Assembly: GCF_000003855.2 (NCBI RefSeq)
Contig: NW_003101662.1
Location: 374,441 to 438,440, forward strand
DNA length: 64,000 nucleotides
Direction of reading: 5' to 3'
Source: Blastomyces gilchristii SLH14081
Lineage: Eukaryota; Ascomycota; Eurotiomycetes; Onygenales; Ajellomycetaceae
This document shows positions 1 through 64,000 of the stretch, in pieces. The notes under the pieces are model-generated. The model was not told the origin of the DNA, did not search any database, and saw only the letters and a list, made by a program, of their open reading frames with translations. The stretch's first letter is position 1. Each line of letters starts with the position of its first letter. The position numbers and the translations under genes were made by a program.

Positions 1-59
1 ATTGCCTCCTCACCACTCTTGTCGAATAACCGCGGTTATCTCTCTTCAGTCTCCCATTC

Positions 60-2948
60 TTACACAAGGATCAATAGGAATAGTATGGCGTCGTATTGGG
101 CTTGTATCACGTATGGTTGAGGGGGTGCACCCACGCCGTGCCCGATTTGCGAATTCTGGATTTGCCGAGACTCCAAGTTGTGATATTGAGCGGGACGCTG
201 TTCGAATCTTTGTGCATAGACTTGTCGATTCAGGGCCACGGTTGGCACTGGAGCTAAAGCCGGATACTGCCCCGTGGCTTCTCCCTCACCCGCCTTACGA
301 GTAACCCTGTTGCTCCCTGCCTCGATATTCGCATGCTGTCCAGTGTATGGGCGTCCGGCATGCGCGGCATGCGAATTACCATTTGGTTGAGCGCCAGGCG
401 CAGGGTCATGGATCACGCCATTTTGGAAACCATGATTACCATTTTGGAAACCTTGATTGTTCTGATCCATATGCTGGGCAGCATATGAGTTGCTTCGCTG
501 AGGCACAGGGTCGTGGACCACACCATTTTGGAAACCATGATTGTTCTGATGCATATGCTGGGCAGCATATGAGTTGCTTGGCTGAGGTGCAGGAGCTGGA
601 TGATGGACCACACCATTCTGGAAGCTGCGATTATTCTGATTCATATGCTGGGTAGCATTTGAGTCGCTTGGCTGAGGTGCAGGAACTGGATGATGAACCA
701 CACCATTTTGGAAACTGTGATTATTCTGATTCATATGCTGGGCAGCATATGAGTTGCTTCGCTGAGGCACAGGGTCGTGGACCACACCATTTTGGAAACC
801 ATGATTGTTCTGATGCATATGCTGTGCAGCATATGAGTTGCTTGGCTGAGGTGCAGAAGCTGGATGATGGACCACACCATTCTGGAAACTGCGATTATTC
901 TGATTCATATGCTGGGCAGCATTTGAGTCGCTTGGCTGAGGTGCAGGAACTGGATGATAGGCCATGCCATTCGGGAACCCCTGACTACCTGCATGGAAGC
1001 CATTTGGATTTCCCATATTTTCAATATTTTGATCATTGGCCGGCTGAGTACCACCGTTAGACGGGTGGTTGAACTGTCCATCCTGTGGAAACGGAGGATT
1101 GGCATTCGGCGGGGTGTTTTGACCCATTGCGTTGGGAGCTTGGACGCCCGTACCCATTCCATTCGAGGATGGCGGCATCGTGAATCCGGCGTTTGATGGA
1201 TTCCGATGAACGGTTCCGGGGTCAGAAAATCTGTTAGGCGCTTGAGCGACAGGGGCAGGCGCATGGGAGTTATTGGGCCATGCATGAACATCTGGCTGAT
1301 ATCCTGGAATGGTCGGATTAACAAAACCCGGATTAGGGGCTGGTGCGTCCTGTTGATAGGTTTGGGGTGGACCGTGTGGATGGGTAATAACCGCCCCTGT
1401 TTGGTTACCTTCGAAACTTCCCGCCAGTACTCCCTGGTTAGGATGATGAATGCCGGGGTGCATGTCGTTGCTCTCTGGATTGGGATGCCCTACATTGGTT
1501 TGTTGGACTCCATTAAATTCCGAATGTGGCGGGACATTTAACCCGTCCGGCACAGGATGATGCGGAGCAGATGGGTGAGGCTGGGACGAATGCGGCGGAA
1601 GATGTTCAGGATTCATTCCAGGGAAAGGCTGGATCGTTCCGTTCTGGGGTGGCCCTACGTTGCCGTGTCCCGGATGGTTTGGTTCATGGAATGGCTCATT
1701 ATGATGAGTTCCCGGAATGTAAGAAGGCGCTCTGGGATTCATCTGATGGTGAGCAACCGCAGTGTTATTCTGTCCAAGGTGGTTGGGCCCACGGAAGGGA
1801 CTACCCTGCTGGGATCCTTGATTGTGGGGAGAATTTCCAGGGTTCACTTCATGAGGAGGTTGAGCCACTCCATTCTGGTTTGCGATCATATTGTTATTCT
1901 GCCCGATCTGGTTAGATACACTGAAGAATTCATTGTGATGAGTTCCCTGCATTTGGGGCGGAACTCCGAAGGTCACCCCATCAAGGGAGTGAGATACTCC
2001 ATTCTGGTGTGCCATCATCGTGTTGCTCTGGCCATTTTGACTAGGCACATTGAAAGCCTCATTGCGATGAGTCCCGGACATTTGTCTGTTAGGACTGCTG
2101 CCGCTGCCGTTGCCGTGATTGTTGTTTGATACAGGCCCATTGCCGTTGGGAGCTGGTGGCTGAACTCCATATCCAGGATTCATGGGCTGAACACTGCTGT
2201 TGAGAGGTGGTTGCTGCACCTCATATTCAGGATTCATGGGCTGGATATTGCTGTTAAGAGCTTGTTGCTGCATCCCGTATCCAGGATTCATCGGCTGGAT
2301 ATTGTTGTTGAGAGGTGATTGCTGCACCCCATATCCAGGATTCATGGGCTGAACACTGCTGTTGAGAGGTGGTTGCTGCACCTCATATTCAGGATTCATG
2401 GGCTGGATATTGCTGTTAAGAGCTTGTTGCTGCATCCCGTATCCAGGATTCATAGGCTGGATATTGTTGTTGAGAGGTGATTGCTGCACCCCATATCCAG
2501 GATTCATGGGCTGAACACTGCTGTTGAGAGGTGGTTGCTGCACCTCATATTCAGGATCCATGGGCTGGAAAGACTGCATATAGGTGTTGTTATTCTGAAA
2601 GTGGTGATGCGCCCGCGTATGCGTTTGCGCATGGTTTGGTCCTGCGGCATGTGGAATTGGGGCCATTACGGTATTGCCATTTTGGAATTCGGTACCAGGC
2701 ATGACGTTAACCTGATTAGCAAAGGCGTGCTGCTGTGGACTGACTCCTGGATGGACTGGCCGACCGTTTGCCTCAACATGGGGCTGCGGGACCTGATGGT
2801 AGCCGTTGTGAGGAGTTTGATGATTGACCTGTTGTACTCCTTGCCCAGTCCATGGTGCAGTGACCATATTGTCATGCACTGCATGCTTCACCTGAGTTTG
2901 GTTGGGCTGGGAAAATTGTTTGTTTTGGAACATGGTGACACCGTTCAT
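60..2948 (-). CDS. Asn/Gln/Pro/His-rich tandem-repeat protein, unknown function
   Basis: This is a single open frame of 962 codons from the ATG at 2948. I chose that start because its context (AAAATGAACGG) is good. The frame stays open 64 codons further upstream, but that part runs into the upstream tandem repeats and reads like a leader. The protein is low in complexity and dominated by Asn, Gln, Pro, His and Gly. It has no visible signal peptide, membrane segment or catalytic motif. Two blocks of tandem repeats lie at about residues 128-271 (18-residue units) and 658-840 (28-30-residue units). The frame ends 60 bases from the window edge after a hydrophobic run. A GTAAGA donor-like site just past the last codons means the true 3' end could be spliced beyond the window. 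The composition resembles prion-like or scaffold proteins, but I do not recognise the family. The length and the in-frame repeats make a real gene likely. Confidence 0.7.
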   Translation of the reverse strand: MNGVTMFQNKQFSQPNQTQVKHAVHDNMVTAPWTGQGVQQVNHQTPHNGYHQVPQPHVEANGRPVHPGVSPQQHAFANQVNVMPGTEFQNGNTVMAPIPHAAGPNHAQTHTRAHHHFQNNNTYMQSFQPMDPEYEVQQPPLNSSVQPMNPGYGVQQSPLNNNIQPMNPGYGMQQQALNSNIQPMNPEYEVQQPPLNSSVQPMNPGYGVQQSPLNNNIQPMNPGYGMQQQALNSNIQPMNPEYEVQQPPLNSSVQPMNPGYGVQPPAPNGNGPVSNNNHGNGSGSSPNRQMSGTHRNEAFNVPSQNGQSNTMMAHQNGVSHSLDGVTFGVPPQMQGTHHNEFFSVSNQIGQNNNMIANQNGVAQPPHEVNPGNSPHNQGSQQGSPFRGPNHLGQNNTAVAHHQMNPRAPSYIPGTHHNEPFHEPNHPGHGNVGPPQNGTIQPFPGMNPEHLPPHSSQPHPSAPHHPVPDGLNVPPHSEFNGVQQTNVGHPNPESNDMHPGIHHPNQGVLAGSFEGNQTGAVITHPHGPPQTYQQDAPAPNPGFVNPTIPGYQPDVHAWPNNSHAPAPVAQAPNRFSDPGTVHRNPSNAGFTMPPSSNGMGTGVQAPNAMGQNTPPNANPPFPQDGQFNHPSNGGTQPANDQNIENMGNPNGFHAGSQGFPNGMAYHPVPAPQPSDSNAAQHMNQNNRSFQNGVVHHPASAPQPSNSYAAQHMHQNNHGFQNGVVHDPVPQRSNSYAAQHMNQNNHSFQNGVVHHPVPAPQPSDSNATQHMNQNNRSFQNGVVHHPAPAPQPSNSYAAQHMHQNNHGFQNGVVHDPVPQRSNSYAAQHMDQNNQGFQNGNHGFQNGVIHDPAPGAQPNGNSHAAHAGRPYTGQHANIEAGSNRVTRKAGEGEATGQYPALAPVPTVALNRQVYAQRFEQRPAQYHNLESRQIQNSQIGHGVGAPPQPYVIQAQYDAILFLLILV
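429..977 (-). repeat. 28-30-residue coding repeats in a second three-unit array
   Basis: Units begin F(Q/P)NG and end in a QHM-x-QNN-type segment. Lengths run 30, 30, 28, 30, 30 and 28 residues, followed by a 7-residue partial unit. The trio of 88 codons (264 bases) is present twice. The 28-residue member carries VPQRSNS in place of the longer APQPSNS or APQPSDS segment. A degenerate unit continues to about 354. Confidence 0.85.
2136..2567 (-). repeat. Eight 18-residue coding repeats in an A-B-C higher-order array
   Basis: Eight consecutive 54-base units encode peptides starting QPMNP (QPMDP in the first). They are followed by EYEVQQPPLNSSV (type A), GYGVQQSPLNNNI (type B) or GYGMQQQALNSNI (type C). 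The order is A-B-C-A-B-C-A-B', so a 162-base trio has been duplicated as a block. Successive trios are nearly identical in bases as well as residues, which points to recent expansion or homogenisation. Confidence 0.9.
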
Positions 2949-2999
2949 TTTATCGTCTGTGGATAGTATAAATAGTGCTTTAGTGGAGCGAGTACTGGT

Positions 3000-3705
3000 T
3001 AAGATAAGAAGGGTATAGTAGCTATCGAGTCCGCTTGAATACTGCGTTGACGTGGTCGTTTTTTGTTGTTTTCTTTCGTTCCTTTTGGATTGGTGGAGAG
3101 GCCCGTTATCGATATTGGCCGAGACGGGGTCGGTGAACAAAGTACTCTGCCTCAGAGATTTTCGGTGGAAGTTGACTTAAGATAAAAGGGGGATATCAGC
3201 TATCAAGTAAGCTGGTAGTTTGTTGAAGTGGTTGTGCTGTTGTTTGCTTTCTTTCCTATTGGATCGGTGGTGAAACCGCTGATTGATATTGGCCGATAGG
3301 GGGTCGGTGAACAAAGTACTCTCAGAGCTTTCAGAGAAGGTTGAGAGAAGATAGAAGAGGTATATCAGCTATTGAGTAAGCTGAAATACTGTGTCAAAGT
3401 GGTTGTGCTGTTGTTTTCTTTCTTCCTATTTTGGATCGGTGGTGAAGCCCTTTATTGATTATTGGCTGAGTGAGAGGGGGTTGACGGACAAAGTTTCTCT
3501 ATTTCGGAACTTCTTGTGAAGAGTGAGTTAGGATGAGAGGTGGATAGCAGCTATCTATGAAGCTGTGGTAATGTCTTGAAGTTGTTGTTTTGTGGTTGTC
3601 TTTCTTTCCTTTCGGACTGGTTGTGAAACCCGTTATTGATATTGGCTGATAGGGGGATGACGATTTAAGCGCTCTATTTCAGAGTGTCTCTTGAGGGCGA
3701 GCGAT
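3000..3705. repeat. Four upstream tandem repeats of about 170-182 bases, each with a CCAAT box
   Basis: Copies start near 3000, 3178, 3347 and 3529. Each repeats, in order, a GATA-rich segment with AGCTATC, a pyrimidine-rich run (TTGTTTTCTTTC type), GGATCGGTGGTGAAACC and a GATATTGGCCGAT block. The last block gives CCAAT on the minus strand, the strand of the large repeat gene. These CCAAT boxes begin at 3114, 3288, 3461 and 3641, so their spacing is 174, 173 and 180. Copies 1 and 2 have a second CCAAT (3089, 3258). The block ends at the 5' side of the 60-2948 gene and overlaps its possible leader, so it is probably promoter or 5' UTR. The regulatory role is inference. Confidence 0.8.
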
Positions 3706-4706
3706 AGGAGCTCGTTGGCACGCAATGGTGAGTGGTTTTGACGAATGATTTATACTGGTGATATGAGGAAGGAGTTAACGACGCTAATCTGAAAGTTTAT
3801 GTATAGACAGTTTGGATCTAAATGATCATTGATGGTGTTGAAATGTCTTGCTTCTTTAGATTCAAAGAACTATGTGCATCTAAAATCACAGCGATGAAGT
3901 GAGAGTCAAGATAGACGGGGTTTTTTATGCAAACGAAGGGGTTGTGATGGTAGGTATGGGAGGGGATATGAAGAAGGGAAGGAGAGGAGAGAAGAGGGAA
4001 AATCGCCGGAAGGCAGCGGGCAAAACATGAGGCGCCACCGCGGCCAGCAAGCACAAGCAGTACAGTACTACTGCGAGAGCTTATCATTCGGGTTAAGCGC
4101 TACGAGTTTGGCTCTACGACGGTGACAAATACCTTTTAAAGATAACCTTTTCCAGTGCCATACATGCCAAAACCCGATCACCCAAGGTATAGGACGAAAT
4201 GGGATGTTCGTCATGTATCTCGCAGCGCCCGATGCTGCATTGGATCCTTACCGTGGGCCCCGTCTATTGGAAACAAAAAAGATCGGTAGCAGACCAACAT
4301 CCTTTACAATGAGGCCTAGTTGGGAGCTGGCGATGTAGGGTTTACTATGATGGGAACTACGGCTATGTCCTCCCGTTTACTACGAACCCGGGGTGTTATT
4401 TGGCATATTGCACTATCTATACCTCCTACGCTCACATTTAGATGGATTGTAATTGTTTTCACTGGCATCGCGCGGAATATCCCTCTTATCTACGGGAGAT
4501 GGAAATGTCAACAACCACACACAGAAGCTAGTCTACGGGCTTGTTACAGGCGATAGGTGACATCTGCAACAGCAACAGCAACAGCAATACCGGAATATTG
4601 GATAGTTTTACTATCCTACCAACAGCAGCATATTCCGGAGTGAAATATTTCGTGAGTATGTAGTAGTATATTATTTTTTTAGCGCAGGCCAAGACCGCTG
4701 TTGCGA
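3706..4706. other. Intergenic stretch, no gene supported
   Basis: Only short open frames occur here, none with recognisable motifs. The longest is an 89-codon minus frame at 3818-4087. A short CAA/CAG trinucleotide run lies at 4564-4588. Confidence 0.5.
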
Positions 4707-4835
4707 CCAATCAGAGAAGCTCCGTATGAAACAGCGTATATACAGTACCGTTATTTACCGCTTCCCCTGCCTGCCAGCTCCTGGATGACGTCAAAATTGA
4801 GCGCCCTGATTGGCTTTGCGAGGCCGGGGTATAAA
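4707..4835 (+). promoter_or_regulatory. CRE, two CCAAT boxes and a TATA box in promoter order
   Basis: CCAATCA occurs at about 4707, a perfect CRE palindrome TGACGTCA at 4786-4793, an inverted CCAAT (ATTGG) at 4809-4813 and TATAAA at 4830-4835. The arrangement is that of a plus-strand promoter, yet no clear gene follows. Only the 49-codon frame at 4891 is placed suitably. Confidence 0.4.
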
Positions 4836-4890
4836 CTTAATGTGAATTAAAGTAGTCGATCAAAACGTCTAGTCTCAACGGCTAAATTAC

Positions 4891-5040
4891 ATGACTTCGT
4901 CGTGGCCGCATGTCCAGAACGTACATTATCTACATTTATTAGTGACATTCCTACTAGACTGGGGTTGTGGTGAAGAGGTAAAAGCACTATACTATTGTCT
5001 TTATGAGTTGCTGAGAATGAGAGCTATGTATCTTGGGTAG
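4891..5040 (+). CDS. Possible 49-residue small protein downstream of the promoter-like cluster
   Basis: The ATG lies 60 bases after the TATA box and the frame runs 49 codons to TAG. It starts MTSSWPH and is hydrophobic in its middle (YLHLLVTFLLDWG). I recognise no family. It may be a short protein, the first exon of a longer spliced gene, or chance. No other evidence supports it. Confidence 0.2.
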   Translation: MTSSWPHVQNVHYLHLLVTFLLDWGCGEEVKALYYCLYELLRMRAMYLG

Positions 5041-5672
5041 CGCTCGAGTAGAGCGAATGCAGATATTTTGGAAGACTGTTAAAATATCCGACCACATATT
5101 ATTCCCCACCAGCTCGTCCAACGGCTCGAGATATTTCAACATTTACCTGAAAGGGCTAACCTTGCGGCCGGTAGATGGCCCTGCTGGAATTTACGCTTTT
5201 GAGGCCGATCAGTGTGTGGATACCCGAACACTACCCACTTTCGAAGGCTGAATAAGCTGGCATCGCAGTGGAGAAGATTATTGCTGCCAAGTTTTGCCAT
5301 GTATACACGAAGGCGGAGAAGAATCAGTGAACCGTGAACCTTTAGACTGTTGAGTTTGTTGATCTTTGAAGGATACGATTCAAACGCTTGCTCAAAGCCA
5401 CCGGAATTTATGTGGGAACTACCTGGGTTAGTTCTTGCCAGAGTACGGTGGCGTGTAAGAATAAGAACGGTTTATGGCTGGCCAGCTAAATCCAAAACCC
5501 AGTCTTGGTGCGAGTGGAAGCGGATAGCCCAGGAGGATTATGATTTCTTCTTCAGCAAGTATAAGTATAATTATAGTTCCGTCCTGCTATTCAGCACGAG
5601 AAACTAGAGTTAAGTTTGTCTGTTCTCTACGCTAGGGAGTTAAGCTTTTTAGGGCTGATCAGTCCCAGCGAA

Positions 5673-6053
5673 TGGTAATGTACTGTACATGTATGTACGT
5701 ACATACATACTTCCCCATCTGCAAGTATCCAGCCACGTGAAACCTCAACGGCAACTGTGCAACGGGGCTGGGATCATATACCCACTTGATCTATATATCT
5801 CAAGAGGCGTTCTTGTTCCATCCACTAAGTAACCCCAAATTCTGGGACAGGCCGGATACCTACTGAGGAAAAGTACTAGCAAAGCGTCAATACGTCGGAA
5901 TCTACCTTGCAATTCTGATAGCAGAGAGAGCTGGTCAGCGGGTGAGCGAAGACGAAACGGGTAGGTTCTGATAGGCGATCTATGACTCGGGTTTGAACCG
6001 CATGGATGTAGGTATGTGCATACATGTATGTACATGAACAGTATGTACCATGC
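5673..6053. mobile_element. Candidate 0.38-kb MITE with GTAC-rich inverted ends
   Basis: A cluster at 5679-5710 (TACTGTACATGTATGTACGT and on) is roughly the inverse of one at 6011-6053 (GTATGTGCATACATGTATGT and on). Both outer sides carry ATGGTA. The roughly 300 bases between have no convincing gene. A 96-codon minus frame crosses the interior but resembles nothing known. Target duplication is not clear. Confidence 0.35.
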
Positions 6054-7001
6054 CCTAAACGTTATTATGCCTAGCAGAAGAATCCTTCGAGCAGAACACT
6101 GAATTCTAAAAGCGGATATGAACTTTCACGCCACCGTTGAAGTATCCCAGAAGCACACATGAACAGTCAGCGAATTCGAAGATCATGGGCTGTGCAATCC
6201 CTATCTGGTTAGACACTACAGATCTGTATTTTGAAGCTTATCGCCGCTTTGGGACTAAATATGGATGTCGCTCCAACCCAACCCCAAAATAATTTTAGTT
6301 CTCTTCGGTCGAAATCTTACTACCTACCAACACCAACCCTAATTCGCTTGATATGCCAGAAAGAGATTGAAAGGAACCTATAACTACATTTGAGTCAATG
6401 GGGATTTTCACGCTTTCACAGTTATATCCGATATCTAGACACACACACCAATTAAAATTGATCTCAGACCGATTTCACAGGATCTACATAGGTTAGTGCA
6501 TTACATTACCATAGATAGTTTAGTTTATGTAGACACTCGAGGTTGCTATTCTTAGCTATACAGTAAATTCCTGGACACTCAATTATAGTGAACCAATGTA
6601 TGTACTGTACTATTGGCTGTGCAGATATCTAGACACTCTAGCTCTAGAAATCCCCTCAGCTTTAGAGGTCTCTAATCCGTAGACATCTCTACAATGGCTA
6701 ACTTTCCTACCCACTAACGGTTTTAGCGAAGAGAGTCCCCATTATAAATAAAATAACTATGGCTAATGTGTGTCCGTACTCGCTCTAAAATCAGTGTCGA
6801 AGTATCTACATCTCAGACTCTAGCCCTAAATTAAATAACTGGCCGCGGCAATTACGTCATGTGATGGTCGCCTGAACTTGGAACCCCAGCAACAAATTAA
6901 ATCCAGGAGGAAAAAGGTAACGAATTACCTCGACCTGTATATCAACCCATCTTTGGAGATCCCCTTCCATCTTCCGTTGCGGTGTTATTTTGTTATTATC
7001 C
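6054..7001. other. Intergenic stretch with a recurring TAGACAC word
   Basis: No open frame of note. The word TAGACACTC or a close variant recurs near 6437, 6529 and 6630, with further variants (GGACACTC, TAGACATC) between. This may be an old, decayed element or simple drift. The 3' end is the upstream region of the PI31 gene. Confidence 0.35.
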
Positions 7002-8154
7002 ATGGATGCCTCAAATCCTACTGGCAGAACTGAACAAGCTCTGTCATCGCGCAGCATTCTCGATCGCGCTGCGGCGAGTTTTGGCAATGATGATGTCGAG
7101 GTGCTACTGAAAAATCCCTGGGAAGCCATCGCGCTGATTGGGCATGCCTGTATGATTGCTGTTGACTTCAGGCTGATTGGCCTGGAGGAAGACCACAGAA
7201 TAGGTTTGGGACTTCCCTTTCCGTTTGTCTTCACAAGTCGATCTGTGCAGCTGAACCAGTCTAACTGATGCTCCCCACTCTATAGAATCTCAGGAACCCT
7301 CGTCGCCGCTACTACCCAAGGAGTGGAACGCCAGCTCCACCTATGCCTTCAAATATGCCCACCCGCAATCATCTATGCAGTTCTTGCTCAAAATCACTCG
7401 ACTCGGTGGCAACGCAGTCATCTACGCGCTGGCCCTTGGCCATGACAAGACAACATCCTTTGACGTCCCTGTCAAAGATTTCATCTCTGAGTCAGCCGTC
7501 CCCTTGTCAAAATCCACCGAGGAACTTACCCGGTCGCTCGAGCAAGTGTTTATTTCGTCGTCGCGACTCAGCGATTTGATCGCCCTGTTTAAAATCAATG
7601 TAATCCAGAAACTTGCGCCGGGTCTACAAAAGGAGGGATATGAAGATGGGTCCTCCTCTAGTCGAGAACAACGTGAACGTGAATTAGAGCAACCAGTACG
7701 ACAGCCACGACAACCGGTAAGAGATCCTCTACGGGACGATCGTCACCCGGAACCAGCCCGCCCGTATCCCTTTGGTGATCCACTTGCTGCACCCCCACGA
7801 CGGCCGCCAGTCCCAGCAGGTGATTTCCCCCCGCCTGGGTTTGAAGATGAGTACGAGATAAATGTCCCTCCGCGCGGGTTCCACCCGGGAGGAGCAGGTC
7901 ACGGGCCAAGGAGACCAAACCTTGGAGAGCGCGATCTATATCCCCCTGGTCTGGGGCCTCGCGATCCACTGGTACCTCACTTTGGGCCGCAGGGTGGGGG
8001 AGGCATGCATCCGACATTTGATGACCCCATCTTTCAGCATGGAGGTGGTAGAGGTGACGGTGATGAATATAACCCTCAAGTTCCTCCTGGGGCAAGGTAC
8101 GATCCTATTGGCCCCGGGGATGGGCCACCGATTGGAGACGAAGATCGGGAGTGA
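7002..8154 (+). CDS. PI31-like proteasome regulator (PSMF1 family)
   Basis: PI31 binds the 20S proteasome and modulates or chaperones it. Two exons fit: 7002-7203 and 7286-8154. The intron runs GTTTGG to TATAG with a CTAAC branch site, and it joins HRI to ESQEPSS in phase 1. The spliced protein is 356 residues. The first half matches the family's FP domain, with segments such as FRLIGLEEDHRI, EWNASSTYAFKYAHP and ITRLGGNAVIYALALG. The second half is rich in Pro, Gly, Arg and Asp and ends with the family tail signatures MHPTFDDPIF and PPGARYDPIGPG. The start is the ATG at 7002; an upstream TTG in frame is ignored. The frame stops at GDEDRE, shortly after the tail signature. Gly/Phe-rich residues typical of a C-terminus lie just downstream in other frames. 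The identification is strong; the C-terminal end is uncertain. Confidence 0.88.
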
Positions 8155-8842
8155 CCCTGGGAATTCCCGAGGCGAGTCGTGGATTTGGAGGTGGATTTGG
8201 CATTTGGCAGCGGAAGCATTCGGTGGTGACATTATTTAAGGGTATGATGCATAACTACCAGCTAGCTTGCTACGTTGCTAATTATGATATGATGTGTGAA
8301 ATCACGCTTACGCTAACATCTGTTTGTGACATGAATTTGTATATCCTATTGTATGTACTGTACATAATAAGTAAATCACATGGCAAATGAAATACTCACG
8401 GCTTTGAGACCTGCAAATAACAAAAAACACGATGTGGAATAGCATCCATTACAGTAACGATGGCGCAGCTCCTAACTGTGGCTGGTGCATTTTGCGGCTG
8501 TGGCGCGACTGACTAACCTGAATCTCCAACACAACAAAAGAAGAAGAAGAGAGACCAAGAGACCAAAAGAAACGCCATTATCAACGCCTGTCTCAGCAGC
8601 TACAGCTCTACTCGCTTCTCCCGCACTGGAATAAAGCATTGCTACGACCAGACCCTCTCTCTCCTTCATGATTTGTTGATACCCAATTCCTTCACTTTCT
8701 GCTCCTTGTTCCCTTGCTTCCCCCACGCACGCGCCCACGCACCGCCCGCTGCTAACGACACCCCTCCATCCATTCGGTGATACCTGACATCACCATAGTC
8801 TTGTCTCCTCCCGCCTCCCCCCCAGTCCCTCTTTTCTTTTCT

Positions 8843-10372
<1,530 letters not shown>

Positions 10373-11257
10373 ATAGAAATCATGTTCTCATCCAATGCAA
10401 CAATGCAAACAATGCAAAGCACCGCGTGCCTATCTATTCCTCACTCAACCTTTTATACCTAATTACTTCTCCCTTTCTTTTTCTTTTTCTTTTTTCCTTT
10501 TCTATTTTTGCTTGTGTCTTCTGCGCATTTTACAGAGAGAGATAAAAAGCAAGAAACGAAAGAAACGAACCAAAAACTCAACACAAAGAAGAAAATTAAA
10601 TTTCCAGCTTCATCTTTAATCAGTTATTTGGGTTGCAGCAACATTACCATTTGATTTGCAGCTCGAGACTTTTTGCCTTTGCCCGCTTTTTTATCTTTCT
10701 TGTCATTTTCTTCCCCTCCCCCCGGTCTTTTTACTGTTTTTGTTTTCTTCTTTTGATATTATGCAGATATAGTAGTAGGTTTTCTTCCCTCACCCTTCTC
10801 TTTTATCTTGACGTTGTATGAATGAATAAATCCCCATCCGAGCGGCTGAGTTCATGCTCCGGGTGGGGGGATGGGATGGGATCAAAAAAAAAGACGCGAG
10901 GCGGACAAGAATGCAACGGGGGGGAGTACAGAGTTCAGAAGTAAATAGTCGTGACAACATATGCGTAATAGTCTTCTTTTCCTTTCTGCCTGCTTTTCTT
11001 CCTCCTTCCGCGTTGTGAGATGGGCGGGGGGGATGCGGGAGTGGTCTTAGGGTGAGGGAGGATACCTATGGAAGTTCTCAGCGCTTATGTAGATGTTACA
11101 TTGGGAGGGGAGACTGACTTTCTCTCGTGCGTATGAGAGAAGGGATCAGCGATGCTGTCTGGATGCGAGGCTTTGGTAGTTACAATTATGTCCCCCACAA
11201 CTCGACCAGGTTACAGAAACATCAGAAGCGAAGCCGAATTCCATCGGCAGCAAGCGA
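10373..11257. other. PP2A 3' region and intergenic DNA, pyrimidine-rich
   Basis: Long T/C tracts occur at about 10465-10505 and 10700-10810, with AATAAA-like ATGAATAAAT near 10824. This is probably the 3' UTR and downstream DNA. The open frames here are low-complexity products of the T/C tracts. Confidence 0.5.
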
Positions 11258-11329
11258 GGACCTGTGGCGCAACGGTAGCGCGTCTGACTCCAGATCAGAA
11301 GGTTATGTGTTCAAATCACATCGGGTTCA
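11258..11329 (+). tRNA. tRNA-Trp (CCA)
   Basis: The 72-base sequence folds as a cloverleaf. The acceptor GGACCTG pairs with CGGGTTC using wobble pairs. The D arm is GCGC-AACGGTA-GCGC, the anticodon arm TCTGA-CTCCAGA-TCAGA with anticodon CCA, and the T arm ATGTG-TTCAAAT-CACAT. The discriminator is A. There is no intron. A T14 run follows as a pol III terminator. Confidence 0.93.
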
Positions 11330-11342
11330 TCAGATTCTGTTC

Positions 11343-11356
11343 TTTTTTTTTTTTTT
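11343..11356 (+). terminator. RNA polymerase III T-run terminator
   Basis: Fourteen consecutive T start 13 bases after the tRNA-Trp discriminator base. Confidence 0.85.
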
Positions 11357-11399
11357 CCCGTCCACGTTGTCAAGAGTAAGCATCGAGTGTTTTAACTCT

Positions 11400-13090
11400 T
11401 GAGGCAACTTAAAAAAAACCTGAACATGGGTTCGTGTCAGGCAAGGGCGTCAATGACCTTTGTTACAGAGCCATGGTGACCTGTTTGTCCAAGAAGAACA
11501 ATTATCTGTTCCTGCGAGCAAACCAAGCCTGCAATGAGCTCTGGGAAGCTTGCGGAATGATCTTCACCAACTGGGTGTTGCTATTGTCCAATTTCCCAGT
11601 GCCACATAAAGCTTTCCTCCCACTTGCTCCACACCAATCATCATGTGCTTAAATAATTGCTTTTTGGATAACTATATGAATGACCATTCACTCACAAAAA
11701 ATGAATCAAGTCACCAACAATCTTTGCATCATATGTCTTGCCTAGTAGTCTCTCTGGAATCATCTTGCAAATGACAGGAGCCTAACAATGATCTTGAACA
11801 ACCACATCATCAATTCAAAACACTGAAGCTCGGCGGGTCTCATCAGTATATTGGGATAATCTGTCAAGAATTTGGTTGATCTAGGACACTTTATGAGAAT
11901 TCAGTCATGTAACTAACAGCTCTTCGAACAGGATGATGGAGTCAGAACAACATTGTTGTCAGCCACTAACTTGGACAGCTTCCATGCGACACTAAAGCAT
12001 CATTGCCAGCTATCTTCTCTCAACCCCTTGAGCGGCTGCAAGCCTGAAACTCTTAAGGAGATAAAGAAGCTCTCCAGGCGGGGGTGAGCCTGACTTGTCT
12101 GACCTTAGGAAGGTATGTAATTTTAGCAGCATACTGTATGACACTCATGCTGATATTTACATCAAATCAGTTCCCAGATCCTTGTATTCGTTTTTATTGA
12201 TCAATGAGCACAAGTAGTTCAGGCTGCCAGAAGTGACATGCAGGGTCTGCTTCAGATGATAGTGACAATAAGATCACTACAAAGACTACAAGCATCAAGC
12301 ACTACACTCTATGATCAGAACTTTCAACAACATTAGTTGATCATGGTGTCTATCTGAATATAAATATCACAATGGCCAGAAACTGACATAACTGAATAAC
12401 TGACTCGAGCTCAATGAATGACTGACACAACTCTGAGCTCCTCTCACTCTCAAAGTTCTCTAAGCAAGAATTTGATCACTTTTTTGATGCTCAGTTTAAG
12501 CAGATAAATCATTAAATCTGTGATGAGCTTAGCAATTTCATTGTTCTGTCAACACAGAAAGATCTTTCAATAGTTTCATCAAACTTCTTGTAAGAGATTA
12601 AAGACTCTGATGAGTCATCTGCCGTTGCTACAATGACAAGCTTGTTACAATATGCAATGAGAGTTTGAGAAATATATAAACTTCAGTCATACAAGCAGGA
12701 TGAATCTGTCTACAATAACATAATTTACATAATAACATTAATCTATCAAGCTGATCAACTCAAGCTCTATACAACATATTCTATCACTTCTTGAGAAAGT
12801 GATGATTGCTCTGAATACATTATGATCCTGCTAAGATTATTTGTGATGACTGATAACTCAGATACTTTTCAGAGCAGGGCATGTGTGTATCAAAATGTGC
12901 ACATGGAAGTACAATCAGAACTCCTCTCTATATCTGAACATGAGGCAATCTCTGAGTACATCATTATCCTGGAGAACTCTGATACATCAGTCATGATTGA
13001 TGAAGCTGAGTTTCATTATACTGCATCATGGAGCTTCACACACACAAATGACACATATATCACATCCTCATTGCCATTCAGTTGGCTTTC
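11400..13090. mobile_element. Degraded, CpG-poor insertion of unknown type
   Basis: Composition shifts here to CA/TG-rich and CpG-poor, without the extreme AT content of the later block. Plus-strand reading gives broken coding-like stretches near 12440-12800 (for example EIYKLQSYKQDESVY) that loosely resemble a retrotransposon Gag. A 129-codon frame starts at 12822. No LTRs were found. Composition returns to normal sharply near 13090, inside the SDR-like remnant. Confidence 0.35.
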
Positions 13091-13139
13091 AGTCAAGAAT
13101 ATCGAGGACCCATCGCAGAAGCAAAAAGCCGCCCTCGTC

Positions 13140-13482
13140 AGCATCAGCGCCCCAAACGCAGCCCGTCGTGCAATTCGACGTCACTGCCGCCCCAGGTGCC
13201 GCCCTCGCTGACCTCCAAACCGCGATCGAAGCCTACCTCGGCCCGGGATGTGCCCATCGACTTCCTCTTCGCGAACATCGGCTATGCCTCCCTCAGAGGT
13301 GGAGAAGGAGATGTTTGTGCAGATTGGGGTGAAGAGTACGCCTGTGGGGAGGATTTTCGAGTGCGGAGGAGGTTGCGAGCGCGGCGGTCTCTATAGGGTT
13401 CGAAGCTACTTTTTCGATGGGGACGGAGTTCTTGGCTGCTAGGGGGTTTGAGGACGTTGCAGAGGGAATAAGGGAAATGTAG
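13140..13482 (+). pseudogene. Truncated, frameshifted SDR-like dehydrogenase remnant
   Basis: Three successive frames carry pieces that look like one protein. FDVTAAPGAALADLQTAIEAYL at about 13170-13235 and RDVPIDFLFANIGYASL at about 13244-13294 resemble the short-chain dehydrogenase stretch that precedes and contains the NAG/NIG motif. EVEKEMFVQIGVKS follows in the third frame, and a last open stretch ends AARGFEDVAEGIREM at the TAG at 13480-13482. No Rossmann glycine motif is present, because the 5' side is replaced by the CpG-poor insertion. Base composition is normal GC, unlike the DNA just upstream. Undetected introns could explain some of the frame changes. Confidence 0.45.
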
Positions 13483-13774
13483 ATTGACTAGGGTGGGTGG
13501 GTTGTGTTTTGCAGAGTTTGTTTCTTTTTTAGGGATAGGAAGTGGGAGTTTGTTTTAGACGGGTTGGGATGGTAGGGTATTAAATGGAATCCATTGGCTG
13601 GGAGATGTCTATCTATCTATCTATATATGTAAAGGATATTGTGCAAAAAAAAGGGAAATTATCGCGGAGCCATGTGCATGTATGAGAGAGGTGAAATGAG
13701 AACATCATTATCTTCAAATGCGGGGCAGAAGGAAAACGCCAGTGGGTACTGTACTCCCGTATATTTTATATAGG

Positions 13775-13804
<30 letters not shown>
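13775..13804 (+). repeat. A30 homopolymer
   Basis: Thirty consecutive A, followed by GAGAGAGA. It lies 80 bases past the 3' end of the convergent DUF3112-type gene and about 290 bases past the SDR-like remnant. Confidence 0.95.
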
Positions 13805-13807
<3 letters not shown>

Positions 13808-13885
13808 AGAGAATTTCCATGGTCTATACAAACAAGAAGAAGCATGAAATGTATGAATCATATAACCTATTAACAGCATTATACC

Positions 13886-14971
13886 TCACGAAGCGGACTC
13901 AGGAGCTCGGCTGGTTTCAGAATCGGAATCTTTCTCATCTACATTATTAGTAGTACTGTCAACCGTGTAAGTTCGCACTTTGGAACTGCCGTTGGGGACG
14001 TGGAATCTCAAATCCACCCGTGAAAAGAAGTAGAGAAACACGACCGTAGCTTCGATGCCGAAATTAAAGATATAAAAGCATGCCCTGTGGTGATACCACG
14101 CTGGATCGTTGGCCATGCGTGGAGGCATGAAAGTCGTTCCTGCACGGAAACCCGCTCCGAGACACAGCAGTAGGGAAGCGCTAGCTGTGATGAGGACCTT
14201 TGCCCTGAGGCTCCCCTGGCCGAATTGCTCGGTGGGTTGGCGACGCGGGGCTAGCACGATGAAGGCGAGCAAGGGGATTGGGAGGAAGGAGACGAAGGTG
14301 AAATAGGACACGCCCCACCATTGGAGATTGCGGTCGGTCAATCGGATGTCTGTGTCTAAGGTGTAGAAACTTTGGACGGTGGCTGTGATAACCATCACGA
14401 GGGTCAGTCCGATGAGGACGAAGAGCGCCTTGAAGGTGTAGGAGAATGGCCGTGACCAGCCTATGCGCGGATGGGTGGCGCGGAAGATGCGCTGGGTGTA
14501 CAGGAGGTTAAGAATGAAGAGTAGTAGAACGCCCGCGGCAACGAAGATCTGTGCTGCGATTGCGATCTGGGTGTTGGTCAGGCGGTTCGCCCATACGATC
14601 CGGAGCACGGAAGCTGTGATTCTCGTCATGCAGACGCCGAAGGTTGCTGCTGATGGTATGAATTTATGGCCTCGAGTCATGTTTTTTCGGAAGAGAGCCA
14701 TGTGGCAGGCAGCACCAGTGATAAATATCGCGAGGAACACTGCGGTAATGGGGACGTCTACAGAGGTTGACGGTCGACCTCCCATGCCTGCAGTAGTAGG
14801 GGGGTACGGAGGGCCAGGTGGAGGGCCCATGGGCTAAGTCGTGAAAGTAATTGTCAATTTCAAGGCCTCTCTCTCGGCAGAGATGTCATTCATTAGTTAG
14901 ATATATAAAAAACTGCCATTTCATACCTTTCCCCCTGGGGGCCCGGGTGGGAAACCAGATTGTTGAGACAT
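13886..14971 (-). CDS. Seven-helix membrane protein, DUF3112-type
   Basis: Two exons on the minus strand, 14971-14927 and 14833-13886, join in phase 0. The 93-base intron runs GTATGA to CTTAG. The first exon encodes MSQQSGFPPGPPGGK and continues the Pro/Gly-rich N-terminus of exon 2, which supports the splice. The protein is 330 residues. Seven hydrophobic segments are visible at about residues 44-62, 76-96, 104-126, 150-172, 188-210, 227-250 and 266-286. The tail is acidic and Ser-rich (DEKDSDSETS). The pattern, including FIPSAATFGVCMTRITAS, fits the fungal DUF3112 family, sometimes labelled GPCR-like. Its function is not established. The exon-1 start has a run of other ATGs upstream out of frame, but no better start. 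There is no sign of decay. Confidence 0.8.
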
Positions 14972-15801
14972 CCGGAGGCTTCTCTCGCCTGTTCTAAAGG
15001 GTGACTTTGACTTTCTTCCGATCTTTGCCAGAGGGGTCTGAGCTTTCTTTCCCACGAGGTTGAATCTTGAAGAATGCCTGGTTATGTATGCCCTGGACTT
15101 GAAAAGGAGTCGCTCTGGGATTAAAAATAATGGAGCTAAGGGCAAAATGTATTAAACCAAGGGAGGCCTTTTGTTCCTGAACAAGGCCATCAATATTGAC
15201 AATCCAAGTAATGTACTCCGTATAGAGCTAAGTCAGAGTCAGGTTAGTTTTCTCCATTTTGAGAAAGGAGGCAAATGCCTTTATGTATTTATTTTTGGCG
15301 CAAAGGGGGATAAAACTTCAAGTTCTTCAAACCGCGATCTAACCACGATCTAACCACGATCTAACCACCAGTGTGGAGGAGCGGCCCATCTTGTTCACCG
15401 TCGGCAGAAGGGCCAATTCTCCCCGACGGGCTGCTGGCCGAATACCAATCATAGCAACAATAATAATAATAATAAATCATGGCGGACAGGCATGGCAAAG
15501 CAAAGGTGTTCCGGCATAGTTAAGCAGCTCCGAATCGCATCTTCTTATGTTATTTAACCAGGCCCTAGATGCTAGTTAGATGATTTGTAACGTAAGCTAA
15601 GTGCTCTCACCTGCAATCTCTGTCAGACCCTGATATACAAGAGTCTTCCATCTCAACAATTAATATTTACGCCGTAGAGATTATAATAATAATAGAGAAA
15701 ATAAATTTGAAAATAATCTCCCGGGTTGGAATGTTGGATGTTTGGGTTGGTGGCTTAGTCAGATAACTCGGCACATCGGGGGTTACAACCCCGGGTGTAT
15801 A
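14972..15801. other. Intergenic DNA at the edge of the AT-rich block
   Basis: It holds upstream DNA of the membrane-protein gene, three direct copies of an 11-mer (15335-15367) and an AAT run near 15450-15475. A short GC-rich stretch at 15740-15800 has a perfect GGGGTTACAACCCC palindrome abutting the terminal repeat. No gene is seen. Confidence 0.5.
15335..15367. repeat. 3 x 11-base tandem repeat
   Basis: CGATCTAACCA occurs three times in direct succession at 15335, 15346 and 15357. Confidence 0.9.
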
Positions 15802-16173
15802 CAGAAAACTTGACCCCGCTAAGTGCGCCACTTGACCTCGTTATGTAATCATGACCCCGACCTCGCACAATACAGTAATAATCAGTTGGTAATTGACTTT
15901 CAACCTTTCAATTCACTCATTCTCATTCACTCAGTTCATCAACTAATCAAAGCATGTATAGCTGATTCATAATCAATTAAATGAACAGACAAATTCATAT
16001 AGAATATAAAGAGATATTTTACAGAATTTTAAAATATATTAGAATAAAAATATTTAATAATTAATTTTAAATTGATTTTAAATTGATTCTGAATTAATTG
16101 TTAATTGATTATAGTAATAAAAATAAATTCAATTTATATATTTAAGTAATCTCTCTATATATTAAAGAAAAAC

Positions 16174-16551
16174 CAAAGCCCCGGTGACCGAATGGTTAAT
16201 GCGGCCACTCAGTAGCATCTTGGCGTGGGAAACCAAGGCGCGTGGGTTCGAAACCGCAGGGGATACATTAAATCTGAAACTCAAGCACCTCAGGTTTCTA
16301 ATAAATACAGAGGTGTACAAATCACTTCAATGAATGAATCACTCTATGTTCCTGGGCTGAGAAGTTATTATTGCATGTATCTAATTGTCACTTCTTTGTA
16401 TTTTTCTATGTTCTTGTTATCTTGATGTGGTCTCAACACCTGTATTTCCTCCTGTATAATTAACACTTGACCTGTATTTAACATCACGCAAGAACTCATC
16501 ATAAGCTCCGCTTGTATATGAGTATAATGGAAGAATAATAATAATAATAAT
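16174..16551 (+). mobile_element. tRNA-derived SINE, copy 1, with perfect 10-base target duplication
   Basis: The head has pol III promoter boxes: an A-box-like GTGACCGAATGGTTAATGCGG segment (about 16184-16204) and the B box GGGTTCGAAACC. A body of about 270 bases and an (AAT)n tail follow. AAAGAAAAAC occurs directly before (16164-16173) and directly after (16552-16561). The A-box region and a possible long variable arm (CTTGG...CCAAG) suggest a class II (Leu- or Ser-like) tRNA ancestor. GC content is well above the surrounding DNA, so insertion was late or it escaped most mutation. Confidence 0.88.
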
Positions 16552-16561
16552 AAAGAAAAAC

Positions 16562-17299
16562 TAACTTTTTCAGGTAAAAAACACTGTAATATAATCTTAT
16601 GTGATATTACATGCATCTTATTAAATTTATAATTGAGATTAATAGTCAGCTCTGCAGTCTGTACAACTCTGATAGATAATCTTTATTCTTTTCTTTACAG
16701 ATATTCTCTACTATATTTACATTCTTTATATTCTTATCTATATTTATTACAATCTGTATATTTATTAATATACTCTTTTATACACTGCTGTTTAATATGT
16801 GAGAATTCTCATTCTCTCAGCATGTTTAAACATTCTCAATTCAATGCATTATTCTGTACATACTCTACATACTGTCAAGCTCAGTATTATGTATATTAAA
16901 CACATTCAGTTCAAATCTCTTATCTGTTATTGAGAAATGTAGCTGCTTCTGTACTTAACTCACAGTAAGTTAAGCTGTCACACTGTAATATATACTGTGA
17001 AAACTGTTCATCTCATCTGTTCTATACTGCTAATTATGTGTTCAAGAACTATAACAACTGTCAGACTCTTAATTATAAACATATCTGTGATATTAAACAT
17101 TATTATCTGACAGCTGCTGCAGCAGTTCATACAGACTATATATATATAAATTTATCAAAGTGACTGTTTCTTAATATTCTTAATAATTGAACTGACTTAA
17201 CTATCTCTGAATTAGCTGTTAATTCTTCAATCACTCACAGCTACTGATCTATTCTCTACAGCTTTCAGTTCTATACTTATCACTGTTAATTACTTAATT
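16562..17299. other. AT-rich DNA upstream of the RepHel frame
   Basis: This is CpG-, CC- and GG-free AT-rich sequence inside the TIR-bounded element. It may hold the decayed 5' part of the RepHel gene. No motif is recognisable. Confidence 0.4.
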
Positions 17300-20200
17300 T
17301 TAACTGAATAAATGTCTGCTCTCTATCTACAGAGCTAAGTATTGAATTAATAAATATATACACAGATTATCAAAGACTCTATTAGTGTTTTCTACATACT
17401 GTGTAAGAGATGCTGTAAGACTGCTGTCTGTCAAAGAATCTTCACAAGAGCTATATAAGCTGTTTAATAATAATACAGTTGATATGAACTATTTCTGTAA
17501 GTATATTCAGAACTATAACTCTGTTCTGACATTTACATCTATTAAGTATAAGCAGAATTCATGTCTAAGTCATCTGACTACTAGCAGCTCAGTGTTATTT
17601 TAAATATAGAGAGAACTCTATCATCTATAAGAATTATTAAAGTCTGAGTCAGATGAGAATGTCTGTTTTATACAAATATAAATTCATAACTCACAGTTTG
17701 ATACAGATATTTTAAACAGTGCAGACTCTATTATATATTCTAGTATATTTAATTATATCTATATTATATTACTTACTGTTTATTCATTTACTTTTTCACA
17801 TTCTTCTATTATATTATTATAACTGCTAATATTTCTAAAATTAATTCTTTTATTCAGCTTTATCAGTTTATATAAGAGATACTACAGAACAGCTCTGCTA
17901 TATATATCAGTTTAAATCCTGTTCTACAGCTGAAGACAGATAATAACTGTTATTATAAGAATCTATCTACTATCTCTGAGATTGCAGTTATTATACAGAA
18001 TACTTTTAACAGTACTTATTATCTCTGTATCATTCTTCTGACACTACAACAGTCTGATACTGACTTGAGTCTTATATATATTAATTCTTACAGTTTATTA
18101 TATCTTTCACTGCATTATATTCTACTTTTTTCTTCTGAAGATCACAGCTGATATATTGATATAAATATGCTTACAGATCTCTCACTCATCTGCAATGACT
18201 CTGATAATGATGTTAATAATACTGTTAAGAATGAAGATAAGTGTGATGACTGTAGTCTGACTCTGTATATATGACATGTATATAATCTTTTTTAATAAGA
18301 TGATGTTAATACTTCTCTTTTTCAGACTAAATATCTATTTTAATAATATTTAGTTAATATCTATATGAATATTGATGAATAGCAGCTGAACTGAGTCTAT
18401 ACTCATCAACTGAAAATCTATATAGATTAATATAATGATCTATATAATGCTATACAGACAGATAATACAGACTATAAGCAGCTTAATCACTGTGTGATAT
18501 TATCTACTTCTTATATAGACAGTGAACATTTTATGTATAAATTGTTTCAGAATTCTATAATAATTGTCTTCAACTATAGACATTCAACTCTTTTTATTAT
18601 ATTCACAGTCAACTCTGAATAAGAGAAGATTATCTGTGAGTTACTCTCTGATTAGACTGCAGCAGACTGCTCAGATTTAATTATATATATTTTTACAATG
18701 AAGATTTTTCATTTTCTTAACATTTTCAAATTCAGACAGCTGTTTGAGTTAATATTGATCAGAGTATGAACAATTGAATATTAAAAATATGAACTGTCTT
18801 ATATATATCTATTAATCTAACTAGAGAACTCTGAGTGATTTTTACAGTCTGATACAATTAATAATATTATATCTACAGAGCTGTCAAGCCCTGCTGAGAA
18901 TATAGATGAGTTGAGTGAATTGATCTGTAAATTCATAATTTATAATTTATATAATGCTGACAGAGCGAGCCTCTATCATGAGAATAACAGATGTATAAAA
19001 TGTTTTCTTAAAGCTTTTCAGAGTGCTATAGCTATTGAAGAGAATGACTATTCTCTGTACAGATAGAAGTATAATTCATCTATCTTCTTTAAATATACTG
19101 TCAATAACAGTGAGATTGTAATTGATAATCAATGAGTTATTTCATACAATCTCTATCTTATCTGTATATATAAAGTATTTATAAATATAGAGGTCTGTAC
19201 CTCTGTTAAAGTTATTAAATATATTAATAAATACATCTATAAGAGTCTGAATCACACTGTTCTCTATATCATTGACTTTAATGATGAGATTGATATTCAA
19301 CTGTATAGATGTTATATCAGCTCAACTGAGACTATATAATATATATTTACATTCTGTATACATCAGAAGTTTTCATCTATTAAAATGTTATCTATTCATC
19401 TATCAGATCATCAGATGATTTACTTCTCTGAATCTGAATATAAAGATTATAAATGAATTACTGAATATTTGATAAATAATATATCTAAGTTTATAACATT
19501 CTTTATCTATAATAATTCATATCTGAATGTTCAGTATCTCTATCAAGAATTTCTCTGTCATTTTATTTGAGACAAATATAATCAGAGGTGAAAGAATCAT
19601 GTGAAGAGAAGATCAGTTAATTATCTATCTTATCTCAGTTTATATAATGATGAGATGTTCTTTTTACAGCTGCTTCTTATTAATATACATGATTCACTGA
19701 GCTTTAAAACTCTGTAAATAGTGAATGATGTTTGTCATTCTATATTCTATATAGTATGTCAGACACTTGATCTTCTGTATAATGATAATGAGTGAATCAT
19801 TACATTTAAATCTGCTGTTGTATTTACAACTGCTTATTACATGCAGTCAGTATTTATCACTGTATTAATTTATGAAAATGTTGCAGATTCATCTGCTCTC
19901 TGAGCATGTTTTCATCATGCTTTCTATAATAATCTTTTATATCAACTGTGTCAGATAAATCTGAACTATATTATCAATACTTCTGCAGAAGATTGATATT
20001 ATAACTATAATCTGTTTCTTATTCAGCAGCTTCTGTATGAGTTTGATAAGATTCTTACAGACTTTGATCTGTCTGCATGCAGCTCTGTATGAAATAATCT
20101 TATCAAAAACTGACTACTTTTTAAGAAGCAGAACTACAATCTTATAGAGAAAATTATCACTGCAGATACTCTGCAGATGCAGTTGAATAATGATTAATAT

Positions 20201-21560
20201 TATATATATAATTCAATTCTGACTGTAATAGAATTACAGTTATCTCACTATTTTATACAAGATTTCAGTGATACTGATAAAACATTTCTTTACAGAGCTC
20301 TCTATAGCTGTCTATATATAGATGAAAAAACAGTTCTTTATATGACTTTCTCTGACATTGCAGCTGTTCTTTCACTGTGTGACAGAACTGCTCACTTATG
20401 TTTTATCATCTCAATTGAATTGAATGCAGATTCTGTGTTAAAGATAATTATTCACAGTGAACTGAGCTGTCTGCTACAGGCTGTAGACTTAATTATTTAA
20501 GATAAGACCTTTATACAGCACTGCTATTATATAAAGATTGTTAATTATCTTCTTCAAGATTTATATTTATCAGATGAACTTTTTAATGATATATCTGTTA
20601 TATTTAATAGTGATTTTATACAGACTCTGTCTGTTATACTATGTGACAGCTGTGCTGCAGTTGTTGCAGCTTGTCTGCAGTATTTATATATATGACAGTG
20701 ATTAACTGTACTGCACTTGAGAAGAAATATGAGACTGACTGCAGATAATGATAATATAATGTTTATAAATTAACTTAATTAAATATCATATAATTCAGAC
20801 TGTATTGACTGTGTTAATCTTTCATTCTATATTTATCAAGCTGCTGACATTAGTATGCTGTGTGAGAGAGTGTTTTCTACAGCTGAACTTAGAACTGTAG
20901 TAGTCTGCTCTGATTACTTTGAAAGCTGTGTTATTCTCACTGTATTAAATCAGAATATATTCTGCATTAATAAATGAGTTATAACAGTTATATCAGATGA
21001 TGGTTATACATTTTATACTGTAGATATGACTTATACAGATGATCTGATTCTGAGCTGTAAGAAGTTCTTCTATGAATATCTGACTGTTATTAACTATTCA
21101 GTTCTGTTATTATCTATATTAAGATTAAAAGTAAGTACTTCTATTATACTTCTGTGTAATCTCTGACTGTTTAAAGAGCTCTGTAATAGCACAAGAATGA
21201 TTATTCAGTAGATGATAATCTGTTTACTTAAGATGAAGATTATATTCAGTATATATAAGAGCTCAGTTTATATACTGTTATAGATCAATCTACATACTCA
21301 ATCTGTTGAGATTTCATTTGATATAACTCACTGTCAGTTTTCAGTTCATTCATACTTTACAATAATAATTAATAAGTTTTAGAGACAGTCTCTTTCTACA
21401 GTTGATATTGATCTCAGAAATCTCATATTCTCATATGATTAGCTATATATTACACTCTCTTGAACTATAGATATCAATCAGTTGACTGTCTTACTAGATG
21501 AGAATGATAAGAGATATACATTAAATAAGATATATTCAGAGATTCTATAGTTTCTTAACT
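17300..21560 (+). pseudogene. Helitron-type RepHel (rolling-circle replication initiator plus Pif1-like helicase), heavily mutated
   Basis: Broken plus-strand frames match Helitron RepHel in order. The Rep part includes FINIEVCTSVKVIKYINKYI (about 19170-19230) and a segment ending DEIDIQLYRCY. The HUH motif site at 18800-18808 now reads Tyr-Ile-Tyr in place of His-x-His. The helicase part has the Walker A site at 20270-20284 reading DTDKT in place of GTGKT. It continues with NMRLT and with INKFQRQSLSTVDIDLR near 21370-21420, the conserved Helitron helicase end. In the stretch 19500-20200 I count seven TGA and two TAA premature stops and no TAG. The frame is dead. Element ends (5' TC, 3' hairpin-CTRR) were not identified. 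Confidence 0.8.
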
Positions 21561-23069
21561 AATTCTTCTGCTACTGCTGTTTTTTCTTCATTATCTATAC
21601 AATATCATTATCAGATATTAAAATAGAGGTCTTTAAATATGTAAAAAACTGTTAGTTCAATTTGATATTAACTATTAAAGAAAAGAAAAAAGCAATAATA
21701 TCTTATCAGACTTATTTTCATATCTCACACAGCTTATATAATCTGTTTATATTACTCTCTATTTTTCAAATTTTTTAATCAGAGCTGTAATATCTATGAA
21801 GATACTCTGTTAACTGAGCTGAGTTATCTATAACAGATTCACAGCCTCATCTCACTCTTTATACAAATATTTCATCTCTTTCTTCATCTTACAGAGCTGA
21901 TGCATCTTCACTTACAGCTGTAATAACTTTAACTTCATGATCTCACTATCACTCACTTTATCATTCTTCTCTTCATTCTTTAGAGTTATAAATATTATCT
22001 ATTTCTTTTTGACTGAATCAGACAGCTGAGCTGTTTAATCTAACTTCATACTGATAGTCTGCTTCTTCTTCTTCTTCTTCTCCTTCTCATTCTTCTCTAT
22101 ATTGACAGAGATGAAGAACTGCTGATTCTCTGTTATTTTTATATTAGTATATACATTTTATATATACATTTTGCTAATGAATTTACATATTATAGAGATG
22201 ATTCATTAATTATCAGACTGCAAGCTGCAGTGTTTACTCAGTGAATTATAGTAATAATTTATACAGACTCTCTTCAATATATCAGAGATTATAACATACT
22301 TAATAAATAGACTGTAACTCTTCTCACATGAGCTGTATAATAAAGTGACTTTAGTATCATAGCTATAAGTAAGTACTGATTCTATATTTATTATTCTTTT
22401 TAGCTGAGGCTTAAATTTCTTCTTGTACAGCACTATATCTCTCTTAAGCTTTATCTTATACAGCTGTGCAATGATCTCACTGTTTTTCTTGACTATTTAT
22501 TCTATCAGCAGTCATAGTTTATATTCAGATATTCATGCATTGACAGGCTGCTGATATAACTGCTGAGAGACAGGTATAGACAGATTGACAGACTGCTGAG
22601 TCTTCAGAGCTTTCTGAGCTTGCTGAGCTTGCTCTGCACTATTATTAGCTGTAATTTCATAATTTCTGAACTGTTTCTCTTTCAGTTCTCTACTTACATT
22701 CAGTCATTTTAACTGCTTCAATTATATTTCAGATGATTTGATAATTAATTGAAGTAAATTATAATATATTTCAATTGCTGATTATATATATTATAGTTCT
22801 AAGATCTTTACATAAGCTGTCTGATATTTAATTATATTTTATTTAAAGCTTCTATATTAACTCTACAATACTGCTACAGTGTTATTCATCTTTTTTCTAT
22901 GTAGTTATTCTCTATTAATAGTTATGAATTACATGGAATTCATCTATACAAGTCACATGCAGCTGTTCATATTCATGAATATCTCATTACATTCAATCTG
23001 AGAAATTAAACAGCACGTTTTTCAAGCTGAATAAGCGAGCGCAAGCGAGCGATTGAGACTTGTTAACAA
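21561..23069. other. Unassigned AT-rich DNA after the helicase
   Basis: It contains a CTT microsatellite near 22063-22085. Near 23025-23050 a small CpG-retaining hairpin-like stretch (AAGCGAGCGCAAGCGAGCG) contrasts with its CpG-free surroundings. No coding family was recognised. Confidence 0.4.
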
Positions 23070-23539
23070 TTGATTGAAAATCAATTAATAATCAATTCAG
23101 TGTAAATTATATAAATACTTACTTTATTATTAAATTAAAGAATAATTTTAGTATTAAATTAATTTTAAATTGATTTTGAATTGATTTTGAATTAATTGTT
23201 AATTAATTATAATAATAAAAATAGATTTAATTTATATATTTAAGTAATTAATAATTGATTGAAAATCAGTTGATAATCAATTCAGTATAAATTATATAAA
23301 TACTTACTTTATTATTAAATTCAAAAATAATTTCAGTATTAAATTAATTTTAAATTGATTTTGAATTAATTGTAGAATTGATGATAAATAATTAAGTAGT
23401 TTCAAATTACAAGAAAAGATGTATTAAGTGAGATCAGATAGTAGTATAAGTCACATTTATAAAATCAGCTTACATAATGAGATTAAGTGATACACTTAGT
23501 AAGGTCAAGTTTTCTACTTTCTACAACACTGAGTGTATA

Positions 23540-24009
23540 CAGAAAACTTGACCTTGTTAAGTACATCACTTAATCTTATTACATAATCATGACTCTTGAC
23601 CTCATACAATACAGTAATAATCAGTTGATAATTGACTTTTAATCTTTTAATTCACTTATTCATTCATTCACTTAGCTCATTAATTAATTAAAGTATATAT
23701 ATAAAGTAGCTGATTTATAATCAATTAAATAAACAGATAAATTCATATAAAATATAAAAAAATATTTTACAGAATTTTAAAATATATTAAGATAAAAATA
23801 TTTAATAATTAATTTTAAATTAATTTTAAATTGATTTTGAATTGATTTTAAATTAATTATTAATTAATTATAGTAATAAAAATAAATTCAATCTGTATAT
23901 TTAAGTAATTAACAATTGATTAAAAATCAGTTGATAATTAATTCAGTGTAAATTATATAAATACTTACTTTATTATTAAATTCAAGAATAATTTCAGTAT
24001 TCAATTAAT
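23540..24009. mobile_element. Second TIR-family copy, left end only
   Basis: It begins with the same GTGTATA-CAGAAAACTTGACC end as at 15802 and follows that copy for several hundred bases through its AT-rich subterminal repeats. The family-2 gypsy LTR interrupts it at 24010. Most differences from the first copy are C to T or G to A. Confidence 0.65.
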
Positions 24010-24302
24010 TGTAAGAGGTCTATACTGAATAGATCAGTATAATATATATAGATCTTATATAACAAAGTGAAAAATATTAAAGAAGAAAAAGAAAGAGAAA
24101 GTGTGAGAATCAGTAATTAAAGTAAATATTTATACATATATACAGTGTATACATAGTGAAGCTTCAAGATAAAAGAATAGAAATTATGTGAGTTTTTCAG
24201 CTGAGAATTGATAATTGAGAATGACTGAGAATCAGAGCTTTCAGTGAAATCTATGAAGTGTAAAGAAATAGTCTATATAATAATCAGATACAGTCTGTTA
24301 TA
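24010..24302 (-). repeat. LTR of gypsy family 2
   Basis: 293 bases, homologous to 61008-61316 and, inverted, to 38084-38401. It begins TGTAAGAGG and ends CTGTTATA where the better copy has CTGTTACA. Confidence 0.85.
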
Positions 24303-26385
24303 TTAACTTCTCTCTTCTCTGATTATACATAGTTCTCATCAGTCAAGAGCTGCAGTCTCAGATAATACAGAACTTAAAGTTCAGGTCAGATAATTATAAC
24401 TAACTCATTTTATAAGATATTATCAGTCACAGCTGTGAAATCTCTTCTCAAGAATATTATCAATCTCTTATTGAAGTTTATTATCTTCTTATATAATCTC
24501 TGACAGCTGTCAGTTGAAAATCAGTTAAGAAGAGAATAGATCAGTGACAGCACAGCAGAGTAAGCTCATATAAAAGACATTATAAATCTCTGATAATATA
24601 TTAAGAGAGTAGTTATAACTATCTAGAACTTCTATTACTTTATACTTAATATAGTGATAATTCAGTGTATAAGATGAATGTATGATCTGTATATTCTTGA
24701 GATTCAATCACACTAAGTCTTCTATCTTATATTACTCAGCAGAATCTCAGTGAATATTGATTTAATTCTCTTAATCTTGTTTCACAGTTATTATGAAGAT
24801 CTCTGCTCAGTCACAGATATCTCAGAGCTTTATTACTATATTATTAATAATCTGAATTGAACTGCAGAGATTCAGTGTGAAATGTATAATTTCTAGAAGA
24901 TTCAATACTTTCATATGATAACTATGTAGAAGAAAGAACAGACTTATATCTGTTAAGATAATATCTCAGCTATTAATAGTAATCTTTATATATAGAAGAA
25001 GATTATATCAATCATCTTATAAATAATTACAGAACTTATAAAGATAATTCTTTACAGTTTGAATTATTCATTCTGATATATTATTAGTCTCAGAGTAATA
25101 GATAGTTGATAAATAATATATAATCTTGAGAACTTGACAGATTCTTATTCAGAAAGTACTTATAAATTAACAGTCTAAATCTAATACTATAGATTATAGT
25201 AATTTATATATCTGATAGAATAGACTCTGTAGAAAAGCTTCAGTGACTTGTTCATATTTATCTTATTATAAGATTTTAATATTATATCTTTACTCAATCA
25301 GTTTATAATAATCAGAATATTTCTATAACTTCTACTCTTAGAGAGATTAATAGCAAAGTTAATTACTATATCTTATCAGATTCTATTAGAAATATTAAGT
25401 AATTTCAGTAGATCTTTTCTACAGTTCTTTTACAAGATAATGAAAGAATAATAGTTATAGTTTTAAATAAAATATCTGATACTGTTTAATATCTCAGATC
25501 AGTAGAACTCTTAAAAGATTATTCAGTATAATTATTTATAATCTGAGTGACTAGTTATATATAAATCATGTATCTCTTGTATTATCTAAGTATATAAGAG
25601 TTTAAAGTAAGAGACTTAATGTTGTTTATAAAACTACAGAGTATTATTATTATTAATTAAGTATTCTGAAATATCAGTTCTTATACATAGTTCTGAAAGA
25701 AATCAGAGTACTTCTTAATATACTGCTTCAGTGAGTGCTTGAAGAAGTTCATTAGTTTAAGCTGTTATATATCATAATTCATTCAGTGTAGATTTAGAAG
25801 AAGTTAAGATATTAGTATTAGTATCAGTGTTAATATCAGTATAAGTATCAGTAACAGTTCAAAAAGAGAATATTCTAATTGAAAAAGTATATATAGTATT
25901 ATAAGTTATTCTATCTTGATTAACTAATATCTTTGAATCTAGAAGCTGATGTTCTTGATTTATTCAATAAGTATCTATTATATTAAAAGACATATCTTGC
26001 TCTTATTATAAGAGAGCATCTATCATCAAGTTCTGACTGCTGAGATGATAGTGTATAGTGAAATGAAAACAGCTTAATAGCTTAGATTATTATATCTGTC
26101 ATTTAGTAAGTTTATAAGTAATAGTAAAGTATTTGAAATTCTTATAATCTGTGATTATCTCAAATTTGAAGACACTTCAGAGTTCAGAGTCTCATTTCTC
26201 TAAATAGTATATAATTATAAGAAGTTTCTTATAATAGATCTCATAGTTATATTCAGTGAGACTCAACTTCTTAAATATAAAGATACATAATTATAAAATA
26301 TCTTTATTATTATATTGTAATATAGCTCTCTCTATAATATAGTCAGAGAAATCAGCTTTAACAACTATTTCACAGTCACAGTTAA
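24010..26385 (-). mobile_element. Ty3/gypsy family 2 fragment (RNase H to 3' LTR)
   Basis: An LTR at 24010-24302 (TGTAAGAGG...CTGTTATA) is followed by minus-strand integrase and RNase H remnants. The integrase C-terminal piece reads VIEVLDSYNYSLNILSEIYN near 24600-24680. The RNase H start reads DCEIVVKADFSDYI near 26330-26375. The sequence parallels 61008-63330 throughout. It is cut off at 26385 by a SINE, and the reverse transcriptase half is not found beyond it. Confidence 0.8.
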
Positions 26386-26757
26386 CCTCAGTGACTGAAT
26401 GATTAATGCGGCCACCTGGTAGTGCCTTGGCGTGAGAAACCAAGGCGCGTGGGTTCGAAACCCGCAGGGAATACATTAAATTCAGAACTCAAGCATCTCA
26501 GGTTTCTAATAAATACAGAGGTGTACAAATTGCTTCAATAAATCACTCTATGTTCCTGGGCTGGGAAGTTATTATCGCATGTATTTAATTGTCACTCCTT
26601 TGTATTTTCTATGTTCTTGTTATCTTGACATGGTCTCAACACCTGTATTTCCTCCTGTATAATCAACACTTGGCCTGTATTTAACATCACGCAAGGACTC
26701 ATCATAAGCTCCGCTTGCATATGAGTATAATGAAAGAATAATAATAATAATAATAAT
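26386..26757 (+). mobile_element. tRNA-derived SINE, copy 2
   Basis: It matches copy 1 over its whole length, from the A-box region (GTGACTGAATGATTAATGCGG) through the B box GGGTTCGAAACCC to the (AAT)n tail. It lacks the first few bases. A clean target duplication is not seen, probably because another element adjoins at 26760. Confidence 0.85.
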
Positions 26758-27087
26758 ACAGCCGTTGCGGTTAGCAATCTCACCAGATCACGTGACTCAT
26801 CACTATATTATGTTCTTGTAGATAGATCTATTAATACAATCTTTAACTATTTTATAATAACTTTTCACAAGCTAGTAACCTTTCAATCATATAAGCTTTA
26901 CATCTTTTATAATATATATATAGCTAGCTCTTCTTACACGAATACAACAGATTAATTATCTCACAATTTATAAGATGATTAATTTGTTATATTTGTGTAG
27001 AAAGAGCTAGCTGTATATATATTATATATGAGATCACGTGTAGACGGAGCGGTTGCTACGGCAATGCTACTAGAGTAGATGCTACAC
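26758..27087. mobile_element. MITE-like DNA element with a nested hairpin
   Basis: An inner inverted repeat (26911-26950 against 26984-27023) has arms containing AGCTAGCTCTT and AAGAGCTAGCT and a loop of about 34 bases. Outside it lie CACGTG-containing segments. The right part, 27021-27087, is a copy of 53841-53907 with eight differences in 67 bases, every one C to T or G to A in this copy. The left end (GCCGTTGCGGTTAGC) resembles the sequence at about 58745-58762. Confidence 0.55.
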
Positions 27088-27199
27088 TCTCTCTCACATT
27101 ATTATGCAAGATCTTAAACATTATAATAAAGAATCAATTATCTTCTGCAAATCTAGCTATATCATTCTCAAATTCATTCAAATTATGCTATCTGTATTA

Positions 27200-30100
27200 A
27201 GTTTGTGTATTTCATCTCTCTTTATCTGTAAAACCTAGTAAATCAAGAAATTGATGAAATGCAATTATATTCAAGAGTTTAATTAATTCATCTGCTGTTA
27301 TTTCTTCAGTTGAGATGTAATCAATTAAGATTATATCATTGTTCAACTGACTGTGAGTGTAATGAAATCAGATATTAATATACTTACTTCTTATAATAAT
27401 TGCAGTCACTGTAACAAGATCAATCACTCTTTTATTATCTATCTTAATTGACAGAAGGTCTTCTGTTTTAATGAAGCTCAGATTCATTATCATACTTCTT
27501 AATTATGTTACTTCACATACAGCTTCACTCAATGTCATATATTCAGCCTTATTAGAGCTTAAGAATACATGGAGTTGCTGGCTTAATTGTCATGAAATCA
27601 GTGCATTTCTCAATTTGAAGATGTAATCAGATATAGATTTATAATTATTATTTAACAGACTGACTTAATTGAAATCTGTATATTCAATCAGTATATATGC
27701 TATATTCAGAAATTCATTCTCAGATTTCTCATCATCATTCTTTATATAGAACGTGTCAATCTCGCGTGTTTCTTTCAAATATTGAATAATGTGTAATAGA
27801 GTCTTTCATATCTTAGAGGTGAGAGCAGTGTTCTTCTATATCAGTAGAGATGCTGTGTGAGTAATATTCAGCTGCAGCTTAACAGCTAAGTATTGCAGAT
27901 ATCTGACATCATGCTGAAATTATCACTTTGTAAAATTACTTTCTTTTTTAAGAATGAGAGAGTTATCTAAATGTAGATTCTTATTTATGAGTGTACAGAC
28001 AGCAGTTGTATTATCTAGATAAAAATCTTCTATCAATCAATTAATGTAACATTAGAGTGTCAATTTGATTCTACTCTTCACATATTTCACTTTCATTTTT
28101 AGATATTTTATGAGTTTCTTTAAGTCTTTGATCTCTAGTTTTTGTTGTAAAATGTTAATAAGTTAATCAGCATTCTTCAGAGCATTCACAAAGATATGAA
28201 GATTATCAATATATATGATTATATATAGATGTTTTCAGGCTGAATGCTTCTAAAGAGCAGAGTCATAAGAACTCAGACTGAAGTCATTTTCTCACAGTAT
28301 AGCTGTCAAGTAGTTATATCATATTTTAACAGCTGAATTCAATCTGTATAGAGATTCTTCAACTGCATAGATAAGTATACACTGAGCTTCTTATTCAAAC
28401 TCTGTGAGTTGTCTTATATAAACTGTTTTTTCTAATCTATTATACAGATATGTTATTACTATATTCACTTACTGTAGAGTTTAATCATGCTTTGCAGTGA
28501 TTATAAACATCATTCAATTTATTGTATCTGTAATCACAGAGATGTAAGTCTTCTGATAAGTGTCTTTCTTCAATCAGTTATTATGTATAACTCATTGAGA
28601 TTTTCATAATATATTATTCTCATCAGTATTGAGATTATCAGAGCAGTTCTTTTTAATAAATACTCAGTGATCAGATATCACTGATTCATTATATAAGATG
28701 TCAGAATGTGAAATAAGTGTTCAGGTCTTATATCTCTCAAGATCAGATATTTTGTATTGTATTGATTTCTTTCAATAATCTTCTACTCTTTCTGATCTAT
28801 TCATAGCATTCTTGTGTGATTTTGAAAGAAAACTGATAATAAGAGTGAGAGTGTAAGCTGTAAATGTCTTTGCAGACTGCATTCAATTTGTATTTATTAA
28901 TTCAGAAATGTCAGAATTCTTCATTAAATAGATGATAGAAACAGTGTCAGTTACTGCAGTTATAGTAGTTATAGTGATCTTCAGTATTTCTTACACTTTT
29001 GTAGAGAAAATCACATAACTTATATTAATAATTTTATCTGTTGTAGAACTTCACAAGTGATAGATTGAATATCTGTGAAATCTGATAAGCTTATATAAAT
29101 CAGTTCATACAGACAATTTATTCAACAGCTTCTATGATTCATGAAGATGAGTAAGAACATCAGTTTCAAGCTCATAAAAATATGTGATCTGTGACAGAGT
29201 GTTTGTTAATACTGAAAAAGAAATTGTATAAAAGCTATGAATAGTCTCTTTACTATCATCATCTGCAACTGCAGATCAATACTTTTCATTATATAGAACT
29301 ATAGATGTGAGTGTATTGTTTATGATTGAAACAACTGTTTTCAGAATATCTGCTCAGCATTTCTTCAGAATCTTCTTACTGATGAGAACTGCTCTGACAT
29401 GAGTTATAATTGTATGTATTTCACGCTCAGACACATTATCTTGATATAATAATTAAGAAGTAGTTGATTCTTATACTGTGTCATGATTGATGAATAATGC
29501 TGTAATCTTTGTGAATCTGAACATATTATTAACATCAGTTCTGATATATGCTGATGCAGTAAAACCTAGATTCTTCATGAATTAAACTCAGTGTGTATAG
29601 TAATTGTAAACTTGATTCTTAATGTATAAGAAATAGATTCATTTATATCTGATCATGTCATCTGTAATTAACATGTAATATTTATTACTCTGCTGTGATT
29701 CAACAGAGTATTCTGTAGACTCACTCAATATTCACCTATCATCTGCAAGATTGATATGAATTCACTTCATTGATTATACAGCCTGTGACATGAGAGTGAT
29801 TGAGTATTTATATGTTATACTCACTTTAACACAGGTATTGCAAAAGAAATTGATCTTGATGTCTTTGACACAGATATCAGATAGTGAATTCTTTGTCAAT
29901 ACTATAATAGCTTCTGTGTGTATATATCTCAGATTAACATGTCACTTTACAAGTATTTTCATAATTATAGATGATTCTCCATGTTGAGATTAATCATCAG
30001 TGAGATCATTATCATCAAGAGTAATCATGACTTTAGCATAGTCATTATCATATATATATAATTTCACTGTGAAGTAGACTGCTTTAGACTTATAATATAC

Positions 30101-31650
30101 ATCAACTTCTGATATTCTTTCAACTATTTTATAAATTGCATTCTGAGATGTATGAATTGCAGTGAAAATCACTTCACTTGATGCTTTAATAATGAAATAG
30201 AACAAGGTGTTTAAGCTTGAAAGCTTATATTGAAAATTCTGATCCTTCAATCTGACAAATGACAATAGATTGACTGTGAGATTGAGAACATAATAAATAT
30301 CACAGACAGTGATATTCTCTTCTTCAGATTCTAGAAGAAGATCACTGATCTCTTTAACATGACTGTAATCTTCATCTACTGTATGAATCTTTATATTATT
30401 ATTATATATCTTTCACTGAATGAGAGACTGCTTTTTATCTGTTATATGAGAACTCACACATGTGTCAAGAAACTAAGACTTGCTTATTATATTAATAGTT
30501 GCTGAAAAAGCAATTGCTGCATTGATAGCTGCAGGTTGTGAGATTATAAGATCAGAGAATTTCTTCTTCTTATCATCTTTATTCTTCTTTTTATTCTTCT
30601 GCTTACTGTGTTCACTGATACTGATATTGTTACTATTATTCTTCTCAGATGTAATAATATATTACTTATTTAACTTATGTTACTGTTCAGTAGCAAGTTC
30701 TGAATGCAGATATTAACAGGTGCTTTTCAGATATTATCATGCACTGCCATATCTCACAATTTAAACTGTGTGTGAATAATGTAGTAAGAGTTGTGATAGT
30801 TACATTAACTTACTGAGGCTTAGAATGTTCATTCTTGAACTTGCTTGTACAGTTTATCAACTGTTTTATAAGATTATTAATATTGATGTTATGTATAGAG
30901 TTCTGATCAGACATGTAGAAATTGTCTAAACATATCTTAATAAAAGACTTTTAATGCTTTTTCAGATTAATAAGAAAGAGATTATAATAGAAGTCTTCTG
31001 AGTTATTTATCAATTTCTTATAATATATAACTAGATAATGAAATCTTCTCTGAAATGCTAGATAATCATTATCTTTGATATGTAAGATAATTAATTCTTT
31101 CACAATATTCATACATTTCTCTGCAAGTGAGACAGCATATTCAACTCTAATTCTTTTTCATAGCACGGCTGTATTATCTGACTCAAGAATTTCAATGATT
31201 GTATGTACAGACTCTAATAAGAACTGCAATATATAGTAATACAGTACTTTGATATGAATGCTTCATTTTTCAGCATTTAACATGTCTTGACTGATGTTTT
31301 CTGAGCAGACTCATTGATTTTTCATAAGAATGTCAGATCTGCTGATAGACTGACCGTGTGACTATGTCTGAGATCAGAACTAAACTTTACAGTTATTACA
31401 TTATCTAAAAGCATTACTTCTGATCATAATTTATATTCATCATATTAATTTCAAATCACATTATTTCAAATATTAAAGGTTTCAGATTCACTTTTTAAAT
31501 AAAAATCTAGTCTCAGATAAAGAATATATTTGAATTCTTAGTTACATTTTCATTCTGATTTCATTATTGAGAATGACATTAAATAAGACTATGAAATCAT
31601 TTCTCATCTACATAATATCATAATATAGTACTCATTTGTTGAAAATTTAA
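27200..31650 (-). mobile_element. Ty1/copia retrotransposon remnant
   Basis: Reading the minus strand gives reverse transcriptase and RNase H of the copia type. The YVDD site at 28202-28213 reads YIDN and is followed by a segment resembling the RT connection (VNALKNAD, LEIKDLKKLIKYLKMKV). The RNase H end includes NKAEYMTLSEAVCEV near 27520-27560 and a C-terminal STEEITADELIKLL near 27280-27320. The more 5' parts (protease, integrase, Gag) should lie up to about 31.6 kb but are too decayed to place. LTRs were not identified. Confidence 0.75.
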
Positions 31651-31714
31651 CAGAAAGTGTTATCAAATATTATTACTTTTCTGAACACAGATTATAATTC
31701 ATATAATTTTAATT

Positions 31715-31870
31715 ATAAAAAAAAATATAAAATACAAAAAAAAACAAAAAAACAAAAAACAAAACAAAAACAAGAAAAAATCACAATAAAAAAAATAAAA
31801 AAAAAGAGAAAAAAAAAGAAAAAAAAAGAAAAGAAAAAGAAAAAAATTAAAAATTAAAATAAAAAAATTA
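31715..31870. repeat. A-rich low-complexity tract
   Basis: About 155 bases, almost entirely A with scattered C, G and T. It yields a spurious lysine-rich open frame. Confidence 0.9.
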
Positions 31871-32974
31871 AGATTGTAGAGCTGTAGTACTCTTAAAATA
31901 CTTACTCTTCAGAGTCTTTACAATGTTTATTATTAACTGTGTATCTCTTACAATGAGAGTAACACAGCTGTAATAAGTTATTATCTTAATATTATCTAAT
32001 AAATAATCAGTATATATCTGTATAAATATGAATAATTAGAAAATATACACTTAAAAAGTGTGATCAGAGTGAACTCTGCTGTCACTTGAATAATATCAAG
32101 AATAGAATACTGAAATTAATGATTTCTCTCATTAATTTCATGAATAAGATATGTAAAGATAATCTTGAGAAATATAAGATTCTCTGACTTCTGATAAAAA
32201 TAAATCTTACAGAGAGACTCTATTTTCATGATATCAGAGACTGAGTGTTATTAAAAAGTATTACTTTTATACAATATATATATACTTACTATGATAATTC
32301 ATTCTCTGTGTATATAACTGAGAGTTGTAGCTTTTTCACATCACACATCTCTCTCTGAGATGCTGCTGTCAGTTTGCAACTTATACAGTCTTTCAGTTCA
32401 GTATACACTGTGTGTATGCAGCTCTGCATGCTGAGACTGTGTTGATTATTATAATCTGATATGATACTCACTTTTCACAGATCATGTTTTATTTGATTGA
32501 AAGAAGAAGAAGAGAATGTAACTACTATTTTATTTAAGAGAGAAATAAGTAATTAAATCTGTAGAAGATAATTTAATTTCTTCTATATTTAAAATTTGAT
32601 TTATCTATACTCTTTAATTTAAGAGTTTCTGAGAGTGTTTTAATAGTTTTCATATTAGCTTGAAATTAGTGATTGATTGAAGAAGAGAAAAGAAAGAAGA
32701 AAGAAATGAGAATAACTTATCTTTATAATATGAAAACAGAGAATTGCTGCAACTATTTACTCTAGTAATAAAGATCTGTTTTCTGCATGTATCTCTGATA
32801 CAGATTATATAATAACTGTATACAAAGAATATCAATAGTATATGTATTAAATGAAGATGATGTTACTATATAACACTGTAGCTGTTTTCATACATCTCTA
32901 AAAGCTGTTAATATTTTCTTTGAGTCTCTCTATATTTAATAAGTCAGTAATATATTTCAATACACTCTCTCTTT
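31871..32974. other. Unassigned AT-rich DNA
   Basis: CG-, CC- and GG-poor sequence with only short frames. I recognise no element. Confidence 0.5.
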
Positions 32975-33118
32975 TATTATTATCATTATTATCATTATTA
33001 TTATTATTATTATCATCATTATCATCACTATTATTATTATTATTATCATCATTATCATCACTATTATTATTATTATTATCATCATTATCATTATTATTAT
33101 TATCATTATTATTATATC
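32975..33118. repeat. (ATT/ATC)n microsatellite
   Basis: About 144 bases of ATT with interspersed ATC units in a partly periodic order. The Ser/Leu open frame across it is an artefact of the repeat. Confidence 0.95.
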
Positions 33119-33229
33119 ATTTCTGACTGTCTCTTCTGTCTTTATCTCTTTTCAATACTTACTGAAATTAATCATGTTATTTCTCTTTAAATATTCTGCA
33201 ATTCTGCAGACTATCAAGGCACATGAGTA

Positions 33230-34005
33230 TTATCACAGATTGAAGAGAGAGAAGAAGAAGATGTTTAAGTGAGAAGAGACAGATTATAAGACATATTATA
33301 ATATCTTTAAAAGACTCTGTAAGAAAGTAAAATAATAACAATTTTAAGTAATACTTCTGATAGATTTAGACTGAACTAAGTATAGAAATAATGCAGATGA
33401 CATCATCTGTAAGAGATTGAAAAAGAAGACAGTGAAGAGTCTTATATAGTAGTAATAGAATCAGAAGAAGTTCTGAGAATGATTTAAGACTAAGATAAAG
33501 AGAGAGAGAGAGAAGAAGAGTATTACTATAAATAAGCAGCAGTAGAAGAAGATTAAGAGAGTGTTAGAGTAGAAGATAAAGAAGTTAAAACTGATAAGTT
33601 TTTTATTTATTAAAAGATAACAATTTTTAATAATACTTCTATTCTCTAATTAATTAGTAGGAGCTGATAGAGAAGAAGAGAATTGAGATCTTATTCAGGT
33701 CTTGAATGCAGTTCATGATTCAGAATATTGAGAAGACAGCTCTGCTCTCTGAGCATGTCAATCTGCTTACTGCTGAGATGGAACCTGAGACAGTAGATCA
33801 GAAAATGCAGGATTTTGAGACACAGATTAACCTGGCTGAAAGAAAGCAGTGAGAACTCTCTTCTGAGAAGACAGTGAAGAGAGATTTTAAGATAATTATT
33901 ATCTCAGACAAGAAGAAGAAGAAGAAGAAGAAGAAGAAGAATGAGAAGTGAATTATAAAGAATGATAAGAAGAATAAGACAGAGAAGAAAGATAATAAGT
34001 AGAAA
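33230..34005 (+). pseudogene. Charged, Lys/Glu-rich C-terminal coding remnant, unknown family
   Basis: Plus-strand reading near 33660-33990 gives a mostly open stretch (for example EHVNLLTAEMEPETVDQKMQ) followed by a lysine run from an AAG repeat at 33909-33941. It resembles the coiled, charged end of a transposase or Gag, but I cannot name the family. Confidence 0.35.
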
Positions 34006-34899
34006 AAGTTTTTTTTCTTTTTATATTAGTTAGTTATAAGTTCATAATTATTAATAATTGAAATTGATTTTAAGTTTTCAAAAATTATTATACAAGTTGT
34101 AATCAAGTCAGGAATAATATATATATATATATATATTTAACTATCATGATTCACAAATCACTATAATGTATAAGTATCAACATTTTTTCAACATTGATAT
34201 TTATAATATTAATATATTTTTAATAATATTATCTGATAATATAATTTAGTAACACTCTCTTATACAATATTAATATATTTCAAGAAATATAACAGAGATT
34301 AATCAAGATTGTTTATTTACTTTTATACATTGATAATATTCAATCTGAGTTAGTACTAAAATTATAACTAAGCTAAGAAAGAAGATTATTTTCTCTTATA
34401 ATAATTCTTCTTATATATATCAGTGATTAGTTATTATCTTTATTAAAAATAAATTATCATCTTTTTTAAATCTTTATTATATTTTCTGAATTTACTTCTT
34501 TCACTTCTTTCACTTCTATTGAAGATTTATAAACTCTTTAAGAAATCACTGTGAATTATAAAGTCTATGTTATTTATAATTCAATATAGAATACTCTCTT
34601 TCAATTATAATAAATAATTACTTCATTCTTCACATCTGATTTCAGGTCATGAAATTTATGAAAAACTTAACATAAATATTGAGATGAACTATGAAATAAT
34701 TATTAACAGATTGTATTATAGATTACTGAAGAGTTATCTCTCTGCTATAATCACTGTAACTTCATTCAGAAATATTCATTATAAACTGACTATAACTCTG
34801 ATAAAATTTTCTGATATCTGAAGTTATCAGAATACAGATAATAAAAGAAAAATAATTAGAAAATTACTACTGAGCTAGTAAGTTACTCTACTAGATAAT

Positions 34900-35650
34900 G
34901 ATTTTTAATAACACTAACTTTCTAATTTAAAGAAAATTATATGAAAATAATCATGTATTAATACTCTGATTTTATAACTCTTATCTGATAACTTCTGTGA
35001 ATAATTACTTTGTATATATATATCTCTGAATCTTTCTCTTCAATTAATTGAAAATTCTGAATTCTGAACACTTCTTTAAATACTTAATTCAAATCTTTAT
35101 ATTTTACATTGATTATATCTTCAGTTCAATCTTGAGATATACTATAAAGTTAATATACAATATCTAGAATCAGAGTTGAAGAATCATTGAAGAGTATCTC
35201 TTACAGTGAATGTATAAACTAGTATAAACAATCTTACATTTATAGAAGTTATATGTTATTATATTGATGAGAACTGAACTTATTAAGAGATATTAATTGA
35301 ATTTGAATTATTGATCAGTAGTCATACTAAGAATTATATAATAGAGATATTAATAACAGTGATTAAAAATAACTATTGAGATATTAGTTTCAGTTTTCTT
35401 ACAATTACAACTGACAATGCTGTAAATAACTATACTATGATGAAGAGCTTGAAGTAAAAATTGACTTTGTATTTCTGAAATAATAAATAAGGTTATATTC
35501 TCTGTATTACTCATATGATTTAACTTATGATATAAACACTGATAAAGAATCTTAATATTAAGATAATAAATAATGAGATAACTAGTTCTTGAGATGAGAA
35601 TGAGATAAAAGTAATTACTTAAGTAACTTTTACATTCACTTTATAAAAGA
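34900..35650 (+). pseudogene. hAT-family transposase remnant
   Basis: Broken plus-strand frames reproduce the conserved hAT core in order. First comes SLTVNVWTSINNLTF near 35200-35245, then VICYYIDENWTY, then the segment ending TITTDNAVNNYTMMKSL near 35405-35455. The Cys/His segment YILCITHMI follows near 35490-35520. The zinc-finger N-terminus and the C-terminal dimerisation domain should flank this but were not recognised. No TIRs were assigned. The frame is dead, with TGA stops. Confidence 0.7.
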
Positions 35651-37722
35651 TAATGTTTTTTAATAACACTTTTTAATATTGTTTTTTAATAATGCTTTTT
35701 GATAATACTACTGTTAATTTTAAATAGATTGATTAATAAAAATAAATATCACAGATTTAAAATATTGCTAATATGATTTGTATCTCCTCTAAATAATAAT
35801 AATAATTTCATAATATTTAATAAATAAATAAATCAGTCATATCACTGAATATGATACAGAATATTAAAATATAATAAAGTTCAATATATAAAATAACTGT
35901 TCAGACTTTTCAATTATATCAGATAATTGATCATTGAACATAATACTCTGATTAGAAAAAGATTCAGACATTGAAACTTTCTGATATGAAGTGAACTCAG
36001 TTGAAATATGTGATTGATTTACTGTTTCAGTTTTATAAAATAATAAAGACAGTCTCAATTACTTGTATATCAATACTGCAGTCAGTCTAATAAATATATA
36101 ATAGTTTATTTACTCATCTTAAGAAGCAGTTGAATCACTTAAAAAGAAATTCAGTCTGAGATAATACTATAGCACAGGCTATTATTACAGCAAAACTGAA
36201 CAATCTTTTACAGAGTACTATACTATAGCAGCTCTACTAGATCTCTTCTATTAAGTTAATATCTACACTTCTCAAGATTGAATAGAGAAGAAATGAGACT
36301 TATATATTAAATTAGTCTGAGACTACTACAATGCTAACTATCAGAGATTTGAATAAGTAGATATTAGAGATGTAAAGACAGTGAAATACAATTTCCTAGT
36401 AAGTAATAATCTTTGATAACACTTTATATTATATAGAACTATAATACTAACTTTGAAACAGAACTTATATACATTGATTACAACTGAAAATCAGGTAAAA
36501 CTACATACTTGTAAAACTGAATTTGACTGCTATCTTCAAGATAATTCAATGAATTTACATATCAAATCAATTCTAGAGTTATAAAAAATTGTTGAGAGTA
36601 TATATTCAACTATTACACTGATAATATATAATATTCTGATAATTTCATTGACAGAGGTGAGAATAAAGTGAAAGTTTAACTTAAGTTAAGATATTTATCA
36701 CTATTACTGAGAACAATTACAAGGAGAAATAATCAAGAAACTTATAATTGTAAAATATAAAATTATCAGACAGTTTAATACCTCTGATCACAGTATATCA
36801 GAAAAGTGTAGTTTTTATAAGAAAGTGAAGAATAAACTTATATAAGAATATATTTAATTATTTCATGAGTGTTATTAATAATCATTATTAAATTCTGATT
36901 ATATAAGTAATCACTGAATGAACTGAATGAGACTGAATTTAATCTTCAGTCTCAGTCTTATTCTGATTTTGAAAGAATGATTATCTTTTATAGTTTATTC
37001 TGAGAAATTACTCTTATTTCACTGTTCTTGTATTAAATCTGAGTATTTTTCACATCATTTCTCTCAGAAATAGTTTATTTTCAGATTTTTTTAATACTTG
37101 ATTCTGATGAGACTCACACTAAGAAATGTATAAGATTAGATTAAATAAGATCAAATGTAAAACTTATAATTCTGCTAATCAGTTTATCTGCTGATAACTT
37201 CAGCATCTGCAAGAATTTCTATACATCAGATTTTATAGTTATTATCATTAAATATAGTTACAGCTTTGATATTCATAGCTTTTTAGATATTCTTTTGATA
37301 TTTATGAATCTTATATTTGAAATCATCTGTTACAGAGATAACTACTTAACACACACTTATTCTGTCACAGAATATTATTAGATTATTAAATATTATTAAT
37401 ATTATATTATCTGAACTCATTCTAGATATAATACTTATGTGTCACACTTCTATATATATTGCTTATGAACTTGAGATGCTATTATCTGATTCATAATTCA
37501 CTTTACTATTTACAGATAACTTTATGATCTCTTCTATAACTTCTATATATTATATAGTATCTATTTTCTCTGATTCTTTGTTGATAGATATCTGAGTGTG
37601 AGAATATGAATGTAAAGTTCTTCTTCTATTACTCTGTAATATAGACATATCACTTATCAGTTAAAGAAGAGTTAAATGAAGAAATTGAAAAAAAAAAACA
37701 TGTTATATTATGCTGCAGAAAG
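35651..37722. other. AT-rich DNA, possibly the decayed hAT C-terminal part
   Basis: There is a short microsatellite-like AATAATAAT run near 35797-35807 and no recognisable motif. It ends in an A9 run at 37690 just before the TIR end. Confidence 0.35.
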
Positions 37723-38083
37723 CAGAAAACTTGACCTTACTAAGTATATTACTTAATCTTATTATATAAGCTGATTTTATAAATGTAATCTGTGCTACTA
37801 TCTGACCTCACTTAATATATCTTTTGTAATTTTATTATTATAATTAATTAACATCAATTCTACAATCAATTCACATTAATTTAAAATTAATTTAATACTG
37901 AAATTATTCTTGAATTTAATAATAAAGTAAGTATTTATATAATTTACACTGAATTGATTATTAACTGATTTTCAATCAACTGTTAATTACTTAAATATAT
38001 AAATTGAACTTATTTTTATTACTATAATTAATTAATAATTAATTCAGAATCAATTTAAAATTAATTTAAAATTAATTTAAAAT

Positions 38084-38401
38084 TGTGATGAGCTGCACTT
38101 AATTAATTATATAGACTATTCTGTTACACTTTATAGATTTTTATAACTCTGATTCTCAGTTACTAATTCTCAGCTGAAAATCTATGAAATTTTTATTCTT
38201 TCACTCTGAAGCTTTATTATATATAAAAACCTCTATTCTTCTACTCTGAAGTTTCATTATATATATCACTGTGTATGTATATAAATATTCACTTTAATTG
38301 CTGCTTTTCACACTTTCTCTTTCTTTTCTTCTCTAATGTTTTTCTCTTTGTTATATAAGATCTATATATTATATCAATCTATTCAGCGTAGACCTCTTAT
38401 A
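38084..38401 (-). repeat. Solo LTR of gypsy family 2 with AAAAT target duplication
   Basis: 318 bases, inverted relative to the coordinates and homologous to 24010-24302. AAAAT occurs directly before (38079-38083) and directly after (38402-38406). No internal gypsy sequence adjoins, so it is a solo LTR left by recombination. Confidence 0.85.
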
Positions 38402-38469
38402 AAAATCAATTATTAAATATTTTTATCTTAATATATTTTAATATTCTGTAAAATATCTCTTTATATTCT

Positions 38470-38727
38470 TGTAAGAATAAGTGCTCGCAGGCGATTATTC
38501 GGGTGTTTGCAGCTTAGCGTGATATGTACTGTTAACTACTAGAAGTATTTATGATAGAAAGATAAAATGTAGAGGTTAAATGTATAATAGCATTCAAGCT
38601 GAGTTATGAATAGTATTTGTGAACTTCAGTCTATATAGTTATGTATAGTCAAGAGCTGCTAGCTCTATTAATTATATAAGAGATAGAAATAGAGATAAAG
38701 AATCTGTGAGAAGTGAGATTTCTTACA
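38470..38727 (-). repeat. 3' LTR of gypsy family 1
   Basis: 258 bases beginning TGTAAGAATAAG and ending TTTCTTACA. It retains a few CpG sites near its left end (GCTCGCAGGCG) that the other LTR has lost. Confidence 0.9.
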
Positions 38728-41700
38728 TATTCTTCTCTCTCTAAGGCTTTGTCTGTGAAGTCTTTCACTGAGTGACTTCATAGAATCAGCTCAGCACTGC
38801 AGTGATACTCACTAAAAACCCTTCATATCTATAAAAAATCTCAGTGAGAAAAAATCCCTTGTTATTATAAAAAGAAAAGAGTCTGTTACTCAGTTTCTTA
38901 TTCTGTGAGATTCTTTATAATCTACAGATTCTTCTCTGACTATCACATAGATTTATCTTATATCTTTTATATAGAAGAGTTTCAGTTGACTCTCAATCAT
39001 TTTTATAAGATTCTTATATAATCATTATATAGATTTATCTCATAGATGAATCACTCTCTATAAGATCATTCTTATCAAAGAGAAGTATTTATGAGTTGAT
39101 CTTTCACTTATTCTTGTGAATCATTGTTCTTTGACACTGTAGAATTATGAGAAATTTTTCATTCTTTCATTAACTCTGTAGAATTATAGAATTAAGATAT
39201 TCATAGTCTGCAATTACTCTTTATAATCATATAGAAAGATTCAGACCTGTGATTCATAATCACTCTTATTTACTAAAGTGATCTGACTGTTTCACAGAAT
39301 CACTCACAGTGTAAGCAAATCTCTCTAAAGTAGTATAAATATTTCAGATCTGTTCACAGAATCTCATCTTCTTTTCTCTTTTTCTATAACAGCTTTTATC
39401 TTTATAAACTGTGAGTATCTCTATTCATCTGTGAAGTGTTTTCACTTAGATGATAGAGAGAGAGTATTTCTGATAATATCTATATATTAATTCAAGAACT
39501 TTTCAAGAATAAAAATTTTTCAATTTCAATATCTTTATAACAATATCTGACTATCACTGAGCTTCTCATGAGTGTCTCTGTGACTTCTCTAATTGCTTTT
39601 TACTGGCTGATGAAGCAGGAATATCACTGTTCATAATCACATCTTCACTCTCTTCAGCTCTGTCATCACATCTGATCTTCAGGTCAGTAGCTCATCTCAT
39701 GCCTTTCTCAGGTCAGTCTCTGACTTCAAGCAGTGCAGTTTCTCTCTTTGCTGTAAGTCTTCTTATAAGTAATTTCTTACAGATTCTAGCTGACAGTTCT
39801 TGTAAAGCTCTCAGTGTTGTCAGTGTCTTCTGCAGCTTCACAGGCCTATGATCACTTTCTCTCTGTCTGCACAATCTCTGACCAGATATATGTAAATATG
39901 TCTAGGTTCTCTATCAATGATTCTCATGCTGCAGTGCATTTTCACAATTTCATTATTGATAAGAGATAAGTCTCTGAGTACTTATAAAATCTGAGTAATC
40001 AAGACAATGTGAATGTTATAAATTCATGATAAGAGTTGATCTGAGCAGATGAGCTCTCTCTTCATATCTCAATTATTTTCAGGCTGAATACTTCAGTATA
40101 ACTGAGAGAGTGAACACAGCTTTGTAAGAAGTATCTGATCACATGCACAGACAGTCAGCTCTCAAGATTCTGTCATAACTGTATATACTCTGATATTCAG
40201 CTTCTCTGAAGTCTGTGCATTTCTAGTAATCTTTGTGTTAAATGCAACAATTGTCTGTATCACAGATATAATACTCTCTGCTTCTTTGAAGAGAAAAATT
40301 AATAGTTATAAGAAGATTGAGTGTTATAGATATTGAGAATATAAGTATGAATTTCTTTTATTTTTTCTTTATTAATCTCTAAATTGTATTCACAGTTCTG
40401 TTTATTTTCTGTTTTTTTAATTTTAATAAGAATATGATTTCTTCTTCTCTTATATACACTGCAGACTATTCATCTCAGTAGAAACTCATCATCTTATAGA
40501 CTAGAGTTTATAAATAATAGTATTAATATCTTTATTATAATTAGATTCTTAGTAAAGATCACATCATTCTGACTTATCAGAATTTACAGTATGAAAGTCA
40601 TGTCTCAGCTTCTGTAGATATCTTATCTATCTGAATGATTTCTAAGTGAACTTATTCATCTTATCAGAATATTCTTATCACTGAATCTTGAATCAGAGCT
40701 TCTGACCTCACTTCTCTGAGTTAATAATTTCTTTGATCTGATATTCTCTTTCACTCTCTAGTGCTTCACAGATAGAGTGATGAGTTATAGAATTCTCTTC
40801 TAAGAATTTCTTATATTCACAGAGTAAAGAGATATGAAAAATATTATATATCTGTAACTCAGATGACAGTTTCAATCTGTAGAACTGTAAGCTAACTTTC
40901 TTTATAATCTTATAAGACTCTGTTTATAAGAGATTCAGCTTCTTACTAGATCTCTGTATAATAATATTTTTTAGACTTAGTCAGACTCTATCATTTTTCT
41001 TAAAACTCTTTATAATATACTTGAAGTCATAGTATCTCTTCTGATACTCTTAAGTCTTTCTCAAGAATTCACAGGCTTTCTCTCAGATATTCTGAATTCT
41101 CTCAGCCTGTTTACAGACATTATCACACTTTATAGTATACTCTTATAAGTTCATCAAGATTATCTGCAGATGAGTCTCAGTGAGCATCTTAAAGAGAGTT
41201 TTATCTATACTGATATGTTTTAAGTTGTTATATATAAACTCTATAAATAATAATCAATATATTCAGTCATTCTGATTGTAATTAACAAAGCACTGCAGAT
41301 ACTGTTTTAATATACTTATCAGATATTCTATCTGATTATCTGTCTATTAGTGAAAAGCTGTGCTTAGATCTTATAAGATCTTCAGTATAGTTATCAGATC
41401 AGATTAGAACTCTTCTATGAAGATTAATTCTCTATCTAAGATAATATTCACAGGTAACTCATGTAACTGAATTATATCATGAATGAAGATATAAGTCAAA
41501 TTCTTTGACTTCAAGTTCTTATAGATGAGTATAAAGTGTGTTATCTTGATAAAGTGATTCACTATCATCAGCACACTGTCAAAGCAGGTATTATATATGT
41601 TCTTGCTTTCAGAGAGACTCACAAGAGCATTCATTTCTAGCTGTTTTCAAGGTTCTTATAAGATGAGTAGAGAAGTAAGTTCTTCATATAATCTGAATCA

Positions 41701-44700
41701 CACTACTCATGAATTCTGATAAATAGTATAAGAATTCACTATCTTCTTCATCAGTTCTTATATCTTCAGTTAGAAGTATTTTCTTACAAGTAACTCATGA
41801 GTTCTAGTATCTGTAAAATGACTCATTAGAGAAGAGTTATAATATCTTTTAATAAGTTCTATACATAGAAACTCATTCACAGATATATAAATCCAGTTCT
41901 CTTTTCATAAGAGATTATTTAAGTCTCTTCAATTCTTTATTTCTGCAGAGTTAGTCTCTGCTGTGAGCAGTTTCTGAATATACTGAGTATATTTATTCTT
42001 CAGTTGTAGTTCAGATAATCTGAATAGAAGATCTTATAAAGACTTATACTCTGTTTCTTCTTATATCAGATCTTTTATAGCACTTCTCAAAGTCTGCAAA
42101 CTCTTCAGATTATAGATACTCTCTTCAAGAATTCTTGCAGAGATTCTCAGAGTATTGACTCTCAGTATTATAGAGAGTAGTTATACAGGCTTTTTCTCTT
42201 TCTCTTCTCTCTTCTCTTACAGAGAATTGAAAGACTCTTCAGTCAATCTCTTTATAACACTTAGTTTGAGCATCTTATAAAGCTTTTCTATCTTCTCTAG
42301 TCTCTCTATATCTGTCACTCTGATCTTCTTAATATAGTCTGATCTGTAAGAGAGTCTGTTCACTGAGTTCTTAGTTCTCTTAATATGTTCTATCTTGAAT
42401 CAGAACTCACTCAGTCTCTGAGCTCAGTAAACCTGCTACTGTAAGAGTTTCTTGATTGAAGTAAACTATTATAAGCTATCATGATCAGTTCTAACAGTAA
42501 TCACTGTTATAAGGTTCTTAAAGTAGTGATATCAGTGACAGAAGAATTTCACTATTATAAGAAGCTTCTAATCATGAATGTCATAGTTGATCTCTGCAGA
42601 TTATATCTTCTATAAGAAAAAGATCACTGAAACTCAGTTCTCATTTGACTGTAGTTATAAGACTATTTCTGAAATTATAAAGAAGAAGATATCTGTCTTC
42701 AATCTGATTAAGAGTAAGAGATCAAAGTAAAACAGTATTACTATATCTGTGAATATCTGTTTTAATCTTATAAAGATTTTATAAGCTTCTGAAGTAAGAA
42801 AGTTCTTACAGTTCTTTCTTCTTAATAATCTTTTCATTCTCTATTCATAGAATAACTTCTTCTTGTTTTCACTCTTTAGCATATCTGTAAGAACTAAGAA
42901 GATTCTTATGAATGCAAGAATAAACTATCTATAGAAATTCACAAAGCTCAGAAAGATCTGAATCTCATAAATACTAGTTAACTTCAGCTATGATAGAATA
43001 GTCTTAACTTATGAAGATTCTATCTGAATATCATCTGCAGTGATTACATATTCTAGGAAATTAATTCAACAGATACTGAAGTTGCACTTTGCAAGCTTAA
43101 TATACAGTTCTGTCTCATCTAAGATCTTCAACACACTTCATACATGCTCAGTGTGTTCTTTCTTCTTCATAGAGTATATCATCACATTATTCAGATATAT
43201 TATCATAAAGACATTCAGATATATATGAAGTGTTTTATTGATAAAAGACTGAAATACTGTAGAGATATTAGTCAGACTAAAAGATATCACTAGATATTTA
43301 AATAATCTCAGTGTAGTTCTAAAGACAGTCTTTCATTCATTTTCAGATTATATTCACAGCTGTGTATATGTATTAATTATATTCAGTTATATGAATATAA
43401 CAGCTCTTATAAGACAGTTAATTACATTCTCAATCAGAGACAGAGAATAATAGCTCTTTATTATCTTAAAGTTCAGATTATGATAATCTATATATAATCT
43501 GAGATCTTTATTCTTCTTCTTTACAAATATCACAGAGACTTCTGTAGAGAACTGTGAAGATCAGATAAAGTCATTCTTCAGATTCTTCTTTATATAGATC
43601 TGCAAGACCTCTGTCTCATAATAAGAGAGCTTATAGATTGATTCTCAGAAGAGTTTCTACTCTTCTATTAAATCTATTATCAGATTCTTCTCACAGTGAG
43701 AAAGAAGCTCAGCTATCTTTACTGAGCTGAATATCTCTGTAAGATCTTGATATTTCTCTAATATCTGAAGCTCAGTTTTCATGACTGTAAGATTCTCAGA
43801 TACTTGTAAAGTTATTATATAGATAAGCTTATCTTCTCTAATCAACTCTACAGTATTAACTGATTCTATCTCTATAAGTAAGTCTGTCAACACTGATCAG
43901 AAGTATAAACCTGACTCACAGACAGCTATATGCAGATTATGTCTTTAAAGTCATGCAAGTTTTAAGTATATATCATCTGTGATGTCTGTGATAATCACAG
44001 TTTTTACAAATCTTCTTCAGATTTCAGAGAGATCTTGTAATTCAAAGATAACTCTTGTGAGTCTCTCAGCTCTCAGATCTGAGTTCTTATACTCTGTTTA
44101 TTATAAGAGCAGATTCTCAGTCTTCATCTTTCAGCTCATTCACTCTGTGAGCTTTAGAAACATTACAGTGACCTGAGATTCTGAGTTCATCAATACTTCT
44201 CATACTTATAGAGCAGCAGCACTGTGACACAGTCTCTTTTCATAAGTAAGCATTTTCATCAGAAGAGTAACAGATTCAGATATTAGTTTTAAAACTCTTA
44301 AGAAGGCTGTTGCTGACTCTGTCTATAACTTCTCAAATTTCTATTTTAATTTATCTGAACAGTTTGTGTGAAGATGTTCTGATTTAGAATAGATGAAGCA
44401 GAGTCTCTTTTTCTTAATCTCTCTATTATACACTCTGTTTATAGAAGCTTATAAGACTCTTTCTCTCTACTCAGCAGTCAGACATGAATCTCTCTATATC
44501 TTGTCATCTTTTTCTAATAAATCTGTTCTCTGTTATTCTGACTCTTGCAGAGCTGATCAGTGATTCACTCTTCACAGATCTGTGACTCTTACAGTGATTT
44601 ATAAGCAGTGAATGAGAATCATCAGTTTCTTCAGAGTCAAGAGCTTAGAGTCTTATTCAATGAGCTTGTTCTGTATATCTTTATTCAGTCTCTTTATAAA

Positions 44701-45458
44701 TATCATTATTCAGGTCTTGTTTCAGAGCCCTGTTTTCACAGATCTTAATTCATATCACAATTTCATAAAATACTGTAAGTAGTCTTTATCAGATTTCTTA
44801 TCTCTTTTTCTAATATTAATAATCACAGCTCAGATGTTCTCTGTTCAGCTTGCAGAGTTCTCTAACTTATTCTCTAGATAGGTCTTGAGAACAGATCAGT
44901 GAGATCTCTCATGATTATTCTCTAGATAATTCAGTCAGTTCTTGACTTCAGTGTAATAGAGATCTGTCATTGTATAGATAATAGCTTCTTCATCTTTCAT
45001 ATCATACAGCTGAGCTTGTGAGTCAATTTCAAATACAAACTTATAAAAGCTTTTATAGATTGTGATTCAATAAGTGGTCTTAAGTAATTACAGCTTAAGA
45101 AAGTTTCTTTTCAGTTCACAGGTATCTCTGAAGATCATATCTAGAGACTCAGTTTAAGAGTGTTTACAGATAGTAAGTATTTCTTGTAGAAAAATAGCTT
45201 AATTCTGTAGAAGATGCTTAAGAATGTTCTTCACTGAGATTGATTTATTCAGAGATTCAGAGAGTTTCTCTGTCACAGATATAAAGAATAATATCTTATA
45301 AGTGATTAATAAGTTCTCTAAGACTTCTTTTACAGAGATTATTCATAATTCAGATGACTGCTTCTGAGTGTCTGCAGTAGAGTTCACAGAGATTGAAGTA
45401 TATAAGTTTCTAGTTCTTTCAGTTATAACAGGCAGTTGCTGACTGACTGAGCTTGAAA

Positions 45459-45716
45459 TGTAAGAATAAGTACTCACAGATGATTATTCAGGTGTTTGCA
45501 GCTTGATATGATATGTACTGTTAACTACTAGAAGTATTTATAATAGAAAGATAAAATGTAGAGATTAAATGTATAATAGCATTTAAGCTGAGTTATGAAT
45601 AGTATTCACAAACTCCAGTCTATATAGTTGTGTGTAGCCAAGGGCTGCTAGCCCTATTGATTACATGAGAGATAGAAATAGAGATAAAGAATTCGTGAGA
45701 AGTGAGATTTCTTACA
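45459..45716 (-). repeat. 5' LTR of gypsy family 1
   Basis: 258 bases, same ends as the partner LTR. Most differences from the partner are C/T or G/A, some with the ancestral base retained here and some there. Confidence 0.9.
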
Positions 45717-46091
45717 ATTCTATATGAGTTATTAAGATTGAAAAGAATTCAGATGTAGTAGTTTAATTCTCTGAAGTCTCTTCACAGTTAATTAATCTTG
45801 TATTAACAGGTATTTGATATAAGATATTTGAATAAAAGAAGCAGCTATTTGAAAAGCTTATTATATAATTATTACATAATTATAATACTTTATAGAAGTG
45901 CAAGAGCTTTATAATCTGTAAAAGAGATTGAATATAATTAATTATTATTGTTATCTAACTAGTAGCTAGTGAAAGCTAAATATATATATGTGAGTCACGT
46001 GAGTTAGAGCTTGTGTAGTAGCTTCAACAAGGTCGGAGTCATGATTATGTAATGAGATTAAGTAACGCACTTAGTAAGGTCAAGTTTTCTG

Positions 46092-46480
46092 TATACATGT
46101 TATGCTATAGAGTTCTGCTATTTCAATTGCTGATTAAGCAGATACACTCAAAACATGCAATGTAAACATAATAAAAGAATTCTTCTATTCAGAGTAAACA
46201 CATTCAATGCTTACACAGGTGTTTTTAAACAAAAGTAAGAAAAAAATAAAAATAATGTAATTCTTTGTAAAAACGTGCTATCCGGGCTATAACCTGTGGA
46301 ATGGTTAATTCATTGTATTCATGTAGGAAGAGCTAGCTATATATATTCATAGCGGAAAAACGTAGGCTGATTATACGACCAGGTTATGGTTGTTCTGCCG
46401 TGCCAGTCGCCGACACTGTCGCCGAACCGTAAAATATAATATAATGGTAAATTAGCTGTGGAATCACTGTAAATGAGTTA
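46092..46480. mobile_element. GC-retaining island with a MITE-like end
   Basis: The stretch 46262-46435 keeps many CG and CC pairs. It includes TGTAGGAAGAGCTAGCTATA, which matches the hairpin arm at 26911-26950. Further right, GTGGAATCACTGTAAA is similar to part of 53790-53812. It looks like a late insertion of the CACGTG/AGCTAGCT MITE family. Confidence 0.4.
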
Positions 46481-47910
46481 TGAACAGAACAAAATCATCA
46501 TTATATTGACAATGTCACTGATTTCTATCTACATAATCACTAATTCTAAAAAATGTCTTATTCACTGAAATTATTCTCTATTGAAAATCTGTCATATCTC
46601 TCTGTAATTTCTTCTGAATTCTCTGAATATCTCTATATCATTGTCATCATTTCCTGTCATATTCACATCAACATTTATTTCAGAGAACTTGTGAATTGAT
46701 ATTGAAGTTTGTGAAGAGTCAGTGTTAATGATCATTCACTGTTTAAGAGAGAGAATTTCAGAGAGATTAGAAGTTATGCATTTACTCATCTATATTATTA
46801 TCAACTTCTATATAAATCTGAGAATCATTTCACTGATTCTAACTTACTTTTTCATCAAGAATGTCAAGAGTTTCAGTGCTACTCATAGCCAGAGAATCAA
46901 CTGAAGTTGAAAGATTGAAGAAGAAAGAGAGAGAAGAATCAACAGCAGTAGCAGAGATGTCAGTGAGAGAGATAAGAAGAGAATTATTACTGTTATCAAA
47001 TTTCTCATCACTGCTGCTACTGTCACTGACTGTAACTGAATTCTTATCAAGATAATCTGCAAATCTCTGAACATGCTTCATTATTTTATACATCTTAATA
47101 GTAATACAGCTAGCTTCAGTATTGATATTATTTGTCAAATTTATGAGATTCTTCATCACTGATTTTTATTCTTTAATATAGCTGACTATCATTCTCAAAA
47201 GCTTGTGATACACTTCAAGCTTGATAGTTTCAATATTAAGTTTTATCTTTTTAATTATGATTTTCTTCTTTTCTACAGCAACTTTTTTCTTTTCAATTTC
47301 TAATTTCACTCTTTCAATATTCAACTTGATCTTCTCAATCTCAATTTTAACTTTTTCAGTGATACTGATGATGATATTCAGAGCTTTCAGAGCAATAGTG
47401 ATACTCTTCATACATTGAGCTTTTACTTTCTATCAGTGAGTTTTAACTTTTTTAATCTATTTTGAAAGATTCTTTACTGATTTCAATATAGCTCTCTTTA
47501 TTATTTTCTTGAAATCATTCAATACAGAAAGATAAAAGTCATGAATTTGAATCAGATTGTTAACTTATTCTTTTAATTCTTCAGAAATAATTGTATATCT
47601 CTTTTTCTCATAATTGTAATTTATGCAAGGCTTTAAGCTTCTCTTCATCTTATCACAAGCAGCATTCAAATGACAGAGAAAAATATACTTAATACAGTGC
47701 TCACACATTGTTCATTTATCAGACTGCTTTGTCAGAGTATTCAGATGACTGCTTGCTTTCTTCTCTTAAGTCTTTGCAGCAGCAGCACAGATACACTTGA
47801 AGATGTTACTTATTATTTTAATACTACTGCTATTATTATTATTACTGTGATTGATACTGCTGCTGTTATTGTTGTTACTATAATTGATACTGATGCAATG
47901 AATTACTGAT
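46481..47910 (-). pseudogene. Unidentified element gene with an acidic Ser-rich and a coiled-coil segment
   Basis: The minus strand keeps two open stretches. 47411-47166 (81 codons) is a Lys/Glu/Ile heptad-rich coiled coil (for example KLEIEKKKVAVEKKKIIIKK). 47159-46839 (106 codons) contains a Ser/Asp run. They are in different frames but adjoin, and could be one decayed protein. Upstream bases to about 47700 also read as charged, broken coding sequence. The family is not recognised. Confidence 0.35.
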
Positions 47911-47999
47911 GTTCTTGATATACTACATAGATAAGATATCTTGACTAGAACTTTTCTAATTAAAAGCTTTCTATTATAACTAGCAGAATACTAATCAGA

Positions 48000-50900
48000 C
48001 TAAGAAATGAAGAAGAGCAGAGTGAGCTGAGTGAGCTGAAAATGATCTTTGCAGTGTATTATTATTGCAAGAAGAAGAAAGAAGAAAAGAAGAAAAAGAA
48101 AAATGTAAGTCTTTATATATATTGTTAATTCATCTTTGCAGATTATTATACAATGAATGTAAATACTTTCATATTTCATCTCTAAGTGTAATTAACATAT
48201 CTGATGAATTTCATTCATATCTTAATACTTTTTGTACAGGCTATCACTGATTGAATTACAGCTATTTTGAATATAAAATCATTTCTATTGACTAGAAACA
48301 AGTGTTCAATGCACTGTCAGAAATATATCTACAGAATTCAAGATTTTCTGATGTAGTGAAATCAGCAAATTCTCTGCAGTCATAACTATACAAATTACAA
48401 GATAGAGAATATAACAACTTTCTTCAGTGAATATCAAGACAGGTATATTCTAATTATATGTATTAAAGTATATATTAACTAATTTATATATAAAACTCAT
48501 AGAAAACTAAATATATTGAAATATAAATAGATTGTGTTAGAAATCTCTACATCACTGATCTGTCTTTCACTGAAAGTGTCTCTGAAAATTTGATCTTTTT
48601 CTGCATCTTCTTCTGCATATCTTTCATCAGATATCTCTTTTTTACTGTTAAGATATTCTGAATCATCTCAGTAAAGTCATCTCTGACAATTTACTGATAT
48701 TCAGAAATATTACTTATCAGATTTCAGAATATCAGAATATTTTATCATTACAGTATAGCTGCAGCAGAATTTTCATTTGTATCAGCATTATTAAATATTT
48801 TGATCTGAGTTATAAGATTGATATATATCTCTATTTTTCAGAATCAGTTTCTAGTTTTTCAATCTGAAGTTTTCAATTCAATATCTTTAACTAATGAATA
48901 TTTAACTTACATTTCATATATCATTGTTCTCACTCAGAGAATCAATCAAAGTCAATAATTCTCTGTACTCAGTAAAAAACCAGAAAGAACTTTTCAGTGA
49001 TAAATGAATCACAGAAGTATTCAAAGATGATTGATTCTTTATAGCAGTTATGTAATCTGATTATCACTGAACTTTCTCTGCTCTTTATCTTCTTCTGTTG
49101 AATATGATTCTATATTAATAAATGATTAGCTAAGTTAGTCAAAAAAATTTTAATATCTCACTGAAAAGTTGATATATTTGCTAAAATCTAATACTACTTA
49201 TCTTCATTTCTTTGAGAGTTCAGAACTTTCATGTTTTAATTGCATTCAGCATCATTATTCTGCTGAATGAAAACATGTATAATGTTTTATTCTTTATTTT
49301 TATCACACTTGTAACTGTTCAATTCAAATTATCTTTATTGAAAGAAAGAAAATACATTCATTTTATCTTCAGATACAGACACTGCTCTGTCAGCTGAATT
49401 TTCTTCTTATATATTTCTGCATCTGAATGCCAGGTTCAGTGATGCCTTTTTGATGAACTGTTTGATATCAGTGATAAGTTTGACTTCTTCTCATCTGGCT
49501 GATATTTATCATTGCTATTATTATATTCATTCTATATTCAGATATATTAATATCAGATTTCTTTTGAAATTGATGATTTGTCTTATTAAACTTATCAGAT
49601 GAGAGAGTTCAGAGAGATCTAGTAGAGCAGAATTCATGACAATATTCATTTTTGAAATCTTGATAAAACTCTGATAAATTTGTGATATGAATTTCAATAA
49701 ATTGCAGGAATATAATTTTGAAATAAAGAAAGTAGTTTGATTGTTAATATTAAATTAATGTAGATTATCACTGATTGCAGCTCTTATTAATATATTTCTT
49801 TTTGATAATTCAATCTCATCTCTTTATTTTATCAAGATCACTCATTTACTTCATTTATATCTTTTCAACTATACAACTTTTTTCTATAAATTATATCAGA
49901 AAGTAAAATGTTGTGTCTGTTTAATTAAAATCTGAAATACTATCTGCTATCTGTCTCTAGACAAGAATCTGAGAATGATCAATCAGAATTTCAATCTCAG
50001 AGTTCTCTTTTCTCAGAAACTGTAAATGAAGATTTCACTGAAAGTGATTCTGATAATGATGCTTCTGATAAAGAAGCATTGCTATTTTCAGTAAGTTTAT
50101 TACTTTTAATGTCTCTATTATTATAAAAACTAACATTCTCTAAAGACAGAGTTATATAATGAGAATGCTGCTGATAATGTTAAGTATATTGAGTAGCTTT
50201 TGAAAGCAGCTACTGAGAAGAATATTTCTGAAAATGATGATCAAGAGAATTCTGATAAGTCAGTCACTGATAATATTAAAATGCCAGCTGCTGATACAAT
50301 TGCTGTTACTATTACTAATCAATTTATTGATTCTGATCCAGTAATTAATATATCTCACAAATACAGTAACTTTGAAATGAATTCATTTATTCTGACAATG
50401 AGACTCTGAGCTGAAGAGTCAGATATTTCCTGAAAAAACTACAAATCATTAATACAAATTCTGTGTTTATTGAAGAATACATCACTGATAAGTCTGCTTT
50501 TAGAAGATCTCTCAACTCTGAAAAAGTAATACAGAGTATAATTTCTGATTTTATCAGTTAAGAAAACCTCAATTTCAATAGTATTATCAATGTAAATATC
50601 AACTCTGAGTTCTGCTCAGAAAAATCTTACTGAATTCTTCATGAGATCACTCTACTTTTAAAATCTGATTCTCTTAATATCTACTCTTCTCAAATCCCCA
50701 ACTTTTCAGCAACAAATGTATATAGAAATGACAGAAATTGTTAATAATCTCACAGAGTTATAACAATCTCACAGTTGAGAAAGCTCAGTCAAATATTATT
50801 CTAATGACTTTATATAATATTTATCAAATAAACCTATTTTTTCTTCTGATTTTATTCAGTATCAGTGTGAGAATCTTGAATGCTTTTATAAATCAGAGTT

Positions 50901-53640
50901 GAATGATATATCTCACATTGAGAGAGTGCATTTTATTAAATATAATCACTGATATTTAGATATAAAGTCTCATATAATAGTTCTGAAAGTTTAAGAAGCT
51001 GTTTACTATACTTTACAGACTGTATAAAGATTATTATTCTTGAATTCATTATTTAGTCTCTTCAAAATAATTACAATGAAGAATGAGATGAAATATATCT
51101 CAATTATTCAAGTTCTTGATCAACTTGATATTTATATAAATACAGTATTTAAATCAGGTTCTGATCTGCTGATATATAAGAGTCAAGATCAGTATTTTCT
51201 TTATCAGATCATGAGAATTAAAACTGAAGTTATTAAGATATAATCATATTACAAATCTTCACTAATTCAGACTAAGTTGAAAATTACAGTACATGAACAA
51301 GATCTTTTAAAAAGTATATTTTATTCTAATATACAAGTTATTTCCCTGTCATATCAATTATTTATTCATGAATTTGATTTATATCAGAACATGTACTGAA
51401 GCTTGATAAGTTTTTATTTAATTTCTACACTAAGCACTGTTAAGTGCTCAAAGTGAAACAATATTTTTATTCTAATCTTTAATTCTCATAGTATCAATTT
51501 TTCTGACACAGTTACTGTATTGTCATATAACTTATCTATATTAAATTATAAGAGAATTATGATGAATATTGATAAAAAAAAGATAAGAGTAATTACATCT
51601 TATATTATATTTCTTAAAGATATATCACAGTAAAATAGTAATATAGAGATTAAAGAATCAACAGTAAGAAGATTATACTGAAGCTGCTTTATTAATAATA
51701 AGAATCAACTGAATCTGAACTATAATCTATATAATAACAGCTGATTTCACTATTATATATAATATCTTCAGACTAAACTGAATGATCTGCTGAATTTCAT
51801 ATACAGAGATTAAATATATCAAGAGTAAGAAATAACATCACAGACTGTATCTCTTTTTCAGATATATTCAAGTTTGAATTTGATCTCTTTTTTTCTATCT
51901 ACTTCATATTATAGTGAGTTCACTGATATATCAGAGATTTTATGACTTATTACTGATTAGTACTGTCTTATCACTGTATAATTAACTAGAATACTTCTGA
52001 ATATTACAGATATTCTCTTTTTCTCATAGTTAGAATTATCTACAGTCACTGATCACTCATCTCAAGAAGTATCAGCTTTAAGAATATACTTAAGCTTCAA
52101 TCATTATATCTCTTATCTTGCAGTGTGAGCTCAGAGAGAAATAACTCAGTTCAGTAATTAAGTAGATTATTTCTGCAGTATTTTCAGCATCAAATCAATC
52201 ATCNNNNNNNNNNNNNNNNNNNNNNNNNNNNNNNNNNNNNNNNNNNNNNNNNNNNNNNNNNNNNNNNNNNNNNNNNNNNNNNNNNNNNNNNNNNNNNNNN
52301 NNNNNNNNNNNNNNNNNNNNNNNNNNNNNNNNNNNNNNNNNNNNNNNNNNNNNNNNNNNNNNNNNNNNNNNNNNNNNNNNNTAATTTCTTATTGAAGCAG
52401 CAGTCAGAGTAGTGATAATATTTAAGTTATCTCAAGCTGATTTAGTTATTAATCATCAGTCATCTTCTACTTTAACTATAAGTACTGTCATCACACATAT
52501 CAGTAATTATACAAAAAAAGCAAAGTTTATATAATATATGAAGAGACAGCTGAATATATATATTAATTTATACTATATTAAGCAGATTAAAGAATATACA
52601 GTATTCAATAACTGTAATATTCTGATAAAAGAGAATAAGTATTAAGACTATAAGAATCTAGTGCAGTGAATAAATTATTAAGATATAAAAAAGATACTAC
52701 TCTTATAGAAGAGTTTTCACTGAACTTTATAACTAGTATTAAGAGATTTCTTTGACAGCTCTGATATATATCTGATACAGAAGATTCAAGATTTATATAC
52801 AGTTTATTCAGCACTGTTCAATAATCTACTGAGAATGAATGAAGAAGCTGAAGATAAGAATGATAATTCACTGAACTACTCTATTAAGTTAGAGTTAATA
52901 AAAGATTATATCACTCTGAAGATTTTTAATTATCTATTATTAAGCAAGATATCAGAGAAAGTCAGTATATAATTTATAAATCTCTTTAAGCTTGAATTAT
53001 TTTATTCATTTCTTAATAAGCTATAAGAATTCTATAATACTGATTAAAATAAGTTCTCAGTTTTGAAACCAGGTCACTGTTCAATACTTTTCTATAATAA
53101 ATTAACATTCTCAGTTCAGTATATCTATTCAATCAATTAATTAATTAATTAGTTATTAACTTACTAATATATAAATCAGAGATTATATTCACTGAATCTC
53201 TCTTATAAAAGAAGATATCATTCAATATCAGAGAGCAGAGCTTGACTGAATTATAATTATATTTATTTATAAAATGAAAGAAATTAAGTGAATTTTCTTT
53301 ACACTTATTTCTCTACATTATATCATGTATGATCATCTACTGAATCTGCTGATTTTATAAGAGAATTCTGATAATTACACTATTATCAGACTGTCAGCAG
53401 TTTGAAAGACAGTATTATATAACATTTCAATACAGAATAGTGATGAAAATGATAATTATTTAATATATAAGTCTCAAGTAACAAGATATTTACATTACAA
53501 TTGAGATATCTCATTTCTTTAGATAGATAGTTGATCTGAGATCAGGTAACTAGCTTAATAGTATATTGATTTCACTGATAGAATAGTATACAGTGTCTTA
53601 TAATATCTTAGTAGTATTCTGATAATGATATCTGTCAATT
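48000..53640 (+). pseudogene. Unidentified spliced element gene, decayed
   Basis: Plus-strand reading gives long coding-like stretches. An acidic Ser/Glu-rich part lies at 49975-50095, an open stretch at 50200-50409, a 67-codon open stretch at 51040-51243, and a Lys/Glu/Asn-rich part at about 52440-53000. Intron-like junctions with good consensus remain at 48105-48164 (GTAAGT to TTTGCAG), 48435-48500 (GTATAT, TAACTAAT, CATAG) and 50091-50145 (GTAAGT, CTAAC, AAAG). A multi-intron gene in transposon-type DNA could be a KDZ- or other large-transposase gene, but I cannot name it. The assembly gap interrupts it. Confidence 0.35.
52204..52381. other. Assembly gap (178 N)
   Basis: 178 consecutive undetermined bases lie in AT-rich repeat DNA. 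The true length may differ. Confidence 1.
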
Positions 53641-53744
53641 ACACAGTTACTGAGTAATGTTATAATAGTGTTAGAAAGTTCTGCACTGTCTCAACATTAT
53701 CTTGACATTTAATATTCAGTGATGTGTCACTGAATATAATGATG

Positions 53745-53945
53745 GAACATGTGTTACGATCGGCGACACGTGACACGGGTGGAATGGTGGATCCACGGTG
53801 TAATCACCGTAAATTAACCCTACGTTCTTCCCGTATGGATATTACATATGAGATCACGTGTAGGCGGAGCGGTCGCTACGGCAACGCCACTAGGGCGGAT
53901 GCTACACAATTAATGCTCGACGTTGCCAGATCACGTGAACGCTAG
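53745..53945. mobile_element. CACGTG-rich MITE-like segment at the AT-block boundary
   Basis: CpG-rich sequence with CACGTG at about 53767, 53855 and 53935. The part 53841-53907 is the less mutated copy of 27021-27087. The transition from AT-rich to ordinary DNA occurs at its left edge. Confidence 0.5.
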
Positions 53946-54198
53946 GCCCTATTAGACACCAAGACCCACCCTTCATCGGAGGCAAAGACTCACCAAAGAG
54001 ATAGAACAACTGAGTCTGAAGAAAAGCCCATCCCTAAGCCTCTACCAACCGGCCGAGGCGCGGCAATACAACCCCTAAACGACCACTGAAACGAGCAACC
54101 CCGCAGCACAATGGACACAACGAGCGCGAAGTAATGGGCGGCATGTAGGCTGATGAGACGGGTGCGTGAAACGATTGGCCAATGCAGGCAAACCATAC

Positions 54199-55282
54199 TC
54201 AGGACCTCAAGGAATTAGATCTACACTTGATGAAAGTAGCTCCTACCCCTATGTGATCCAATCCCGCGGCATAGCGTTTTAGCTCACGCATTTCTGTTTC
54301 GCTGGAAGGGGAGTTTGGAGGCGTCGGTGGCATGGTGGGTTCCGAATCGGAATCATTCTGGTGTCGCTGAAGAGATGACTCTGATCCAGACTTATATGTT
54401 AATGCCCCGTCTTCTCCCTTCAGAGACCACTTCATTTCCGCCTTTGTCTCTCGACTGCTGGATTTGTTCAAATGTCTCCTTTTCGCCTTCTCATATTCCA
54501 CAGCCACAAGTGCCAATCCCAGGTCGGGGTCTGAGGTCATTGCAGCCGGGGATGGAGGGCTGTGATATACTAGTGACAGGGTTAGCTTTCTGCCAGAATA
54601 AGCCTAGGGTTGACAAAGGGAATATGGACGTACTCACCTGCTATACTGGATGGCTCTTCCATTCTCGGTGCCTTCTCTCGTGAAGGGGATGAATCGACAA
54701 GCGCATGGATGGTGGAACGTTTTCCTTGAAGGCTCTGCTGTTTGTTCTCTCCTATTTCCCTTACGGGTGCATCACAATAATACGGAGACGGTGGTATAGG
54801 GCTAGTAGGCGGCGGTTGAAGAGATGCCTCTGAGTCAGGGGCGGATTTCGATACCTCGACCTTCTTCCTCATTTCCTCTTTCTTTCGAAGCCTGTAGTTT
54901 CTGGATGCGATGCTGCCTTTAAAACGTTTCTGGTCGGCTTTTTTGGAAGCGGACTCATAGTCGACGAATTCGATAGGTATCATGGCCGGAGACGGTGAGA
55001 TCTGATGATCTAGTGGCGAAGGTTAGGACCTTGTGATCTGAGCTGTCCCAGGAGCTAACAAAGAGAAATATTGGTGTACGCACCTTGAGTGTTCCGCTGT
55101 TTGGTCTCTCCCGTTTTGTGAGGTACAGGTGCACCATCTGGATGCAATCCACCACCTGGTGACATTGCAGGGCGGTATGGCAAGTCTGCAGGCCGGGGGG
55201 ACTGGTCTCGGCTCAACACCATTGAGTTGACGACATTGCTATCTGCCTTCTGCGGATCTGAAGCTGCTCGGTGTTCTGACAT
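54199..55282 (-). CDS. Basic-region (bZIP-like) protein, putative transcription factor
   Basis: Three exons fit on the minus strand: 55282-55084, 55009-54638 and 54569-54199. The introns begin GTGCGT and GTGAGT, and each has CTAAC followed by CACTAG. All phases agree and give 313 residues. The N-terminus is MSEHRAASDPQKADSN. Residues near 77-115 carry the basic stretch KRFKGSIASRNYRLRKKEEM. This has the N-x2-AS-x2-YR-x-RKK spacing of fungal bZIP basic regions, but no leucine heptads follow. The rest is Ser/Pro-rich with a C-terminal EYEKAKRRHLNK segment. An upstream exon is possible: MAPRKRIKKHPLPP (from 55588) could join through a GC-AG intron (CAG|GCAAGT) to the bases just before this ATG. 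The DNA-binding role is inference. Confidence 0.5.
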
Positions 55283-55289
55283 TGGTACC

Positions 55290-55995
55290 TACTTTCGCTA
55301 AGAGGTTAGCCGGGCGGGGACAAAGCTAGGGGGGGAGTTCAATTAACTGGCAACCAAATTCCGCAGAGATAAAGGGAACCGAGTGAGGAAGAGTTTGCTT
55401 ATCGGGTTACTTGCCTGATGCTCTTGTTTGCCGTGACACGTATCGAGGCTTTGGCGGAGGTTGAGGTTTAGGGACTCCTGTTGTGTCGTAAGCGCCTCTA
55501 CCCATTCCGACGAGGAGTGGAAGGGGGGGCATTTGGTATGATGGCTCGGAGGGAGTGGGTGCTTCTTTATTCGTTTTCGAGGAGCCATAGCGACGGACCA
55601 AGGAGTCCATGAATACAGATTGTCTGTACCTCCGTCGATGTAGCAAATCTTGCCAGTCAGTTAGTATTACTCTCACAGATATAATCGGGCGGTAGTTGTT
55701 TCTATTTATGATTGTCTGTATGATATGTTCGACAAACCAAGGAGTTTTGTTTCTGTGTAAGGAGTCGGGTTTACATGATCTTTCACCAATCTTACACTTA
55801 CAATTGATCTTACATTACATTTACAAATCTTACGCATGGCAATTTTTTCTTTTTTTTCTCTCATTATTACACGTTACAGAGTCTTACACTAATCCTATGT
55901 TGATCTTCCAGTGAAGCAATTCTATCGCACAAAGTCTTGCGCAGAAGTCTATAACTCGAAGCAGTTTCTCATTCTGGCGCCCGTTGAAAGGAAAG
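55290..55995. other. Intergenic or leader DNA between divergent genes
   Basis: It contains the possible extra exon of the bZIP-like gene (minus, about 55588-55435). At 55775-55840 several short CTTACA repeats occur. No other gene is evident. Confidence 0.4.
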
Positions 55996-56048
55996 ATGTC
56001 GCAATTCCACAATGAATTTGATAGCTTTCCAGTCAGCCCACTGACAAC

Positions 56049-56597
56049 ATGCCCAATTCATTCATCAACGTATCCCGTTTCTCCGATGATGGCTTTGATG
56101 ATGATGGCTTGCATGCTGGTTGTTGGAGTCGGATTAGGACCACACTTTCATCTTTCATACTCATTCTAAAGGGGTTTTTTTTTTATTGTTGGGAATGGAT
56201 CAAAGCAACTACCTCAACCCCGAAGCTAACACTCTCTTCTGGAATACCGACATCTACAAACTTAGAACTTCCTCAGCGCCCAAGCTTTCACCATAAAGAA
56301 GAACCCTTGCTATGGGACCACGGGCTGCAATCGACTAATGACTCGACTTCCCCATGGTCTTTGCCAGGAATGCTGCCAACCTCAGACTTAGGGCTTCCTC
56401 AGTGCCCAAGTCCTGTTTATCGCCGAAATAAGCACTCACCATGGAGTATGGGGCTACAATCGACCGATTTCTCGGCGTCTCGGGCCATGTCAATGCTTGG
56501 CACGCTGCCACCTGCAAACTTACCACTTCCCCAGCACCGAGACTCTATTTATCGCGATGAGGTGTACGAGGGCACTGTTCATTTGCCACATGTATAA
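56049..56597 (+). CDS. Hypothetical protein with three divergent 40-45-residue repeats
   Basis: An open frame of 182 codons. The second half contains three tandem, diverged units built on LPxxxLxLPQxPSxxxR and GLQSTxxSxS. These are NLELPQRPSFHHKEEPLLWD, then SDLGLPQCPSPVYRRNKHSP, then ANLPLPQHRDSIYRDEVYEG. The first half is less convincing, with an acidic SDDGFDDDG and a hydrophobic run. An in-frame ATG in another frame at 55996 (MSQFHNEFDSFPVSP) may be the true start if a splice or frameshift joins them. The gene model is uncertain; the repeat structure is clear. Confidence 0.35.
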   Translation: MPNSFINVSRFSDDGFDDDGLHAGCWSRIRTTLSSFILILKGFFFYCWEWIKATTSTPKLTLSSGIPTSTNLELPQRPSFHHKEEPLLWDHGLQSTNDSTSPWSLPGMLPTSDLGLPQCPSPVYRRNKHSPWSMGLQSTDFSASRAMSMLGTLPPANLPLPQHRDSIYRDEVYEGTVHLPHV

Positions 56598-56931
56598 GCA
56601 TATCTTCTATCAGTTTATCGCCCTACACCATCATGCTATATATGCTCACCCATTGTTTGTTTTACACAGCGACAGCGCTCGGGGATCCAAATTGATATCT
56701 CTCGGACCCTCGGGTTCGATTTTGTCGAGGTGCATAGCGATGTGAAGGTGGTGCATTAGCGTGTGGGGGCGCGTGACGGGATGGGGAAGTGGGTACAACT
56801 ATCCAATTTGGCTTAGCCGGCTATGAAGTTCCAACTTCTTAAGCTATTTGTTGTCGCAGCCCCAAACACTTTCTTTTAGGATCATTTATCTATCGTTTTG
56901 GAATTCTCAATCTGTCAAACTAGCTTTCACA

Positions 56932-58080
56932 ATGGAGCAAGTCAATAATCCGGACCATGGTACCTGTTCATACCTTCTCATGCGACAGTATAATGAGTAT
57001 GTTTGCCTTACCCACAAAGTCTCTGGACTAGAGCAGGCTTTTTCTAAGCTGCAGCGGGATTTCTCCAAGCTCATGGGAGTTGTCTCTCGGCAAGCAAGCT
57101 CTCATGGTGAATTGAAGACGCTCGATACATATGAGGCAGACAACGCGCATAACACTCACAAGCACGACGCTGAACACGGCATAAATCAAGAAATGCCCGA
57201 TACGCATGAGATCAACAACTCGCACGGTACACACAACACTAACGACACTGAGACGCAGCAGACAACAGCCGCCCGGAGGAATCCAATTGTGATGGGCGGA
57301 CACAGCGATGCCTCCGAGATCATGGGGGTTATCTCTCGGCTGGCAAGCTCTGTCGGAGAACCAGATGGCAGGATGCACAATGCAAACCTAGAGACGGTCG
57401 ACACGCTTGAGACAGACAACAAAGATGACGCGAATGGCACACATGACGCTGATGAGATACAACAGACAGCAGCTGCTCAGGGAAAGTCAATCATCGGACG
57501 CAGCAAACAACCCCAGCGAAATCTTCACAGTCGTCGCAATCGTCCGAAGAAACAAAATTGCAAGAGCTGTAACCAGGTACTCAAGGCAAAGGGAATGCAT
57601 CAGCACTATCTGGACATGCACGGAGGACACCTTTGCATGCAATGTGACGAAGTATTTCAAACAAAGGATGACCTTAAAGATCATACCAAAAAGCAGCACT
57701 ATGAAGTCTGCCAAATATGCAATAAGAACTTCACAAACCGTTCAAACCTTCTCCGACATCGCCGACAACAACATCCAAACCATCGAAGTCAAGCTACAAC
57801 TTCGGCAGCTACGCAATTTAGTGACTACCATAACTCCACAGCGGCAGAACAACATCCACGATCGCTTCCACCACAACCGACCGCCGCTTCATTGATGCAA
57901 ACCGTGGAACAAGATGGGCTGGGCGGAACAGATGACCCTTTGTTAGGCATGTTGACTGATGTTAGAAGCTTGCCCTTGGGTCCTCACTGCGAAGACATGG
58001 AGGTATGGGATCTCGAAGGTTTGGAGGAATATATGCCTGTGTTTAGGCAGGCTGACAGCTCAGTTGAACTATTTGCATAA
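56932..58080 (+). CDS. C2H2 zinc-finger protein with three fingers
   Basis: The ATG at 56932 (CACAATGGAG) opens 382 codons. The frame extends 28 codons upstream, but that part is AT-rich leader. Three C2H2 fingers lie at residues 210-230 (C-x2-C-x11-H-x4-H), 235-256 and 260-281 (both C-x2-C-x12-H-x4-H). A Lys/Arg-rich segment at 190-208 precedes them and could be a nuclear signal. The N-terminal half has an internal duplication: residues 48-70 (MGVVSRQASSHGE...LDTYEADN) resemble 131-163 (MGVISRLASSVGE...VDTLETDN). The C-terminus is acidic with Leu/Glu clusters, possibly an activation region. It is a probable transcription factor with unknown targets. Composition is normal, unlike the AT-rich DNA on both sides of the island. 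Confidence 0.78.
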   Translation: MEQVNNPDHGTCSYLLMRQYNEYVCLTHKVSGLEQAFSKLQRDFSKLMGVVSRQASSHGELKTLDTYEADNAHNTHKHDAEHGINQEMPDTHEINNSHGTHNTNDTETQQTTAARRNPIVMGGHSDASEIMGVISRLASSVGEPDGRMHNANLETVDTLETDNKDDANGTHDADEIQQTAAAQGKSIIGRSKQPQRNLHSRRNRPKKQNCKSCNQVLKAKGMHQHYLDMHGGHLCMQCDEVFQTKDDLKDHTKKQHYEVCQICNKNFTNRSNLLRHRRQQHPNHRSQATTSAATQFSDYHNSTAAEQHPRSLPPQPTAASLMQTVEQDGLGGTDDPLLGMLTDVRSLPLGPHCEDMEVWDLEGLEEYMPVFRQADSSVELFA

Positions 58081-58140
58081 CATGATCTCCTAGACTATAT
58101 CACAAGCTTTGAATTGACAAGAGTACTCGGAGACCTGCAT

Positions 58141-58579
58141 TCATCGGAAGCAAAGTAGGTAAACCGCATCAGAAACCCAAGGCGCCCATGGTAGTTTATA
58201 CGCATAGCCGAATTTCAATTCACTCCTTGGTAACTCCTGGTCCCTCGCAATGTCCACTCGTCGGCCGTCATCAAGTGGAACTCGTATGGCGATCACCGGT
58301 CCAGTGCCTATGAAGCCCTCATTGTCGCGTCGATAGAGCTTAATGTACCGCGGAGCCTATCTTTCAAGTTAGAAAGTACTAGAGTTGTGGACAGGCAGAT
58401 CTTACCTCCAGTTTTAGATGCTTTCCAATTTTCTGGACATGTGCAGGATTCACATTCATTGTCACGATTGAGAGTGCTGTGTGGGGTCTCCTTCGTATTT
58501 CATATTCGGGAATTTTGACAAGTTCTTCCAGCTCTGCCTTGCTGTCGTCGTCCAGAAGCACTGGTTCAGGGATTTCCAT
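58141..58579 (-). CDS. Small conserved-looking protein, unknown function
   Basis: Two exons, 58579-58406 and 58356-58141, join in phase 0 across a 49-base GTAAGA...CTAAC...ATAG intron. The spliced product is 129 residues from the ATG at 58579 (GACAATGGA). It is acidic at the N-terminus (DDDSKAELEELV) and mixed alpha/beta-like after the junction (APRYIKLYRRDNEGFIGTGP). The frame is open further upstream to about 58774 without an ATG, so a longer N-terminus could have been lost at the AT-rich border. It converges on the C2H2 gene with 60 bases between stops. I recognise no family. Confidence 0.5.
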
Positions 58580-58744
58580 TGTCTCAAACAAAATAAGGCG
58601 ATCCGGAGTAGGATATTCGTTGTTGGTTTGGTTGGAACACGTCTTGCCGCGACGTTGTGATGGCGATGAGGAAATTTTGGGTTTGGAGGGGTTTGGCCCC
58701 ACTGTAAGGTTGCTAGGGCTTAGCCTTAGAGCATGTTGGCCGCT

Positions 58745-60907
58745 ACGGCCGCTGCGGCTAACTTGAGTCACCACTCAATGAACTCATCCACTCAATGAAC
58801 TTCAAAAAGCACTCTATAGAGCTGTTAATTTTCAACCATAGCATACCATAATAAGATATTAATATTATTTATTAAAGATTAAAATTATATGCAGAATACA
58901 TATATATGATTAATTCAGAGAATAATTGCTTTGCTTAATAATTTATCTGAAATATAAAACTTATGATTTTAAAATAATTAAATCAGATTGAAGTGTAGAA
59001 GATATCAGAAGAAAAATATTATTTAATTTCATTAAAGAGATCTATATATAATATTTATTATTACTTTCAGAAAATTATATAAAGCTTTTATAATATTTTA
59101 AACTTATTATTAATTTTTTTACAAGTTTTTATAAAAGTTTTTATAAATATCTGTTTAATTAATTATGTTTTATAATATTTAACAGTATATTTTTTCTTCT
59201 CTTTTTATAGCTAAAGCTTTTATTTATTTTATTATTATTTTTTTATAAAATATTTAACTATAGCTACAGTTTTGATTTTCTCACAGTATTAAATATTATT
59301 TAAATATTTTTTTTATATTATTTCTTTTATTTTATTTTCTCTTATCATTTAAAGCAATTTGAAAATTTATATTTTTTATTAAAAAAATCTCTCTGTTCAG
59401 AGTAATATTTTTATTATTATTATTATTATTCTTTAATTATAGATGTATACAGTCAGAGACTATAATATCTATCTGAGAATCTTTAATTCTCAGAGTTTTT
59501 CTTATATCTATAGAGTTAACTATTATACATTTATCAATTTCAGATATATAAAATCAGAAAATTTCAGCTCAGAATATAAAAACTATTTATAAATTACAGT
59601 ATTTCAACACCTTCTGATACTTTGAAATTATTTAAAAATATCATGACAAAGAAAAAGAGAATAAAGTGTTAAAGATAGATATTTACAGAATAAAATCTCT
59701 GCAGTTTACATCTTAAGCTATATACATATTTTAATACTCTATATAATCAACTGCTGTCTCTGTTCTCTCAGACCTGCTTCAGAGATTATTATTCTCTCTA
59801 AAGAGCTATCACTCAGCTAGCTTCTATAACTAGCTTACTCATAAGTGAGATTCTCACTAAGAATAATATCAGAGCTATTCAATTCTAGTTAAGTCTCTAA
59901 TCTTCTAACTGTCAATCTCAGTATTTCAGCCTATTAATTAACTGTCACAGTCTTACTTATACTAATTATCTATTAAGAGTATCTAGATCTTATCTCATCT
60001 AAATTCTTGCTAGACTCAGAGTGTTCTAATCAGATAGTTTTTAAATATCAATTTCTCAGAAGTGAGTGTCTAGAGTGAGAGAGATAAGACCTAATTAATT
60101 AAGCTTAATAATAATTCACTATTCTGCAGATACTTTAAATCTTAATCACTCTAGTACTAATCTAACTTAAAGTATCTGAGAAGCTATTAATTTTAAGATC
60201 AGTGAGAATTAGTATCTGAGAATCTCTGAAATAAATATCTTAAGCTTGATGATAATTTATTATAGTACACTCAAGAGTCTCTGATACTGTTTTATAACTT
60301 AACAGTGAAAGCTGTGATTAAGATGACTCTTGCAGGGTTCAAACCTGCCCTCTCTTAGCATTCATTCCCGGGGGGGAAGGCTGCTAATTGAGACTTTATA
60401 ATAGTGTAGTTAATCACTACATCACCAGACCAGAGTAATATTTTTCTTAATATAGAGAAGTTTTTTAATATTAACTGAAAATTAATAATAATATTAATTT
60501 ATTTATTATATTAAATTTTATAAAACTTATATTAATTTAAATATACACTACTGAAGTAGTTTTAAAAGTATAAGTAAATACAATTAAATTTTTTTAAAAA
60601 TATAAGTAAAATTTATAAAATATATATTATATCAGATTCTCTCTCTATAGACTGATTAGTTTTATCTCAGTAAGATATTCACTGATTACTCAGTGAATAC
60701 TTATTATATATAAAAGACTATATAATAACTAAATCTTAATATATAACTAACTACTCTATTATATTATCTTTATCAGATTATATCTCTTCTTATATATAAG
60801 AATCTACTATATTTTTAACAATTAAATTCTTACACTTTATACTTAAATTAAAGATCTAATTATATTCTGAAATACTATATTAGTAATTCTGCAGTTACTT
60901 ATTATAA
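58745..60907. mobile_element. AT-rich decayed DNA right of the gene island
   Basis: The left border carries GGCCGCTGCGGCTAACTT, similar to the element end at 26762. A tandem (CACTCAATGAACT) pair follows at 58772-58801. The rest has almost no CG, CC or GG and no recognisable frames. It includes an ATT run at 59411-59431. Confidence 0.45.
60323..60432 (-). ncRNA. tRNA-like pol III sequence, probably decayed
   Basis: On the minus strand a D-arm-like GTAG-TGATTAA-CTAC is followed 50-60 bases later by a perfect T-arm GCAGG-TTTGAAC-CCTGC. The spacing would need an intron or long variable arm. The expected acceptor strands do not pair well, so a functional tRNA is unlikely. CpG- and GG-containing bases in the middle contrast with the AT-rich surroundings. 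It may be a SINE head or an inserted tRNA relic. Confidence 0.3.
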
Positions 60908-61007
60908 TGTAAGAATAAGTTCTTACAAATGATTATTCAGATATTCACAGCTTGATATAATATATACTAATAGCTACTAGAAGTATTTACAGTAGAAAGA
61001 TAAATAT
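60908..61007 (-). repeat. Truncated LTR of gypsy family 1
   Basis: The first 100 bases of the 258-base LTR (TGTAAGAATAAG...) are present, then cut by the family-2 LTR at 61008. Confidence 0.85.
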
Positions 61008-61316
61008 TGTAAGAGGCCTACACTGAATAAATCGGTATAATAAATAGATCTTATATAACAAAGTGAAAAACATTAAAAGAAGGAAAAGAAAGAGAAAGTA
61101 TGAGAATCAACAATCAAAGTAAATATTTATATGTGTATATAATGATGTATGCAGTGAAGCTTCAGAGCAGAAGAATTTATACATGTTCATAGCAGTCAAG
61201 AATTGATGATTGAGAATGACTGAGAATCAGAGTATATATATTTAAGAATGAAGTGATAGAAATCTGTGAAGTGTAATAGAATAGTCTATATAATTGATCA
61301 GGCACAGTCTGTTACA
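61008..61316 (-). repeat. 3' LTR of gypsy family 2, second copy
   Basis: 309 bases with intact TG...CA ends. AATAT precedes it and would be the left target duplication. Confidence 0.85.
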
Positions 61317-64000
61317 TTAGCCTCTCTCTTCTCATCGGTCAAGAGCCGCAGTCTCAGATAACACAGAACTCAGAGTTCAGATCAAATGATTGTAGCTGAC
61401 TCATTTCACAAGATATTATCAGCTGTGACTGCAGAGTCTCTCATTGAGAATATCTTCAATTTCTCACTCAAGTTTATTATCTTCTTCTATGATCTCTGGC
61501 AGCTGTCAGTCAGAAGTCAGTTGTGAAGAGAATGAATTGATAACAGTGTGACAGAGTAGACTTGTATGAAATACATTATAAATCTCTGATGAAGTATTAA
61601 GATAATAGTTGTAACTGTCTAGAACTTCTATCACTATGTATTTTATATAATGATAATTTAATATATAGAATGAGTGTGTAGTCTATATATTCTTGAGATT
61701 TAATTACATAAGATCTTCTATTTTATACTGTTCTGCAGAATCTTATCAGATATTAGCTTGATTTTCTTAATCTTGTTTAGTACTTATTATGAAGGCTTCT
61801 GCTCAGTTGCAGATATCTCAGAGCTTTATTACTATATTATCAGTGATCTGAATCAGACTGTGAGAGTTCAGTGTGAACTGTATGATCTCTAGAAGATCTA
61901 ATATCTTTATATAATAACTATATATAAGAAAGAATGAGCTTATATCTGTTAAAACAGCATCTCAGTCATTGATAGTAATCTCTGTATATAGAAGAAGTTT
62001 ATATTAATTATCTTATAAGTAATTACAAAACTTATAAAGATAATTCTTTACAGTCTAAATTATCTATTCTGATACATTATCAGTCTCAGAGTAATAGACA
62101 GTTGATAAATAATATATAATCTTGAGAACTTGACAGATTCTTATTCAGAGAGTGCTTATGAATTAATAGCTCTGATTCAATACTATAGATCTCAGTAATT
62201 CATGCATCTAATAGAATAGACTCTGTAGAAAAGCTTCAGTGACTTATTCAGTATTTATTTTATTACAAGATTTCAATATTATATCTTTACTTAATTGATT
62301 CATAATGATCAGAATGTTTCTATATTTCTTACTCTCAGAAAGATTAACAGTAAAGTCAATTATCACATTTTATCAGATTCTATCAGAGACATTGAGTGAT
62401 TTTAACAGACTTGTTCTACAGTTCTTTCACAAGATGATGAAGAAATAATAATTATAGTTTCAGATAAAGTGTCTGATACTGTTTAATATCTTAGATTAGT
62501 AGAATTCTCAAGAGATCATCTGATACAGTTATTTATAACTCAGATATTCAGTTATATATAAGTGATACATCTCTTGTATTATTTGAGTATATAAGAATTT
62601 AGAGTAAGAGACTCAGTGTTATTCACAGAATTGCAGAATATTATTATTATCAACTGAATATTCTGAGATATTAGTCTTTATATGTAATTCTGAAGAGAAT
62701 TGAGATGCTTCTTATTGTACTGTTTCAGTGAGAGTCTAAAGAAGTTCATCAGTCTGAGCTGCTATATATCACAGTTTATTCAATGTAAAAGAAGTGAGAA
62801 TATCAGTGTTAGTATTAGTTTAAAGAGAGAGTGTTCTAATCAGAGAAGTGTATATAGTGTCATGAGTTATTCTATCTTGATTAACTAATATCTTCAGATC
62901 TAAGAGCTGATGCTCTCAGTTCATTCAATGAGTGTCTATTATATTAAAAGGCATATCTTGCTCTTGTTATAAGAGAGCATCTGTCATTGAGTTCTGACTG
63001 TCAGATCAGTAGTGTATTATAAAATAAAAGTGACTTAAAAACTCAGATTATTATATCTATTATTCAGTGAGTTGACAGATTATTATAAAGTACTTAAGAT
63101 TCTTATAATCTGTGATTATCTCAAATTCAGAGACACTTTGAAGTTCAGAGTCTCATTCTTTTAGACAGTGTACAATTATGAGAAATTTCTTATCATAGAT
63201 TTCATAATTGTATTCAGCAGAACTCAGTTTCTTAGATATAAAGACATATGATTGTAGAATATATTTATCATTATATTATAATATAGCTTCTTCTGTTATA
63301 TAGCTAGAGAAATCAGCTTCAATAACTGTTTTATAATTGAGATTAAATATTATTAGCAGAGAAGTATTGATGAATATCTTCTTCATCTGTGTGAATACAG
63401 CTTCAGTGTCTGCTAATCACTGAAATACTGAGTTCTTTTTAATAAGTTCTGTAAGTGATCTCATGATATCTGAGAAGTTTTGTATAAATTACTGATAGAA
63501 GTTAGTGAATTCAATGAAGCTTCATATATTTTTCACAGTATACAGAGCCTCTTATTCAAGAATAATAGAGACTTTCTCAGAATTTATTCAAATTCTCTTA
63601 TCAGCTTCTATGATAAATCTTAGATATTTGATACTCTTGACTTTAAAATCACACTTATCAATATCTATCAGTAGTTCTACTTCTTATAGTTGTTATAATA
63701 TCTTCTGTACATGTTCTTGATATTCTTTCCTGAACTTATCAGTGAAGATGAGAATGTCATTGAGATATACAGATACAAATTCATTAAGAAAATCTCAGAG
63801 TGCTTAGTTAATATACTTCTGAAATATACTAAGAACATTAGTCAGTCTGAAGAGTGTGACTACTCATTCAAAGAGATTATATTATATTCAGAATACTGTA
63901 AGTCATTCATCTTTTTCAGTGATATGAATCTTATGAAATGCAGTGATGACATTTAATTTTATAAATTATTGAGCTTGTTTAATATGAGCTAGAGTTTCAT
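61008..64000 (-). mobile_element. Ty3/gypsy family 2 element, 3' part, continuing past the window
   Basis: The LTR 61008-61316 (TGTAAGAGG...CTGTTACA) is followed by minus-strand integrase, RNase H and RT in the order expected for the 3' side of a minus-oriented gypsy. The RT site at 63756-63767 reads YLND where YLDD is expected. RNase H resumes with VIEADFSSYI near 63310-63335. It is homologous to 24010-26385 but less decayed and extends further into RT. The 5' side lies beyond the right edge. Confidence 0.85.

Follow-up and report, generated by a model that had tools for sequence, protein, structure and literature searches.

The window, i.e., the whole stretch of 64,000 nucleotides analysed here (Blastomyces gilchristii SLH14081, contig NW_003101662.1, positions 374,441 to 438,440), alternates between GC-rich stretches and AT-rich blocks of repeated elements. 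Its features are as follows, with strands given where assigned.

1..15800: GC-rich flank with genes, undepleted (probe 13901-14700 single-copy)
16177..16553, + strand: putative tRNA-like SINE of ~375 bp, lightly mutated, CpG and CpC kept (probe 15784-16760)
16601..53600: AT-rich block of hypermutated repeats, with few short exceptions to depletion (dinucleotide counts, 200-bp windows)
20198..20497, + strand: open piece with similarity to PIF1-like helicase (PF05970, E 9.8e-11)
24070..26348, + strand: 2.3-kb high-copy repeat, source of the pairwise mutation counts (2998 candidate places, 40 scored)
26386..26756, + strand: second copy of the putative SINE, within the first AT-rich block (repeat families within the window)
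29990..30409, - strand: open piece with weak similarity to a Pol beta-barrel domain, copia-type (PF22936, E 1.5e-4, 22.5 bits, below the 27-bit cut-off)
40708..40920, - strand: open piece with a Tf2-1-like SH3 domain, gypsy-type element (PF24626, E 2.9e-7, 30.9 bits, cut-off 30)
53801..58800: undepleted GC-rich island separating the first AT-rich block from the second (probe 57001-57800 single-copy)
58801..64000: second AT-rich block with the same CpG/CpC/GpG depletion, continuing past the window end (200-bp windows)
61067..63309, + strand: second copy of the 2.3-kb repeat (repeat families within the window)

Nearly all AT-rich repeat DNA in the window is depleted of CpG and CpC/GpG, with CpA/TpG normal as composition. 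Within 15802-53700, 64 CG, 115 CC and 132 GG were observed where base composition would predict 692, 735 and 651. The strand-symmetrised observed/expected ratios were 0.09 for CG, 0.18 for CC/GG, 1.18 for CA/TG, 1.49 for CT/AG, 1.03 for GC and 0.94 for TA; those of the GC-rich flank (1-15801) were 0.74 (CG), 1.10 (CC), 1.15 (CA), 1.00 (CT) and 0.76 (TA). The counts on which a sequence-only reading of this DNA had been based were exact: 18001-18300 holds no CG, CC or GG, 15 CA and 25 TG, and 50041-50340 holds two CC and no CG or GG. A CpA depletion on a par with that of CpG and CpC once base composition is allowed for, named in that reading as counter-evidence, was not observed.

Depletion in the first block sets in at about 16600 and ends at about 53600. 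It is found again at 58801-64000, beyond the range first reported (15802..53700), and the edge of this block is sharp: CpG, CpC and GpG together number 41 in 58601-58800 vs 2 in 58801-59000. Two or fewer were counted in 161 of 184 200-bp windows of the first block and in 23 of 26 of the second, vs a mean of 32 in the flank. At least six were present in 7 of 184 and 2 of 26 windows, respectively, located at 26401-26800 (the SINE), 27001-27200, 38401-38600, 45601-45800, 46201-46600, 60201-60400 and 61201-61400. A run of N occupies 52204-52381.

Unrelated element types share the mutation signature: the earlier claim that it is not a property of one element was borne out. The piece at 20198..20497 may belong to a Helitron-type element; 17901-18700 and 19801-20800 have collinear copies and lie in one element. 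In this region (18001-22000) the observed/expected ratios were 0.03 and 0.00 for CG and 0.09 and 0.06 for CC, the evidence here being that of composition only, with no aligned pairs. The ~375-bp repeat, in which a tRNA-like B-box was spotted by eye, seems to be of the SINE class. Its probe (15784-16760) had 1421 candidate places, and nearly all of the 40 scored were aligned to the SINE part. Full-length copies of the 2.3-kb repeat among the 40 scored of 2998 candidates were 81-87% identical to 24070..26348.

Differences between repeat copies are dominated by C:G to T:A transitions on both strands, as expected of repeat-induced point mutation (RIP). In pairwise BLAST alignments the transition/transversion ratio was 12.2 for the 2.3-kb repeat (435 pairs) and 30.7 for the SINE (406 pairs). 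For mixed repeats it was 8.5 (1042 aligned pairs); some of these pairs come from window pieces or from the flanks of the 2.3-kb repeat, so that the families are not all independent; pairs of <200 bp or at least 99% identity were dropped from this set. Relative to CpG, the mutation rates in the 2.3-kb repeat were 0.89 for CpC (bootstrap 0.64-1.17), 0.235 for CpA (0.17-0.30) and 0.048 for CpT (0.03-0.06). Those in the SINE were 0.755 (0.58-0.99), 0.206 (0.13-0.31) and 0.033 (0.01-0.07), respectively. The two sets agree across a family with heavy and one with light mutation, at doses ~17-fold apart. The preferred target is thus C before G or C, as had been proposed (CpC at 0.76-0.89 of CpG), in a context unlike that of Neurospora. 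In the mixed pairs the order of the two leading contexts was reversed (CpC 0.75, CpG 0.55). In one of the 12 window pieces with aligned pairs, w24801, which holds a SINE, the order was CpA 0.53, CpC 0.43 and CpG 0.33. The general order of contexts was not seen in the two mixed pairs of lowest divergence, where counts are very small. In aligned copies C before AG was partly protected; part of the corresponding +2 protection seen for CCG and CGG comes from the way sites were selected, since both neighbours were required to be unchanged, and CAG and CTG are free of this effect.

The earlier claim that CA is spared holds for composition. It does not hold per available site: CpA is a slower target, about four times below CpG (0.21-0.24 of its rate). 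The sequence-only reading had also held that mostly CpA-to-TpA changes between aligned copies would speak against it and, taken literally, this is what was found: in 30 aligned copies of the 2.3-kb repeat, 62,885 of 89,022 C/T differences (71%) were CpA/TpA, counting only sites with an unchanged 3' neighbour. The resolution is kinetic. CpA-to-TpA is the commonest difference in long copies because few CpG and CpC are left, and CA/TG looks normal because CpA drains slowly and is refilled from CpG. GC and CpA correlate across copies at 0.99, which is partly arithmetic.

The composition of the block is reproduced by a simulation with ratios of 1:0.85:0.22:0.04 (CpG:CpC:CpA:CpT) taken from the aligned pairs and with a chosen dose; it was started from GC-rich stretches of the window, from which the original elements may differ in composition. 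At doses 2 and 3, respectively, it gave GC of 0.28 and 0.24, CG of 0.03 and 0.01, CC of 0.34 and 0.15, CA of 1.20 and 1.09, CT of 1.44 and 1.49, and TA of 0.90 and 0.96. The observed values were 0.27, 0.09, 0.18, 1.15, 1.49 and 0.94. A model with CpG and CpC as the only targets does not fit: it reached a plateau at 33% GC with CA of ~1.65 and TA of 0.48. Neither does a Neurospora-like model, run with assumed rates, which gave CA of 0.56 and 0.32 and CC of 1.47 and 1.89 at doses 1 and 2.

All five depleted probes were multi-copy (2998, 33, 58, 805 and 32 candidate places; two of them lie in one element, of putative Helitron type), and both undepleted probes (57001-57800 and 13901-14700) were single-copy. 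In this small sample of seven probes, depletion was restricted to repeated DNA as a correlation. By the published RIP thresholds, TpA/ApT >1.15 and (CpA+TpG)/(ApC+GpT) <=0.75 as given in the consulted part of PMC7882544, none of 84 AT-rich 1-kb windows was positive, and the mean TpA/ApT was 0.91. Neurospora-type, CpA-directed RIP does not agree with this result in the 84 windows tested, nor with a CpA rate of 0.21-0.24 of CpG. CpG-only hypermutation of the Masc2/DNMT1 type does not agree with a CpC rate of 0.76-0.89 of CpG, and no DNMT1 or Masc2 was found among the PF00145 genes in one search of the genome.

That search gave four matches, corresponding to three genes, of the RID, DIM-2 and DNMT5 types; the first two types had been suggested as genes to look for. 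The RID-like gene lies on contig C10, and its best match is DmtA of Blastomyces dermatitidis. The catalytic PCQ and EET motifs are common to all 17 aligned sequences (exons not joined). The relative 9bap, listed as DNA (cytosine-5-)-methyltransferase, is known as DIM-2; 7r76, listed as DNA repair protein Rad8, is known as Dnmt5.

RIP with a shifted target preference is the best explanation for these observations, and probably the right one. Repeated DNA would be recognised as repeated, as the correlation over a few probes suggests, and cytosines on both strands are converted to thymines at relative rates of 1 for CpG, ~0.76-0.89 for CpC, ~0.21-0.24 for CpA and ~0.03-0.05 for CpT, with C-A-G partly protected. 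CpG and CpC run out first; CpA then drains more slowly and is meanwhile refilled via CpG-to-CpA/TpG. Judging from the roles of these families elsewhere, the strongest candidate for the effector is the homologue of RID/DmtA-type cytosine methyltransferases on contig C10, which would act during the sexual phase and perhaps jointly with DIM-2; RID dependence and premeiotic timing would follow the same analogy. Only tentatively can a further step be proposed: Blastomyces would have a RIP-type mutator whose context (C followed by G or C, with a preference for A or T and against G at +2) differs from those found for RIP in the literature and is perhaps set by DIM-2 or DNMT5 together with RID. Most of the genome would have become GC-poor through this mutator, without CpA-based RIP scans picking it up.

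Methylation and deamination outside RIP seems unlikely. Here DIM-2 and DNMT5 would maintain the methylation of repeats during vegetative growth, with 5-methylcytosine then decaying to thymine, as work on Dim2 in Zymoseptoria suggests. Both types of gene are in the genome and CpG is among the leading targets; CpG signatures are tied to methylation and deamination in the part of PMC4352252 consulted, and, according to the title of PMC8016269, repeats mutate less once Dim2 is lost. However, the non-symmetric CpC is mutated almost as hard as CpG. Furthermore, each copy of the 2.3-kb repeat is estimated to have lost ~79% of its CpG and ~75% of its CpC, assuming independent hits on the original C, at 1.1% pairwise transversions, which appears faster than unassisted decay.

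That gene-poor isochores mutate with a regional bias or are under weak selection, with no recognition of repeats, is a very improbable explanation: the depleted blocks do coincide with gene-poor DNA, but their edges fall within ~200 bp, the undepleted GC-rich island with its single-copy probe lies between two blocks, and SINEs within the blocks retain CpG and CpC, though they are younger. Helitron-type elements are not known to have a cDNA stage. An APOBEC-like cytidine deaminase acting on single-stranded retroelement cDNA can practically be dismissed: many affected repeats are retroelements and strand shares of individual pairs spread between 0.31 and 0.68 (sd 0.060 vs binomial 0.043), but the mean C-to-T share per copy pair is 0.496, both strands being mutated alike (C-to-T/G-to-A 32,678/32,389 in one copy of each pair and 30,266/31,666 in the other), same-strand changes are not clustered (observed/expected runs 1.08), and the putative Helitron-type element is equally depleted.

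Shifted-preference RIP shares with the RIP of Neurospora crassa and most Pezizomycotina the repeat-associated C-to-T changes on both strands and the RID- and DIM-2-like genes; in those fungi CpA is the main target and TpA/ApT rises, whereas CpG and CpC lead in Blastomyces. Repeats of Coccidioides reportedly show CpG hypermutation. Uncinocarpus reesii belongs to the Onygenales, the same order as Blastomyces, and its predicted CpG-directed RIP probably comes closest to the present case. U. reesii has RID and DIM-2 homologues, and CG, not CA, is its predicted RIP site, although the account consulted (PMC4165359, in part) makes no statement on CpC. In the dual CpG and CpA RIP of Aspergillus (MATE in A. 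nidulans; A. niger, A. fumigatus) both contexts are mutated, with CpG ahead in MATE, but the strong CpC component of Blastomyces is not reported in the consulted parts of PMC2621366 and PMC4352252. In repeats of Stagonospora nodorum CpC, CpG and GpG are depleted; unlike in Blastomyces, CpA and TpG are depleted too, TpA is increased and CpA-to-TpA dominates (PMC2621366, same part). Microbotryum and rusts show a similar transposon CpG signature (CpG/TpCpG hypermutation; PMC2621366 and PMC4352252, same parts), which is linked there to a Masc2-like enzyme without RID, whereas the PF00145 genes of Blastomyces are of the RID, DIM-2 and DNMT5 types. On the best reading, a form of RIP aimed mainly at CpG and CpC, its enzyme being a candidate by homology, stands beside the CpG-directed RIP already on record for a relative.

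The AT-rich blocks are very probably the same kind of region as the gypsy-rich, GC-poor isochore-like tracts of PMC4595289, which, in its consulted part, add up to 49.1 Mb (29.6% GC) in B. gilchristii SLH14081 and to 41.1 Mb in ER-3, or 62-65% of two assemblies. A term search of its main text, as accessible, found no CpG, CpC or methylation, and "repeat-induced" in a reference title only; in the main texts of Blastomyces genome papers searched in this way, CpG/CpC hypermutation was not analysed. These isochores may be the outcome of shifted-preference RIP. As far as consulted, a survey published in 2025 and covering 1,239 genome assemblies describes a CpA preference shared by RIP-like defences (PMC12543289), and the indices of a 2021 Ascomycota survey are built on CpA/TpA (PMC7882544). 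By such indices the repeats in the window are RIP-negative, yet their copies differ mainly by C-to-T. If the isochores are RIP products, the absence of RIP in other Onygenales and Eurotiomycetes needs re-examining with CpA-free tests. The ordered context rates offer a handle on which enzyme sets the RIP context.

It should be mentioned that the 375-bp SINE carries the same spectrum lightly. A length of ~400 bp is usually required for RIP in Neurospora (PMC2621366, consulted in part), and escape through short length was considered for the CpG/CpC richness of the SINE. Its pairwise transversions (0.11%) are ten times below those of the 2.3-kb repeat, so that its lighter load may reflect youth and not escape. 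Among reverse-transcriptase pieces (150 scored of 3909 candidate places), in-frame stops comprised 279 TGA, 137 TAA and 43 TAG; this excess of TGA with few TAG is as expected from hits on CpG (CGA) and CpC (TGG) with CAG protected.

CpG, CpC and GpG were depleted in two blocks of the window (C21:374441-438440, in a genome of 74.8 Mb in 75 contigs): one spans about 16600 to 53600, and the other begins at 58801 and reaches the window's end, with borders resolved to about 200 bp. Over 15802-53700 (GC about 27%), the strand-symmetrised observed/expected ratios were 0.09 for CG, 0.18 for CC/GG, 1.18 for CA/TG, 1.49 for CT/AG, 1.45 for TC/GA and 0.94 for TA; those in the GC-rich flank (GC 47%) were 0.74 for CG, 1.10 for CC, 1.15 for CA and 0.76 for TA. 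The dinucleotide counts of the sequence-only reading (18001-18300 and 50041-50340) were reproduced exactly by recount. The depletion was near-complete: 200-bp windows with at least six CpG/CpC/GpG numbered 7 of 184 in the first block and 2 of 26 in the second, and corresponded mainly to one copy of the SINE and to short stretches around 46.2-46.6 kb and 60.2 kb. The features are as follows.

60-3140, minus strand: 1026-aa open frame in the GC-rich flank, Q/N/P/H-rich, with near-identical internal repeats
16177-16553 and 26386-26756: SINE copies (tRNA-like, about 375 bp), lightly mutated and young by transversions, within hypermutated repeats; a probe containing the SINE had up to 1421 candidate places genome-wide
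24070-26348: copy of the high-copy 2.3-kb repeat
46201-46600 and 60201-60400: pieces keeping 31 and 15 CpG/CpC/GpG, respectively, outside both located SINE copies; possibly younger or shorter repeats
52204-52381: run of 178 N, either a gap in the assembly or a stretch withheld
56848-58080: open frame with C2H2 zinc-finger-like motifs (by eye), in a 5-kb GC-rich island between the repeat blocks
open piece in the block: PIF1-like helicase similarity, inferred to be of Helitron type
open piece in the block: copia-type Pol domain, match below the domain cut-off
open piece in the block: Tf2-1-like domain, gypsy type

Aligned copies gave the order of the targets. The context fraction is that of C sites differing as C/T with the 3' neighbour unchanged. 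Thirty copies of the 2.3-kb repeat, including the window copy itself, formed 435 pairs with a mean identity of 84%, 13.6% transitions and 1.1% transversions. Their fractions were 0.88 for CpG (1323/1503), 0.855 for CpC (4802/5614), 0.467 for CpA (62885/134797) and 0.132 for CpT (20012/151473). For the SINE (29 copies, 406 pairs; identity 96%, transitions 3.5%, transversions 0.11%) they were 0.159, 0.124, 0.036 and 0.006, and the variable alignment columns were 19/30, 24/44, 14/47 and 1/37, in the same order. Conversion to per-site rates, which assumes independent hits on the original C and hinges on that assumption near saturation, gave CpG:CpC:CpA:CpT of 1 : 0.89 : 0.235 : 0.048 for the repeat and 1 : 0.755 : 0.206 : 0.033 for the SINE, with overlapping bootstrap intervals despite a dose difference of about 17-fold. 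The 1042 mixed pairs, aligned from window pieces and locus flanks totalling 218 kb, gave fractions of 0.747 for CpC, 0.551 for CpG, 0.454 for CpA and 0.159 for CpT; we think that the CpG value was lowered through dilution by conserved pieces. The order CpC > CpA > CpT was seen in 11 of the 12 window pieces with pairs (15 were tried), the exception being a piece (w24801) that holds a SINE.

CA is thus not spared, contrary to the sequence-only reading: CpA is changed to TpA in the repeat, and a CpA target was also needed by simulation. CA/TG seems spared because CpG-to-TpG change yields TpG and an opposite-strand CpA, while CpA-to-TpA change drains CpA. Starting from GC-rich stretches of the window, a target of CpG and CpC only led to CA of about 1.65, TA of 0.48 and a plateau at 33% GC, against the observed 1.15, 0.94 and 27%. 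Addition of CpA at 0.22 and CpT at 0.04, at doses 2-3, came near the observed composition. Across the 30 repeat copies, the Spearman correlation with GC was 0.99 for CpA (partly arithmetic), -0.99 for TpA and 0.11 for CpT. The simulation and the copy trends are therefore consistent with a single ordered series, in which CpG and CpC mutate first, CpA follows and CpT scarcely changes.

The base at the second position 3' of C also affects mutability. The change fraction of CAG in the 2.3-kb repeat was 0.227, against 0.593 for CAA, 0.629 for CAT and 0.403 for CAC; in the SINE it was 0/3305, against 0.058 for CAA and CAT. Among the mixed pairs, CAG stood at 0.215, CAA at 0.529 and CAT at 0.575. CTG was the lowest CTN (0.049 in the repeat, 0.057 in mixed pairs; the SINE counts are too small), and a selection effect explains part of the low CCG and CGG values. 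In-frame stops (TGA 279, TAA 137, TAG 43) occurred in 148 of the 150 best-scoring reverse-transcriptase places among 3909 candidates, these top scorers being probably the least damaged. These counts agree with the contexts, because TGA arises from CGA (CpG) and TGG (opposite-strand CpC), and TAG from CAG among others. The two other places, C3:2759880-2760566 and C16:609416-610000, were stop-free within the match.

Unrelated elements are affected, as the sequence-only reading held: the SINE and the PIF1-like, copia-type and Tf2-1-like pieces, where the evidence for the Helitron-type element is compositional, its piece having given no aligned pairs. Both strands were hit about equally on average (mean share 0.496, with a spread between pairs somewhat above binomial), and same-strand changes in aligned copy pairs showed no clustering into runs. 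Probes from depleted DNA were multi-copy (2998, 33, 58, 805 and 32 candidate places); those from two undepleted stretches found one place each. Estimated under independent hits, each copy has lost some 79% of its CpG and 75% of its CpC at 1.1% pairwise transversions, a loss judged too fast for unassisted decay. Unrelated elements, two-strand hits, the copy-number link and rapid loss are marks of RIP. We infer RID dependence and the timing of the process, and also its link to isochores. The DNA covered was the window and 67 genome loci, and the genome-wide extent comes from the literature: two strains of the genus have been described as carrying GC-poor isochore-like tracts, 41 Mb in one and 49 Mb in the other (PMC4595289). 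A term search of that paper's main text gave no match for CpG, CpC or methylation and found "repeat-induced" solely in a reference title; in the text seen of a 2024 Blastomyces retrotransposon paper (PMC11540331), RIP is named once, in passing.

By the RIP index thresholds of PMC7882544, 0 of 84 AT-rich windows (1 kb, 500-bp steps) counted as RIP. The mean product, substrate and composite indices were 0.91, 1.34 and -0.42, and the composite index was above 0 in 7 of the 84. Published contexts, in the portions seen, include CpA, CpT, CpG, and CpG with CpA (PMC2621366, PMC4352252), and CG in Uncinocarpus reesii (PMC4165359; review PMC7862722); a PLoS Biology survey (PMC12543289) states a shared CpA preference. 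CpC and GpG depletion has been noted in Stagonospora nodorum repeats, but CpA is dominant there (PMC2621366). No report of CpC as a leading target was found in the literature searched, which covered few subscription papers.

Homologues of both RID and DIM-2, the methyltransferase types suggested for a search, were found in the genome by sequence. The query with the RID-like open frame, read-through intron included, aligned over 97% of its length with DmtA of Blastomyces dermatitidis ATCC 18188 at 87% identity, and the first exon was nearly identical. The next matches came from other Blastomyces and from Emmonsia, Emergomyces, Histoplasma and Paracoccidioides. On these matches the genome is assigned to Blastomyces, probably to B. 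dermatitidis or B. gilchristii. The RID-like frame has PCQ and EET motifs, both common to all 17 aligned sequences. A SET-domain gene adjoins it (L006:4649-5893, contig C10; PF00856, E 7.6e-19); as a possible histone methyltransferase, its product could be linked to repeat silencing. The DIM-2-like open frame (L005:552-4262, contig C1) is 1236 codons long and carries BAH and methyltransferase domains, its best solved relative being 9bap; its presence differs from the near-absence of Dim2 in Eurotiomycetes reported in PMC12543289. A DNMT5-like gene has methyltransferase and SNF2 parts (best relative 7r76). The RID, DIM-2-like and DNMT5-like genes are candidates for the setter of the context.
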